Shown piece by piece: positions 1 to 54,119 of a stretch of 54,119 nt of DNA. This DNA is from Jiangella ureilytica (GTDB taxonomy: Bacteria > Actinomycetota > Actinomycetes > Jiangellales > Jiangellaceae). Within the stretch, counting starts at the first letter, position 1, and the number at the start of each line of letters is the position of its first letter. The notes beneath the pieces are model-generated. The model was not told the origin of the DNA and did no database searches. It saw only the letters and a program-made list of their open reading frames with translations. Both the position numbers and the translations under genes were made by a program. Location: the NCBI RefSeq assembly GCF_004348545.1, contig NZ_SMKL01000041.1, positions 1 through 54,119 of the forward strand, written 5' to 3'.

Positions 1-16
1 GGCGTGCCCAGGGCCT

Positions 17-164
17 CCCCGTCCCCCTGATAGCTGCCCGTTCTTATGCCCCGGGTGCCCGGGTCAAGTCCAAGCGCCCCGACCCCGGCGGCGCGCAAGC
101 ACAGAGCGCGCGGACTTGAGGCGGGTGGCCGGGGTTAAGAGAATGGGCAGCAAGGGGGACGGGG
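17..164 (-). repeat. Large imperfect palindromic element, copy A
   Basis: This is a 148-nt imperfect palindrome. The outer arms (17-46 and 135-164) pair through GTCCCCCT/AGGGGGAC, GCTGCCC/GGGCAGC and TTCT/AGAA. The inner arms pair through TCAAGTCC (64-71) and GGACTTGA (112-119). Between them CCCCGG (49-54) pairs with CCGGGG (129-134) and CCCG (58-61) with CGGG (122-125). A second copy in inverted orientation lies at 53983-54107. Identical blocks are 17-46 (30 of 30), 62-80 (19 of 19), 106-121 (16 of 16) and 135-152 (18 of 18). The strand is assigned because the element starts 29 nt after the stop of the minus-strand GNAT gene, in the same sense as copy B relative to its upstream gene. It could be a 3'-end structured RNA or terminator, or a non-autonomous mobile palindrome. 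No target-site duplication is obvious. Confidence 0.85.
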
Positions 165-192
165 AGCCCACCTCACCACCCCGGCGAACGCA

Positions 193-684
193 TCAACTCA
201 GCTCACGCTTGAGATACACCAACTCACCATCGCCATCCACATCGGCGTGATGACGAACGAAGCCGACCTTGTCGAGCACCCGGAGCGACGCGGCGTTCCA
301 CGGCCGGACCGTCGCCCACACCCGCTCCCGGCCGGTCTCCGCCGCAGCCGACACCACCGCGCGAGCCGCCTCCGTCGCGTACCCGTGCCCGTGGTGGCGC
401 CGCAGCAGCTCGTACACGATCTCCGGCTCGTCCACCGTCGACCGCCCGACGATCAGGCCGCAGTACCCGAGCGCCGCACCGTCGGCCCGCCGCCGCACGG
501 TCAGCAGCCCGAGACCGGACGACATCGCAGCGACACGCTGTGAAGCCAGCCGCTCCCGCATCTCCTCCACCCCGAACGAGACGTTGGGCGGGTCGTGCTC
601 GGCCAGCAGCTCGAGGTTCCACTCGGCGTCGGCGTGGTCGCGCAGGCGCAACGAGAGCCGCGGCGTCTCGAGCGCGAACCTCAC
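193..684 (-). CDS. GNAT family N-acetyltransferase (RimJ/RimL-like)
   Basis: The 163-aa protein has a compact GNAT fold. It opens with a LETPRLSLR strand typical of RimJ/RimL-type enzymes. An acetyl-CoA loop region YELLRRHHGHGYATEAARAV lies near residues 91-110, and the motif-B end reads WNAASLRVLDKVGF near 129-142. The substrate cannot be read from sequence; family members acetylate protein N-termini or small amines. The GTG start overlaps the fbiB stop by 4 bases (GTGA), so it is the last gene of the fbiA-fbiB operon and is translationally coupled. A link to F420 metabolism is only contextual. Copy A of the large palindrome follows 29 nt after its stop. Confidence 0.88.
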   Translation of the reverse strand: MRFALETPRLSLRLRDHADAEWNLELLAEHDPPNVSFGVEEMRERLASQRVAAMSSGLGLLTVRRRADGAALGYCGLIVGRSTVDEPEIVYELLRRHHGHGYATEAARAVVSAAAETGRERVWATVRPWNAASLRVLDKVGFVRHHADVDGDGELVYLKRELS

Positions 685-1901
685 AGCGTGACGGTGACCG
701 TCGCGACGTCGACGGGTGGATGGTCGGCGGCGGGTTCGGCGCCGTGGCCGATGGCGACGGCTCCGATGGGGGTCCAGCCGGCCGGCAGGTCCAATTCCGC
801 CGTCGCCGCCGACAGGGCGGGGTCGGGGAACAGCCAGGCCGACGCGAGTCCTTCAGCACCGAGCGCGATCAGCAGGTTCTCGACCGCCGCGCCCAGTCCC
901 AGCAGTGCGTCGGAGCCGTCGACCAGGCAGGGGATGACGACGTACGGCGCCGTGCGCAGCAGCCCGGCCCCGTCCAGGGCGGCGGCCAGCCGCTGCCGCG
1001 ACGCCGGGGACTCGAGCAGCACGAACCGCCACGGCGGCGTGTCGATGGGCCACGGCGCCGAGAAGGCCGCCGCCACGGCCTGCCGCACGACCGAGCCGTC
1101 GACCGCCGCCGGCGTGAACGACGACGCGGTCCGCCGGGCGAGGACGGCCGAGCGCATCGCCTCGGGGGTGCCGAGCCGGAACCGGTCCTCGGCGCTCGGC
1201 CGGATCAGCGCCGCGACCCCGGCGTCCTCCTCGCCGGGTTCGAGCAGCAGGTGCGGCAGCCCACGCACCACGGCGACCGGCATTCCGGACAGTTTCGCGC
1301 GGACCAGCTCCGACGCCGCCGCCAGTTCGTCGGCCAGCGCCACCACCGTCACGCCCAGGTCGTTGCCGTAGGGATCGACGCTGCCGCGCAGGTCGTCGAC
1401 GGCCCGCACGCCGGCCGAGCCGACCGCGAAGTCGGTGACACCGTTGCGCCACACGCGCCCGGCGGTGTCCGTCACCACGACCCCCACGCGCACGCCGAAC
1501 CGCGCCGCCAGCCCGTCGCGCAGCCGCCGCGCCGACCCGTCCGGGTCGACCGGCAGCAGCACGATCGACCCGAGCTCGACGTTCGACGCGTCGACTCCGG
1601 CGGCGGCCATGACGAAGCCGTGCCGTGTCTCGACGATGCGGGTGCGCCCGCGCGGCGTGGTCCACTCCGAGATGGTCCGGACCGCCTCGGCGTCGATGGC
1701 GGCGTCGCGGTCGATGCCGGCCACGATGCGGCCCTCGGCCTTGCTCACGATCTTGCTGGTGACGACGACGATGTCGCCGTCGCGCAGGGCGTCGCCGGGC
1801 GGAGCCGACTCGAGCGCCGTCGCCAGGATGCCGACGAGGTCGTCGCCCGGCCGGACCTCGGGGATGCCGGGCAGCCCGAAGGCCTCGTACCGCGTGCTCA
1901 C
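681..1901 (-). CDS. fbiB: Coenzyme F420-0:L-glutamate ligase / dehydro-F420-0 reductase (FbiB)
   Basis: The 406-aa two-domain protein has the full-length FbiB layout. Residues 1 to about 245 form the CofE-type F420:gamma-glutamyl ligase domain, including VVTSKIVSKAEGRI and VVVTDTAGRVWRNGVTDFAVG. The C-terminal part, from about 255, is a nitroreductase-like flavin domain (LARRTASSFTPAAVDGSVV...). FbiB adds the poly-glutamate tail to F420 and reduces the dehydro intermediate in the cytoplasm. The GTG start at 1901 overlaps the fbiA stop by 4 bases, and its own stop overlaps the next GNAT start. The frame stays open far upstream, but homology begins at VSTRYEAFGLPGI, so the longer frame is rejected. 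Confidence 0.95.
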   Translation of the reverse strand: MSTRYEAFGLPGIPEVRPGDDLVGILATALESAPPGDALRDGDIVVVTSKIVSKAEGRIVAGIDRDAAIDAEAVRTISEWTTPRGRTRIVETRHGFVMAAAGVDASNVELGSIVLLPVDPDGSARRLRDGLAARFGVRVGVVVTDTAGRVWRNGVTDFAVGSAGVRAVDDLRGSVDPYGNDLGVTVVALADELAAASELVRAKLSGMPVAVVRGLPHLLLEPGEEDAGVAALIRPSAEDRFRLGTPEAMRSAVLARRTASSFTPAAVDGSVVRQAVAAAFSAPWPIDTPPWRFVLLESPASRQRLAAALDGAGLLRTAPYVVIPCLVDGSDALLGLGAAVENLLIALGAEGLASAWLFPDPALSAATAELDLPAGWTPIGAVAIGHGAEPAADHPPVDVATVTVTL

Positions 1902-2878
1902 CGAGCCCGCACCTCCTCGGCGAGGTCGAGCGCCGCGCGGGCCATCGCGGCCGCGGCGTCGACGTCGGTCATCCACAGCGGGACGGCGGCGCAGCGCACG
2001 CCGGCCGCCTCGACCGCGGACACGGCCTCGGCATCGACGGTGTCGACCAGCCAGCCGTCGAGCAGGTCCGCGAACAGCTCGGCCACGCCGGCCGCCGTCG
2101 TCGGCACCCCGATGGCGGTCAGTGCGGCGTCGGCCATGCCTCTGACCGGTGAACCGCCGATGATGGGTGAGAGGCCGACGACGGGGGCGCCTGCGGCCCG
2201 GACGGCGTCGCGCACCCCGGCCACCGCCAGGATCGGGCCGATGCTCACGACCGGGTTCGACGGCGGCAGCAGGATCACGTCGGCGCTCTCGAGGGCCTCG
2301 AGGACCCCCGGCGCCGGCTTGGCCTGGTCGGCCCCGACCAGCACGATGCGCCGGGCCGGCACTTCGGCGTGCAGCCGGACCCACCACTCCTGGAAGTGGA
2401 TCGCCTTCTCGGTGGCCCCGGATGCCTCGTCCTCCAGGTCCGCGGCGACCACCACGTGCGTCTCGACGCGGTCGTCGGTCATCGGCAGCAGCCGCACGCC
2501 CGGCTGCCACCGGTCGCACAGCGCCTCCGTCACCGCCGACAGCGGGTAGCCGGCCGCCAGCATGCGGGTGCGGATGAGGTGCGTCGCGAGGTCGCGGTCG
2601 CCGAGGGTGAACCACTGCGCCTCGGCACCGTACGCCGCGAGCTCCGACGCGACGGCGAACGTCTCGCCCTCGCGGCCCCAGCCCTGCGACTCCTCGATGC
2701 CACCGCCCAGGGTGTACATGACGGTGTCGAGGTCGGGGCTCACGTGCAGGCCGTGCAGCGTGATGTCGTCGGCGGTGTTCCCGATGACGGTGACCCGGGC
2801 GTCCGGCACGGCCCGAAGGAGCCCCCGCAGGAACCTGGAGCCCCCGATCCCCCCGGCCAGCGCGGTGATCCTCAGCAC
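1898..2878 (-). CDS. fbiA: Phospho(enol)lactyl transferase, F420 biosynthesis (FbiA/CofD)
   Basis: The 326-aa protein begins with the CofD signature ITALAGGIGGSRFLRGLL. It also has GNTADDITLHGLHVSPDLDT and the SNPVVSIGPIL segment, all diagnostic of 2-phospho-L-lactate transferase/FbiA. The enzyme moves the (enol)pyruvyl- or lactyl-phosphate group onto Fo to make (dehydro-)F420-0. The start chosen is GTG 2878 (VLRITALAGG), because a TACGGT -10 box at 2886-2891 sits 7 nt upstream, which fits leaderless initiation. GTG 2884 is two codons earlier, and an in-frame ATG at 2968 would add an unconserved arginine/proline-rich tail. It is the first gene of fbiA-fbiB-GNAT and divergent from whiB, the same neighbourhood as in mycobacteria and Streptomyces. 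Confidence 0.95.
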   Translation of the reverse strand: MLRITALAGGIGGSRFLRGLLRAVPDARVTVIGNTADDITLHGLHVSPDLDTVMYTLGGGIEESQGWGREGETFAVASELAAYGAEAQWFTLGDRDLATHLIRTRMLAAGYPLSAVTEALCDRWQPGVRLLPMTDDRVETHVVVAADLEDEASGATEKAIHFQEWWVRLHAEVPARRIVLVGADQAKPAPGVLEALESADVILLPPSNPVVSIGPILAVAGVRDAVRAAGAPVVGLSPIIGGSPVRGMADAALTAIGVPTTAAGVAELFADLLDGWLVDTVDAEAVSAVEAAGVRCAAVPLWMTDVDAAAAMARAALDLAEEVRAR

Positions 2879-2885
2879 AGCCACG

Positions 2886-2891
2886 ACCGTA
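2886..2891 (-). promoter_or_regulatory. Leaderless -10 box of fbiA
   Basis: TACGGT on the minus strand lies 7 nt before GTG 2878. This is the spacing of a leaderless actinobacterial transcript. Confidence 0.5.
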
Positions 2892-3279
2892 CCCGGTGCC
2901 GCCCGCCGGTCCGGTCCGCGCCCGGTCAGCGAGACACGCGGAACCGGAACGACCGGCCCGGACGTCACAGGGATGGCGCGGTTGGGACGGCCCGGATCGG
3001 GTATTCGGCCGTCTGGCGAGCCACTGCCGGGAGCGCTTAAGCTCCCGGCTCGAACCGGCCCGGAGCGTCTTCAGGGCGCGCCGGGACGGGTCGGGGCGCA
3101 ACGGGCGACCGGGGCGCCGGCAAACGAACGGAGATCTTTAGCACGGTTCCGCTTGACGCGCACGTATTGCATTCATGTAATTTCGAACGTGTCGTTCAGT
3201 GGTTCTGCGGCCTCGACCACCGCAGGAGCGCTACGGGGGCCGGCTTCGAGCCGGAGAACCAGGTCGAAGGAGGCGAGCC
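2892..3279. other. Divergent fbiA/whiB intergenic region
   Basis: About 390 bp without a credible gene. It holds the fbiA -10 box at its left edge, a 9-bp hairpin at 3026-3049 (GCCGGGAGC/GCTCCCGGC, 6-nt loop), a relatively AT-rich whiB promoter near 3153-3181 and a roughly 100-nt whiB leader. Short overlapping reading frames here have no recognisable protein features. Confidence 0.6.
3153..3181 (+). promoter_or_regulatory. Predicted housekeeping sigma-factor promoter of whiB
   Basis: TTGACG at 3153-3158 and TGTAAT at 3176-3181 are separated by 17 nt, close to the consensus for the major sigma factor. The predicted transcript has a leader of about 90 nt. AAGGAGG sits just upstream of the ATG at 3280. 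Confidence 0.6.
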
Positions 3280-3549
3280 ATGACCGAGTGGGACGGGGAC
3301 CAGATAGACCTGCTCTGGGGCGAAGCCGAAGAGATGAGTTGGCAAGAGCGGGCGCTGTGCGCCCAGACTGATCCGGAGGCGTTCTTCCCTGAGAAGGGCG
3401 GGTCCACCCGAGAGGCGAAGCGGGTCTGCACCGGATGCGAGGTCCAGGCGGAATGCCTGGAGTACGCGCTGGCGCACGACGAGCGTTTCGGCATCTGGGG
3501 CGGGCTGTCCGAGCGGGAACGGCGGAAGCTCAAGAAGCGGGCGGTCTGA
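3280..3549 (+). CDS. whiB: WhiB-family iron-sulfur transcriptional regulator (WhiB/WhiB2 orthologue)
   Basis: The 89-aa protein has the four cluster-binding cysteines at residues 27, 50, 53 and 59 (C-x22-C-x2-C-x5-C). The GIWGG turn follows, and the basic tail ERERRKLKK ends the protein. ALCAQTDPEAFFPEKGGST is nearly the Streptomyces WhiB sequence, and adjacency to fbiA matches mycobacterial whiB2. Family members bind a 4Fe-4S cluster and partner with sigma or WhiA-type factors to control septation and development. ATG 3280 is preferred over ATG 3199 because of the AAGGAGG ribosome site and the family N-terminus. No conserved terminator was seen in the 163 bp to the next gene. Confidence 0.96.
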   Translation: MTEWDGDQIDLLWGEAEEMSWQERALCAQTDPEAFFPEKGGSTREAKRVCTGCEVQAECLEYALAHDERFGIWGGLSERERRKLKKRAV

Positions 3550-3712
3550 CGATCACCCGGCCGGTCGCCGAGTAGCTGCAACCTGTCGTTCTCAGGTTCA
3601 GCGCGTAAGGTTGGCGGTCGGCGCACGGGGTCGCCCGGCCGAGGCATGCTTCGGCCGGGACCGCCATTGCTCCGTGTGCTCGCAGACCGAACCGCTGGAA
3701 CGACGACGAGGC

Positions 3713-6700
3713 ATGGCACCGGACCCCTTGACCGCAATCGACAACGGCAGCCCGACACCCAGCGTCTATTCCGACCCTGGCATCGGCGCCAACGCCGCAC
3801 TTGACGCGTTCGCCAGCGACATCGGCGAACCGGAACCGGTCGACCCCACGGCGCTGCTGACGCACGACGTCACGGCCGTGATCGTCGCCCACGACGGCAC
3901 CCGGTTCGTCCACCGCACCCTCGAGGCCGTGGCGGCGCTGCGCCGCATGCCCGAGCGCATCGTCGCCGTCGACACCGGCAGTCGCGACGAGACCGAGCAG
4001 GTCCTCACGTCCACCCTCGGCGCGCCCTCCGTCGTCTCCATGCCGCGGTCGACGGGGTTCGGCGCGGCCGTCGCCGCCGGCGTCGTGGCCGGCGACCAGA
4101 TGGCGCAGGCCATGCTGGGCACCGGCGGGCTGCGCCGGTCGGACCAGACCCGCTGGATCTGGGTCCTGCACGACGACAGCGCCCCGGCGCCCGACGCGCT
4201 GGCGCGGCTGCTCGAGACCGCGATCCGCCGACCCGACGCCGGCATCATCGGGCCGAAGGTCCTCGACTGGCGCGAGGGCCGGCAGCTGCTCGAGATCGGC
4301 CTGACGGTCACCGGCGGCGGCCGCCGTCACACCGGCCTCGACCGCCGCGAGTACGACCAGGGCCAGCACGACACGACCAAGAACGTTCTCGCCGTCGGCA
4401 GCGCGGGCATGCTCATCCGCCGCGACGTCTGGGACGAGCTGGGCGGCTTCGACCCGCGGCTCACGATCTTCCGCGACGACGTCGACCTCGGCTGGCGCGC
4501 CAACGAGGCCGGCTACCCCGTCGTCGTCTGCCCCGAGGCCGTCGTCTACCACGCCGAGGCCGCCGCGCACGGGCGCCGCCGGCTCGGCGCCACCCGCGAC
4601 CGGCCGCACCTCGCCGACCGCCGCAACGCCATCTACGTCCTGCTGGCCAACACCCCGGCACGCTCGCTGCTGCTCGTGCTGCTCCGCGTCGTGTTCATGA
4701 GCATCGGCCGGTCGCTGACGTTCCTGGTCGGCAAGCAGCCGGCGCTGGCCTTCGAGGAGCTGGTGGCGCTGCTGTCGGTCATCGGCCGGCCCGACGTGCT
4801 GATCCGGGCGCGGGCGCGGCGCCGGCAGACCCGCCGCAAGTCGCCGTCGCAGCTGCGCTCGCTGTTCCCGCCGCGGGGCCAGCAGCTGCGGCACGCGGGC
4901 GAGAACGTCCTCGGCGTCATCACCGGCTCCAGCGGAGGCGCCGGCCACGACGTCTCCGGAGGCCGGCGCGCGGCCAGCACCGACGGCAGCGACGACGACG
5001 ACGTGCCGCCCGGAGACGACACCTGGATCCTGCGCTTCCTGCTGCACCCCGCCGTCCTCATGACCGCCGCGCTGGTGGTGGTCACGCTGGTCACCGCGCG
5101 CGGCCTGATCGGCTCCGGCCGGCTGTTCGGCGGCGCGCTGCTGCCCGCTCCCACCGCCGCCGGCGACCTCTGGGAGGTCTACACCGAGTCGTGGCACGGC
5201 GGCGGGCTGGGCAGCGCCTCGGCATCGCCGCCGTATCTCGGCATCGTCGCGGTCCTCGCGTCGGCGGTGCGCAACGCCTCGCTCACCGTCGACCTGTTGC
5301 TGATCGGGTCCGTGCCGCTGGCCGGCCTGACGATGTACCTGCTGGTCCGCCGGCTGGCCGGGTCCAAGCTGCTGCGGGTCTGGGTCTCCGCCACGTACGC
5401 GCTGCTCCCGGCGACGACGGGCGCCATCGCGGCCGGCCGCCTGGGCACCGCCGTCGCCGCCGTGCTGGCGCCGCTGCTGGCGCTCGCGGTCATGCGCACC
5501 CTCGGCTCGCCGGGCCGGCCGGGACCGGGCCGGGCCGCATGGAGCGCCGGGCTGCTGCTCGCCATGGTCTCGGCGTTCGTGCCGCTGGCCTGGATCGTCG
5601 CGCTGGTGCTCGCGGTCGTCGCGGCGGCGACGGTGTTCCGCGACCGCCGCGCACTGTTGCGGCTGGGCGTCATGCTGGCCGTCACGCCGGTCGTGCTGAT
5701 CCCGTGGACCGGCAGCCTGTTCAGCAACCCGATGCTCCTGGTCACCGAGGCCGGCGTGCCCGGGCCGGGCCTCTCCGACCCCGAGCTCGCGCCGTGGTCG
5801 GTGCTGCTGCAGAACCCCGGCGGCCCTGGCAGCGGCCCCGTGTGGCTGGGCGCCGGCATCCTCGCCGCCGCCTGGTTCTCGCTGTTCCGCCCGGTGCGAC
5901 GGCTGGCCATCGCGGCCGCCTGGACGGTGGTGGGCGTCGCGCTGGTCGCGGGCCTCGTGCTGTCGCGCCTCGCGGTGAGCGGCCCGACGCTCGAGACGCC
6001 GGTCGCCGGCTGGCCCGGGCTCGCGACGGTGGTCGTGGCCGGCGGCCTGCTGATCGCCACGGCCATCGGCGCCGAGGGCGCCCGTGAACGGCTGTCGCGG
6101 GCCAGCTTCGGCTGGCGGCAGCCGCTCGCCGTCATCGTCGCCGCCGCGGCCGGGCTGGCTCCGATCGTCGCGGCCGGCTGGTGGGTGGCGCGCGGCGCCG
6201 GCGATCCGATCGAGCGCCGCGACGCGCAGATCCTGCCCGCCTACGTCGCCGATGAGGCCGTCCGCCCCGAGCGGGTGCGCACCCTGGTGCTCAGCCGCAC
6301 CGACGACGGCCGCATCACCTACGCGCTGCTGCGCGAGTCCGGCCCGCGCCTCGGCGACGCCGAGACCAGCCCGCCGCCCGAGGAGTACGGCCCGCTCGAC
6401 CAGGTGGTCGCCGACGTCGTCTCCGGCCGGGGCGGGGCCGACGGCGCCCGGCTCGCCGAGTTCGCGGTGCGCTACCTCTACATGCCGCGCCCGTACGACC
6501 CCGACCTCGCCGACACCCTCGACACCGTGCCCGGCCTGGTCCGCAGCAGTGCCCCCGAGGGCGCGGCGATGTGGCAGATCGACCAGCCCGTGGCCCGGGT
6601 CTGGGTCACCGCGCCGCCCGCCCACGGCACCGAGATCGCGCCGCTGGCCGACGAGGACTCCGAGGTCGTCACCGTCCCCAGCGGCGAGATCGACGCCGCC

Positions 6701-7822
6701 GGCCCCGTGCCCGAGGGTGCCGAGAACCGGCTGGTGGTGCTCTCCGAACTGGCCGATCCCGGCTGGACGGCGACACTGAACGGCGACGAGCTCGAGCCCA
6801 CCACGTACGCCGGCTGGGCGCAGGCGTTCGAGCTGGGCCCGCAGGCCGGTGACCTGGTCGTCGAGTACGAGGGCAACCGGCGCGCGTTCTGGCTCTGGTT
6901 CCAGCTCGGCGCGGTCGTGGTGGCCGTGGTCCTGGCGCTGCCCGGCATCCGCCGCGAGCGCGGCGCCGTCGACGACGCCGCCGACCTCGATCCCGACGAC
7001 GACTCCTCGCCGCCGCTGCCGCTGGAGCCGGTCACCGTCGGCGCCACCGCGGGAGCCGGTGCTGCCGGTGCGGCCGCGCCGGTGGCCGCGCGAGGGGCGA
7101 GGCGACGCGGATCCCGGCGCGGCGATCCGGCCGAGCCGGGCCGGCGCGGCCCGCGACGCGAGCCGTCGCCGTCGCCGCGGCCGGAACCGACCCCCGCACC
7201 CACCCCGGCGCCCGATACGGCGCCGGCTGGTCCGGCGGCGCCGGAGCCGGCCACCGTCGCCGGCGCCGGGCTGCCGTGGCTGCCCGGCGGCGAGCGGCTG
7301 CCGGCCGAGCGGCCGTTCGAGCAGCCGGGATATGACGAGCCGGCCGCGCCGCTGTCCGGTGGGCCGGCACCCGAGCCGGCCACCCAGCAGTGGACGCCCG
7401 GCGACCCGCTGACCGATCCCGCATTCGCCGAGCCGCAGCCCGAACCCGAGCTCGCGCCGCGCGCCCGGGCCCCGCGCAAGCGGACCGGACGCGCCCCGGC
7501 GGAGCCGGCCGAGCCGGCGCGCCCGGCCGAGCCCACGCGCCCGGCCGAGCCCACGCCGTCGGCGCCCGGCGAACCCGCACCGCACGCCGTCGGAGACTGG
7601 GACCCGTTCGCCCGAGCCGGGGCCGACGAGGACGCGCCGCGTGCCTCGTTGACCGACGCCTACAAGGGCCGGCGGGCCGGCCGTGCGGCCGACGAGGCCC
7701 CCGGCGCCGGCGCCGACGACGCCGCGGGCGGCCGCTCGCGGCGCACTCCCGGCAAGCGGGCCGCGGGCAGCCGCGGGGCGGGCAGGCGGGCGAAGAGCCG
7801 GCGGCAGGAGGACGAGCAGTGA
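3713..7822 (+). CDS. GT2 glycosyltransferase fused to a polytopic membrane domain
   Basis: The protein has 1369 aa from ATG 3713. Residues about 48-300 are a GT-A family 2 domain. It starts AVIVAHDGTRFVHRTLEAV and contains VLHDDSAP (metal-binding DD) and the late acidic motif FRDDVDLGWRANEAGYP. From about residue 440 to 840 are many hydrophobic segments. A probably extracytoplasmic region (about 850-1060) and a last membrane helix near 1062-1080 follow. The final roughly 285 residues are a low-complexity Pro/Ala/Glu/Arg-rich tail. By family logic it transfers sugars to a lipid-linked or envelope glycan; donor and acceptor are unknown. The stop overlaps the DUF5719 start by 4 bases, so both are made together. 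An upstream in-frame ATG (3611) is rejected because conservation begins later. Confidence 0.9.
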   Translation: MAPDPLTAIDNGSPTPSVYSDPGIGANAALDAFASDIGEPEPVDPTALLTHDVTAVIVAHDGTRFVHRTLEAVAALRRMPERIVAVDTGSRDETEQVLTSTLGAPSVVSMPRSTGFGAAVAAGVVAGDQMAQAMLGTGGLRRSDQTRWIWVLHDDSAPAPDALARLLETAIRRPDAGIIGPKVLDWREGRQLLEIGLTVTGGGRRHTGLDRREYDQGQHDTTKNVLAVGSAGMLIRRDVWDELGGFDPRLTIFRDDVDLGWRANEAGYPVVVCPEAVVYHAEAAAHGRRRLGATRDRPHLADRRNAIYVLLANTPARSLLLVLLRVVFMSIGRSLTFLVGKQPALAFEELVALLSVIGRPDVLIRARARRRQTRRKSPSQLRSLFPPRGQQLRHAGENVLGVITGSSGGAGHDVSGGRRAASTDGSDDDDVPPGDDTWILRFLLHPAVLMTAALVVVTLVTARGLIGSGRLFGGALLPAPTAAGDLWEVYTESWHGGGLGSASASPPYLGIVAVLASAVRNASLTVDLLLIGSVPLAGLTMYLLVRRLAGSKLLRVWVSATYALLPATTGAIAAGRLGTAVAAVLAPLLALAVMRTLGSPGRPGPGRAAWSAGLLLAMVSAFVPLAWIVALVLAVVAAATVFRDRRALLRLGVMLAVTPVVLIPWTGSLFSNPMLLVTEAGVPGPGLSDPELAPWSVLLQNPGGPGSGPVWLGAGILAAAWFSLFRPVRRLAIAAAWTVVGVALVAGLVLSRLAVSGPTLETPVAGWPGLATVVVAGGLLIATAIGAEGARERLSRASFGWRQPLAVIVAAAAGLAPIVAAGWWVARGAGDPIERRDAQILPAYVADEAVRPERVRTLVLSRTDDGRITYALLRESGPRLGDAETSPPPEEYGPLDQVVADVVSGRGGADGARLAEFAVRYLYMPRPYDPDLADTLDTVPGLVRSSAPEGAAMWQIDQPVARVWVTAPPAHGTEIAPLADEDSEVVTVPSGEIDAAGPVPEGAENRLVVLSELADPGWTATLNGDELEPTTYAGWAQAFELGPQAGDLVVEYEGNRRAFWLWFQLGAVVVAVVLALPGIRRERGAVDDAADLDPDDDSSPPLPLEPVTVGATAGAGAAGAAAPVAARGARRRGSRRGDPAEPGRRGPRREPSPSPRPEPTPAPTPAPDTAPAGPAAPEPATVAGAGLPWLPGGERLPAERPFEQPGYDEPAAPLSGGPAPEPATQQWTPGDPLTDPAFAEPQPEPELAPRARAPRKRTGRAPAEPAEPARPAEPTRPAEPTPSAPGEPAPHAVGDWDPFARAGADEDAPRASLTDAYKGRRAGRAADEAPGAGADDAAGGRSRRTPGKRAAGSRGAGRRAKSRRQEDEQ

Positions 7823-9354
7823 TCAGCGCACGGTGGGCCGGCCTGGCGGTCGGCGCCGGGGTGGCCGTCGTGGTCGGCGGGGCGACTCTCATCGGGCCGC
7901 CCGACTCCGTCGTCGACGACCACCCGGAGGTCCGCGAGCCGGTCGTGCGGTCGACGCTGGTCTGCCCGTACGTCGACGGCGAGGACGTCGGCACCGCCGA
8001 GCTCGGCGTGCTGGCCCTGCCCGGCGTCGACCTCCCCGAGGAGACCGGCGCGGAGCAGCCGCCCATCACCGTCCAGGCGCTCGCGCTGCCTCCGGACCCC
8101 GAGGACCCCGAGGCGACGGCAGAGCCGGCCGAGCCGGCCGAGCCGCCGGAGCCGCTGCTGAGCCTCACCGACCGCGGCATCCCGACCATCACGCCGGTCG
8201 AGACCGACGCGGGCACGTCGTTCGCCGTCACCGGCCAGGGCGCGCTGGCGCCGGGGCTGGCGGCCGAGCAGACGCTGATCACCCAGGAGGTCGACCTCCG
8301 CGGCATCAGCACCGCCGCCTGCACCGCGCCGCGGCGCGAGCACTGGTTCGTCGGCGCGTCGGGCGAGGTCGGCCGCCGCGGCCGGCTGATCCTGGCCAAC
8401 CCGACCGACGTGCCGGCCGTCGTCGACGTCGAGCTGTGGGACGAGGCCGGGTCCATCGACGCGCCCGGCACCCAGGACGTCGGCGTGCCGGCCCGCAGCC
8501 AGCGGATCCTGCTGCTGGACGCGCTGGCCGCCGGGTCGGTGAGCACCGCCGTGCACGTGCGGTCCAGCCAGGGCCGGGTGACGGCGGCACTGGAGCTGCG
8601 CGAGACGTCGGAGATCACGCCCCAGGGCATGACGTACGTCCCGGCCGCCGTCGCGCCGCGTCGCGACCTCATCATCCCGGGCGTGCCCGGGTCGGGACAG
8701 CGCAGCCTGCGCATCGTCGCGCCCGGCGACACCGACGCCATCGTGTCGCTGCAGGTCCTGGGCGCCGAGGGCGCGTTCAGCCCGGTCGACCTGGACGTCC
8801 TCACCGTCACCGCCGGCACCGTCGCCGACATCCCGCTCGACAGCGGCGCCGACCCCGCCGGCATCCGGCTGCAGAGCGACGAGCCCGTCACCGCATCGGT
8901 GCGCGTCGTCCAGGCGCCCGAGGACGGCCTGCCCGACCTCGCCTACACGACCGCCAGCGAGCCGATCTCCGGTCCCACCCCCGCGCTGCTCAGCCGCGCG
9001 ACGGGCGGGCTGGCCAGCACGCTGCTGCTGAGCTCCGCCGTCGCGACGACCTCGCGGGTCACCGTCCAGACGCTGGCCGCCGACGGCACCGTCGCGGCCG
9101 AGGAGCCAGTCGACATCCCCGCCGGCGCGACCGTCCCGGTGACCCTGGCCGCCCAGGGCGACGCCGCGAACGCGACGGTCATCGTGGTCCCGGAGTCACC
9201 CGGCTCCGTCGTCGCCGCCCGCCTCATCTCCGCCGTCGACGACGACGGCTCGCTGCTCGACCTGATGCCCCTCGTGTCGCCGACGATCGAGGTGAACGTT
9301 CCCGAGGTGGTCGGCGAGCTGCCCGACGTCCCCGAGCCCGTCGAGTCGCCCTGA
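7819..9354 (+). CDS. DUF5719 family membrane-anchored extracytoplasmic protein
   Basis: The 511-aa protein begins at GTG 7819 inside the stop of the glycosyltransferase gene (GTGA). Residues about 5-25 (AGLAVGAGVAVVVGGATLI) form a single N-terminal membrane anchor. The rest is beta-rich, with repeated strand blocks such as GRLILANPTDVPAVVDVELWD and LRIVAPGDTDAIVSLQVLG. There is one Ala/Glu/Pro-rich linker near residues 95-110. This matches DUF5719 proteins, usually encoded directly after a GT2 membrane protein. No enzymatic motif is visible. A role as outer-face partner of the transferase is inferred from coupling alone. Confidence 0.85.
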   Translation: MISARWAGLAVGAGVAVVVGGATLIGPPDSVVDDHPEVREPVVRSTLVCPYVDGEDVGTAELGVLALPGVDLPEETGAEQPPITVQALALPPDPEDPEATAEPAEPAEPPEPLLSLTDRGIPTITPVETDAGTSFAVTGQGALAPGLAAEQTLITQEVDLRGISTAACTAPRREHWFVGASGEVGRRGRLILANPTDVPAVVDVELWDEAGSIDAPGTQDVGVPARSQRILLLDALAAGSVSTAVHVRSSQGRVTAALELRETSEITPQGMTYVPAAVAPRRDLIIPGVPGSGQRSLRIVAPGDTDAIVSLQVLGAEGAFSPVDLDVLTVTAGTVADIPLDSGADPAGIRLQSDEPVTASVRVVQAPEDGLPDLAYTTASEPISGPTPALLSRATGGLASTLLLSSAVATTSRVTVQTLAADGTVAAEEPVDIPAGATVPVTLAAQGDAANATVIVVPESPGSVVAARLISAVDDDGSLLDLMPLVSPTIEVNVPEVVGELPDVPEPVESP

Positions 9355-9387
9355 TGGCCGGTCGCGGGCGAGCGCGCCCCCACGCAA

Positions 9388-9461
9388 AGTTGATCGTGGA
9401 GAGAGTGCGGTATTCATCGGGCATATCGCCCGGCAATGGCGCACTTACTCCACGATCAACT
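9388..9461. terminator. Bidirectional hairpin between convergent genes
   Basis: A perfect 14-bp inverted repeat (9388-9401 with 9448-9461) encloses a second 6-bp stem (9404-9409 with 9440-9445) and an apical 5-bp stem (9418-9422 with 9428-9432). It lies 34 nt after the DUF5719 stop and 39 nt from the stop of the convergent zincin-like gene, so it can serve both. No U tract follows, as is usual in high-GC actinobacteria. Confidence 0.7.
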
Positions 9462-9499
9462 CGGGGGTGGCGGGGTTGATCCGCTGCCACGGGACGTGA

Positions 9500-9961
9500 T
9501 CAGGGGAGGTCGCGGCCGCCGTAGGCGGGGTCGATCTCCTCGGGCTCGACGCCGAACAGCTCCGCCACTTGCTCGGTGACGACGTCGCCGACCAGGGCGC
9601 GGAGCTTGGAGGGGTCGGTGGCGCGGGTCTCGACCGGGCGCCGGAAGACGACCACCCGGGCGGGCAGGGCGCCGGTGCCGGCGTAGGCGCGGGCCAGCGG
9701 CACCCAGGTGCGGTCCCAGTCGTCGAGGGCGGGAACGTCCTCGACGGCGAACTCGACCTTGGCCAGCTGGTCCTGCCAGCGGCGGTCGAGGCGCTCGACG
9801 GCACCGATGACGAGGTCGTCGAAGCGCTGCGCCCGCGAGACCGCCAGCGGCGAGCCCGCGGGGGCGAGCGGACCGCGCATGCCGCGCCCGTGCCGGTCGC
9901 GGCGGATGCGCGGCAGGCTCACCCCGGACGGGGTCTCGGGACCGGGCACGCGTGGGCTCAT
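9500..9961 (-). CDS. Zincin-like 'metallopeptidase family' protein without the zinc histidines
   Basis: This 153-aa protein has the size and neighbourhood (next to DUF3499) of the actinobacterial PF06262-type metallopeptidase family. Where that family carries HExxH, this protein reads VVTEQVAELFGVEPEEID. Glu is kept, but both zinc-binding His positions are replaced (Thr and Ala). The N-terminal roughly 30 residues are basic and glycine/proline-rich. Peptidase activity is therefore doubtful, and a structural or regulatory role is more likely. ATG 9961 is favoured because a TAGTCT -10 box lies 7 nt upstream; an in-frame ATG at 10054 would run into the divergent gene. Confidence 0.75.
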   Translation of the reverse strand: MSPRVPGPETPSGVSLPRIRRDRHGRGMRGPLAPAGSPLAVSRAQRFDDLVIGAVERLDRRWQDQLAKVEFAVEDVPALDDWDRTWVPLARAYAGTGALPARVVVFRRPVETRATDPSKLRALVGDVVTEQVAELFGVEPEEIDPAYGGRDLP

Positions 9962-9968
9962 CCTCGGC

Positions 9969-9974
9969 AGACTA
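9969..9974 (-). promoter_or_regulatory. Leaderless -10 box of the zincin-like gene
   Basis: TAGTCT on the minus strand lies 7 nt upstream of the ATG at 9961. It faces the DUF3499 promoter 44 bp away. Confidence 0.45.
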
Positions 9975-10017
9975 GCCCGGTTTGGCGTGCCGTGCCCGGA
10001 CGACACCGCGCAGACGC

Positions 10018-10023
10018 TAGCCT
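10018..10023 (+). promoter_or_regulatory. Leaderless -10 box of the DUF3499 gene
   Basis: TAGCCT lies 6 nt upstream of GTG 10030, consistent with a leaderless transcript. Confidence 0.45.
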
Positions 10024-10029
10024 TCCCCT

Positions 10030-10392
10030 GTGAGTCCGATGCGTCGCTGTTCACGATCAGCCTGTCCGCGGACCGCGGTGGCGACGCTGACCTATGTCTA
10101 TGCCGACTCCACGGCCGTGCTCGGCCCGCTCGCCACGTATGCCGAGCCGCACAGCTACGACCTCTGCTCGCAGCACTCCGAGCGGCTCGTGGCGCCCCGC
10201 GGCTGGGAGGTCATCCGGCTGGCTCCCGACCCCGCCGCACTGGGCCCCAGCAACGACGACCTGCTGGCCCTCGCCGACGCCGTCCGCGAGGCCGGCCGCC
10301 GTCCCGAGCCCGCTCCGGCGCCGCCGCTGGCCGGTGAGAGCGGCGGCACACGACGCGGACACCTGCGGGCGCTGCCCGACCCCGACGCCTGA
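10030..10392 (+). CDS. DUF3499 family protein
   Basis: The 120-aa protein starts MSPMRRCSRSACPRTAVATL and continues to YADSTAVLGPLATY and HSYDLCSQHSERLVAPRGWE. This gives a CxxxxC pair near residues 7-12 and a later CxxH, suggesting a small zinc-ribbon-like fold. These are hallmarks of DUF3499, found in actinobacteria next to phosphomannomutase genes. The C-terminal third is proline-rich and probably disordered. Function is unknown. Here manB is about 15.6 kb away rather than adjacent, because the sensor/giant-protein block lies between them. Confidence 0.9.
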   Translation: MSPMRRCSRSACPRTAVATLTYVYADSTAVLGPLATYAEPHSYDLCSQHSERLVAPRGWEVIRLAPDPAALGPSNDDLLALADAVREAGRRPEPAPAPPLAGESGGTRRGHLRALPDPDA

Positions 10393-10502
10393 TCATGGGC
10401 GTACCCGCGGCAGGGCCGGAGTCTCACCGCTGACCGAGCGGCGCGACGCGCTTCGTTCATTCGGCGTTCACCTTTCCTGCATACCCGCTCTTGGCGGCCG
10501 CG

Positions 10503-10531
10503 TTGATCGGAAATGGCGCAGGGCGTACGCT
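10503..10531 (+). promoter_or_regulatory. Candidate promoter of the two-component operon
   Basis: TTGATC (10503-10508) and TACGCT (10526-10531) are 17 nt apart. The predicted leader is about 75 nt before GTG 10613, with AAGGGGG as ribosome site. Confidence 0.4.
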
Positions 10532-10612
10532 GCTCCCCAGCCGGGCGCGGGGTGGTCCGCAGGGGAGGCCTCGTCCGGCGCGCCGTTGCCGCAGCGACGG
10601 CAAGGGGGCAAT

Positions 10613-12127
10613 GTGCGTGTCGAGACGACCTGGTCTCCGCCGCGGTCGGACGAGACGTCCGGTGCGGGCGCCGTCGGCGCGCCCGAGCGCGAGCCGACCC
10701 GACGCCGGCTGGCCCGCTGGTTCGCCGGCGCGCGCAGCCTGCGCAGCCGCCTCATCACGTCCTACGTCGTGCTGCTCTCCACCTCGGCCGTGGTCACCAG
10801 CCTGGTGCTGAGCGAGGTGCTGATCATCCGGCTCGACCAGCGCATCCAGCGGGCCGAGCTGCAAGAGGTCCTCGAGCTCGAGCGCATGATGAACGACGGC
10901 CGCGACCCCACCACGGGCGAGCCGTTCACGTCGTTGTCGGCGCTCTTCGACGTCTACTTCGCCCGCAACGTCCCGAGCAGCGGCGAGGGCATGGTCGCGT
11001 TCGTCGGCGGCCGCGTCCACCAGACGGCGGTGGGCCGGCTGCCGTCGGGCGACGTGCCGCGCCACGTCGTCGACCGCTGGCGCGAGCTGGCCGGGCACGA
11101 CGATCACAGCATCGGCCGCATCGAGACCGGGCGCGGCGAGATGCGCTACCGCGTCGAGCCCATCGAGTTCGGCGGCGAGTCCGGCGCGTTCGTCGTCGCG
11201 CATCTGCCGCGGCGCGACCTCGAGGACATCGCCGACGTCCGCACGTACAGCCTCTACATCGCGCTGGGCATGCTGCTGCTCGCCGGGCTGGCCATGTGGC
11301 CGCTGGCCGGCCGCGTGCTCGCGCCGCTGCGCGCCCTGACGACGACCGCGCACACGATCTCCGAGTCCGACCTCACCGGCCGCATCCGCACCCGCGGCAG
11401 CGGCGAGGCCGTCGAGATGGCGCACGCCTTCAACGCCATGCTCGACCGGCTCGAGGCGTCGTTCCGCAGCCAGCGCACCTTCGTCCAGGACGCCAGTCAC
11501 GAGCTGCGCGACCCGCTCACCATCTGCCGCGGCCACCTCGAGCTGCTCACCGACGACCCCGCCGACCAGCGGGCGACGGTGGCCCTGGTGCTCGACGAGC
11601 TGAACCGCATCGGCCGCATCGTCGACGACCTGCAGGTGCTGGCCGACGCCGACCAGCCCGACTTCGTCCGTCCGGCGCCGGTCGACCTCGGCGACCTCAC
11701 CGTCGAGCTGCTGGCGAAGGCCGGCGCGCTCGGCCCGCGCACCTGGCTCCTCGACGGCGTCGGCGAGGGCACCGTGCTCGCCGACCGGCACCGGCTCACC
11801 GAGGCCGTGCTCAACCTCGCACACAACGCCGTCAACCACACTCGTGGCGACCAGATCGTCGCCGTGGGCAGCGCCCGCACCGACGACGAGTGGCGGCTGT
11901 GGGTGCGCGACACCGGCACCGGCATCGCCGAGGTCGACCGCGAGCGCATCTTCGAGCGGTTCGCCCGCGGCGCCGACTCGCGCCGCGCCTACCAGGGCGC
12001 CGGGCTGGGGCTGGCCATCGTCGCCCTCATCGCGCAGGCGCACGGCGGCCGCGTCGATCTCGTCAGCGCGTCCGGCCAGGGATCGACCTTCACCATCGTC
12101 GTCCCGCTCCGCGGTGAGCTGCCGTGA
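10613..12127 (+). CDS. Membrane sensor histidine kinase
   Basis: The 504-aa protein has a basic cytoplasmic N-terminus and TM1 at about 47-69. An extracytoplasmic sensor region spans about 70-210, TM2 about 212-235, and a HAMP domain follows. The HisKA box is QDASHELRDPLTI, with the phosphorylated histidine at about 296. ATPase boxes are LNLAHNAVNHT (N), DTGTGIAEVDRERIFERF (G1) and GAGLGLAIV (G2). The H-box reads RDPL where most kinases have RTPL. GTG 10613 follows AAGGGGG; longer in-frame starts lack conservation. The stop overlaps the response-regulator start by 4 bases. Its position upstream of the giant secreted gene suggests it senses envelope or surface conditions and controls that gene, which is inference. 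Confidence 0.93.
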   Translation: MRVETTWSPPRSDETSGAGAVGAPEREPTRRRLARWFAGARSLRSRLITSYVVLLSTSAVVTSLVLSEVLIIRLDQRIQRAELQEVLELERMMNDGRDPTTGEPFTSLSALFDVYFARNVPSSGEGMVAFVGGRVHQTAVGRLPSGDVPRHVVDRWRELAGHDDHSIGRIETGRGEMRYRVEPIEFGGESGAFVVAHLPRRDLEDIADVRTYSLYIALGMLLLAGLAMWPLAGRVLAPLRALTTTAHTISESDLTGRIRTRGSGEAVEMAHAFNAMLDRLEASFRSQRTFVQDASHELRDPLTICRGHLELLTDDPADQRATVALVLDELNRIGRIVDDLQVLADADQPDFVRPAPVDLGDLTVELLAKAGALGPRTWLLDGVGEGTVLADRHRLTEAVLNLAHNAVNHTRGDQIVAVGSARTDDEWRLWVRDTGTGIAEVDRERIFERFARGADSRRAYQGAGLGLAIVALIAQAHGGRVDLVSASGQGSTFTIVVPLRGELP

Positions 12128-12786
12128 CCAGCATCCTGATCGTCGAGGACGATCCGCTCATCAGCGCGTTCGTGCAGAAGGGCCTGCGCCTGCACGGCTA
12201 CGCCACCGAGGTCGCCGACGACGGCCTGACGGCGCGGCAGCTCGGCATGTCCGGCGCGTACGACCTGGTCGTGCTGGATCTCGGTCTGCCCGACCGCGAC
12301 GGGCTGCGGGTGTTGCGCGAGATCCGGTCGGCAGGGCACACCGTCCCCGTGGTCGTGCTGACGGGGCTGCCCGAGCGCGACGCGGCGACCTGCCTCGAGA
12401 GCGGCGCCGACGACTACATGCGCAAGCCCTTCCACTTCGACGAGCTGCTGGCCCGGGTCCGCAGCCGCCTGCGCTCGTCGTCGGGCGGCACCGGCCGGGC
12501 GACGTTGTCCGCGAGCGGCATCCAGCTCGACCTGCGCAGCCGGCGCGCCTGGGTGCACGGCCGCACGGTCGAGCTCACCAGCCGCGAGTTCGCCCTCCTG
12601 GAGGCGTTCCTGCGCCATCCGGACCAGGTGCTGGGGCGTGAGCAGCTGCTCTCGCAGGTCTGGGGCTTCGCCGTCGACCCCGGCACCAACGTCGTGAACG
12701 TCTACGTCAACGCGCTGCGCAAGAAGCTCGGCGCCGACGTCATCGAGACCGTCCGCGGCGTCGGCTATCGCCTCAGGCCCGCCTGA
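12124..12786 (+). CDS. OmpR/PhoB-family response regulator
   Basis: The 220-aa protein has a receiver domain with acidic pocket E8-D9-D10, phosphoacceptor Asp52 (VVLDLGLPD), Thr in VVLTG and Lys in MRKPFH. A C-terminal winged helix (about 125-220) contains LTSREFALLEAFLRHPDQV and VVNVYVNALRKKLG, typical of OmpR/PhoB DNA-binding domains. The GTG start overlaps the kinase stop, so the two form a coupled operon. The 228-bp low-GC gap to the next gene is the obvious candidate target. The regulon is otherwise unknown. Confidence 0.95.
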   Translation: MTSILIVEDDPLISAFVQKGLRLHGYATEVADDGLTARQLGMSGAYDLVVLDLGLPDRDGLRVLREIRSAGHTVPVVVLTGLPERDAATCLESGADDYMRKPFHFDELLARVRSRLRSSSGGTGRATLSASGIQLDLRSRRAWVHGRTVELTSREFALLEAFLRHPDQVLGREQLLSQVWGFAVDPGTNVVNVYVNALRKKLGADVIETVRGVGYRLRPA

Positions 12787-13014
12787 TTCCGCCACGCCCA
12801 GAACATGAGCATGCCGGGTGGTACGTGATTCGCCGGCCATCGCCAGGGGAAACACTTACACGTATCCACTTTCAAGCCCGTAAAACCTCATAAAGAAGCT
12901 CTCACCATTGCCTTACAGATGTCTCATGCCTCAGCGGGAAGCTTGCACCGTCGATATCCAGGTGGGGCATGCGGAGAGACCCGTGGGGGGCCTCCGCAGG
13001 GGGGCGGGATTGTC
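12787..13014 (+). promoter_or_regulatory. Low-GC upstream region of the giant gene, with leader hairpin
   Basis: From about 12860 to 12950 base composition drops to roughly half GC, far below the surroundings, as expected of a promoter/operator region. Short related A-rich motifs (GTAAAACCTC, CATAAAGAAG) may be regulator sites, but no convincing -35/-10 pair is visible. A 7-bp hairpin (TGCGGAG 12970-12976 with CTCCGCA 12992-12998) lies just before the G-rich ribosome site of ATG 13015. Confidence 0.4.
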
Positions 13015-16000
13015 ATGCTCAAGGGGCGGACTCTGCTCGGCATGCGCGTCACGCGCGGCCGATTCCGTGCCATCGTCGCGTTACTCGCGGCTTTGGGCAC
13101 GGTGGCGGGCATCATGGCGCTGACGGCGCCATCTGCGCTCGCCGGCGAGACCTTCGTGGTCACCAGTACAGCTGATGCGGCCGACGCCGATGTGGGCGAC
13201 GGCATGTGTCTCACCGGGGCGGGCGAATGTACGCTGCGCGCCGCGATCCAGGAATCCAACGCGTCGACGGCGCCCGACGTCGTCCAGGTGCCGGCCGGCA
13301 CGTTCGAGCTGGCCATCGCGCCGGCCGGCGACAACGGCGCCGATACCGGCGACCTCGACATCACCGCACCGGTCACCGTCAACGGTGCGGGTGCCGCGGC
13401 GACCGTGATCGACGGTGGGGACGCCCCGTCCGGGTCGCCGCCGGAGCAGACGGCACTGGACCGGGTGCTGGAGATCCAGGAGACGGCCGGGGCGGTGACG
13501 CTCTCCGGCCTGACGCTGCGTGAGGGCTTCGCCGGCGAGGAGGGCGGTGCCCTCTACACCGCGTCCGGCGGCAACATCCGCCTCAACGGCGTCAACGTCA
13601 CCGACAGCGAGGCGGTCGGCGACGGCGGCGGCATCTACGCGCTGACCGGCACGGTCACCATCACCGGCGGCGCGATCACCGGCAACACCGCCCACAACGG
13701 CGGTGGCGTGTTCGGGGCCGGCGAGCCGAGCCTGACCGGCGTGCCGAGCCGCCTGAGCATGAGCGGCGTCACGGTCGACGGCAACTCCGCCGCCTCGGGC
13801 GGTGGCGTCATGGTCGACCACGAGGGCGCGCTCAACCTGACCAACAACACGATCACCGACAACCACGCGACCGACGGCGACGGCGGCGGCGTGGTCGCCG
13901 GCTCGAAGGCGAGCCTGTCGATCCGCGGCGGCACCATCGAGGCCAACTCGGCGGTCGGCGACGGCGGCGGTGTCTTCACCGGCGTCGAGCGCCCCGTGTC
14001 CGTCAAGGACGTCGCCTTCACCGGCAACGCGGCCGGGGTCGAGGTCGAGGGCGTGGCCGAGGGCTCCGGCGGCGGTCTGTTCGCCGGCGGCAGCGGCCCG
14101 GTCGTCGTCGAGGCGTCGCGCTTCACCGAGAACGAGGCCGGCACCGCCGGCGGTGGTATCGCGCTGGAGAACAACGGCTCGGTGAACATCGAGAACACCG
14201 AGATCACGGGCAACAGCGCCGAGGCCGGCGGCGGTCTGCTGAACGCGGCCGCGCGGGTCACCGTCACCGGGCTGACCATCACGGGCAACGAGGCCGAGCT
14301 CGACGGCGGCGGCATCCTCAGCGAAGGCAGCGGCGACTTCACGATCAGCGAGACCACGGTCCGCGGCAACACCGCCGAGAACGGCGGCGGCCTGGCCAAC
14401 GAGGCGGACGGCGCGCTGCGGGTCGAGGCGTCGACGTTCTGGGACAACCGCGCCATCGCCCGGTTCTCCGACGACACCGGCCTGGGCGGCGGCATCTACG
14501 GCCTGGGCGACGCCGAGGCGAACTACGAGAACGTCACCATCACCGGCAACCTCGCCCAGGTGCGAGGCGGCGGTCTCTACATCGACGCCGACGCCGCGGT
14601 GCACGTGTCCAGCACCACCATCGCGCACAACAGCGCGCCCGCGGCCAGCGGCGTCGGTGGCGAGGTCACCGTCCCGGCCGTACCGATCCAGCCCAGCACC
14701 AGCGTGATGTTCCGCAACACGATCGTCTCGGACAACCTGATCGGCCCGAACTGCAACTTCGCCATCGGGTCCGAGGGCGGCAACCTCGACTCCGGCGACA
14801 CCTGCCACTTCCGCGGCATGCGCGACCGCCAGAACGCGGTGACCGCGAGCCTCGACGCCGTCGCGGACAACGGCGGCCCGACCATGACCATGGCGCTGCG
14901 CGAGGACAGCTTCGCCGTCGACGGCGGCGTCGAGCCGTGCCCGACGGTGGACCAGCGCGGCGTCAGCCGGCCGCAGGGCAACCAGGTCGACCCCGACGAC
15001 AACAAGTGCGACGGCGGCGCGTTCGAGTACGAGGGCCCGTTCGCCGCACCGGACGTCAGCCCGCCGAACACCGCGTACGTCTCGGGCCCGATCCAGGACA
15101 CCGAGAACACGTCGCTGTTCACGTTCACCGGCATCGACGACGTCACGCCGGCCGACGAGCTGCTCTACGAGTGCCGCCTGCTCGAGTTCGAGCCGGGTGA
15201 GCCGCCGGAGCCGCCGGACCCGACCGAGCCGCTCGACCCCGAGGAGATGTTCGTCGGCTGCCCGAACCCGTGGCAGGTCGAGCTGGTCGAGGACGGCGTG
15301 TTCCTGTTCGAGGTGCGCGCGATCGACCGTGCGGGCAACGTCGACCAGAGCCCGGCGTCGCACTCCTTCGAGCTCCAGCCCGACGGCACCGCGCCGAACA
15401 CCGTCTTCCAGGAGACCCCGCCGAACCCGAGTGACCGCAACTCCGCGGCGTTCACCTTCACCGGCACCGACGACCGCACCGCGGCGCAGTTCCTGGAGTT
15501 CGAGTGCCGCATCGACACCGTCGACCCCGACGCGTGGCTCGAGTGCTTCAACCCCGCCGTGTTCTCGAACCTGGCGCCGGGTGAGCACACCGTGCAGGTG
15601 CGCGCCATCGACGGCGAGGGCAACGTGGACCCGACGCCGGCCACCCACACGTGGACGGTGACCGAGCCCACCAGCTGCACCGCGGCCAACATCATCCTGC
15701 AGGCGACGGCCGACACCCACGTCGAACAGGGTGTGCCGCTGGACAACTTCGGCGCGTCCGAGGAACTGGTCGTGCGGTCCAACGAGCCGGACCAGAACGC
15801 CCGGTCGTACGTGCGCTTCCCGCTGCCCGACGTCCCGGACACCTGTGTCCTGGAGCGGGCGACGCTGCGCCTGCACGGCGATGGCGAGGCCGGCCGCACG
15901 CTCGAGGCCGTCGCCACCGACGCCGCGTGGGACGAGTCGCAGCTGAACTGGAACAACCAGCCGGGCACCACCGGCGCCGCTGTCGCGACCACCTCGGGCG

Positions 16001-19000
16001 CCGGCTACCGCGAGTGGACCATGACGACTCAGGTGCAGTCGATGCTCGACGGCGCCTCGGCCAACCACGGCTGGATGATCCGCGACTCCGCCGAGGGCGA
16101 CCTCACGGGTGCCGAGAGCTCGTTCATCAGCAGCGAGGCCGTGCTCGAGCCGCCGACGCCGCCGCAGCTGGTGCTGCGGTTCCAGGAGGTCGGCACGCCC
16201 GAGCCGCCCACGCCGGACGAGCCGGGTGCGGCCGAGACGGTCGCCTGCGGCCAGGTGATCACCGAGAGCACGCGGATCGACAACGACCTCACCTGCATGG
16301 GTGAGGGCCTGGTCATCGGCGCGCCGAACCTGATCCTCGACCTCAACGGGCACACGCTGAAGAGCGGCCTGGTGGTCGACCCGGGTCAGGAGGAGGGCCT
16401 CTACGCCGGTGTCCGCAACGCCGGGCACGCCAACGTCCACGTCCGCAACGGCTCCATCGAGTGGTTCGGCTACGGCGTGCGGATCCTCGGCGGCGGCGAG
16501 CACGGCTCCGTGCACGACCTCACGCTCGAGAACAACCTCATCGCCGGCGTGGAACTGCACGACGCCGACGACGGCCGCTACGGCGTGCACGTCCACGACA
16601 ACACGATGAACCTCAACGGCGACGGCGTGGCCGCGGTGTTCGGCACCGAGGGCGCCCTCATCGAGGGGAACACCTTCGGCGGCAACCTGGGCCGGCAGGT
16701 CTACCTGTTCGACTCCGGGTACAACCGCGTCGAGGACAACACCGTCAGCGGGCTCACGCACGACCCGCTCCTCGACAGCGACGGTGGCATCTACCTCGAG
16801 AGCGCCAGCGACAACGTCGTCTCCGGCAATGTCGTCTCCGACACCGGTGACGCCGCCATCGCGATCCACGCGGGCTCGCACCGCAACGTCGTCGACGCCA
16901 ACACCTCCACCCGGAGCAGCGACTCCGGGGTGTCCGTCGACGACTCCGACGCGGCCGTCGTCACCGACAACGTGCTGCACCTGTCCGGCGGCGCCGGCAT
17001 CACGCTGTCGAACTCGCACCACAGCGAGGTCAGCGGCAACGACGCGCGGTTCAACCCGGGCGGCATCCTGGTGGTCGGCTCGCACGACAACCAGGTCACG
17101 GGCAACGAGGTCAGCCACACCGGCGCCGAGGGCATCGGGGTGGAGTCCGCCCACCGCAACGTCGTCAGCGGCAACATCGCCAACCACGGCGGCGGCGCCG
17201 GCATCTCGGTGACGGCGGAGCTGCTCGACCCGAACGAGGTCCCGATCGACGGCAACGTCGTCGAGGGCAACGAGGCCGTCGGCAACCTCTCCGACGGCAT
17301 CTCCGTCGAGGGCGGCGGCCACGAGGTCACGGCCAACGAGGCGTACAACAACCTCGCCTGGGGCATCAGCGCCGACGTGCTCACGATCGACGGCGGCGGC
17401 AACCTGGCCAGCGGGAACGCCGAGCCGGAGCAGTGCGAGGGCGTCGTCTGTGCGCCCGGCACGGCCCCGCCGGTGCTGCCGCCTGACCTCACCGCGCCGG
17501 ACACGCAGATCCTGACGCAGCCGGCCAGCGGCTCCAGCTCGCTCTCCCCGCAGCAGTTCACGTTCACGGGCACCGACAACCTCGCGCCCGCGACCGCGCT
17601 GCGGTTCGAGTGCCGGCTGGACGCGCCGCCGGACCCGCCGCCGCCGGTCCCCGAGCCGGGCGAGCCGCCGCAGCCGCCGGACGTCGACAACTGGGTCGAG
17701 TGCTCCAGCCCGCAGGTCTACCCGTTCCTGCTGTCGGGTGAGCACGTGTTCGAGGTGCGGGCGATCGACCCGTACGACAACGTCGACCTGACCCCGGCCA
17801 AGGTCACCTGGACCGTGGTCCCGGCCCCGCCGGGCGACGACGACCTCGCGCCGAACACCACCATCGCCGAGGCCCCGGAGGACCCGTCGACGTCCGAGGA
17901 CGCGACGTTCGCCTTCCGCGGCTCCGACAACGCCACGCCCGGTCCGTTCCTCACCTACGAGTGCCGGCTCGACGGCGGCGCCTGGGGCGACTGCGTCAGC
18001 CCGGCCACGTACACCGGCCTGGGCCTCGGCGAGCACACGTTCGAGGTGCGCGCCAGCGACGTCGCGGGCAACACCGACGCGTCCCCGGCCGTCCACACCT
18101 GGACGATCGTGATCCCGCCGGACGACACGACGGACCCCGAGACGACCATCGACTCCGGACCCGACGTCACCACGGTCGACACGACGGCGACGTTCACGTT
18201 CTCGTCCAACGAGGCGGGCGCGACGTTCGAGTGCAAGCTCGACACCGCCGAGTGGGCGGCGTGCACCTCGCCGGCCGAGTACGCCGGTCTCACCGTCGGC
18301 GAGCACCAGCTGCAGGTCCGCGCGACCGACCCGGCCGGCAACGTGGACGAGTCGCCCGCCGGCTACCTGTGGACGGTCAGCGCCGCCCCGGTCGCCACGA
18401 CGGTCACCTGCGGCCAGGTGCTCACCCAGAGCACGCTGGTGAGCAACGACCTGACCGACTGCGGCGGCGACGGCCTGGTCATCGGCGCCGACGGCATCAC
18501 CGTCGACCTCGACGGCCGGATCATCGACGGCGTCGGGCAGGGCACCGGTATCCGCAACGACGGGTTCGACTCCGTCACCGTCCGCAACGGCACCGTCCAG
18601 GAGTTCGACCTCGGCGCCTCGCTGAACTCCGGCGTCGCGATGAACATCGTCGACGGACTGACGCTGCAGTCGACCATCACGGCCGCGGTCCAGCTGACCA
18701 ACGCCGACGACGGCACCAACGGCAACACGGTCCGCAACAACGAGATCGCGGGCAACGCCATCGGTGTCTTCCTGCAGGCCGGCACGCAGAACGCGTCGGT
18801 CACCGGCAACATCATCAGCGGGAGCACCGAGCAGGGCGTCTACCTGCTCAACTCCAGCGGCAACACCTTCGCCGGCAACCAGATCAACGGCACCAGCAAC
18901 GCCGGTGTCCAGCTGGACGGCTCGAGCACCAACGTGTTCCGCGAGAACGAGGTCAACACGAGCTCCGACGCCGCGATGATGGTTCAGATGGGCTCGCACG

Positions 19001-22000
19001 GCAACCGCATCGAGGGCAACACGCTCTCCGAGAGCGAGGCCGGCGTCATCGTCCTCGAGTCCAACGGCACCCAGATCGTCGGCAACGCCGCGACGACCAA
19101 CGGTGACGTCGGCATCGAGCTGGAGGCCGCCCAAGGCTCGCTCATCCGGGACAACGACGTCCGCTACAACACCGGCGGCATCGCGCTCAGCGGGTCCAGC
19201 GGCAACCACGTCGAGGCCAACAACGCCAGCGACAACGGCGGCGTCGGCATCGAGGTGGGCGACGAGTCGCTGAGCAACGTCCTGCTGGGCAACGTCGCGA
19301 TCGCCAACGACGGCGAGGGCATCGCCGTCAACTCGTTCGCGCCGCCCGGCTCCGGCACGCTGATCCAGGGCAACACCGCCAACAGCAACGCCGCGGACGG
19401 CATCGCCGTCAACGACCTCGGCCACATGATCGGCGGCAACGTCGCGAACAACAACGGCGGCTGGGGCATCTACGCGGCCACCGGCAGCGTCGCCGGCATC
19501 AACGTCGACGGCGGCGGCAACCGCGCCTTCGGCAACGTCGGCGGCGGCATCGACCCGGTGACGCAGCGAGTGATCCAGTGCTTCAACGTCGACTGCGACG
19601 GCGGACCGCCGCTGCCGACCGACCAGGTGGCGCCGGACACGTCGATCGTCTCCGGCCCGAGCGACCCGACCACCAGCACCTCGGCGACCATCACGTTCAC
19701 CGGCAGCGACAACGCCACGACCGTGACCTTCGAGTGCCGGCTGGACGGCGGCGCCTGGGCACCGTGCACCAACCCCGTCACGTACACCGGCCTGGGCATC
19801 GGCGAGCACGTCGTCGACGTCCGTGCCACGGACTGGACGGGCAACGTGGACGAGACGCCGGCCCAGCACGCCTGGACCGTCGAGACGCCCCCGCCGGGCG
19901 TCGCTCCGGAGACGACCATCGACTCCGGGCCGGACGCGATGACCGTCAGCACCACGGCGTCGTTCACCTTCTCCTCCAACGAGGAGGGCGTGACGTTCCA
20001 GTGCAAGCTCGACGCGCTGCCGTACGTGAACTGCACCTCGCCGGCCACGTACACCGGCCTCTCGGTCGGTGCGCACACGCTGCTGGTGCGGGCGATCGAC
20101 GGTGAGGGCAACGTCGACGCCTCGCCGGCCGAGTACGGCTGGACCGTCGGCGCCGCACCGGTGCCCGCCACCGTGAGCTGTGGGCAGACCATCACGCAGA
20201 GCACCCTGGTCATGAACGACCTGACCGGCTGCGGCGGTGACGGCCTGATCATCGGCGCCGCGGGCATCACGCTGGACCTCGGCGGGCACCTCCTCGAGGG
20301 GTCCGGCCAGGGCGCCGGCGTGCGGAACTCCGGCTTCGACAGCGTCGCGATCGTCAACGGCTCCGTGACGGACTTCGACTTCGGGGTCCAGCTCGGTGAC
20401 GGGGTCGCGAGCAACGTCGTCGCCTCGATCCTCGCCACCGCCAACCAGGACGCCGGCATCGGGCTGAACGGCACGGACGGCGGCAACACCGTCCGGACCA
20501 GCACGGTCAACGAGAACACGGCCGGCATCGTCCTGTCCGGCGGCACCACCGGCGCCGCCGTGCTGAACAACCAGCTGAGCCTGAACCCGGGCGACGGCAT
20601 CCGGCTCGACGGTGTCAGCGGGAACCGCGTCGAGGGCAACCTCGTCACCGGCTCCAGCGAGTCCGGCATCGCGCTCCTGGCCGCTACCGGCAACACGCTG
20701 CTGAACAACCAGCTGTCGGCGACCAGCAGCACCGGCATCTCGCTCGAGGCGGGATCGAACGACAACGTCCTGCAGGGCAACTCGTCGACCGTCAGCGGGT
20801 CCTACGGCATCAGCGTCATGGAGTCCAGCGGCAACGACTTCATCGCCAACGCCGTCGGCTCGGCCGGCGCCACCGGCATCGCCCTGGACAGCGCCGACGA
20901 CAGTGAGCTGCGCGCCAACGACGTGCGGTTCAACTCCGGCGGCATCTCGCTCATCCAGTCGAGCAACAACCTGCTGCAGGGCAACAACGCCAGCGGCACG
21001 ACCGACAGCGGCATCTCGGTCGAGAGCGAGTCGTTCGACAACGTGATCCGCTCCAACACGGCCGGCGGCAACAACGGCGAGGGCATCTACGTGTCCGGCC
21101 AGGCGCCGTCCGGTCAGGGCAACCTGATCGAGTCCAACAACGCCAGCAACAACGGCAGCGGCGGCATCCTGGTGAACGACGCCGGGCACACGGTCACCGC
21201 CAACGTCGTGAACAACAACGACGGCTGGGGCATCTACGCGCACGAGGACACCGTCGACGGCGGTCAGAACCACGCCTCGGGCAACGCCGAGCCGGCCCAG
21301 TGCTTCACCATCGTGTGCATCATCGGCCCCGCGCCGGGTGCGCCCGACACCGAGATCGTCGACAAGCCGTCGAACCCGAGCAGCAGCCGCAACGCGCTGT
21401 TCACCTTCATCGGCACCGACGACATCACCCCGCTGGGCAACCTCGAGTTCCAGTGCCGTCTCGACAGCACCGACGAGGCGGCCTGGGCGGACTGCGAGAA
21501 CCCGCAGGAGTACACCAACGTGAGCCCGGGCCAGCACCGGTTCGAGGTGCGCGCGGTCGACGAGAACGAGCTGGTCGACTCCACACCGGCGGTGTACGAG
21601 TGGGAGTACGTGCCGCTGCCTCCGGGCGTCGCGCCGGACACCCAGATCAACCTCAAGCCGCCGGCCGAGACGCCGCTGTTCGAGGCGCTGTTCACCTTCT
21701 CGTCGAACGAGCCCGACGTGACGTTCGAGTGCGCCATCGACGACGCCGCCTGGGAGCCCTGCTTCTTCGCGGTCGAGCACGAGTTCGACGAGACCGAGGT
21801 CGGTCCGCACACCTTCCGGGTCCGAGCCACGGACTCCGAGGGGCTCACGGACCTCACCCCGGCCGAGTACACGTGGACGATCACGGGCGTCATCGCGAGG
21901 ATCACCGACGGGCCGGCGTTCGAGCCGGGTCAGGGCACCGAACCGCCCAACGGAGGCGAGACGGAGGAGACGACGGCCACGTTCGAGTTCGAGGCCAACG

Positions 22001-25000
22001 TCGCCGACTCCACGTTCGACTGCTCGCTCGACTTCGCACCGTTCGCGCCGTGCACGTCGCCGATGACGTACACCGGCCTGAGCGTGGGTGAGCACGTGTT
22101 CCGCGTGTTCGCCACCGACCCGGAGGGCGCCAGCCAGCTGGAGAGCACCGAGTACGAGTGGACCGTGATCCCGAGCCTGGACACCGTCCCGCCGAACGCC
22201 GTCATCCAGGGCGGCCCGGCGGACCCGACCGGCGCGGCCACGTTCACCTTCACGGGCACCGACAACGTCACGACCCCCGCGGGCCTGCTGTTCGAGTGCA
22301 GCATGGACAGTGCCGAGGAGGCCGCGTTCTCGGCGTGCACCAGCCCGTGGACCTACCCGAACCCGGAGGCTCCGGAACCGCTCGAGCCCGGTGCGCACGT
22401 GTTCTACGTGCGAGCCATCGACGCGGAGGACAACATCGACCCGACACCGGCGAGCCTGCCGTTCACCTACGGCGGCGACTCCGTGGCACCGGCGGTCACC
22501 TTCATGACCACGCCGCCGGCCTCCACGCCGCTGCCGGACGTGCTGTTCACGTTCAGCGCGAACGACCCGTTCGCGACGTTCGAGTGCAGTGTCGACGGCG
22601 CCGGCTTCGAGCCCTGCGAGAGCCCCCACGAGGTCCAGGGCATGCTGGTCGGGCCGCACGAGCTCCAGGTGCGCGCGGTCGACATGTCCGGCAACGTGGG
22701 CGCCGTCGCGGTCGCCGAGTGGACCCTGGTCGGCCCGCCGGAGACGACGCTGCTGACCACGCCGGCCGACCCGTCGGGCGCGGACGTGAGCTTCGCGTTC
22801 GAGTCCAACGTGCCGGGGTCGACGTTCACCTGTGCGCTGAACAACGGTCCGTTCCTGCCCTGCACCTCGCCGCACGGCTACACCGGTCTCGGCGGTGGCG
22901 ACCACCAGTTCCAGGTCGCCGCGGTCAGCCCGGAGGGCTTCGTGGACGAGTCGCCGGAGGAGTTCTCCTGGACCGTCGACGCACCGGCCGACACCACGGC
23001 GCCGGACACCGTCATCGAGAGCGGCCCGCCGGCCGTCTCCACCGCCGTCGACGCGAACTTCACGTTCTCGTCGCCGGACCCGGGCGCGGGCTTCCAGTGC
23101 GCGCTCGACGGTGGCTCCTTCGGTGACTGCCCGACTCCGTACCTGCTCGAGGGCGTGGCCGAGGGCGAGCACGAGCTGGCCGTTCGCGCCGTCGACGTCC
23201 ACGGCAACGCGGACCAGACACCCGACACGTACACGTGGGAGGTGGACGGCCCGCCGGAGGCGGAGATCACGTCCGGTCCGGAGGTCTCGACGGAGATGAC
23301 GTCGGCCACGTTCGAGTTCGTCTCGGACGAGCCGGGCTCCACGTTCGTCTGCTTCCTCGACGGGGTGGAGGAGCCGTGCACGTCGCCGGTGGACTACACC
23401 GGCCTGAGCGTCGGCGCGCACCTGTTCGCGGTGCAGGCGACGGACGCGAACGGCAACGTCCAGCCGGACTGGACCGAGCACGAGTGGACGGTCACGCCGG
23501 CGATGCCGCCGCAGACGATGCTGACGTCGACGCCGCCGCCGGCCACCACGAGTGCCACGACCGCAACCTTCGCGTTCAGCTCCAGCGAGCCCGGCACCTT
23601 CCAGTGCTCGCTGGACAGCGCACCGTTCGCGGCCTGCGTCTCGCCGACGGAGCTGACCGGACTGGCGGCCGGAGCGCACACGTTCGCCGTGCGCGCCGTC
23701 GACCTGGCCGGCAACCCCGACGGCAGCCCGGTGGTGAGCACCTGGACGGTCACGCCGGCCGACATCACCGCGCCGCAGACGACGATCGGTGAGGGCCCGA
23801 CGGGCTCGGTGACCACCACGACGGCAGCGTTCGAGTTCTCGGCCGACGAGGGCGGCACGACCTTCGAGTGCCTCATCGACGGCGGCGCCTGGGGCGCGTG
23901 CACCTCGCCGAAGGTCTACACGAACCTGACGCCGGGCGAGCACACGTTCCTGGTGCGCGGGACCGACACGGCCGGGAACACCGACGCGACGCCGGCCTCC
24001 CGGACGTGGACGATCGCCGAGCCGCCGGTCTGCACCACGCAGACCGTCACGCTCGACGCGGTCGCCGACTCCTGGATCGACCAGGGCAGCTCGTCCAGCA
24101 ACAAGGGCACCGACTCCACCCTCAAGGTGATGTCGAAGAGCGGCTCCAACCTGCGGGCTCTGGTCCGGTTCGACCTGCCCGACCTGGCCGAGGGGTGTGC
24201 GGTGTCGTCCGCGACGCTGCGCCTCAACGCCACGTCGTCGCGGAGCGGGCGGACGCTGCAGGCGATCCGGGTCGCGGCTCCGTGGACCGAGAACGCCGTC
24301 ACGTGGGGCAACCAGCCGGCGACGACCGGCACCCCGGCGACGACGTCCTCCGGCACGGGCTGGCGCACCTGGACGGTGACCCAGCAGGTCAACGCGATGT
24401 ACACGGCGAACGCGGAGCACGGGTTCCTGATCCGCGACGCGTCTGAGAACAACGACCACGAGCAGCAGTTCCGCAGCCGCGAGAGCGGCAGCAACCGGCC
24501 GCAGCTCGTGCTGACCATCGGACCGGCGCCGGAACCGGACACCACGGCGCCGCAGACCACCATCACCTCCGGGCCGGGAGCGGCGAGCGTCCCCTCGTTC
24601 GAGTTCATCGCGGACGAGCAGGGCACGTCGTTCGAGTGCTCCATCGACGGCGGCGCGTTCACCGCGTGCTCGTCGCCGAAGACCTACCCGGGCCTGGTGG
24701 TCGGGTCGCAGCACACGTTCGCCGTCCGCGCCATCGACGCGGCGGGCAACGTGGACGCGACGCCCGCGACGTCGACCTGGACCGTGCCGATCAACTGCGG
24801 CGCCCCGATCACCGTCCCGGCCAGCACCGACGCCTGGTTCGAGCAGGGCAGCCCGTCGACCAACAAGGGCGACGACTCCGCGCTCAAGGTGATGTCGAAG
24901 TCGTCGAACCAGAACGTCCGTGCGGCGGTCCGGTTCGCCCTCCCGGCAGCGCCGTCCGGCTGCGAGGTCATCGGGGCGACCCTGCGCATGTACTCCGACT

Positions 25001-25305
25001 CCTACGTCTCCGGGCGCACCCTGCAGGCGCTGCGGGCGACGGCCGCGTGGACGGAGTCGGGCGTCACCTGGGGCAACCAGCCGGCCACCACGGGGACGCC
25101 GGCGACAGCGCCGTCCGGCGGCGGCTGGCGGACCTGGACGGTGACGGAGCAGGTGCTGGCCATGTACGCGCCAGGCGCCAACCACGGCTTCGTCGTCCGC
25201 GACGCCACCGAGGGCGCCAGCGCCGGACCGGAGCAGTCCTTCCACAGCCGGGAGAAGGGAGAGAACACCCCGCAGCTCGTCGTGACCTTCGGGGCCTCGA
25301 GCTGA
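13015..25305 (+). CDS. Giant secreted beta-helix / Ig-like / DNRLRE repeat protein (4096 aa)
   Basis: Residues 1-43 are a Sec signal peptide (basic start, hydrophobic core, cut after SALA). A CSLREA-type motif follows (about 44-85, CTLRAAIQESNAS). Beta-helix region 1 spans about 156-679, with GGGI turns and TGNxA ladders. Ig-like modules 1-2 and DNRLRE domain 1 (about 888-1059) come next. Beta-helix regions 2 (1076-1476), 3 (1796-2196) and 4 (2384-2766) each open with CGQ-x-x-T-x-S-T and are separated by two or three Ig-like modules. About ten more modules run to 3669, then DNRLRE 2 (3672-3837), one module and DNRLRE 3 (3926-4096). Each Ig-like module has FxCxLD...CTSP, GxHxFxVRAxD and AGNxDxTPA, with paired cysteines. 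No LPxTG, membrane helix or cell-wall-binding repeat ends the protein. A surface or matrix adhesin or glycan-binding role is inferred. ATG 13015 is preferred over ATG 12919 because the signal peptide begins there. Confidence 0.9.
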   Translation: MLKGRTLLGMRVTRGRFRAIVALLAALGTVAGIMALTAPSALAGETFVVTSTADAADADVGDGMCLTGAGECTLRAAIQESNASTAPDVVQVPAGTFELAIAPAGDNGADTGDLDITAPVTVNGAGAAATVIDGGDAPSGSPPEQTALDRVLEIQETAGAVTLSGLTLREGFAGEEGGALYTASGGNIRLNGVNVTDSEAVGDGGGIYALTGTVTITGGAITGNTAHNGGGVFGAGEPSLTGVPSRLSMSGVTVDGNSAASGGGVMVDHEGALNLTNNTITDNHATDGDGGGVVAGSKASLSIRGGTIEANSAVGDGGGVFTGVERPVSVKDVAFTGNAAGVEVEGVAEGSGGGLFAGGSGPVVVEASRFTENEAGTAGGGIALENNGSVNIENTEITGNSAEAGGGLLNAAARVTVTGLTITGNEAELDGGGILSEGSGDFTISETTVRGNTAENGGGLANEADGALRVEASTFWDNRAIARFSDDTGLGGGIYGLGDAEANYENVTITGNLAQVRGGGLYIDADAAVHVSSTTIAHNSAPAASGVGGEVTVPAVPIQPSTSVMFRNTIVSDNLIGPNCNFAIGSEGGNLDSGDTCHFRGMRDRQNAVTASLDAVADNGGPTMTMALREDSFAVDGGVEPCPTVDQRGVSRPQGNQVDPDDNKCDGGAFEYEGPFAAPDVSPPNTAYVSGPIQDTENTSLFTFTGIDDVTPADELLYECRLLEFEPGEPPEPPDPTEPLDPEEMFVGCPNPWQVELVEDGVFLFEVRAIDRAGNVDQSPASHSFELQPDGTAPNTVFQETPPNPSDRNSAAFTFTGTDDRTAAQFLEFECRIDTVDPDAWLECFNPAVFSNLAPGEHTVQVRAIDGEGNVDPTPATHTWTVTEPTSCTAANIILQATADTHVEQGVPLDNFGASEELVVRSNEPDQNARSYVRFPLPDVPDTCVLERATLRLHGDGEAGRTLEAVATDAAWDESQLNWNNQPGTTGAAVATTSGAGYREWTMTTQVQSMLDGASANHGWMIRDSAEGDLTGAESSFISSEAVLEPPTPPQLVLRFQEVGTPEPPTPDEPGAAETVACGQVITESTRIDNDLTCMGEGLVIGAPNLILDLNGHTLKSGLVVDPGQEEGLYAGVRNAGHANVHVRNGSIEWFGYGVRILGGGEHGSVHDLTLENNLIAGVELHDADDGRYGVHVHDNTMNLNGDGVAAVFGTEGALIEGNTFGGNLGRQVYLFDSGYNRVEDNTVSGLTHDPLLDSDGGIYLESASDNVVSGNVVSDTGDAAIAIHAGSHRNVVDANTSTRSSDSGVSVDDSDAAVVTDNVLHLSGGAGITLSNSHHSEVSGNDARFNPGGILVVGSHDNQVTGNEVSHTGAEGIGVESAHRNVVSGNIANHGGGAGISVTAELLDPNEVPIDGNVVEGNEAVGNLSDGISVEGGGHEVTANEAYNNLAWGISADVLTIDGGGNLASGNAEPEQCEGVVCAPGTAPPVLPPDLTAPDTQILTQPASGSSSLSPQQFTFTGTDNLAPATALRFECRLDAPPDPPPPVPEPGEPPQPPDVDNWVECSSPQVYPFLLSGEHVFEVRAIDPYDNVDLTPAKVTWTVVPAPPGDDDLAPNTTIAEAPEDPSTSEDATFAFRGSDNATPGPFLTYECRLDGGAWGDCVSPATYTGLGLGEHTFEVRASDVAGNTDASPAVHTWTIVIPPDDTTDPETTIDSGPDVTTVDTTATFTFSSNEAGATFECKLDTAEWAACTSPAEYAGLTVGEHQLQVRATDPAGNVDESPAGYLWTVSAAPVATTVTCGQVLTQSTLVSNDLTDCGGDGLVIGADGITVDLDGRIIDGVGQGTGIRNDGFDSVTVRNGTVQEFDLGASLNSGVAMNIVDGLTLQSTITAAVQLTNADDGTNGNTVRNNEIAGNAIGVFLQAGTQNASVTGNIISGSTEQGVYLLNSSGNTFAGNQINGTSNAGVQLDGSSTNVFRENEVNTSSDAAMMVQMGSHGNRIEGNTLSESEAGVIVLESNGTQIVGNAATTNGDVGIELEAAQGSLIRDNDVRYNTGGIALSGSSGNHVEANNASDNGGVGIEVGDESLSNVLLGNVAIANDGEGIAVNSFAPPGSGTLIQGNTANSNAADGIAVNDLGHMIGGNVANNNGGWGIYAATGSVAGINVDGGGNRAFGNVGGGIDPVTQRVIQCFNVDCDGGPPLPTDQVAPDTSIVSGPSDPTTSTSATITFTGSDNATTVTFECRLDGGAWAPCTNPVTYTGLGIGEHVVDVRATDWTGNVDETPAQHAWTVETPPPGVAPETTIDSGPDAMTVSTTASFTFSSNEEGVTFQCKLDALPYVNCTSPATYTGLSVGAHTLLVRAIDGEGNVDASPAEYGWTVGAAPVPATVSCGQTITQSTLVMNDLTGCGGDGLIIGAAGITLDLGGHLLEGSGQGAGVRNSGFDSVAIVNGSVTDFDFGVQLGDGVASNVVASILATANQDAGIGLNGTDGGNTVRTSTVNENTAGIVLSGGTTGAAVLNNQLSLNPGDGIRLDGVSGNRVEGNLVTGSSESGIALLAATGNTLLNNQLSATSSTGISLEAGSNDNVLQGNSSTVSGSYGISVMESSGNDFIANAVGSAGATGIALDSADDSELRANDVRFNSGGISLIQSSNNLLQGNNASGTTDSGISVESESFDNVIRSNTAGGNNGEGIYVSGQAPSGQGNLIESNNASNNGSGGILVNDAGHTVTANVVNNNDGWGIYAHEDTVDGGQNHASGNAEPAQCFTIVCIIGPAPGAPDTEIVDKPSNPSSSRNALFTFIGTDDITPLGNLEFQCRLDSTDEAAWADCENPQEYTNVSPGQHRFEVRAVDENELVDSTPAVYEWEYVPLPPGVAPDTQINLKPPAETPLFEALFTFSSNEPDVTFECAIDDAAWEPCFFAVEHEFDETEVGPHTFRVRATDSEGLTDLTPAEYTWTITGVIARITDGPAFEPGQGTEPPNGGETEETTATFEFEANVADSTFDCSLDFAPFAPCTSPMTYTGLSVGEHVFRVFATDPEGASQLESTEYEWTVIPSLDTVPPNAVIQGGPADPTGAATFTFTGTDNVTTPAGLLFECSMDSAEEAAFSACTSPWTYPNPEAPEPLEPGAHVFYVRAIDAEDNIDPTPASLPFTYGGDSVAPAVTFMTTPPASTPLPDVLFTFSANDPFATFECSVDGAGFEPCESPHEVQGMLVGPHELQVRAVDMSGNVGAVAVAEWTLVGPPETTLLTTPADPSGADVSFAFESNVPGSTFTCALNNGPFLPCTSPHGYTGLGGGDHQFQVAAVSPEGFVDESPEEFSWTVDAPADTTAPDTVIESGPPAVSTAVDANFTFSSPDPGAGFQCALDGGSFGDCPTPYLLEGVAEGEHELAVRAVDVHGNADQTPDTYTWEVDGPPEAEITSGPEVSTEMTSATFEFVSDEPGSTFVCFLDGVEEPCTSPVDYTGLSVGAHLFAVQATDANGNVQPDWTEHEWTVTPAMPPQTMLTSTPPPATTSATTATFAFSSSEPGTFQCSLDSAPFAACVSPTELTGLAAGAHTFAVRAVDLAGNPDGSPVVSTWTVTPADITAPQTTIGEGPTGSVTTTTAAFEFSADEGGTTFECLIDGGAWGACTSPKVYTNLTPGEHTFLVRGTDTAGNTDATPASRTWTIAEPPVCTTQTVTLDAVADSWIDQGSSSSNKGTDSTLKVMSKSGSNLRALVRFDLPDLAEGCAVSSATLRLNATSSRSGRTLQAIRVAAPWTENAVTWGNQPATTGTPATTSSGTGWRTWTVTQQVNAMYTANAEHGFLIRDASENNDHEQQFRSRESGSNRPQLVLTIGPAPEPDTTAPQTTITSGPGAASVPSFEFIADEQGTSFECSIDGGAFTACSSPKTYPGLVVGSQHTFAVRAIDAAGNVDATPATSTWTVPINCGAPITVPASTDAWFEQGSPSTNKGDDSALKVMSKSSNQNVRAAVRFALPAAPSGCEVIGATLRMYSDSYVSGRTLQALRATAAWTESGVTWGNQPATTGTPATAPSGGGWRTWTVTEQVLAMYAPGANHGFVVRDATEGASAGPEQSFHSREKGENTPQLVVTFGASS

Positions 25306-25324
25306 GCACCTCCCCCCGGGAAAG

Positions 25325-25355
25325 GGCGGTCACGGCGCCCCTCGCCGTGACCGCC
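25325..25355 (+). terminator. Terminator hairpin of the giant gene
   Basis: A perfect 13-bp stem (25325-25337 with 25343-25355) with a 5-nt loop begins 20 nt after the stop at 25305. No U tract follows. Confidence 0.7.
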
Positions 25356-25396
25356 ACCCCGCTCGCGTGACCGACTGATCCGAACGGGTGGGTGGG

Positions 25397-25434
25397 ACTC
25401 CCGCTCCGCCAGGCCTGCCTGGTGGGGCGGGAGT
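25397..25434 (+). terminator. Second strong hairpin after the giant gene
   Basis: A 17-bp stem (25397-25413 with 25418-25434) is closed by a 4-nt loop. Two positions are G-U wobbles if read as RNA, which favours an RNA fold on this strand. It could be a back-up terminator or 3'-end stabiliser. Confidence 0.55.
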
Positions 25435-25450
25435 TCGCTGTGCGTTGGGG

Positions 25451-25479
25451 GCCGGCGGCGCTGAAGCCGCGCCGCCGGC
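25451..25479. repeat. Third hairpin in the 25.3-26.0 kb intergenic region
   Basis: A 10-bp perfect inverted repeat, GCCGGCGGCG (25451-25460) with CGCCGCCGGC (25470-25479). Confidence 0.5.
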
Positions 25480-25607
25480 GGTCGTGGGAGGGACCTTCGC
25501 CGCGGGGCGGGAACGCGCCGCTGCGCTGGCCGGCCCTCCGCGGGGCCCCGGATTCTCGGGTCCCGACCAGGACCGTTTCGCCGCGCTGGAGCTCTGCAGT
25601 CGTTTCC

Positions 25608-25755
25608 GACCGCAGAGCTCCAGGGCGCGTGCGCGCTCTGCCGGCGGATGCGACCGCAGACCTCCAGGGCGTGTGGCGCTGTGCCGGCCGAAGCGACCGC
25701 AGACCTCCAGCGCGCGTGCGCCCTCTGCCGGCCGAAGCGACCGCAGAGCTCCAGC
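25608..25755. repeat. 44-bp tandem repeat, about 3.4 copies
   Basis: Units start at 25608, 25652, 25695 and 25739 (44, 43, 44 and a partial 17 bp). Each begins GACCGCAGA(G/C)CTCCAG and most end CTGCCGGC..AAGC or a variant. An inverted copy of the head (GGAGCTCTGC, 25588-25597) precedes the array. No protein is supported here. Without unique spacers it is not a CRISPR array. Confidence 0.8.
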
Positions 25756-25894
25756 GGTGCAACCGACGTCGCCAAATGGCGACGCGAACTCCCTCCCGAC
25801 TCCGCGTCGTGGGCGGGCTACCGCTGCTCCGGCCGGGGCAACTCGCCCACGGCATCGGCAAACGGCGCACGCGGCGACCGGCGACCGGCGAGCC

Positions 25895-25970
25895 TCGCCC
25901 CGTCGCCCCGTCGCCCCGTCGCCCCGTCGCCGCGTCGCCCCGGCGCCGCGTCGCCGCGTCGCCACCCGGG
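25895..25970. repeat. GTCGCCCC octamer microsatellite
   Basis: About eight imperfect tandem GTCGCC(CC/GC) units end just before the manB promoter. Such arrays are prone to slippage, but here it is non-coding. Confidence 0.7.
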
Positions 25971-25975
25971 CAGGG

Positions 25976-25981
25976 TAGGGT
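25976..25981 (+). promoter_or_regulatory. Leaderless -10 box of manB
   Basis: TAGGGT lies 6 nt upstream of GTG 25988, as in several other genes in this window. Confidence 0.45.
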
Positions 25982-25987
25982 CGGCCC

Positions 25988-27373
25988 GTGCGTGCCCTCG
26001 CTCCGATCCTCAAGGCCTACGACATCCGTGGCGTGGTGCCTGACGAGCTCGACGACGACAGCGCCCGGGCCATCGGCTGGGCGGCCGCGCACGTGCTCGC
26101 CGGCGGCACCGGAGCCATGGTCGTCGGGCACGACATGCGGCCCACGTCACCCACGCTGTCGGCGGCGTTCGCCGACGGCGTCACCTCCGCCGGCGTCGAC
26201 GTCGTCATGGCCGGGCTCACCAGCACCGACCAGCTCTACTACGCCAGCGGCGCGCTGGGCCTGCCCGGCGCCATGTTCACCGCCAGCCACAACCCCGCCC
26301 GGTACAACGGCATCAAGCTCTGCCGGGCCGGGGCCGCGCCGGTGGGCTACGACACCGGCCTCGCCGAGATCAAGGCCCTCATCGACGACGGTGTCGACTC
26401 GCCGGTGGCGGCGCGCGGCCGGGTCTCGCACCGCGACACGCTGGGCGACTACGCGGCCCACCTGCACTCCCTCGTCCCGCTCGACGGAGGGCGGGCGCTC
26501 ACCGTGGTCGTCGACGCCGGCAACGGCATGGCCGGGCACACCGTCCCGGCCGTCCTCGACGTCCCCGGGCTGACGGTCGTGCCGCTGTACTTCGAGCTCG
26601 ACGGCAGCTTCCCGAACCACGAGGCCAACCCGATCGATCCGGCCAACCTCGTCGACCTGCAGAAGGCCGTCCGCGAGCACGGCGCCGACCTCGGGCTGGC
26701 CTTCGACGGCGACGCCGACCGCTGCTTCGTCGTCGACGAGCGGGGCGAGCCGGTGTCGCCGTCGGCGCTGACCGCGCTGATCGCCGTCCGCGAGCTGCAG
26801 CGCTCGCCGGGCCAGCCGGTCGTGCACAACCTCATCACCTCGAAGGCCGTGCCCGAGATCATCGCCGAGCACGGCGGCACCCCGGTGCGCACCCGCGTCG
26901 GGCACTCGCTGATCAAGCGGACCATGGCCGAGACCGGCGCCGTCTTCGGCGGCGAGCACTCCGGCCACTTCTACTTCCGAGACTTCTGGCGGGCCGACTC
27001 CGGCATGCTCGCGGCGCTGCACACGCTCGCCGCGCTGGGCTCCGACGACGGCGGCCGCCCGCTCTCGCAGCTGCTCGCCCCGTACGAGCGCTACGTCGCG
27101 TCGGGCGAGATCAACAGCACGGTCGACGACGCCGAGGCGGTCACCGCCCGGGTCGAGAAGGCCTTCGGCACGGCGCCCGACGTCACCACCGACCGTCTCG
27201 ACGGCCTCACCGTCGAGTTCACCGGCACGCCCATGTGGTGGTTCAACCTGCGCCCGTCCAACACCGAGCCGCTGCTGCGGCTCAACGTCGAGGGCGCCGA
27301 CCGCGCCGTCATGGAGCGGGTGCGCGACGACGTCCTGCGGGTGGTCCGCGGGTCGGGGGAGGGGGCCGCGTGA
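25988..27373 (+). CDS. manB: Phosphomannomutase / phosphoglucomutase (ManB)
   Basis: The 461-aa alpha-D-phosphohexomutase has the phosphoserine loop TASHNPARYNGIK (about 97-109) and the metal loop DGDADRCF. It also has the sugar-specificity loop GGEHSGHFYFRD and the phosphate-binding RPSNTEP near the C-terminus. It interconverts mannose-6-phosphate and mannose-1-phosphate in the cytoplasm, the precursor of GDP-mannose for mannosylated lipids, glycoproteins and glycans. A leaderless GTG start fits the upstream TAGGGT. It overlaps the Trm112-like gene by 4 bases and is followed by an SIS protein and manA, a mannose-phosphate operon also seen in mycobacteria and Streptomyces. Confidence 0.95.
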   Translation: MRALAPILKAYDIRGVVPDELDDDSARAIGWAAAHVLAGGTGAMVVGHDMRPTSPTLSAAFADGVTSAGVDVVMAGLTSTDQLYYASGALGLPGAMFTASHNPARYNGIKLCRAGAAPVGYDTGLAEIKALIDDGVDSPVAARGRVSHRDTLGDYAAHLHSLVPLDGGRALTVVVDAGNGMAGHTVPAVLDVPGLTVVPLYFELDGSFPNHEANPIDPANLVDLQKAVREHGADLGLAFDGDADRCFVVDERGEPVSPSALTALIAVRELQRSPGQPVVHNLITSKAVPEIIAEHGGTPVRTRVGHSLIKRTMAETGAVFGGEHSGHFYFRDFWRADSGMLAALHTLAALGSDDGGRPLSQLLAPYERYVASGEINSTVDDAEAVTARVEKAFGTAPDVTTDRLDGLTVEFTGTPMWWFNLRPSNTEPLLRLNVEGADRAVMERVRDDVLRVVRGSGEGAA

Positions 27374-27540
27374 GGCTCGATCCGACGCTGCTGCAGGTCA
27401 TCGCCTGCCCGGTCTGTCACAGCCCGCTGGAGCCCGACGACGCCGCCGGCGAGCTGCTGTGCACCGGCTGCCCGCTGGCCTACCCGGTGCGCGACGACAT
27501 CCCCGTACTGCTGGCCGACCAGGCCCGCACCCGCAGCTAG
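27370..27540 (+). CDS. Trm112-like zinc-ribbon protein (UPF0434 type)
   Basis: The 56-aa protein begins LDPTLLQVIACPVCHSPLE and continues LLCTGCPLAYPVRDDIPVLL. Two CxxC pairs make a zinc ribbon, with the typical YPVRDGIPVLL-like end of Trm112/UPF0434 proteins. In other systems Trm112 activates methyltransferases; no bacterial partner can be named from this locus. The GTG start lies within the manB stop, and the gene is 19 nt from the next start, so it is an operon member. The frame extends upstream into manB, but only this segment matches the family. Confidence 0.9.
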   Translation: MRLDPTLLQVIACPVCHSPLEPDDAAGELLCTGCPLAYPVRDDIPVLLADQARTRS

Positions 27541-27559
27541 TTCCTTGGAGTAGCCCCCA

Positions 27560-28579
27560 GTGTTCTTCGACGGCTCGCTCGACGACCCCCACGCGTTGAG
27601 CGTCATCGACCCGGTCCTGCGCGAGATCGCCGGCTGGGGTGCTCAGGTCCGCCTCGCCGAGGCCGCCTCCGCCGACGTCATGGCGTCGCTGCGCACCGGC
27701 GACGACCGGCCGCGTGCCGTCGTCGCCGGCGGTCCCGACGGCCGGCTGTTCCGGGCCGTGCTCGAGCCGGTCTGCCCAGTGCCGTTCGTCGCCTGGCCGC
27801 ACCGCGGGCTGCCCGCCTGGGCCGGCCCGCTCGACCTCGTCGTCGTGGTCTGCCGCGACGGCCACGGCGACGACGAGATCTCCGCCGTCGCCGAGGCCCG
27901 CCGCCGCGGCTGCGCGCTGCTGGTCGCCGCGCCCGAGGGCTCGCCCATGCACCAGGCGGCGGCCGGTCGCGGCACGACTTTCCTGCCCGCCGGCAGCGCC
28001 GACCCGACGGCGCTCGCCGTTCCCGTCCTGCGGGCGCTGCACATCATGGGGCTGGGCCCGCAGGTCGAGGCCGAGCCCGTCGCCGACGCCCTCGACGACG
28101 TCGCCGAGCGGTGCGGGCCGAGCGTGCCGGCCGACGCCAACCCGGCCAAGGAGCTGGCACTCGCCATCGCCGATGACGTTCCCGTGGTCTGGGGCGGCTC
28201 GGTGCTGGCCGCCCGCGCCGCCCGCAGGGTCGCCGAGGCGCTCCGCTCGGCCAGCGGCCGGCCGGCGGTGTCCGGCGAGGCCGACCAGCTCGCCCCGATC
28301 CTCGAGGGCGCCCCCGAGCCGGACCTGTTCGCCGACCCGTTCGAGGACGGCGGCTCGGCCTCGTCGCGCCCCGCCCTCGTCATCCTCGACGACGGCGCCG
28401 ACACCCCCGCCGCGGTGGCCGGCCGGGCCCGCCTCGACGCGGCGGCCGAGAGCGGCTCCGTGCGGGTCCAGGAGGTCCGCGCCGTCGAGGGTCCCGACAT
28501 CGGCCGGTTCGCGGCGCTGCTGGCCACCGGCCGCTACGCGGCGGCCTACCTCGCGCTCGGTCTCGGCCGCCCGGCCTGA
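27560..28579 (+). CDS. SIS-domain phosphosugar isomerase-like protein (Rv3256c/TobH type)
   Basis: The 339-aa protein is encoded between manB and manA. It starts VFFDGSLDDPHALSVIDPVLRE and contains PVVWGGSVLAARAARRVAEAL plus a C-terminal helical part, matching actinobacterial proteins annotated as TobH or phosphoglucose/phosphomannose isomerase-like. The sugar-binding serine/threonine loops of classical SIS isomerases are weak here, so catalysis is uncertain. It starts at GTG 27560, 19 nt after the Trm112-like stop. A role in mannose-phosphate handling is inferred from the conserved neighbourhood. Confidence 0.8.
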   Translation: MFFDGSLDDPHALSVIDPVLREIAGWGAQVRLAEAASADVMASLRTGDDRPRAVVAGGPDGRLFRAVLEPVCPVPFVAWPHRGLPAWAGPLDLVVVVCRDGHGDDEISAVAEARRRGCALLVAAPEGSPMHQAAAGRGTTFLPAGSADPTALAVPVLRALHIMGLGPQVEAEPVADALDDVAERCGPSVPADANPAKELALAIADDVPVVWGGSVLAARAARRVAEALRSASGRPAVSGEADQLAPILEGAPEPDLFADPFEDGGSASSRPALVILDDGADTPAAVAGRARLDAAAESGSVRVQEVRAVEGPDIGRFAALLATGRYAAAYLALGLGRPA

Positions 28580-28593
28580 CCTCGCCCGGTTCC

Positions 28594-28660
28594 GGGATGA
28601 TCACGTTCACGAGGAAGTCCCGTGTCGTACTACGCCCGCAGCCCTAGTGAGGCACGGGAA
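28594..28660 (+). repeat. Intergenic hairpin element, copy 1
   Basis: The element begins 15 nt after the SIS-protein stop with ATGATCACGTTCA and continues to CCCGTGTCGTACTACGCC. It folds through CCCGTG (28619-28624) with CACGGG (28653-28658) and ACTA (28629-28632) with TAGT (28645-28648). A related copy lies at 50929-50997 after lpqB. Confidence 0.6.
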
Positions 28661-28739
28661 ACCCTCATGGTGGCCCCGGCCGCCCGGCCAGACCCCCGCC
28701 CGGGCGACGACGGCCGCCCGGTCTCACATGTTCGCCGGT

Positions 28740-28745
28740 TAGGCT
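28740..28745 (+). promoter_or_regulatory. Leaderless -10 box of manA
   Basis: TAGGCT lies 8 nt upstream of GTG 28754. It indicates that manA has its own promoter after the preceding hairpin. Confidence 0.5.
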
Positions 28746-28753
28746 GTCGCCTC

Positions 28754-29917
28754 GTGGCCGTGCTTCTGGACAACCCCGTGCGTTCCTACGCGTGGGGCTC
28801 GCCCACCGTCATCCCCGAACTGCTGGGCCGGGCGCCGTCGGGGCAGCCCGAGGCGGAGCTGTGGGTCGGCGCGCATCCCGGGTCGCCGTCGACGGTGTCC
28901 GGTGACGGCCGGCCGCTGTCGGCGCTCATCGAGGCCGACCCGGTCGCGACGCTCGGTGCCGCCGTCGTCGACCGGTTCGGGCCCAGGCTGCCGTTCCTGC
29001 TGAAGATCCTCGCGGTGCAGCGGCCGCTGTCGATCCAGGTCCACCCGACCATCGAGCAGGCCGTCGAGGGCTACGACGCCGAGGACGCCGCCGGTCTCGC
29101 GCTCGACGACCCCCGCCGCTCGTACCACGACCGCAACCACAAGCCCGAGATGGCGGTCGCGCTGACCCCGTTCGAGGCGCTGGTCGGGTTCGACGACCCC
29201 GTCGCCGTCGCCGCCTCCCTGGAGCAGAGCGAGCACCCGGACCTCGTCGGCGCCGCCGCCGTGCTGCGCGACGACGACGGGCTTGAGCGGCTCGTGCGGC
29301 GCTGGCTGACGCTCGACGCCGACGCGGCCGCCGAGATCGTCACGGTGCTGACCGGCGAGGCGTCGACCCGGCGCCACGACCCCCGGTTCGCGCTGGTACA
29401 CCGGCTCGCCGAGGCCTATCCGCACGACCGCGGGCTGCTGCTCGCGCTGCTGCTGCGCCACCACGTGCTCGAGCCAGGCGAGGCGGTGTTCGTACCGGCC
29501 GGCGTCCCCCACGCCTACCTGTCCGGTGTCGCCGTCGAGCCACAGGCCAGTTCCGACAACACCCTGCGCGCCGGGCTGACGCCCAAGCACGTCGACGCCG
29601 CCGAGGTGCTGCGGATCCTGCGCTACGAACCGCGCGGCGAGGTGCTGGTCGCGCCCGTGGTGACCGACCCCGGGATCGAGCTGTACCCCGTCCCGGGGGT
29701 CGACGAGCTGCGGCTGGCGCGGGTGCTGCTGAGTCGCTCCGGGGTCATGGTGCCCGGCCCCTGCCTCGTCCTCGTCGTCGAGGGTTCGGCCTCGCTCGAC
29801 GGTGTGAGCCTGGCGCGCGGGCACGCGGCGTTCGTCCCCGCGTCCGAGACCGGCGCGACCCTGACCGGCGACGGCGTGGCGTTCACCCTGACCACGGCGC
29901 TCGACCAGGCACGATAG
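28754..29917 (+). CDS. manA: Mannose-6-phosphate isomerase, class I (ManA)
   Basis: The 387-aa type I phosphomannose isomerase has the N-terminal motif DNPVRSYAWGS and the zinc-ligand segments SIQVHP and HKPEM. The cupin motif is EAVFVPAGVPHAYLSG, followed by VEPQASSDNTLRAGLTPKHVD. It converts fructose-6-phosphate to mannose-6-phosphate, feeding ManB. GTG 28754 is chosen because conservation starts there and a -10 box sits 8 nt upstream. The longer ATG (28622) would begin inside an intergenic hairpin. Confidence 0.95.
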   Translation: MAVLLDNPVRSYAWGSPTVIPELLGRAPSGQPEAELWVGAHPGSPSTVSGDGRPLSALIEADPVATLGAAVVDRFGPRLPFLLKILAVQRPLSIQVHPTIEQAVEGYDAEDAAGLALDDPRRSYHDRNHKPEMAVALTPFEALVGFDDPVAVAASLEQSEHPDLVGAAAVLRDDDGLERLVRRWLTLDADAAAEIVTVLTGEASTRRHDPRFALVHRLAEAYPHDRGLLLALLLRHHVLEPGEAVFVPAGVPHAYLSGVAVEPQASSDNTLRAGLTPKHVDAAEVLRILRYEPRGEVLVAPVVTDPGIELYPVPGVDELRLARVLLSRSGVMVPGPCLVLVVEGSASLDGVSLARGHAAFVPASETGATLTGDGVAFTLTTALDQAR

Positions 29918-29959
29918 TCACCGACCCTGCACGCTCTGAGCGAAGGAAACCCCTGAACC

Positions 29960-30910
29960 ATGGCCACTGAAGGTGGGACCAAGGCGGTCGTCGCGGCCCT
30001 GCTGGCGAACACCGGCATCGCGATCACCAAGTTCATCGCGTTCGCCTTGACCGGGGCGTCGTCCATGCTGGCCGAGGCGGTGCACTCCGTCGCCGACGCC
30101 GGGAACCAGGTGCTGCTGCTGGTCGGCGGCCGGCGTGCCCGACGCAAGGCCACACCCGAGCACCCGTTCGGCTACGGCCGGGTGCGCTACGTGTTCGCGT
30201 TCATCGTGGCGATCGTGCTGTTCAGCATCGGTGGCCTGTTCGCGCTGTACGAGGCGTACCACAAGTACGAGGAGGTGCACGCCGGCCACCCCAACGAGCT
30301 GCTCGAGAGCCAGTGGTGGTGGGTCCCCGTCGCCGTCCTCGTCGCCGCGATCGTCATGGAGACGTTCTCGCTGCGCACCGCTGTGGTCGAGTCCGACCGC
30401 GTCCGCGGCGGCAAGTCGTGGATCCAGTTCGTCCGCCGGGCCAAGTCGCCGGAGCTGCCGGTCATCCTGCTCGAGGACATCGGCGCCCTGCTCGGCCTCG
30501 TGTTCGCCCTCATCGGCGTCGGCATGGCCCTGATCACCGACAACGCCTACTGGGACGTCGCGGGCACCGCCGCCATCGGCCTGCTGCTCGTGGTCATCGC
30601 CGTCATCCTGGCCATCGAGATGTCCAGCCTGCTCATCGGCGAGGGCGCGGCCGAGGACAACGTGAAGAAGATCCTCGCCGCCGCCACCGCCGGCGACGAC
30701 ATCGGCCGGGTCATCCACCTGCGCACCCTGTACACCGGCCCGGAGGAGCTGCTGGTCGCCGCCAAGCTCGCGGTGCGCACCGACCAGACCGGCGCGCAGA
30801 TCGCGGCCGCCATCGACGCCGCCGAGCAGCGCATCCGCACCGCCCTCCCCGAGGCGACGCACATCTTCCTCGAACCGGACATCGACCGCGCCCCGTCGCC
30901 CACCCCGTAG
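29960..30910 (+). CDS. Cation diffusion facilitator transporter (SLC30A9/ZnT9-like)
   Basis: The 316-aa CDF family protein has membrane helices near residues 8-28, 38-55, 78-100, 115-135, 172-192 and 198-218, and a short cytoplasmic C-terminal domain. Conserved segments are HSVADAGNQVLLLVGGRRA in TM2 and HPFGYGRVRYV. In TM5 the usual HxxxD reads LLEDIGALLGL, with Glu at the His position. This variant is typical of the ZnT9-like branch. Substrate is likely a divalent metal such as Zn or Mn, not decidable here. An AGGAAA ribosome site supports ATG 29960. Confidence 0.92.
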   Translation: MATEGGTKAVVAALLANTGIAITKFIAFALTGASSMLAEAVHSVADAGNQVLLLVGGRRARRKATPEHPFGYGRVRYVFAFIVAIVLFSIGGLFALYEAYHKYEEVHAGHPNELLESQWWWVPVAVLVAAIVMETFSLRTAVVESDRVRGGKSWIQFVRRAKSPELPVILLEDIGALLGLVFALIGVGMALITDNAYWDVAGTAAIGLLLVVIAVILAIEMSSLLIGEGAAEDNVKKILAAATAGDDIGRVIHLRTLYTGPEELLVAAKLAVRTDQTGAQIAAAIDAAEQRIRTALPEATHIFLEPDIDRAPSPTP

Positions 30911-30925
30911 CTCCGCCCGGTCCCG

Positions 30926-30975
30926 TGATCATCGGCGATCGGCCACACCCTGGCGGGGCCGATCGCCGATGATCA
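30926..30975. terminator. 19-bp perfect hairpin after the CDF gene
   Basis: The arms 30926-30944 and 30957-30975 are perfectly complementary over 19 bp with a 12-nt loop. The outer end carries TGATCAT. It starts 16 nt after the CDF stop and precedes the ahcY promoter, so it likely insulates the two. Confidence 0.75.
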
Positions 30976-30985
30976 TGAGTATCCG

Positions 30986-31012
30986 CTGACGGGCAGCCCA
31001 GCGGGGTAGACT
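30986..31012 (+). promoter_or_regulatory. Candidate ahcY promoter
   Basis: CTGACG (30986-30991) and TAGACT (31007-31012) are separated by 15 nt, slightly short. The implied leader is about 130 nt. Confidence 0.35.
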
Positions 31013-31054
31013 CGGGCCCGACACCATGCCGGCGCAGGTGATGCCGCGGACCCA

Positions 31055-31120
31055 GATGGGTCGCGCCGGGTCGGACACCGCAGGCCGCCTCGTCGCGTCC
31101 GCCACGCGGTCCGACCCATC
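31055..31120 (+). promoter_or_regulatory. ahcY leader with two mutually exclusive helices
   Basis: The strand 31109-31120 can pair either with 31068-31076 (GGGTCGGAC with GTCCGACCC, 9 bp) or with 31055-31063 (GATGGGTCG with CGACCCATC, 9 bp). Both use the same 3' strand, so only one can form. The region ends about 28 nt before the ahcY start. No known SAH or SAM riboswitch consensus was recognised. Confidence 0.4.
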
Positions 31121-31148
31121 CGCCGTCCTCTGGGAGAGGAACCGTTCC

Positions 31149-32585
<1,437 letters not shown>

Positions 32586-32586
32586 G

Positions 32587-33513
32587 TCAGGCGCGGCGGG
32601 CGAGGCGCACGTTCCGGGCGTAGGTCCGGAAGCCGAGCGCCTCGTACGCCGCCCGCGCGGCCGGGGCGCCGTCGTCGCCGCGGGCGCAGACCCGGGCGTC
32701 GCGCGCGCCCAGGTGACGGGCGGCTCGGAGCGCGGCCGCCGCGGCCGCGACGGCGAGTCCGCGGCGACGGTGTCCGGGCGCGGTCCCGACCGGCTCCAGC
32801 ACCGCGACGCCGCTCTCGTCGTCCAGCCACGCCAGCGCCGACGCCGCCGGGGTGCCGTCGGGCGCGACGACCAGCCAGTCGAGGCCCGGCCGGTACAGCG
32901 GGGTCCGCATGAGCGCGCGGTAGCCGGCTGTGGACAACCGCGCCCCGAAGGCGGCCCTGTGGACGGCGGCCCGAGCGGGCGCGTCGGCCGGGCCGGAGAC
33001 CGGCCGCAGCGTGTACCCGCGTGGCAGCGGCGGCGGGCCCGGGAGGTCGGTCGGGTTCGTCAGCGACCGGCGGAGGTGGGCGAAGAACGGGCCGCCGTCC
33101 TGGGGCTCGTAGCCGTGGCGGGCCAGCGCGGCGAGCAGCGCCGTCTCGGCGTCGAGGACGGTGACCCACCGACTCCCGGCCCAGTCCAGCAGCTCCGGGA
33201 GCAGGTCCGGGTGCGCCGGGTCGAGCTGCAGGTCCAGCCCGCCGGAACGGGTCCACGCCCACGCCACCACTCGGCCGTCGTGCGTCCAGTGAGCCGTGCG
33301 CCGCGACGGGTTCGGGCCGCCGTGCTCGCACCAGAACCAGGCCAGCTCGCCCGGATGCCAACGGCTCGACCAGCTCCACAGCCGGGCGGCCAGCGACTGC
33401 ATCGCGGCCGGCTGCTCGGGACCGGCCCCGCCGGTGCGCCGGTAGGTGGCCGGGGCCGAACTGGTTGCGCTGGTTGCGCCGGTGGTGCCGGGTGCGGCGG
33501 CCGTGTCGGTCAT
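32587..33513 (-). CDS. GNAT family N-acetyltransferase
   Basis: The 308-aa protein has an N-terminal roughly 150-residue half without a clear acetyltransferase core and a C-terminal GNAT domain. The GNAT part starts at YTLRPVSGPADAPARAAVHR and contains the acetyl-CoA loop VGTAPGHRRRGLAVAAAAAAL and AAYEALGFRTYARNV. It resembles actinobacterial tandem-GNAT proteins with a degenerate first copy. Substrate is unknown. The ATG start overlaps the RDD-gene stop by 4 bases (ATGA), so the two are co-translated. It converges on ahcY with a 1-bp gap. Confidence 0.88.
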   Translation of the reverse strand: MTDTAAAPGTTGATSATSSAPATYRRTGGAGPEQPAAMQSLAARLWSWSSRWHPGELAWFWCEHGGPNPSRRTAHWTHDGRVVAWAWTRSGGLDLQLDPAHPDLLPELLDWAGSRWVTVLDAETALLAALARHGYEPQDGGPFFAHLRRSLTNPTDLPGPPPLPRGYTLRPVSGPADAPARAAVHRAAFGARLSTAGYRALMRTPLYRPGLDWLVVAPDGTPAASALAWLDDESGVAVLEPVGTAPGHRRRGLAVAAAAAALRAARHLGARDARVCARGDDGAPAARAAYEALGFRTYARNVRLARRA

Positions 33514-34592
33514 GCCGGCGGTGCGAATCCGCCGTCGGTGCGCGACGGCGGCCGCTCGGCTTCCGGCGACGGCTCCGGTTCCGGCGACGGCGACTCGGAC
33601 TCCGGCGACGGCGTGAACCGGGGCCCCCGCGGCGGCTGCGGTCCGGGGAACGGCTGCGACTCGGCCGGGTAGGACGACGGCCCGGGGTAGGGCGGCTGCC
33701 CCGCGTAGGGCCCGGGCTGCCCCGCGTACGGGCCCGGCTGCCCCGCGTAGGGCCCGGGCTGCTGCCCCGCGTACGGCCCGGGCTGCCCGGCGTACGACCA
33801 CGGTGGTCCCGGGTACGGTCCCTGCTGCTGGCCGTAGGGCGGCTGCGGGCCGCCGTAGCGGAGGGTGTCGCGGCGCCGTCGCTCGGCCAGGACGGCGGCG
33901 AGGTAGGCCCACGGAGGGGTGCCGGGCGGAGGCGGCGGGCTGACGACGGCGGCGACCTCGGTGGCGAGGTCGACGGCGAGCCGGGTGCGCACCTCGGGCG
34001 CCAGTTGCGGCGCACGGGCCAGCAGCGACCGGACGGCCATGGCGAGCTGGTCGGGCAGCCGCGACAGCTCCAGCGACGCCGCCCAGGGCGCCAGTCGCGG
34101 GTCGAGGACCGGCGGCGGAGCCGTGATCGACGGGATGCGCTCGCGGATGACGACGGTGCCGGCCAGGATGTCGCCGATGCGCTTGTCGCGGGAGTTCAGC
34201 AACGAGCAGACCATGGCGCCGACGCCGAGCGTCAGGACGAAGTCGGCGAACACACCGGCCAGCGCGCGGACCAGGGCGTGACGGAACCGGATCGGGCCGC
34301 CGTCGTCGCGGACCACGCGCAGCCCGGCCGCGGCCTTGCCGACGGACTTGCCACGGGTCAGGGTCTCGACCGTCGTCGGGATGACGACCAGCAGGAACAC
34401 CGTCCCGGCGATGATCAGGGCGGCCGCGAGCGCCTCGTCGACACCGGGCGCGACCTGGCTGAACAGGAGCAGCAGCGCGAACCCGACGACGGCCAGGATG
34501 GCGGCGTCGAGGAGCAGGCCCAGAGCGCGCGACGGCAGCTTGGCCAGCCGCAGCTCGAGGGGGACGGCCTCGCCGGTCACCAGGTCGCTCAC
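33510..34592 (-). CDS. RDD-family membrane protein with PGPYAGQ-repeat tail
   Basis: The 360-aa protein has an RDD domain at about residues 10-145. It starts ELRLAKLPSRALGLLLDAAIL, has helices near 20-42 and 52-75, then TRGKSVGKAAAGLRVVRDDG and a third helix. The C-terminal half is cytoplasmic and ends in a Pro/Gly/Tyr/Gln-rich tail with tandem PGPYAGQ heptapeptides encoded around 33690-33800. RDD proteins are poorly understood; some act in transport. GTG 34592 is preferred, with AGGGAGAGGA upstream. Such RDD genes usually sit beside SpoIIM-like and DUF58/MoxR genes. Here a 5-kb subtilase-regulator pair separates them. Confidence 0.88.
   Translation of the reverse strand: MSDLVTGEAVPLELRLAKLPSRALGLLLDAAILAVVGFALLLLFSQVAPGVDEALAAALIIAGTVFLLVVIPTTVETLTRGKSVGKAAAGLRVVRDDGGPIRFRHALVRALAGVFADFVLTLGVGAMVCSLLNSRDKRIGDILAGTVVIRERIPSITAPPPVLDPRLAPWAASLELSRLPDQLAMAVRSLLARAPQLAPEVRTRLAVDLATEVAAVVSPPPPPGTPPWAYLAAVLAERRRRDTLRYGGPQPPYGQQQGPYPGPPWSYAGQPGPYAGQQPGPYAGQPGPYAGQPGPYAGQPPYPGPSSYPAESQPFPGPQPPRGPRFTPSPESESPSPEPEPSPEAERPPSRTDGGFAPPA
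33690..33800. repeat. 21-bp in-frame tandem repeat (PGPYAGQ heptads)
   Basis: Five near-identical 21-bp units in the RDD gene encode PGPYAGQ. One unit carries an extra Gln codon, showing slippage or unequal exchange within the array. Confidence 0.8.
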
Positions 34593-34758
34593 GTGGCTGG
34601 TGTCCTCTCCCTCGTGGGAATCGCCGTCGCCTGGGACCTCGCGGTCGGCATGTGGCCATTCTGCCGCAGTCGCGGCGGCTGTCCGAATCGCGACATGTCG
34701 CAACCACGGCACCCGTCGCCCGATGACAGCCGTACGCTCCGGACCCCACCGTGGATCC
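34593..34758. promoter_or_regulatory. Divergent RDD / subtilase intergenic region
   Basis: 166 bp between divergently transcribed genes. No strong -35/-10 pair was recognised for either. The subtilase start has only a weak GTGGAT ribosome site. Confidence 0.35.
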
Positions 34759-37700
34759 ATGTCGAACTGGCCCACACGTCCGGATGGTCCGATCCGTCCG
34801 CTCCGAGGGCGGCCGATCGCCGCCCTGGCGAGCGTGGTGCTGCTGGCGGCCACCGCCGCCGCGAGCACCCCCGCCTCCGCCGCCCCGAGCTCCACGCCAC
34901 TGCCCGGCATCGCCGCCGGCACCGCGACCGGTCCGCAGCAGGCCACGGTCAGCCGGGTGACGCTGATCACCGGCGACACCGTGCACGTGACGGAGTTCGC
35001 GGACGGACGGCGGTCGGTGCGCATCGACCCGGCGCCGGGACGTGAGGACGTCACCGTCCACCAGTTCGAGATCGACGGCCGCTCGCTCGTCGTGCCGGCC
35101 GATGCGATCGCGCTGCTGGCGGCGGACCGGCTGGACCGGGCGCTGTTCGACGTCGGCGCGCTGATCGAGCAGGGCCACACCGACTCGGTGCCGCTCATCG
35201 CCGTCTACGAAGGGGCCGGGATCGCCGCCGCGCCCGCGGGCGCCACGGCCGGGCCGGAGCTGGCGAGCATCGGCGGCCGCGGGCTCGACGTCGCCGCCGA
35301 GGACGCCGCCGCCTTCTGGGCCGCGCTGGCGCCGGAGGGCGACGCCGTCAGCACGCTGTCCGGCGGCATCCGGAGGCTCTGGCTGGACGCGCGCGTCGAG
35401 GCGACCCTGGATCGCAGCGTCGCGCAGATCGGCGCGCCGGCCGCCTGGGAGGCCGGGCTCGACGGCACCGGGGTCACCGTCGCCGTCCTCGACACCGGCG
35501 TCGACGCGGACCACCCGGATCTCGCCGGCCAGGTCGTGGCCGCGGCGGACTTCTCCGGCAGCCCGTCGACGGCGGACCGGTTCGGCCACGGCACCCACGT
35601 CGCCGCGACCATCGCCGGCACGGGCGACGGCTCCACCGGCCCCAGCCGGCCCGGCGTCGCGCCGGGCGCGCGAATCCTGGCCGGCAAGGTGCTCGGCGAC
35701 GACGGCTACGGCGACACGACCAGCGTCATCGCCGGCATGGAGTGGGCCGTCGAGCAGGGCGCCGACGTCGTCAACATGAGCCTCGGCGGCGGGCCGTCCG
35801 ACGGCACCGACCCGCTCAGCGTCGCCCTCGACGAGCTGAGCGCCGCCAGCGACACGCTGTTCGTCGTCTCGGCCGGCAACGACGGCCCGGGCTCGGTGAC
35901 GATCGGCAGCCCGGGCAGCGCCGACGCCGCGCTGACCGTCGGTGCCGTCGACCGCGACGAGTCGCTCGCGGAGTTCTCCAGCCGCGGCCCGCGCCTCGGC
36001 GACCAGGCGGTCAAGCCGGACATCACGGCGCCCGGCGTCGGCATCGTCGCCGCCCGCGCCGCCGGCACCGCGATGGGCACCCCCGTCGACGAGCTCTACA
36101 CCGCCGCCAGCGGCACGTCGATGGCGGCTCCGCACGTCGCCGGCGCCGCGGCCCTGCTGGCCCAGCGGCACCCGGACTGGACCGGCGAGCAGCTCGAGGA
36201 CGCCCTGGTCAGCACCGCCCTCTCCCACCCCGAGCTGACCCTCGACGAGCAGGGCGCCGGCCGCGTGGATCTCGTCCGCGCCGTCGGCCAGCAGGTCTTC
36301 GGCACCGGTTCACTGGGTCTGGGCACCTACGCCGACGGCGACACCACTCCCGTCACCCACGACGTCACGTACACCAACACGACCGCCGCTGCCGTCGAGC
36401 TGAGTCTGGACCTCGCTCTCGCCGGCCGCGACGGCGCACCGCCCGCCGCGGGCGCCGTCGACCTCGGCGCCGCGACGGTGACGGTCCCGGCCGGCGGGAC
36501 GTCCACGGTCACCCTCACCGTGGACCCCGCCGCGCTGGACCGAGGCCGCTTCACCGGCCGGCTCACCGCTGAGTCGGCGGACGGCTCGGTCGTGCTCGCG
36601 ACCACGCTCGGCCTGGTCAAGAGCGCGCCGGTGCGGACGGTGACGGTCAGCGCCGTCGGCCCGGACGGCCGGCCGGCGTTCACCTCGCCGCTGGTGCTGT
36701 TCGGCGCGGACCCGCAGTTCGACACCGTCATGACCCTTCCCACGGGCGGCCCGGTCGAGCTGCGGCTGGGTGAGGGCGACTACTTCCTGCACGCGCTCAT
36801 CGAGACCGACCTCGACGGCGAGGAGACGGCGTTCCTGGTCGTCGACCCGGACCTCGAGGTCGACGGCGACACCGAGGTGGTGCTGGATGCCCGCGAGACG
36901 CGGCGGGTCGAGATCCGGACGCCGCAGCCGGCCGAGCAGCGCGGCATCTGGGGCTACTACACCCACCGGCAGGTCGACGGCCGTCACATGACCAACGGCA
37001 CCATGCACTTCGACGGCGTCCGCTCGCTCTGGGTGACCCCGACCGAGGAGGCGACCGGCGGCGTGTTCGAGTTCATGTCGCGCACGCAGCACGTCGCCCC
37101 GCAGCTGACGACGACGGCGGCCGCCGGCGCGGCGTTCTCCGCGACGCCGCAGCCGCTGAACCAGTCGCCGCTGTTCGACGGCCGCCGCACGCTCGACGTC
37201 GTCGCGGCCGGTGCGGGCGGCGAGAAGGACTACGCCGGCCTGGACGTGCGCGGCAAGGCCGTCGTGGTGTGGCCGCAGGCCGACCCCGACGGGGACCTGC
37301 TGTCGGCGCCGGCAGCCGCGGCCGGGGCGGCGATGCTGCTGGTCGTGCCGCCGGACGGACAGGACTGGCCGCAGTTCTGGCAGCCTGCCGGCGACCGGTT
37401 GCCGCTGGTCGCGGGCACGCTCTCGCCGGCGGAGGGCCGGGCGATCGCCCAGCGGCTGAAGGACGGCCCGCTGCGCCTGCACGTCGACGGCATCGCGGCC
37501 AGCCCGTACCTCTACGACGTCATGCAGGTGTCGTCCGGGCAGGTGGCCGACCCCGTCGTTCACACCGTGAGCAGCGAGAACAGCGCCGTCATCACCGCCG
37601 ACTACCACGAGCCCGGCGGCGAGCCGTGGTCGAAGGAGCAGCGCTACGGCTGGCGGCCCTGGCAGTCCGAGACGATCATCGAGCACCAGCGGCTGGTCGG

Positions 37701-38547
37701 CACCGGGCAGACGCGCGTCGAGTACGTGTCCGCAGGTGACACCGTCTGGCGCCAGCACGTCCTGCCGTACCGCAGCTGGGACGAGATGAACCCGGTGCTG
37801 TCCGGCATGAGCCACGACCTGCGCAGCTACCGGGCCGGGGAGCGGATCGACGAGACCTGGTTCGCGCCGCTGGTCCGGCCGGCCATCCCCGCGGGCGTCG
37901 AGGGCGCCGACCCGTACCGCACCGGCGACACGCTGAACATCTGGATCCCGGAGTACGTCGACACCGGCGCCGGCCACTACGGCCGCGCCGAGGCCGCCGT
38001 GTTCGGCTCGTCGCCCGACCGGATCGAGGCCCGGCTCTACCAGAACGACCGGCTCGTCGCCGAGACGGAGGGCGTCTGGGGCGCGTACCCGGTGACCGGC
38101 GCGTCGGGCCGCTACCGGCTCGAGCTGAGCACCGAGCGGGACCGGCCGGACTGGGAGTTCGCGCCGCGCACGGACACGACGTGGACGTTCCGGTCCTCGC
38201 GGCCGGCCGGCAGCGAGAGCACGGTGCTGCCGCTGATCCAGCTCGACTACGGGGTCCCGGCCGGCCTGGACAACCGGGTGGCGCCGGGATCGGCTCTGAC
38301 GTTCACGCCGCGCCACCCCGACGGCCTGACGGACCCGCCGCGGATCGTCCGGCTCCGCGCCTGGGTCTCCTACGACGACGGCGGGCGCTGGACGCCGCTC
38401 GCCGTCCGCCCCGACGGCTCCGGCAGCTGGACGGCGACCGAGCGCGGACTGCGCGGTGACCACGTGTCGCTGCGGGTCGAGGCCACGGACGCCGACGGCA
38501 ACAGCGTCACCCAGACCGTCGAGCGCGCCTACGGGCTCCAGCGGTGA
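34759..38547 (+). CDS. Secreted S8-family (subtilisin-like) serine peptidase, 1262 aa
   Basis: A signal peptide (about 1-42, ending ASTPASAAPS) is followed by a pro-region and the S8 catalytic domain. The catalytic triad is Asp245 (VAVLDTGVDADHPDL), His277 (FGHGTHVAAT) and Ser454 (SGTSMAAPHVAG), with the oxyanion Asn in SAGNDGPG. A long beta-rich C-terminal part (about 510-1262) follows and includes a PA-like segment (YAGLDVRGKAVVVWPQ). The protein is exported and probably self-activated by pro-region removal; the substrate is unknown. ATG 34759 starts at the basic signal-peptide N-region; the much longer frame upstream is rejected. The convergent HTH regulator 47 bp downstream is a common partner of this peptidase type. 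Confidence 0.93.
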   Translation: MSNWPTRPDGPIRPLRGRPIAALASVVLLAATAAASTPASAAPSSTPLPGIAAGTATGPQQATVSRVTLITGDTVHVTEFADGRRSVRIDPAPGREDVTVHQFEIDGRSLVVPADAIALLAADRLDRALFDVGALIEQGHTDSVPLIAVYEGAGIAAAPAGATAGPELASIGGRGLDVAAEDAAAFWAALAPEGDAVSTLSGGIRRLWLDARVEATLDRSVAQIGAPAAWEAGLDGTGVTVAVLDTGVDADHPDLAGQVVAAADFSGSPSTADRFGHGTHVAATIAGTGDGSTGPSRPGVAPGARILAGKVLGDDGYGDTTSVIAGMEWAVEQGADVVNMSLGGGPSDGTDPLSVALDELSAASDTLFVVSAGNDGPGSVTIGSPGSADAALTVGAVDRDESLAEFSSRGPRLGDQAVKPDITAPGVGIVAARAAGTAMGTPVDELYTAASGTSMAAPHVAGAAALLAQRHPDWTGEQLEDALVSTALSHPELTLDEQGAGRVDLVRAVGQQVFGTGSLGLGTYADGDTTPVTHDVTYTNTTAAAVELSLDLALAGRDGAPPAAGAVDLGAATVTVPAGGTSTVTLTVDPAALDRGRFTGRLTAESADGSVVLATTLGLVKSAPVRTVTVSAVGPDGRPAFTSPLVLFGADPQFDTVMTLPTGGPVELRLGEGDYFLHALIETDLDGEETAFLVVDPDLEVDGDTEVVLDARETRRVEIRTPQPAEQRGIWGYYTHRQVDGRHMTNGTMHFDGVRSLWVTPTEEATGGVFEFMSRTQHVAPQLTTTAAAGAAFSATPQPLNQSPLFDGRRTLDVVAAGAGGEKDYAGLDVRGKAVVVWPQADPDGDLLSAPAAAAGAAMLLVVPPDGQDWPQFWQPAGDRLPLVAGTLSPAEGRAIAQRLKDGPLRLHVDGIAASPYLYDVMQVSSGQVADPVVHTVSSENSAVITADYHEPGGEPWSKEQRYGWRPWQSETIIEHQRLVGTGQTRVEYVSAGDTVWRQHVLPYRSWDEMNPVLSGMSHDLRSYRAGERIDETWFAPLVRPAIPAGVEGADPYRTGDTLNIWIPEYVDTGAGHYGRAEAAVFGSSPDRIEARLYQNDRLVAETEGVWGAYPVTGASGRYRLELSTERDRPDWEFAPRTDTTWTFRSSRPAGSESTVLPLIQLDYGVPAGLDNRVAPGSALTFTPRHPDGLTDPPRIVRLRAWVSYDDGGRWTPLAVRPDGSGSWTATERGLRGDHVSLRVEATDADGNSVTQTVERAYGLQR

Positions 38548-38554
38548 CGGTGGC

Positions 38555-38596
38555 GACGGCGGCGGTCGTCCCCGGCCCGGCAGCTCTGCCGCCGTC
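38555..38596. terminator. Shared hairpin between subtilase and convergent regulator
   Basis: GACGGCGGC (38555-38563) pairs with GCCGCCGTC (38588-38596). It overlaps the last bases of the regulator gene and could terminate both transcripts. Confidence 0.45.
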
Positions 38597-39638
38597 AGGT
38601 CAGCCAGCCGCGACGGGCGACCTGCCAGGCCAGCTGCATGCGGGTCTCGGCGCTGGCCAGCTCCATGAGGTCGCGGATGCGGCGCTGGACCGTACGCATG
38701 CTGACGCCGAGGCGGGTGGCGATCGCCTTGTCGCTGACGCCCGCCACCAGCAGCGACAGCAGGTAGCGCTCGTCGCCGGAGAGCGCGGTGGCCGGTCCCG
38801 CCCCCTCCCAGGGACCGGTCACCGCCACGCCGCCGGTCTCGGTCCCGCGGCCGGTCACGGCCACGCCGCCGGAGAGCAGCAGCGGCGCCGCCGCCGACCA
38901 GTAGCTCTCGAACAGTGCGATCAGCGCCGTCAGCAGGTTGCTGTCGCGGACGATGGCGGCCGTCGGCTCGGTGATGCCGTCGCTGCGGGGGACCAGCGGG
39001 CAGATCGCGACCGACCGGTCCGAGATGGCCAGCCGGATCGGCAGCGTCGGCACCGATCGCGCCTGCTCGCCGGCCTCGATGCCCTTCGCGACGTTGTCGA
39101 TCATTCCGGGCTCCTCGAGCAGCTGCCGCTCGTACAGCACGCGGTAGGAGACGCCGCGGGCCAGCATGTCGAACTCCTCGTCGTTCTCCTCCGACGGCAT
39201 CGCCACGTGCCCGGCGCGGCAGAACCACAGCATCTCCGAGCGGGTGCCGAGCTGCACGGCCCGGATGCGCTGGCGGATCGCCTCGCCGCCGGTCACGATC
39301 TCGAGCAGCTGGCCGGCGTCGCGGCGGCGTGCGGTGGCGAGGTGCTCCTCGGCCAGCTCGGCAACCGCCGCGCGGGCCTGGTCGAGCGACTCCTGGCCGC
39401 GCAGCAGCAGCGGGCCGAACGCGACATCGGGCGGGTTGGCGGCGAAGCGATCGCCGCCGTCGCCGCCGGGCAGCCGCCGGGCCAGGCCGCGGGCGAGCAG
39501 CCCGTCGAGAACCGCGCGGGCGCCGTCGCCGGACAGCCGCAGCTGCGCCGCCAGATCGTCGGCGCAGGCCTCGCCGGCCCGGACGAGCAGCCGGTAGACC
39601 TGTTCCTCGTCTGCGGTGATGCCGGTCCCCTCGAGCAT
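38595..39638 (-). CDS. TrmB-like / LuxR-type HTH transcriptional regulator
   Basis: The 347-aa protein has an N-terminal TrmB-like winged helix (about 8-65: ADEEQVYRLLVRAGEACADD). A middle ligand or effector domain spans about 85-265, including LGTRSEMLWFCRAGHVAMPS and RVLYERQLLEEPGMIDNV. A C-terminal LuxR-type helix-turn-helix (about 285-345) contains GVSDKAIATRLGVSMRTVQRRI. It has no receiver domain, so it probably responds to a bound ligand. Proteins of this layout often neighbour secreted S8 peptidases; control of the adjacent subtilase is inferred. Confidence 0.88.
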   Translation of the reverse strand: MLEGTGITADEEQVYRLLVRAGEACADDLAAQLRLSGDGARAVLDGLLARGLARRLPGGDGGDRFAANPPDVAFGPLLLRGQESLDQARAAVAELAEEHLATARRRDAGQLLEIVTGGEAIRQRIRAVQLGTRSEMLWFCRAGHVAMPSEENDEEFDMLARGVSYRVLYERQLLEEPGMIDNVAKGIEAGEQARSVPTLPIRLAISDRSVAICPLVPRSDGITEPTAAIVRDSNLLTALIALFESYWSAAAPLLLSGGVAVTGRGTETGGVAVTGPWEGAGPATALSGDERYLLSLLVAGVSDKAIATRLGVSMRTVQRRIRDLMELASAETRMQLAWQVARRGWLT

Positions 39639-39724
39639 CAGCGGTCCTCCTCGTCGCCGCGGCGGGCAGGTGATGTTCTAGTGTCGGACACACCGGGAGC
39701 CGGCGCGCGCGGAAGGGACGGCAG

Positions 39725-40726
39725 GTGGACCTCGACGCGTTCGTCGCCGCCCATCGTGACGAGTGGGACCGGCTCGAGCGGCTGGCCCGGCGCAGCGGCC
39801 GGCTGAGCGGGCCCGAGGCCGACGAGCTGGTCGCGCTCTACCGCGCCGCGTCGACGCACCTGTCCACGCTGCGCTCGGCCGCGCCCGACCCCGTCGTGCT
39901 GGGGCGGCTGTCCGCGCTGGTCGCCCGGGCCCGCACGGCCATCGCCGGCGCCCATGACCCCGGCTGGCGCGACGTCGTCCGGTTCCTGACGGTGGGCTTC
40001 CCGGCCGCCGTCTACCTCAGCCGGCGCTGGTGGATCGGGGCCGCGCTGGCGTTCGGCATCGTGTCGGTCGCCATCGGCTGGTGGGTCGCGGTGACGCCCA
40101 GCGTGCAGGCGTCCATCGGCGCGCCGGACGAGATCCGCCAGCTCGTCGAGCACGACTTCGAGGACTACTACTCCGAGAACCCGGCCGGCTCGTTCGCGGC
40201 GCGGGTGTGGGTGAACAACGCCTGGGTGGCGGCGGCCTGCCTCGCGCTCGGCGTGTTCCTCGGCATCCCGGTCGTCTACGTGCTGTGGATGAACGCCGTC
40301 AACGTCGCGGCGTCGGCGGGGCTCATGGCCGCGGCCGGCCGGCTCGACGTCTTCTTCGGCCTCATCACGCCGCACGGCCTGCTGGAGCTGACGGCGGTGT
40401 TCGTCGCGGCCGGCGCGGGGTTGCGGCTGGGCTGGACGGTGGTCGATCCCGGCCCGCGCAGCCGCGCCGAGGCGCTCGCCGAGACCGGCCGGGCCACCAT
40501 CGGCATGGCGCTCGGGCTGGCCGGCGTGCTGCTGATCTCCGGCGTCATCGAGGCGTTCGTGACGCCGTCGGGCCTCCCGACCTGGGCGCGCATCGCCATC
40601 GGGGTGCTCGCCGAGGCGCTCTTCATCGCTTACGTCTGGGTGTACGGACGGCGGGCGGTGCTGGCCGGCGAGGTCGGCGACATCGACCGGTCGGCCCGCG
40701 CCGACACCCTCCCCGTCGCCGGCTGA
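39725..40726 (+). CDS. SpoIIM-like (stage II sporulation protein M / DUF95) membrane protein
   Basis: The 333-aa protein has a helical N-terminus, MDLDAFVAAHRDEWDRLERL. About five membrane helices follow near residues 98-118, 160-180, 205-230, 255-275 and 285-305. It has the SpoIIM signature FFGLITPHGLLELTAVFVAAGAGLRLGW and the NNAWVAAACLALGVFLGIPV segment. In Bacillus, SpoIIM belongs to an engulfment complex with a peptidoglycan hydrolase; in actinobacteria its role is unknown. GTG 39725 follows GGAAGGGAC. It converges on the DUF58-MoxR operon with a 37-bp gap. Confidence 0.9.
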   Translation: MDLDAFVAAHRDEWDRLERLARRSGRLSGPEADELVALYRAASTHLSTLRSAAPDPVVLGRLSALVARARTAIAGAHDPGWRDVVRFLTVGFPAAVYLSRRWWIGAALAFGIVSVAIGWWVAVTPSVQASIGAPDEIRQLVEHDFEDYYSENPAGSFAARVWVNNAWVAAACLALGVFLGIPVVYVLWMNAVNVAASAGLMAAAGRLDVFFGLITPHGLLELTAVFVAAGAGLRLGWTVVDPGPRSRAEALAETGRATIGMALGLAGVLLISGVIEAFVTPSGLPTWARIAIGVLAEALFIAYVWVYGRRAVLAGEVGDIDRSARADTLPVAG

Positions 40727-40763
40727 CGGCGGCCCCCGATCGACGTCGGTGAGGGTGACGGGG

Positions 40764-42059
40764 TCAGAGGCGGCCGGTGGCCTTCAGCTCCAGGTAGGCG
40801 TCGGCGACGGCGGGCGGGAGGTCGGCGGGCGGCTGGTCGACGACGTGGGCGCCGCGGCGGGACAGCAGCTCGGCCAGCCGGGCGCGCGCCAGCCGGTCGT
40901 GCTCGGCGGCGGCAGCGGCGTAGACGGCGTCGGAGTCGCCCCGACCGGCCGCCAGCGACGCCAGCCGCGGGTCGGCGACGGACGCCACCACGACGGTGTG
41001 CCGCCGGGTCAGCTGCCCGATCACCGGCAGCAGCCCGAGCTCGACGGCGCCGGAGTCGAGCCCCGTCACGATCACGACCAGCGCGTGCTGCCGGGCCCGG
41101 GCCAAGACCTCGGCGGTGAGCTGCCGGTAGTCGGTCTCGAGCAGCTCGGGCTCCAGGACGGCCAGCGTGCCGACCATGCGGCCCAGCACGTCCGTCGCAC
41201 CCAGCCGCGCGACGTCGGCGCGCACCTGGCGGTCGAAGGCGAGCAGGTCGACGCGGTCGCCGGCCCGGGCCGCCAGCGCGCCGAGCAGCAGCGCGGTGTC
41301 GATGGCGGCGTCGAGCCGGGGCTCGTCGCCGACCCGCCCCGCCGAGGTCCTGCCGGTGTCGAGGACGATCAGCACGTGCCGGTCGCGCTCGGGCCGCCAG
41401 GTGCGCACGACGACGCCGCCGTGCCGGGCGGTCGCGCGCCAGTCGATCGAGCGGACGTCGTCGCCGCGGACGTACTCGCGCAGCGAGTCGAACTCCGTCC
41501 CCTGGCCGCGGACCCGCACCGCGGACCGGCCGTCGATCTCGCGCAGCCGCGCCAGCCGCGACGGCAGGTGACGGCGGGCGTGGAACGGGGGCAGCACCCG
41601 GACGGTCCACGGGACGGAGTGCGAGACCTGCCGCCCGGCCAGCCCGAGCGGGCCGATGCTGCGCACCGTCACGCGGTCGGCGGTCCGGTCGCCGCGCCTC
41701 GTCGGCCGCAACGACGTCTCGATCAGACGGCGCTCGCGTGCCGGGACGTCGAGGGCGACGCGATCGGTGGCGCACCCCGCCGACGGCGGCCAGGCGTCGC
41801 GCAGCAGGCCGCGGACGCGGTGCCGGCCGTCGTTGCGCACGCCCAGCCGTACCGTCGCCGTCGTGCCGAGCCGGGCGGTGTGGTCGCCGTCGCGCGACAG
41901 CCGCAGCGACCGCGGGGAGCCGGCCAGCGCGACGTCGGCCAGCGCCAGCGCCACGACCACGCCGGTCACCAGCAGGACGCCGGCCGTCGTCGGCACGGCG
42001 GCCGCGACGACCACCGCGCCGATGGCCGCCAGCACGGCGGCCCGCCCGGTCAGCACCAT
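40764..42059 (-). CDS. DUF58 domain-containing protein (VWA-like)
   Basis: The 431-aa protein has two N-terminal membrane helices (about 5-22 and 25-45) and a beta-rich middle. The DUF58 core, REYVRGDDVRSIDWRATARHG, is followed by a VWA-like fold (HVLIVLDTGRTSAGRVG). Family knowledge places DUF58 proteins as partners of MoxR AAA+ ATPases. ATG 42059 lies 7 nt after the moxR stop. It is the last gene of the five-gene minus-strand operon. Confidence 0.93.
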   Translation of the reverse strand: MVLTGRAAVLAAIGAVVVAAAVPTTAGVLLVTGVVVALALADVALAGSPRSLRLSRDGDHTARLGTTATVRLGVRNDGRHRVRGLLRDAWPPSAGCATDRVALDVPARERRLIETSLRPTRRGDRTADRVTVRSIGPLGLAGRQVSHSVPWTVRVLPPFHARRHLPSRLARLREIDGRSAVRVRGQGTEFDSLREYVRGDDVRSIDWRATARHGGVVVRTWRPERDRHVLIVLDTGRTSAGRVGDEPRLDAAIDTALLLGALAARAGDRVDLLAFDRQVRADVARLGATDVLGRMVGTLAVLEPELLETDYRQLTAEVLARARQHALVVIVTGLDSGAVELGLLPVIGQLTRRHTVVVASVADPRLASLAAGRGDSDAVYAAAAAEHDRLARARLAELLSRRGAHVVDQPPADLPPAVADAYLELKATGRL

Positions 42060-42066
42060 GGGCGCG

Positions 42067-43076
<1,010 letters not shown>

Positions 43077-43080
<4 letters not shown>

Positions 43081-44300
43081 GATGGGCGGGGATCCTTTCC
43101 GGTGGGCGAGGCGCCGGTGGCCCGGGGGACATCGGCATTCTCCAGGGCGTCGAGGTCGTCGGCCAGCCGCACCAGGGCGGCGTCGTCGGCGGGCGGCGGG
43201 CCGGCCAGCAGCGCGACGATCTCCGCGGCCGGGCGGCCGGTGCGGCCGGCGAGGGTGGCGGCCAGGGTGCCGACGGCGGCAGGTCCGGGCTCGCCGGCGG
43301 GCAGGTGCGCCGTGGCGGCGAGCCGGCGGATCGCGGCGCTGCGCAGCAGGGCCGCGGCGTGCGCGCGGGACCGGCCGCGGCGGTACAGCCGGGCCCGGCC
43401 CTCGGTGGTCTCGCTGGCCCGCACGACGACGGGCAGCGGCTCCCTGACCAGCCGGCCCAGCCGCCGTGCCCGCCAGAGCGCCGCCAGCAGCGCGGCGGCG
43501 GCGAGCTGCCAGGCGGCCGCCCGGACCCAGCCGGGCAGCTGGTCGGTGAAGGCGGCCGGCGACTCCGCGGCGCCCTCGGGCAGCGGTCGGTACCAGACCA
43601 GCCGCTCGCTCTCGCCCAGCAGCCCGAGCGCGAGGGCGGCGTTGCCGTCGTCGTCGAGGTACTCGTTGGTCAGCGGGTCGGCCGTGCCGAGCAGGACGAC
43701 GGGGCTGCCGCTCTGGGTCGCCGTGACGGCCAGAACCGGCTCGCCGTCGACGAGGTAGCAGCGGGCGCCCTCGGACCGGCTGACGTCGCCGTCGTAGCCC
43801 AGGCCGCCCAGCCGCGCCGACCCGGCCCGCTCGGCCACAGCGAGCTCGCACGCGGGGTCGACCGAGCGCGGCTCGTCGACCAGCACGGCCGACAGCCCGG
43901 GCGCGTAGTCGGGCACCCGCACCTGGGCCGCCACGAGCACCAGCCGGGCGCCGGTGTCGACGAGCCGGTCGACCTGCGCGGTGGTCAGCAGGTCCGGGAC
44001 GGTGACGAGGACGGTGTCGCCGGGGCCGGCGGCCGCGGTGGCGTCGGCGTGGGTACGCACCGGCTCGACCTCGACGCCCTGCTCGGTGAGCAGCCGGGCC
44101 AGCGCCCGCGCGCCGGCGTTGTCGACGCCCTCGGGGTCGAGGTAGCCGCGGCTGGCCCGGCTCTGCACGATGCCCAGGATGACGGCGGTGACCAGCAGCA
44201 GCACGACGACGGCGAGCGGCTTGCGCCAGCGCCGCCAGTGATCGGCGCCGGTGGGATCGAGCGGCCGCGATTCCGGCGCGACGGTGATCGCACCGCTCAC
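43077..44300 (-). CDS. DUF4350 membrane protein
   Basis: The 407-aa protein has one helix at about 28-48 (LAVVVLLLVTAVILGIV) and a DUF4350 domain at about 52-240. It starts RGYLDPEGVDNAGARALARLL and resembles the GldG/IFT52-like fold that precedes MoxR operon partners. A second helix lies near 262-282, before a cytoplasmic tail. No catalytic residues are evident. It overlaps both the preceding DUF4129 gene and the following moxR gene by 4 bases each. Confidence 0.88.
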
Positions 44301-44980
44301 CGGGGCACCGCCAGGACGGGGCCGTCGTCGGCACGGGGTCGCGACCGCGCCGCGGTGACGGCGTCGTCGACGGCGCGCAGTAGCCGGTCGTCGTCCCGGC
44401 CGGCCGCCGCGCCGCCGTAGCGGACGCCGTCGAACAGCCGGGCGGCGACGTGCATGCCCCCCGTCCGGCCGGAGCCGGCACCGTCGGGCAGCGCGATCTC
44501 GCCGATGACGGCGGTGGCCTCGCGAGCCGCCTCGTCGGCGGTGCGGCCGGGCCGCGGGTCGAGTACGCCGCGCTCCTCCAGTCCCGCGACGACGGCGCGG
44601 AACCGCTCGACGACGGCGGTGGGCCAGTCGCCGCGGGCGGCGGCGTCGTCGGCAGCGGCGCGGTACTCGGCGGCGCTGCGCGGGCGGTCGGGCAGGACGG
44701 CGCCGGAGCGCTCCGCCGCCCGCCGCGCCAAGGGGCCGGCCCGCAGGATCACGACCGCCGCGAACGCGACCGCGATGACGACGATGACGGCCAGCCCCAC
44801 CTGGCTGGACAGTGTGCCGGTGGCGGCGTCGAGGATGCGCTCGACCTGGTCGGCGATCCAGCGAAGCACCCGCGTGAGGAGGGGGGTGTCGCGCTCGTAG
44901 GACGGGCGCGAGAGCTCCTGGCGGGCGAGGTCGCGCGCCTCGTCGCGGCCGAGGTCGACCGGCACCGACAACGGGATCAC
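44297..44980 (-). CDS. DUF4129 domain membrane protein
   Basis: The 227-aa protein has one membrane helix near residues 62-82 (VGLAVIVVIAVAFAAVVIL). The C-terminal DUF4129 region contains YRAAADDAAARGDWPTAVVE, RFRAVVAGLEERGVLDPRPGRTADEAA and YGGAAAG. DUF4129 proteins are typically found with MoxR-DUF58 and transglutaminase-like genes. GTG 44980 lies within the stop of the upstream membrane-protein gene. The frame remains open far upstream but only this part is conserved. Confidence 0.88.
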   Translation of the reverse strand: MIPLSVPVDLGRDEARDLARQELSRPSYERDTPLLTRVLRWIADQVERILDAATGTLSSQVGLAVIVVIAVAFAAVVILRAGPLARRAAERSGAVLPDRPRSAAEYRAAADDAAARGDWPTAVVERFRAVVAGLEERGVLDPRPGRTADEAAREATAVIGEIALPDGAGSGRTGGMHVAARLFDGVRYGGAAAGRDDDRLLRAVDDAVTAARSRPRADDGPVLAVPR

Positions 44981-46461
44981 GGCGAGCCCGGGGGCGCTCC
45001 GGGACCGCCGCGGCCGTGCAGGTCGACGCCGGCGGCGCGGGCGAGGTCGATGTCGAGGCCCTCGCGGCGGATGCGCCGGTCGATGTAGAGCAGCGCCGTC
45101 GCCGCGGCGGAGAACGGCGCCGTGATGGTGGCCGAGATCATGCCGGCCAGGGTGTTGAGGACGTACCACGTGACGGGGTCGTCGGAGGCGTTGGTGCCCA
45201 GCATGGTCGGGACGCCGAACGGCACCGCCACGACCTGCCCGATGAGGAACACGATGATCATGATCAGCAGCAGGATCGCGAACACGCGCCACCACGACGT
45301 GCGCACCAGCGTGGCCGACCGGCGCAGCGACTCGAAGACCCGGATGGGCCGCGTGGCGCCGTCGGCGTTGGTGGTCTCGAGCATGATGGCCGGCGTCGAC
45401 AGCGCGTAGCGCACGTACAGCCACACCGTGATCGGGATGGCGGCGATGGCCGTGAGGCCCACCAGCACGGCCGCGGCGCCGGACCCACCGGCCAGCCCCA
45501 CTGCGAGGGCCAGCACCAGCACCGTGAGGCCCGGGGCGAACCAGATGAGGGTGTAGGTCAGCGTGAGCCCGAGCAGCCGCAGCAGCCGGCCCTTCGACTC
45601 GCGCCACGCCTGCCCGATGGAGAGATCGCGCCCGAGCACCGCCTGCCCCACCACGACCGTCAGCACGCCGGTGAGGAAGACGGTGGCGATGAGCGTGACC
45701 AGCCAGCCGAGCAGGGCCGCCGGGATGCCGCGCGACAGCGACTCGAGCGCGTCGGCGTCGGACATGCCGAGGTCGGGCTCGGTGATCGCCTCGCCGAAGA
45801 TCCAGGCCAGCACCGCCGACGAGAGGATCTGCGTGCCGGCCGCCACGACGGCGGACAGCCCCAGCATGGCGGCGAGGTTGCGCCGGATGGTCGTGATGGC
45901 GCCGTCGAGGATCTCGGTGACCCCCAGCGGGCGCAGCGGGATGACGCCGGGCTTGACGTCGGGCGCCTTCCAGGTGTGGCCGGTGCCGGACGCCCAGGCG
46001 CCGTACTGGCCCGGGCCAGGGCCGTAGCCGGGACCGCCCGGGCCGTAGCCCGGCCCGTGGCCGTAGCCCGGCCCGTGGCCGTAGCCGGGGCCGGGTGCGC
46101 CGGGCGGGCCGGTGGGGCCGGGACCGCCGGGCGCGGGTCCCCAGCCGCCGGCGGACCAGCCGCCGGCCTGCTGGCCACCCTGGCCGGGAGGGCCCTGGCC
46201 GGGAGCGCCCTGATGCGGCTCGTAACCCTGACCGGGGGCGGCCGGACCTGGTGCGCCGCCCTGCCCCGGTGCGTCGCCCTGCCCCGGTGCGCCCTGACCG
46301 GGGCCGCCGGGTGCGGCGCCCCAGCCGCGCGGCTGCGGTTGCTGCGGCGACCAGCCCGGGTACGGCGGCGGAGCGGGCGCGCTCGCGTCGTCGCCGGCGC
46401 CGGCCGCGTCGCTCTGGCGCGCGTCGTCGTCCGGCGGAGGCGACCCCGCGTTCCCGGACAT
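44977..46461 (-). CDS. Polytopic membrane protein with Gly/Pro/Tyr-rich N-terminus (GPDPase-membrane-domain type)
   Basis: The 494-aa protein has about 165 N-terminal residues rich in Gly, Pro, Gln and Tyr with GPGYGHGPGYGHG repeats, likely a disordered cytoplasmic tail. About six membrane helices follow in a bundle resembling the membrane domain of glycerophosphodiester phosphodiesterases, without its catalytic domain. The conserved opener is VIPLRPLGVTEILDGAITTIRRN. ATG 46461, preceded by AAGGGAG, is chosen over ATG 46497. It is the first gene of the operon and divergent from mtrA. Confidence 0.85.
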   Translation of the reverse strand: MSGNAGSPPPDDDARQSDAAGAGDDASAPAPPPYPGWSPQQPQPRGWGAAPGGPGQGAPGQGDAPGQGGAPGPAAPGQGYEPHQGAPGQGPPGQGGQQAGGWSAGGWGPAPGGPGPTGPPGAPGPGYGHGPGYGHGPGYGPGGPGYGPGPGQYGAWASGTGHTWKAPDVKPGVIPLRPLGVTEILDGAITTIRRNLAAMLGLSAVVAAGTQILSSAVLAWIFGEAITEPDLGMSDADALESLSRGIPAALLGWLVTLIATVFLTGVLTVVVGQAVLGRDLSIGQAWRESKGRLLRLLGLTLTYTLIWFAPGLTVLVLALAVGLAGGSGAAAVLVGLTAIAAIPITVWLYVRYALSTPAIMLETTNADGATRPIRVFESLRRSATLVRTSWWRVFAILLLIMIIVFLIGQVVAVPFGVPTMLGTNASDDPVTWYVLNTLAGMISATITAPFSAAATALLYIDRRIRREGLDIDLARAAGVDLHGRGGPGAPPGSP

Positions 46462-46616
46462 CGGGCTCCCTTCTCCCGCGACGTCGCCGCGGGCCATGCC
46501 GGTCTCGGCTCAATCCTGTCACGTCCCCTGGACAGCGCTTCGACCCGTCGCCGGCGCGTCCCGCGGGCGGCCTGATGAGCGACTTTTTCACTCCCGGGCC
46601 TTCTCGGTGTCACCAT

Positions 46617-47300
46617 ATGGACATGAAGGGACGTGTGCTCATCGTCGACGACGACACCGCGTTGGCCGAGATGCTCGGGATCGTGCTGCGCGGAGAGGGC
46701 TACGAGCACGCCATCATCACGCGCGGCGACGACGTGCTGCCGGCGTTCCGCGAGTTCAAGCCGGACCTCGTGCTGCTCGACCTGATGCTGCCCGGCCGCG
46801 ACGGCATCGACGTGTGCAAGGAGATCCGCGCCGAGTCCGGCGTGCCCATCGTCATGCTGACGGCCAAGAGCGACACCGTCGACATCGTCGTAGGGCTCGA
46901 GTCCGGCGCCGACGACTACGTCGTCAAGCCGTTCAAGCCGAAGGAGCTGGTCGCGCGCGTGCGGGCCCGGCTGCGCCGCACCGACGACCCCAAGCCCGAG
47001 ACGCTGCAGGTCGGCGACGTCGTCATCGACGTGGCCGGCCACTCGGTCAAGCGCGACGGCCAGCCCATCTCGCTGACGCCGCTCGAGTTCGACCTGCTCG
47101 CCTGCCTGGCCCGCCGGCCGTGGCAGGTGTTCACCCGCGAGGAGCTGCTCGAGAAGGTGTGGGGCTACCGCCACGCCACCGACACCCGCCTGGTCAACGT
47201 GCACGTCCAGCGCCTGCGCTCCAAGATCGAGCACGACCCCGAGCGTCCCGAGATCGTCGTGACCGTCCGTGGTGTGGGGTACAAGGCCGGCCCTGGGTGA
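46617..47300 (+). CDS. mtrA: Response regulator MtrA (OmpR family)
   Basis: The 227-aa protein is close to actinobacterial MtrA. The receiver has acidic residues near 11-13, phosphoacceptor Asp55 (LVLLDLMLPGRDGIDVC), TAKSDTVD, and LESGADDYVVKPFKPKELVARVRARLRR. The winged helix has ISLTPLEFDLLACLARRPWQVFTREELLEKVWGY, then RLVNVHVQRLR. MtrA regulates cell-wall, division and developmental genes in Mycobacterium and Streptomyces. ATG 46617 and ATG 46623 are both possible; a 46578 ATG is less likely. The next gene starts 4 nt after the stop. Confidence 0.96.
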   Translation: MDMKGRVLIVDDDTALAEMLGIVLRGEGYEHAIITRGDDVLPAFREFKPDLVLLDLMLPGRDGIDVCKEIRAESGVPIVMLTAKSDTVDIVVGLESGADDYVVKPFKPKELVARVRARLRRTDDPKPETLQVGDVVIDVAGHSVKRDGQPISLTPLEFDLLACLARRPWQVFTREELLEKVWGYRHATDTRLVNVHVQRLRSKIEHDPERPEIVVTVRGVGYKAGPG

Positions 47301-47304
47301 TCCG

Positions 47305-49164
47305 ATGATCGGTCCCGTGGCCGGCGACGGGGAGCGGGCGGCAGCGGCGGGCGCGGCCGGCGCCGACACGCTGTCGCGGCTGCTGCCACGCCTGGCCCAG
47401 TGGGCCATGCGGCCCTGGCAGTTGGTCCGGGGCGCGTGGCAGCGCTCGATCCAGCTGCGGGTCATCACGGCGACGCTGGCGCTGTCGGTCGTCGTGGTGT
47501 CGCTGCTCGGCGTCACGCTGTCGCGGCAGATCACCGACGGCCTGCTCGACGCGCACGCCGACGCCGCGGTCGCCGACGCCGCCGCGGGCATCGACAACGC
47601 CCAGCGCCAGCTCGCCACCACCGACGGCGCCTCCGGCGAGCTGCGCCGAGTGCTCGTGCAGATCGCCGAGACGCTCGCGGCCGGCGGCAGCACGTCCGCG
47701 GCCAGCCAGCCGCTGTACGAGATCGTCGTGCTCAGCGCCGAGGGCGGGCAGACGTACCGGTCCGGCGCCACCGCCGACAGCGTGCCGGCGGAGCTGCGCG
47801 AGCGGGTGCGCGACGAGGACCGGGTCTTCCGCACCTACACGTCGATCCACTACCCCGACGCGCCGGCGGTGCCGGGCCTGGCGGTCGGCGGACGCATCAT
47901 CGACCCGTTCGGCGGCGCCTACGAGCTCTACTACCTGTTCCCGCTCACCGAGCAGCAGCAGACCATCGACCTCGTGCTGACGGCGCTGGCCACGGCCGGC
48001 GTGCTGCTGGTCGTGCTGCTGTGCGCGCTGGCCTGGCTGGTCGCGCGCCAGGTGGTCACACCGGTGCGGCTGGCCGCGCGCATCGCCGAGCGGTTCTCGG
48101 CCGGCAACCTGGCCGAGCGCATGGCGGTGCGCGGCCGCGACGACCTCGCCCGGCTGGCCATGAGCTTCAACCAGATGGCGGCCAGCCTGCAGCACCAGAT
48201 CGGGCAGCTGGAAGAGCTGTCGCGCATGCAGCAGCGGTTCGTCTCCGACGTCTCGCACGAGCTGCGCACGCCGCTGACGACGGTGCGCATGGCCGCCGAC
48301 GTCCTCTACGAGTCGCGGGGCGACTTCGACCCCGTCGTCGAGCGCTCCGTCGAGCTGCTGCAGGCCCAGCTGGACCGGTTCGAGGCGCTGCTCACCGACC
48401 TGCTCGAGATCAGCCGGTTCGACGCCGGCGCCGCCGCCCTCAACGCCGCGCGCCACGACGTCCGCGACATCGTCCACAAGGTCGTCGACGCCGCCACGCC
48501 GCTGGCCGTCGAGAAGGGCAGCGACCTGGTGGTCGACGTGCCGGTCGAGCCGGCCGTGGCCGAGGTCGACGCCCGCCGCATCGAGCGCATCGTGCGCAAC
48601 CTGGTCGTCAACGCCGTCGAGCACGGCGAGGGCCGCGACGTGCGCATCGCGGTGGCCGCCGACGACCACGCCGTCGCGATCACCGTCCGCGACCACGGCG
48701 TCGGCCTCAAGCCCGGGGAGTCCTCGCTGGTCTTCCACCGGTTCTGGCGGGCCGACCCGGCGCGGGCCCGGACCACCGGCGGCACCGGCCTGGGCCTGTC
48801 CATCGCGCTCGAGGACGCCCGGCTGCACGGCGGCTGGCTGCAGGCGTGGGGCGAGCCCGGCGACGGGTCGCAGTTCCGGCTCACGCTGCCCCTGGTGGCC
48901 GGCGACGACCTGCACTCCGCGCCGCTGGCCCTGGTGCCCGACGACGTCGGCGACGGCGGGCTCATGGATCCCAGCGCCATCGGCGCGCCGTACCGCCGCG
49001 TCGCCGCGACGGTGCCGGCCGAGCCCGACGGCACCGCGTCGCCGTCGCCGGTGTCCTCGGCCGCGTCGGCCCCGGCGCCGCAGCCCACGCCGTCGTCGCC
49101 GCAGCCGCAGCCGCCGCCAGCCGCCTCCGCCGAGCCCGCAGAGGAGGCGACCCGTCGTGCGTAG
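47305..49164 (+). CDS. mtrB: Sensor histidine kinase MtrB
   Basis: The 619-aa protein has TM1 near 48-70, an extracytoplasmic sensor (about 75-215), TM2 near 220-245 and a HAMP domain with LARLAMSFNQMAASL. The HisKA box FVSDVSHELRTPLTTVRMAA places the phosphorylated His at about 318. ATPase motifs are NLVVNAVEHGEG, DHGVGLKPGE and TGGTGLGLSIALED. The last roughly 60 residues are Pro/Ala/Ser-rich. With LpqB it senses envelope state and signals to MtrA. ATG 47305 lies 4 nt after mtrA. Its last 8 bases overlap lpqB. Confidence 0.96.
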   Translation: MIGPVAGDGERAAAAGAAGADTLSRLLPRLAQWAMRPWQLVRGAWQRSIQLRVITATLALSVVVVSLLGVTLSRQITDGLLDAHADAAVADAAAGIDNAQRQLATTDGASGELRRVLVQIAETLAAGGSTSAASQPLYEIVVLSAEGGQTYRSGATADSVPAELRERVRDEDRVFRTYTSIHYPDAPAVPGLAVGGRIIDPFGGAYELYYLFPLTEQQQTIDLVLTALATAGVLLVVLLCALAWLVARQVVTPVRLAARIAERFSAGNLAERMAVRGRDDLARLAMSFNQMAASLQHQIGQLEELSRMQQRFVSDVSHELRTPLTTVRMAADVLYESRGDFDPVVERSVELLQAQLDRFEALLTDLLEISRFDAGAAALNAARHDVRDIVHKVVDAATPLAVEKGSDLVVDVPVEPAVAEVDARRIERIVRNLVVNAVEHGEGRDVRIAVAADDHAVAITVRDHGVGLKPGESSLVFHRFWRADPARARTTGGTGLGLSIALEDARLHGGWLQAWGEPGDGSQFRLTLPLVAGDDLHSAPLALVPDDVGDGGLMDPSAIGAPYRRVAATVPAEPDGTASPSPVSSAASAPAPQPTPSSPQPQPPPAASAEPAEEATRRA

Positions 49165-50920
49165 CCGCGCCGCCCTCGTCGCCGCCCTGCTGGCCGCGTC
49201 CGCCGTCGCCGCCGGGTGCAGCGAGATCCCGACGTCCGGCCCGGTCATCGACGCCGGCGCCGTCGAGCCGCTCGAGGAGCAGCGCCGGTTCATCGAGGTC
49301 TCCGAGGCGCCGCCCGAGCCGGGCATGACGCCGGTCGAGATCGTCGACGGCTTCATCGAGGCGATGGCCTCCTATGAGCCGGGCTACGAGACCGCGCGCG
49401 AGTTCCTCAGCGAGGAGGCGGCCCGGCAGTGGGACCCGTCCGCCGGCGTCACGGTGTTCTACGAGGCCCGGCCGGACACCCAGCTGGTCGGGACCGACAC
49501 CGTGCACGTCCGCATGACGGTGCGCGGCGCGGTCGGCAGCGACGGCTCGTTCCGCGAACTGCTCGACACCCCTGACCGGGACCGGTCGTCGGAGCTGCAG
49601 CTGGTGCAGGAGGACGGCGAGTGGCGCATCGCGAACCCCGCCGACGGCATCCTCATCGACGACTTCAGCTTCGACCGCGAGTACCAGGCCCGCAACGTGT
49701 ACTTCTTCGACCCGCGGTTCGAGGTGCTGGTGCCCGACGTCGTGTACCTGCCTCGCACGGCGAACGACGCGACCGCCACCCTGCTGGCCCGCCGGGTGCT
49801 GGCCGGGCCGACCGACTGGCTGGCGCCCGCCGTCGTCACGGCGTTTCCCGAGGGCGCCGAGCTCGGCATCGACTCCGTCCCCGTGCGCGACGGCATCGCC
49901 ACCGTCGACCTGAGCCCCGAGGTCGCGCTGGCCGGGCCCGAGGAGCGCGAGCGCATGGCCGCGCAGCTCATCTGGACGCTCGGCGCGCTCCCCGAGGTCG
50001 AGGCGGTCAGGGTGCTGGTCTCCTCCGGCGCGCCGCTGGCGCAGAGCGAGCCCCTGACGCCGCGCGACCCGGAGATGAGCGGCTACGACCCCGCCGTGCT
50101 GAACCCCGGCACCCCGCTGTTCGCCGTCGGCGACACCGGCGTGGTGAGCGTGACCGACGGCGAGACGGCGCCGGTGGCCGGACCGCTCGGGGACCTGCCC
50201 GGCATCAGCGAGATCGCGGTGAACCAGGGCGGCCACCGCGCCGTCGTCATCACCGGCGACGCCGCGAGCGGCACCGTGGTGCAGGCCGCGTCGTTCGGCG
50301 AGGAGGAGCAGCTCGAGACCCTCTTCCAGGGCATCGACCTCAGCTCCCTGGCGTGGGACCGCACCGGCCTCGTCTGGGCGGTCGACCACGGCGTCCCGGG
50401 CCCCGGCCTGATCGTCACCCAGCCCGACGGGCAGCCGCTCGAGGTGCTGCTCGACCCCGAGCTGGCCGGCCGCGACATCACGCGGCTGGCGGTCTCGCCC
50501 GACGGCGCCCGGGTCGCGCTGGTCGTCGGCGGACTGGCCGAGGTCGCCAACGTCATCCGCGACGTCGACGCCGGCACCGTCCGCATCGGGGACGCGCGGC
50601 CCGTCGGCCCGGCCGGCGTCGCCGAGGACGTCGCCTGGAGCTCCTCCAGCCCGTCCTGGAGCGCCGCCGACGCCGTCGTCGTCCTCGCCCACACGCAGAC
50701 GGCCGGCGCCGAGACGTCGACGACCCAGCCGTACCTCGCCACGCTGTCGGGGCAGGAGGTCGTGCCACGCGGCCTGCAGGTCGAGGACGGCGAGCGGGTG
50801 GCCGGCTCGCCCGGCCTCCCCACGGTGCTCCAGTCCGCCGACGGCGTCCTCTACCTGCAGCGCTCCAGCAACACCTGGATCGAGCTCGGCCCCGGGCGCC
50901 ACCCCGCCTACCCCGGCTGA
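49157..50920 (+). CDS. lpqB: Lipoprotein LpqB, MtrB modulator
   Basis: The 587-aa protein has a lipoprotein signal with lipobox AVAAGC and lipid-modified Cys21. A GerMN-type domain (about 200-300: VYLPRTANDATATLLARRVLAG) follows, then a C-terminal beta-propeller-like LpqB domain (about 320-587) with PGISEIAVNQGGHRAVVITG and VSPDGARVALVV. LpqB contacts the extracytoplasmic part of MtrB in mycobacteria and dampens or tunes signalling. It starts at GTG 49157 after GAGGAGG, overlapping mtrB. A hairpin element follows the stop. Confidence 0.96.
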   Translation: MRSRAALVAALLAASAVAAGCSEIPTSGPVIDAGAVEPLEEQRRFIEVSEAPPEPGMTPVEIVDGFIEAMASYEPGYETAREFLSEEAARQWDPSAGVTVFYEARPDTQLVGTDTVHVRMTVRGAVGSDGSFRELLDTPDRDRSSELQLVQEDGEWRIANPADGILIDDFSFDREYQARNVYFFDPRFEVLVPDVVYLPRTANDATATLLARRVLAGPTDWLAPAVVTAFPEGAELGIDSVPVRDGIATVDLSPEVALAGPEERERMAAQLIWTLGALPEVEAVRVLVSSGAPLAQSEPLTPRDPEMSGYDPAVLNPGTPLFAVGDTGVVSVTDGETAPVAGPLGDLPGISEIAVNQGGHRAVVITGDAASGTVVQAASFGEEEQLETLFQGIDLSSLAWDRTGLVWAVDHGVPGPGLIVTQPDGQPLEVLLDPELAGRDITRLAVSPDGARVALVVGGLAEVANVIRDVDAGTVRIGDARPVGPAGVAEDVAWSSSSPSWSAADAVVVLAHTQTAGAETSTTQPYLATLSGQEVVPRGLQVEDGERVAGSPGLPTVLQSADGVLYLQRSSNTWIELGPGRHPAYPG

Positions 50921-50928
50921 CCCCCCTC

Positions 50929-50997
50929 GGAATGATCGCGTTCAGCACGAGATCTCGTGTCGCACCACGCCTGCGATCGTGGTGAGACTCGGGTGAT
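50929..50997 (+). repeat. Intergenic hairpin element, copy 2
   Basis: It begins 9 nt after the lpqB stop with ATGATCGCGTTCA and continues CTCGTGTCGCACCACGCCTGC, alignable to copy 1 at 28594-28660. It contains a perfect 14-bp palindrome (50946-50959, CACGAGATCTCGTG) and a 7-bp stem, CACCACG (50963-50969) with CGTGGTG (50978-50984). It probably acts as the terminator region of mtrAB-lpqB. Confidence 0.6.
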
Positions 50998-51044
50998 CGT
51001 GTCGGGGGCCCGGCGTTGTCGGAGCCGGACGGCATGATGGGCGC

Positions 51045-51767
51045 ATGATCGTTCTCGCCCGGCTCCGGCGGGCCGTGGCCGGGCTGGTGCCGGCCGCCGC
51101 CGACCTCGCGCTCGGCAGCGCCTGCGCCGGCTGCGGCGAGCGCCCCGGCCTGCTCTGCCCCGCGTGCCGGTCCGCCCTGCTCGGCCCCGCCACCCGGGTG
51201 CTGACGGTGCCCGGCCGGCCCGACCTCCCGCTCGCCGGTGCCGCGGCCTATGCGGGCGCCGTCCGCGCGGCCATCCTCGAGCACAAGGAGCACGGACGGC
51301 TGCCGCTGGCGGTCCCGCTGGGCGACGCGCTGGCGGTCGCCGTCACGGCGCTGCTGGCGGCGCCGGGCGGCTGCGGGCACCCGGCCCACGGCGACCGGCC
51401 GGTGGTGCTCGTCCCGGTCCCGTCGGCCCGCCGCGCCGTGCGCCGGCGCGGCCACGACCCGGTCCTGCGCTCCGCTCGCCGGGCCGCCGCCACGCTGCGC
51501 CGGTCCGGTCAGGGCGGGGCCGTCGCGCCGGCGCTGCGGCACCGCCGGCGGGTCGCCGACCAGGCCGGGCTGGCCCGGCGCGAACGCGAGCGCAACCTGC
51601 GCGGCTCGCTGGCATGCCGGCGCTCGGCGGCCCGGGTCGCCCGCGGCGGCTGCGTCGTCATCGTCGACGACATCGTGACCACCGGGGCCACGTTGCGCGA
51701 GAGCGCGCGGGCGCTGGCCGAGGCCGGCGTGCGACCGTGCGGGGCGGTGGTCGTGGCCGTCGTGTGA
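51045..51767 (+). CDS. comF: ComF-family phosphoribosyltransferase-like protein
   Basis: The 240-aa protein has an N-terminal zinc finger with paired CxxC (CAGCGERPGLLCPACRSAL, about 27-46) and a C-terminal phosphoribosyltransferase fold with PRPP motif VVIVDDIVTTGATLRESA (about 200-217). In competent bacteria ComF helps take up single-stranded DNA. In actinobacteria it is conserved after lpqB with no proven role. The 124-bp gap to lpqB holds a hairpin, so it may have its own promoter. Confidence 0.92.
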   Translation: MIVLARLRRAVAGLVPAAADLALGSACAGCGERPGLLCPACRSALLGPATRVLTVPGRPDLPLAGAAAYAGAVRAAILEHKEHGRLPLAVPLGDALAVAVTALLAAPGGCGHPAHGDRPVVLVPVPSARRAVRRRGHDPVLRSARRAAATLRRSGQGGAVAPALRHRRRVADQAGLARRERERNLRGSLACRRSAARVARGGCVVIVDDIVTTGATLRESARALAEAGVRPCGAVVVAVV

Positions 51768-51951
51768 AGTCGGTCGCGGTTAGCACGAATCGCGACGATC
51801 CAGGTGTACTGAGGGCGTCGAACGGCTAACGTTTGTGCATGGCACCCATTGCTGATCCCTGAACTCTCGGGAGGGCCGGGTGCGTATCCCGGTCATGCGA
51901 GCGCGTGGGTGTCGCTCGCCCGTCTGAAGCCACACGACCGGGAGGTTTCGA
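51768..51951 (+). promoter_or_regulatory. hpf upstream/leader region
   Basis: 184 bp between comF and hpf containing a possible -10 TAACGT (51827-51832) without a clear -35 partner. A GGGAGG ribosome site at 51940-51945 fixes the GTG start. Confidence 0.35.
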
Positions 51952-52599
51952 GTGGATATCGTCATCAAGGGCCGTCACACGACCGTGCCGGAGCGGTTCC
52001 GCAATCACGTCACGGAGAAGCTCTCCAAACTCGACAAGATCGCGCACAAGGTCATCCGCGTCGACGTCGAGATCACGGCCGAGGCCAACCCACGCCAGAC
52101 CGACCAGTCCGAACGGGTCGAGCTGACCCTCCACTCCAAGGGCCCCGTCATCCGGGCCGAGGCCGCCGCCGCCGATCGGTACGCCGCACTCGACCTCGCC
52201 ACCGACAAGCTCATCGGCCGGCTGCGCAAGGCCGCCGACCGCCGCCGCGTCCACCGCGGCAGCCGCACGCCCATCTCGGTGGCCGCCGCCACCGCCGGTC
52301 TCGACCGCGTCGCACCCATCCCCCCGCAGCCGGCGCCGGCCGTGTCCGCCGCCACCGCCGTCGAGGACCGCCCCGACGACTACGCCGTGCCCGACGGCTA
52401 CGCCGTTCCCGACACCGGGCCCATGGTCGTGCGCGAGAAGACCCACCGGGCCGAGCCCATGACGCTCGACCAGGCGCTCTACGAGATGGAGCTGGTCGGG
52501 CACGACTTCTACCTGTTCGTCGACGCCGAGTCCAAGATGCCCAGCGTCGTCTACCGGCGCCGCGGCTACGACTACGGCGTCATCCGGCTCGACGTCTGA
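51952..52599 (+). CDS. hpf: Long-form ribosome hibernation promoting factor (HPF/RaiA)
   Basis: The 215-aa protein has an N-terminal RaiA/HPF domain (about 1-100: VIKGRHTTVPERFRNHVTEKL, ending LIGRLRKAADRRR). A proline/alanine linker follows, then the C-terminal dimerisation domain (about 165-215) MTLDQALYEMELVGHDFYLF...YRRRGYDYGVIRL. Long HPF dimerises 70S ribosomes into inactive 100S particles in stationary phase or stress. It starts at GTG 51952 after GGGAGG. A 15-bp terminator hairpin follows 14 nt after the stop. Confidence 0.96.
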   Translation: MDIVIKGRHTTVPERFRNHVTEKLSKLDKIAHKVIRVDVEITAEANPRQTDQSERVELTLHSKGPVIRAEAAAADRYAALDLATDKLIGRLRKAADRRRVHRGSRTPISVAAATAGLDRVAPIPPQPAPAVSAATAVEDRPDDYAVPDGYAVPDTGPMVVREKTHRAEPMTLDQALYEMELVGHDFYLFVDAESKMPSVVYRRRGYDYGVIRLDV

Positions 52600-52613
52600 C
52601 CCTCGCTCCACGG

Positions 52614-52646
52614 CATCGGCACGTCCTCGCGGAGGGCGTGCCGATG
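52614..52646 (+). terminator. Terminator hairpin of hpf
   Basis: A 15-bp stem (52614-52628 with 52632-52646) with a 3-nt loop contains one G-U wobble if read as RNA. It lies 14 nt after the hpf stop and has no U tract. Confidence 0.75.
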
Positions 52647-52694
52647 TCCGTTGCGGCGCGATTCCAGCGGCCGGACCCTGTCGGTGGGCGCTGG

Positions 52695-52700
52695 TAGCTT
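52695..52700 (+). promoter_or_regulatory. Leaderless -10 box of the YcaQ-like gene
   Basis: TAGCTT lies 7 nt upstream of ATG 52708. Confidence 0.45.
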
Positions 52701-52707
52701 CGCGGGC

Positions 52708-53925
52708 ATGGCTCGACGAGAGAAGCTGTCGATCGCCGCGGCCCGGCGGGTGGCGCTGGCGGCGCAGGGCTTCGCCGACGCGCGCCCCGAGGCGCCCGAC
52801 CGGCGGGCCGTCCGCCGCGTGGCCGACCGCGTCGGCGTCGTGCAGATCGACTCCGTCAACGTCCTGTCCCGCTCGCACTACCTGCCGTTCTTCAGCCGGC
52901 TCGGCCCCTATCCGCGGGCCGAGGTCGACCGCGCGGTCAACAAGTCGCCGCGCATGCTGTTCGAGTACTGGGCGCACGAGGCGTCCATGGTGCCGGTGCG
53001 CACCCAGCCCTACCTGCGGGCGCGCATGGCCCGGGCCGACCAGCTGGCCTGGGGCGGCATCCGGCGGCTGGCGCGCGAGAAGCCCGAGTTCGTGGCCTGG
53101 GTGCTCGAAGAGGTGAAGCGCCTCGGCCCCGTCACGGCGGGCGATATCGAGCACGACGCCCCGCGCGAGAAGACCGACTGGGGCTGGAACTGGTCCGACG
53201 TCAAGACGGCGCTCGAGTACCTGTTCTGGTCCGGCGAGGTCACGTCGGCCGGGCGCAACGGCTCGTTCGCCCGGCTCTACGACATCCCCGAGCGGGTCCT
53301 GCCGCGCCAGGTCCTCGCGGTGCCCGACCCGTCCGAGGAGGAGTCGCATCGCGAGTTGGTCCGCATCGCCGCCCGCGCCCACGGCGTCGGGTCCGAGCAG
53401 TGCCTGCGCGACTACTTCCGGCTCTCCGTCGACGGCGCCAAGCTGGCGGTCGCGCAGCTGGTCGAGGCCGGCGAGCTGCTGCCGGTCACCGTCGAGGGCT
53501 GGAAGCGCCCCGGCTACCTGCACTGCGACGCCCGGGTGCCGCGCCGGGTCGACGCCCGGGCGCTGCTGAGCCCGTTCGACTCCCTCATCTGGGAACGCGC
53601 CCGCACCGAGGCGCTGTTCGGCTTCCGCTACCGGCTCGAGATCTACGTCCCGCCGGCCAAGCGGGTCCACGGGTACTACGTGCTGCCGTTCCTGCTCGGC
53701 GACGCGCTCGTGGCCCGGGTCGACCTCAAAGCCGACCGGCAGGCCGGGGTCCTGCTGGTCCAGTCGGCGTGGGCCGAGCCCGGCTCGCCGGCCGACACCG
53801 CCGAGGAGCTGGCCGACGAGCTGGTGTCCATGGCCGGCTGGCTCGACCTGTCCGGCGTCACGGTCACCGGCCGCGGCGACCTCGCCGCCCCGCTTCAGGA
53901 CGCCCTGCTGCGCGCCGCCGCCTGA
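52708..53925 (+). CDS. YcaQ-type winged-helix DNA glycosylase family protein
   Basis: The 405-aa protein of the HTH_42/YcaQ (AlkX) family has the catalytic-type QxD motif ([23 protein letters not shown], about 46-68). It also has [13 protein letters not shown], the winged-helix block [22 protein letters not shown], and the C-terminal [24 protein letters not shown]. YcaQ-like enzymes unhook interstrand DNA crosslinks; activity here is predicted from family only. ATG 52708 is favoured by the TAGCTT box 7 nt upstream over ATG 52651. Copy B of the large palindrome begins 58 nt after the stop. Confidence 0.9.
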
Positions 53926-53982
53926 CGCCGGGGGTCGACACGGACGTGGGGGTCGTTGGGGGCGTGTGGTTGCGTGGGGTTC

Positions 53983-54107
53983 CCCCGTCCCCCTGCTGCC
54001 CATTCTCTTAAGCCGCGCGGGTGCCCTCAAGTCCGCGCGCCCTGGGGGCGCTTGGACTTGACCGCGCCCGCGCGGCCTAAGAACGGGCAGCTATCAGGGG
54101 GACGGGG
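53983..54107 (+). repeat. Large imperfect palindromic element, copy B
   Basis: This 125-nt palindrome is the inverted counterpart of copy A. The fold pairs 53983-53994 with 54096-54107 (12 bp), GCTGCCC (53995-54001) with GGGCAGC (54085-54091), 54012-54024 with 54064-54076 (13 bp, one wobble as RNA), and TCAAGTCC (54027-54034) with GGACTTGA (54054-54061). The apical stem is GCGCCC with GGGCGC. The segment 54012-54024/54064-54076 differs from copy A yet remains self-complementary. It lies 58 nt downstream of the YcaQ-like stop, in the same sense as copy A relative to its upstream gene. Confidence 0.85.
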
Positions 54108-54119
54108 GGAGTCTGGCGA

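What the first reader, a model, noticed from the sequence alone, without database searches (positions are those of the whole stretch)
17..54107. A pair of large covarying palindromes at both window edges: candidate undescribed structured element
Copies A (17-164) and B (53983-54107, inverted) share four identical blocks of 30, 19, 16 and 18 nt that form the outer and inner arms of one long hairpin. The segments between the blocks differ in sequence (CCCCGG with CCGGGG in A; GCCGCGCGGG-type in B) but pair internally in each copy. That is the compensatory pattern expected of selected structure. Both copies lie 29-58 nt downstream of a stop codon, in the same orientation relative to that gene. 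Explanations to separate are a 3'-end RNA or terminator family, a non-autonomous palindromic mobile element, and a structured DNA site for a host protein.
Basis: seen in the sequence. Interest (0 to 1): 0.75.

Follow-up and report, generated by a model that had tools for sequence, protein, structure and literature searches.

The report
REP-like palindrome pairs in Jiangella
The two palindromes are real halves of a roughly 500-base repeated DNA element found dozens of times between genes in Jiangella bacteria; it resembles the known REP/BIME repeats but is much larger and lacks the enzyme that usually accompanies them.

Summary
Copies A (17-164) and B (53983-54107, inverted) are covarying palindromes. 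They sit at both window edges because the window is one whole contig of a draft Jiangella genome whose assembly broke inside the same repeat. The intact unit is about 500 bp: palindrome, hairpin core, palindrome, both palindromes pointing outward (23 of 23 close pairs in this genome; 69 of 69 distinct spacers). A covariance model finds at least 83 places here, 63 of them above 100 bits. Ten of 12 Jiangella genomes carry it strongly; ten other Jiangellaceae give 0-2 weak hits each. Units lie at gene 3' ends, about half between convergent genes; they differ in occupancy between species and look homogenised within a genome. Covariation exceeds all 500 shuffles. G.U pairs are tolerated and A.C mismatches avoided on one strand only, favouring a single-strand fold (RNA or ssDNA) over a symmetric cruciform. 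It behaves like REP/BIME repeats, but the palindromes are 118-146 nt, carry no unpaired GTAG/CGTC tag, and Y1 transposase was found in 0 of 12 genomes. Best reading: a new RAYT-less, REP-like composite repeat.

The parts
1..16 (.). core-proximal linker of a composite element, cut by the contig end (A-side linker, like CGAGGCGTGCCCAGGG..)
   Evidence: matches the linker between core and palindrome in intact units
17..164 (+). palindrome copy A (long type); GATA-bulge strand is +, pointing away from the lost core
   Evidence: R1 hit 19-162, 117.5 bits
29..32 (+). conserved GATA bulge between the CCCCCT/AGGGGG and GCTGCCC/GGGCAGC stems
   Evidence: unpaired in the fold of A; nearly or fully invariant in 69 palindromes
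193..684 (-). neighbouring gene whose 3' end faces copy A (28 nt between)
   Evidence: coding-score caller; context, not part of the element
52750..53925 (+). neighbouring gene whose 3' end faces copy B (57 nt between)
   Evidence: coding-score caller; context, not part of the element
53983..54107 (-). palindrome copy B; GATA-bulge strand is -, pointing away from the lost core
   Evidence: R1 hit 53985-54105, 114.1 bits
54108..54119 (.). core-proximal linker of a second composite element, cut by the contig end (B-side linker, GGAGTCTGGCGA..)
   Evidence: matches the B-side linker in intact units

Best explanation
A and B are end palindromes of two copies of a non-autonomous, REP/BIME-like composite repeat of Jiangella. 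Shown: the unit is palindrome (118-146 nt) - hairpin core - palindrome, both palindromes read outward from the core; it occurs in dozens of copies at gene 3' ends and differs in occupancy between species; within a genome its copies resemble each other more than those of the nearest relative; one strand of the palindrome is selected to fold. Inferred: the unit is copied, or overwritten by gene conversion, through a single-stranded intermediate, and a trans-acting host enzyme other than the classical RAYT recognises the hairpin on that strand (conserved outer stems, GATA bulge, GT/GAAT internal loop). It accumulates in gaps between gene 3' ends because these tolerate it, and because a strong hairpin there does little harm or some good to the mRNA 3' ends.
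For: At least 83 places in the own genome. Model hits, both strands counted and capped at 150 scored candidates per genome: 44-150 in 10 of 12 Jiangella genomes, 2 in G006, 1 in G003, 0-2 (best E 1.8e-6) in each of 10 other Jiangellaceae. Outward pairs 23 of 23 and 69 of 69 distinct spacers up to 900 nt. Flanks: 32 convergent, 26 co-directional, 3 divergent of 61, against 21/165/79 background pairs with gap 30 nt or more (chi-square p 3e-17). Ten own sites in 11 congeners, 87 loci: of 64 with both flanks, 15 hold palindrome parts, 8 only a TGATCATC-type motif, 41 neither; of 23 without the right flank, 6 hold palindrome parts. Short gaps without the unit exist. Homogenisation: median best identity 0.970 to own copies elsewhere, 0.889 to G001 copies elsewhere, 0.815 to G001 at the same site (18 palindromes). 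Strand-specific pairing in the middle helix: G.U 82 observed, 78.8 expected; A.C 4 observed, 24.8 expected; 54 of 69 helices more stable on the GATA strand, 4 less, 11 equal. RAYT absent: PF01797 in 0 of 12 genomes, found in 5 of 14 controls.
Against: No mobilising enzyme was identified and no recent insertion with a clean junction or target duplication was seen; sequence just outside the palindromes is low-complexity and diverged. The closest relative, G001, has palindrome parts at 9 of 10 sites, so turnover is slow, and gene conversion between old copies would explain the homogenisation without transposition. The comparison takes the best of many partners for other sites but of one or two for the same site, where G001 often keeps only one palindrome, so ends could not always be matched. 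The core stem shows a weaker strand bias of the same kind (24 of 32 more stable on one strand, 8 less), so the bias is not wholly special to the palindrome. Whole-palindrome folds favour the GATA strand in only 139 of 206 (2 equal). At some loci the spacer is a different hairpin (for example L087, L099, L121, L182, L198).
Confidence: 0.6

Rival explanations
1. A host RNA element: the hairpin acts in RNA as a 3'-end stabiliser, terminator or antisense RNA for neighbouring genes. In a read-through transcript the distal palindrome would appear on its favoured strand.
For: Tight 3' placement: 90 stop codons facing units lie at median 44 nt (59 within 60 nt), while 32 start codons lie at median 174.5 nt (1 within 60). 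G.U tolerance is as expected of RNA. In other species some of the same gaps hold other, unrelated hairpins (read by eye).
Against: The favoured strand of the palindrome next to a gene is antisense to that gene. No T-run follows in either copy of the window (by eye). 41 of 64 orthologous gaps hold neither palindrome nor TGATCATC-type motif, so the element is dispensable there. No promoter was demonstrated in the core; none was scanned for with a tool.
Confidence: 0.25
2. A plain MITE: the derivative of a classical DDE transposon with long inverted ends.
For: Multicopy, non-coding (no gene called inside any of 70 units), inverted ends, sites that differ between species.
Against: No parent element recognised: in the seven wider palindrome pairs of G009 that I opened (L342-L348), the genes between the arms read as insertion-sequence transposases interrupting a palindrome or sitting in the core. 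Each end is itself a complete covarying palindrome selected on one strand, which dsDNA-recognising transposases do not require (general knowledge). No clean target duplication.
Confidence: 0.08
3. A structured dsDNA or cruciform site for a host protein (gyrase-, nucleoid- or segregation-type).
For: Long conserved outer stems; REP/BIME repeats are said to bind several host proteins (PMC2817692, abstract start in a search listing).
Against: A cruciform is symmetric between strands, but A.C mismatches are depleted (0.16 of expectation) while G.U is not (1.04). Model hits are 1-2 and weak in G003 and G006, so there is no genus-wide need.
Confidence: 0.07

Closest known systems
REP sequences and BIMEs/REPINs (RAYT-associated)
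   Same: multicopy extragenic palindromes, paired in inverted orientation, between convergent or co-directional genes next to stop codons, targets of insertion sequences
   Different: palindromes 118-146 nt instead of 20-40; a hairpin core between them; no GTAG tag; PF01797 (Y1/RAYT) in 0 of 12 Jiangella genomes
CGTC-tagged REPs (Di Nocera et al. 2013, PMC3733652: abstract, passages and section 15 seen)
   Same: no dedicated transposase known, mostly head-to-head dimers, conv-REPs close to both stop codons; our palindromes also start with CCGTC
   Different: in the two window copies CGTC is inside the paired stem, not an unpaired tag; size differs; the phyla listed in the passages do not include actinobacteria (the word has 0 occurrences), though the paper mentions untagged REP-like sequences in M. 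tuberculosis
MITEs
   Same: non-coding, non-autonomous, inverted ends, intergenic
   Different: no parent transposon recognised, no readable target duplication, each end is a complete palindrome

Membership tests
REP/BIME (RAYT-mobilised) | high-copy extragenic palindrome | tested here: met
   at least 83 places in the own genome
REP/BIME (RAYT-mobilised) | unit of 20-40 bp | tested here: not met
   118-146 nt and one of 164, among 208 distinct palindromes
REP/BIME (RAYT-mobilised) | inverted pairs | tested here: met
   23 of 23 and 69 of 69 outward
REP/BIME (RAYT-mobilised) | unpaired GTAG or CGTC tag at the foot | tested here: not met
   no GTAG at the foot; CGTC lies in the paired base of both window copies; not checked copy by copy elsewhere
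REP/BIME (RAYT-mobilised) | RAYT / Y1 transposase in the genome | tested here: not met
   PF01797 0 of 12 Jiangella genomes, control 5 of 14
REP/BIME (RAYT-mobilised) | placed at 3' ends, rare between divergent genes | tested here: met
   32 convergent, 26 co-directional, 3 divergent of 61; p 3e-17 against background
MITE | target-site duplication | tested here: inconclusive
   gaps without the unit seen, but junction flanks diverged and low-complexity (four sites by eye)
MITE | parent transposon with the same ends | tested here: inconclusive
   none in seven wide G009 pairs; only IS-like genes that interrupt the unit; no exhaustive search
Intrinsic terminator | hairpin followed by a T-run on the gene's strand | tested here: not met
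   none after either window copy when read from the neighbouring gene (by eye); no terminator scan was run
Known structured RNA (Rfam) | match to a family | tested here: not met
   0 at gathering in the window; one match at E 0.4, 26.5 bits against a gathering score of 98, in 8 loci with units or cores

The most novel reading that the evidence does not exclude
A class of bacterial mobile palindromes copied through a strand-specific single-stranded hairpin by an enzyme that is not a Y1/RAYT protein, spreading as a symmetric pair of outward-reading hairpins around an exchangeable core and overwriting each other, so that sites persist while sequences are homogenised.
Probability: 0.25. Interest if true: 0.75.

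Novelty: new variant of a known kind. Interest (0 to 1): 0.5.

Why it matters
How REP-like repeats without a RAYT spread is an open question (PMC3733652 leaves it open for CGTC repeats). Jiangella offers a tractable case: dozens of large copies, several single-contig genomes, two congeners almost without them (G003, G006) and a strand signature that suggests which strand the machinery sees. It also warns that short-read Jiangella assemblies can break at these units: of 83 places in this genome, at least 35 lie within 600 nt of a contig end (contig lengths were known for only part of the contigs).

Tried and rejected
RAYT-mobilised REP: rejected as membership because PF01797 is absent. Rfam families: none at gathering score in the window, and in 8 loci only one match far below its gathering score. 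Plasmid or phage origin: only three 27-42 nt matches in plasmids (E 0.4 each) and none in phages. Symmetric cruciform: disfavoured by the strand test. An autonomous partner between widely spaced outward palindromes in G009: in all seven regions opened (L342-L348) the genes between the arms read, from recalled motifs and not from a family search, as IS1380-, IS5- or IS3-like transposases lying in a palindrome or in the core, so they are taken as insertions. Target duplications of the unit: looked for by eye at four sites, inconclusive. Promoters in the core: looked for by eye only; the promoter and terminator scan was not run. No protein fold, no tree and no gene-content comparison was made.

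One search collected 208 distinct palindromes by fuzzy match in the loci then held (206 without N); A1 holds 69 representatives below 93% identity. In the structure string the two outermost pairs were out of register with the alignment (59 and 56 cells unpaired); they are counted in the 90.5%. A2: 5 of 37 core representatives dropped (misplaced, duplicated or partial), 4 core-only loci added; core counts use the first 32 rows; 70 units, 61 with genes called on both sides; units at the same site in two species may both be in it. The background comes from the genome-collection loci L109-L210 only (mostly Jiangella; the four non-Jiangella loci were not taken out). The ten sites are 10 of the 18 listed, chosen for a gene ending next to the unit. 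Of 113 rows, 103 lie outside the own genome and 87 of these were examined. One search printed four of the ten sites. In one search some loci were read in the wrong frame or orientation; replace it. In one search some G001 palindromes were picked on both strands; the best match was used. The gene caller is a home-made coding score, not a standard program.
Full report
Observation. The window is a whole contig, C104 of a 6.35 Mb, 168-contig assembly. Searching copy A in that genome gave many further copies. A covariance model (R1, built from 69 palindromes, A and B among them) gives 137 hits that collapse to 83 places when both strands are merged. This is a lower bound, because 150 of 14964 candidates were scored; 63 of the 83 score above 100 bits, the rest are weaker or partial. 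G003 has the same length, 5,585,780 bases, as published J. gansuensis YIM 002T (PMC5292007, passages seen).

Anatomy. At unbroken sites the unit is: palindrome - spacer with a hairpin core - palindrome. The palindromes read outward from the core on the strand with the GATA bulge: 23 of 23 close pairs in the own genome and 69 of 69 distinct spacers up to 900 nt over the loci held. Spacers range from 133 to 773 nt, 43 of 69 between 232 and 262. The usual core carries GTGGACAGCGATGATCATC, a stem of about 30 bp and ATCTCACCACGTGGAC; at some loci (for example L087, L099, L121, L182, L198) another sequence with its own hairpin takes its place (by eye). Core-like sequence is found without the palindromes in loci of G003, G006 and other Jiangellaceae genera. 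A and B in the window are halves of two such units, cut in the core by contig ends. Of the 83 places at least 35 are within 600 nt of a contig end, and 31 of these 35 have the core side towards the end.

Palindrome structure. Outer stems are nearly invariant in sequence (CCGTCCCCCT, GATA bulge, GCTGCCC, then TAAGAGAATGGGCAGCAGGGGGACGG). The middle and apical helices covary: 90.5% of cells paired against 80.1% in shuffles, covariation score 0.275 against 0.097, 0 of 500 shuffles as high, and slid versions at most 0.059 (two outermost pairs of my structure were out of register and are counted). Part of this can come from relatedness of the copies, which the shuffle does not remove; but nine of the twelve pairs of the middle helix change on both sides.

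Strand test. In the middle helix, relative to column composition, G.U/U.G pairs are at 1.04 (82 against 78.8), A.C/C.A at 0.16 (4 against 24.8), G.G 0.37, G.A/A.G 0.74, C.C 0.16, C.T/T.C 0.04. On the complementary strand every G.U is an A.C. 54 of 69 middle helices are more stable on the GATA strand, 4 less, 11 equal. The core stem, from the same kind of loci, gives 24 against 8 of 32, and in the stem columns more G.U than A.C in raw counts, so a weaker bias exists there too. Whole palindromes give 139 of 206 in the same direction (2 equal). I read this as one strand folding as a single strand. It does not say RNA or DNA, since G.T is also a mild mismatch in DNA (established thermodynamics, recalled).

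Placement. Of 70 units, 61 have called genes on both sides: 32 convergent, 26 co-directional, 3 divergent. Other gene pairs in loci L109-L210 give 21, 165 and 79 at gap 30 nt or more (55, 386, 82 in all), p 3e-17 (units are treated as independent). Stop codons facing a unit are at median 44 nt (59 of 90 within 60); start codons at median 174.5 (1 of 32 within 60). The favoured strand next to a gene that ends there is antisense to that gene, as it is for A and B.

Distribution and turnover. R1 hits per genome (both strands counted, capped at 150): 44-150 in ten Jiangella, 2 in G006, 1 in G003; 0-2 weak ones in each of ten other Jiangellaceae. Ten own sites were followed into congeners: of 87 loci, 64 had both flanks (15 with palindrome parts, 8 with only a TGATCATC-type motif, 41 with neither) and 23 lacked the right flank (6 with palindrome parts, 17 without). 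G001, the closest by flank identity, has palindrome parts at 9 of 10 sites; G003 at 0 of 9 and G006 at 0 of 8 examined. Short gaps without the unit exist, for example S3 in G009 and G010 and S7 in G011, and other species hold different hairpins in some of the same gaps (by eye). Own palindromes resemble own copies elsewhere (median best identity 0.970) more than G001 copies elsewhere (0.889) or at the same site (0.815) (18 palindromes at 9 sites; at the same site there were only one or two partners, often not of the matching end). So positions persist between near relatives while sequences are renewed within a genome.

What it is. The pattern matches REP/BIME biology: multicopy inverted palindromes next to stop codons of convergent and co-directional genes. 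Di Nocera et al. 2013 (PMC3733652; abstract, passages and section 15 seen) report the same placement and note that CGTC-type repeats lack a dedicated transposase. Tobes and Pareja 2006 (PMC1525189; abstract seen) describe REPs as IS targets; here too, IS-like genes sit in palindromes at CTTAG/CTAAG in G009. But membership in RAYT-mobilised REPs fails on size, tag and enzyme: PF01797 is found in 0 of 12 Jiangella genomes while the control rings in 5 of 14. I therefore call it a new, RAYT-less REP-like composite family, not a REP in the strict sense.

Limits. No RNA data, no bench data and no identified enzyme. Movement is inferred from occupancy and homogenisation, and gene conversion among old copies remains possible. 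The literature searches showed no description of this family in their listings; one search listed 15 of 31 papers, and subscription journals are mostly missing from the library.

Noticed in passing
L345, L344, L347, L272, L314 (all G009): Insertion sequences interrupt the palindromes at the conserved CTTAG/CTAAG motif. One IS1380-like copy (family name recalled, not searched) in L345 has CTTAG on both sides, i.e. an apparent 5-bp target duplication; an IS5-like one in L344 sits at CTAAG.
   Followed up: partly
L037 (C45:1-4000), L036 (C84), L049 (C44): Tandem partial copies of the 3' half of the palindrome (spacing about 100-110 nt) follow some units.
   Followed up: no
L090-L095, L105-L108: Core-like hairpins with TGATCA and CACCAGG/CCTGGTG half-sites occur without the palindromes in G003, G006 and other Jiangellaceae genera; perhaps a second, family-wide repeat of its own.
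   Followed up: partly
L308, L310, L338, L283, L331: Gaps between gene 3' ends in other Jiangella species hold several other hairpins (e.g. GTTGGCAGTTTGG.., TTGATCATGGAGAAGG.., ATGATCATCAAGGAT.., CGTCCTGGTCTG..), as if such gaps are colonised by many palindromes (by eye).
   Followed up: no
window 12919-25305 (+): One open reading frame of 4128 codons dominates the middle of the window, with a nearly as long antisense open frame (13081-25245).
   Followed up: no
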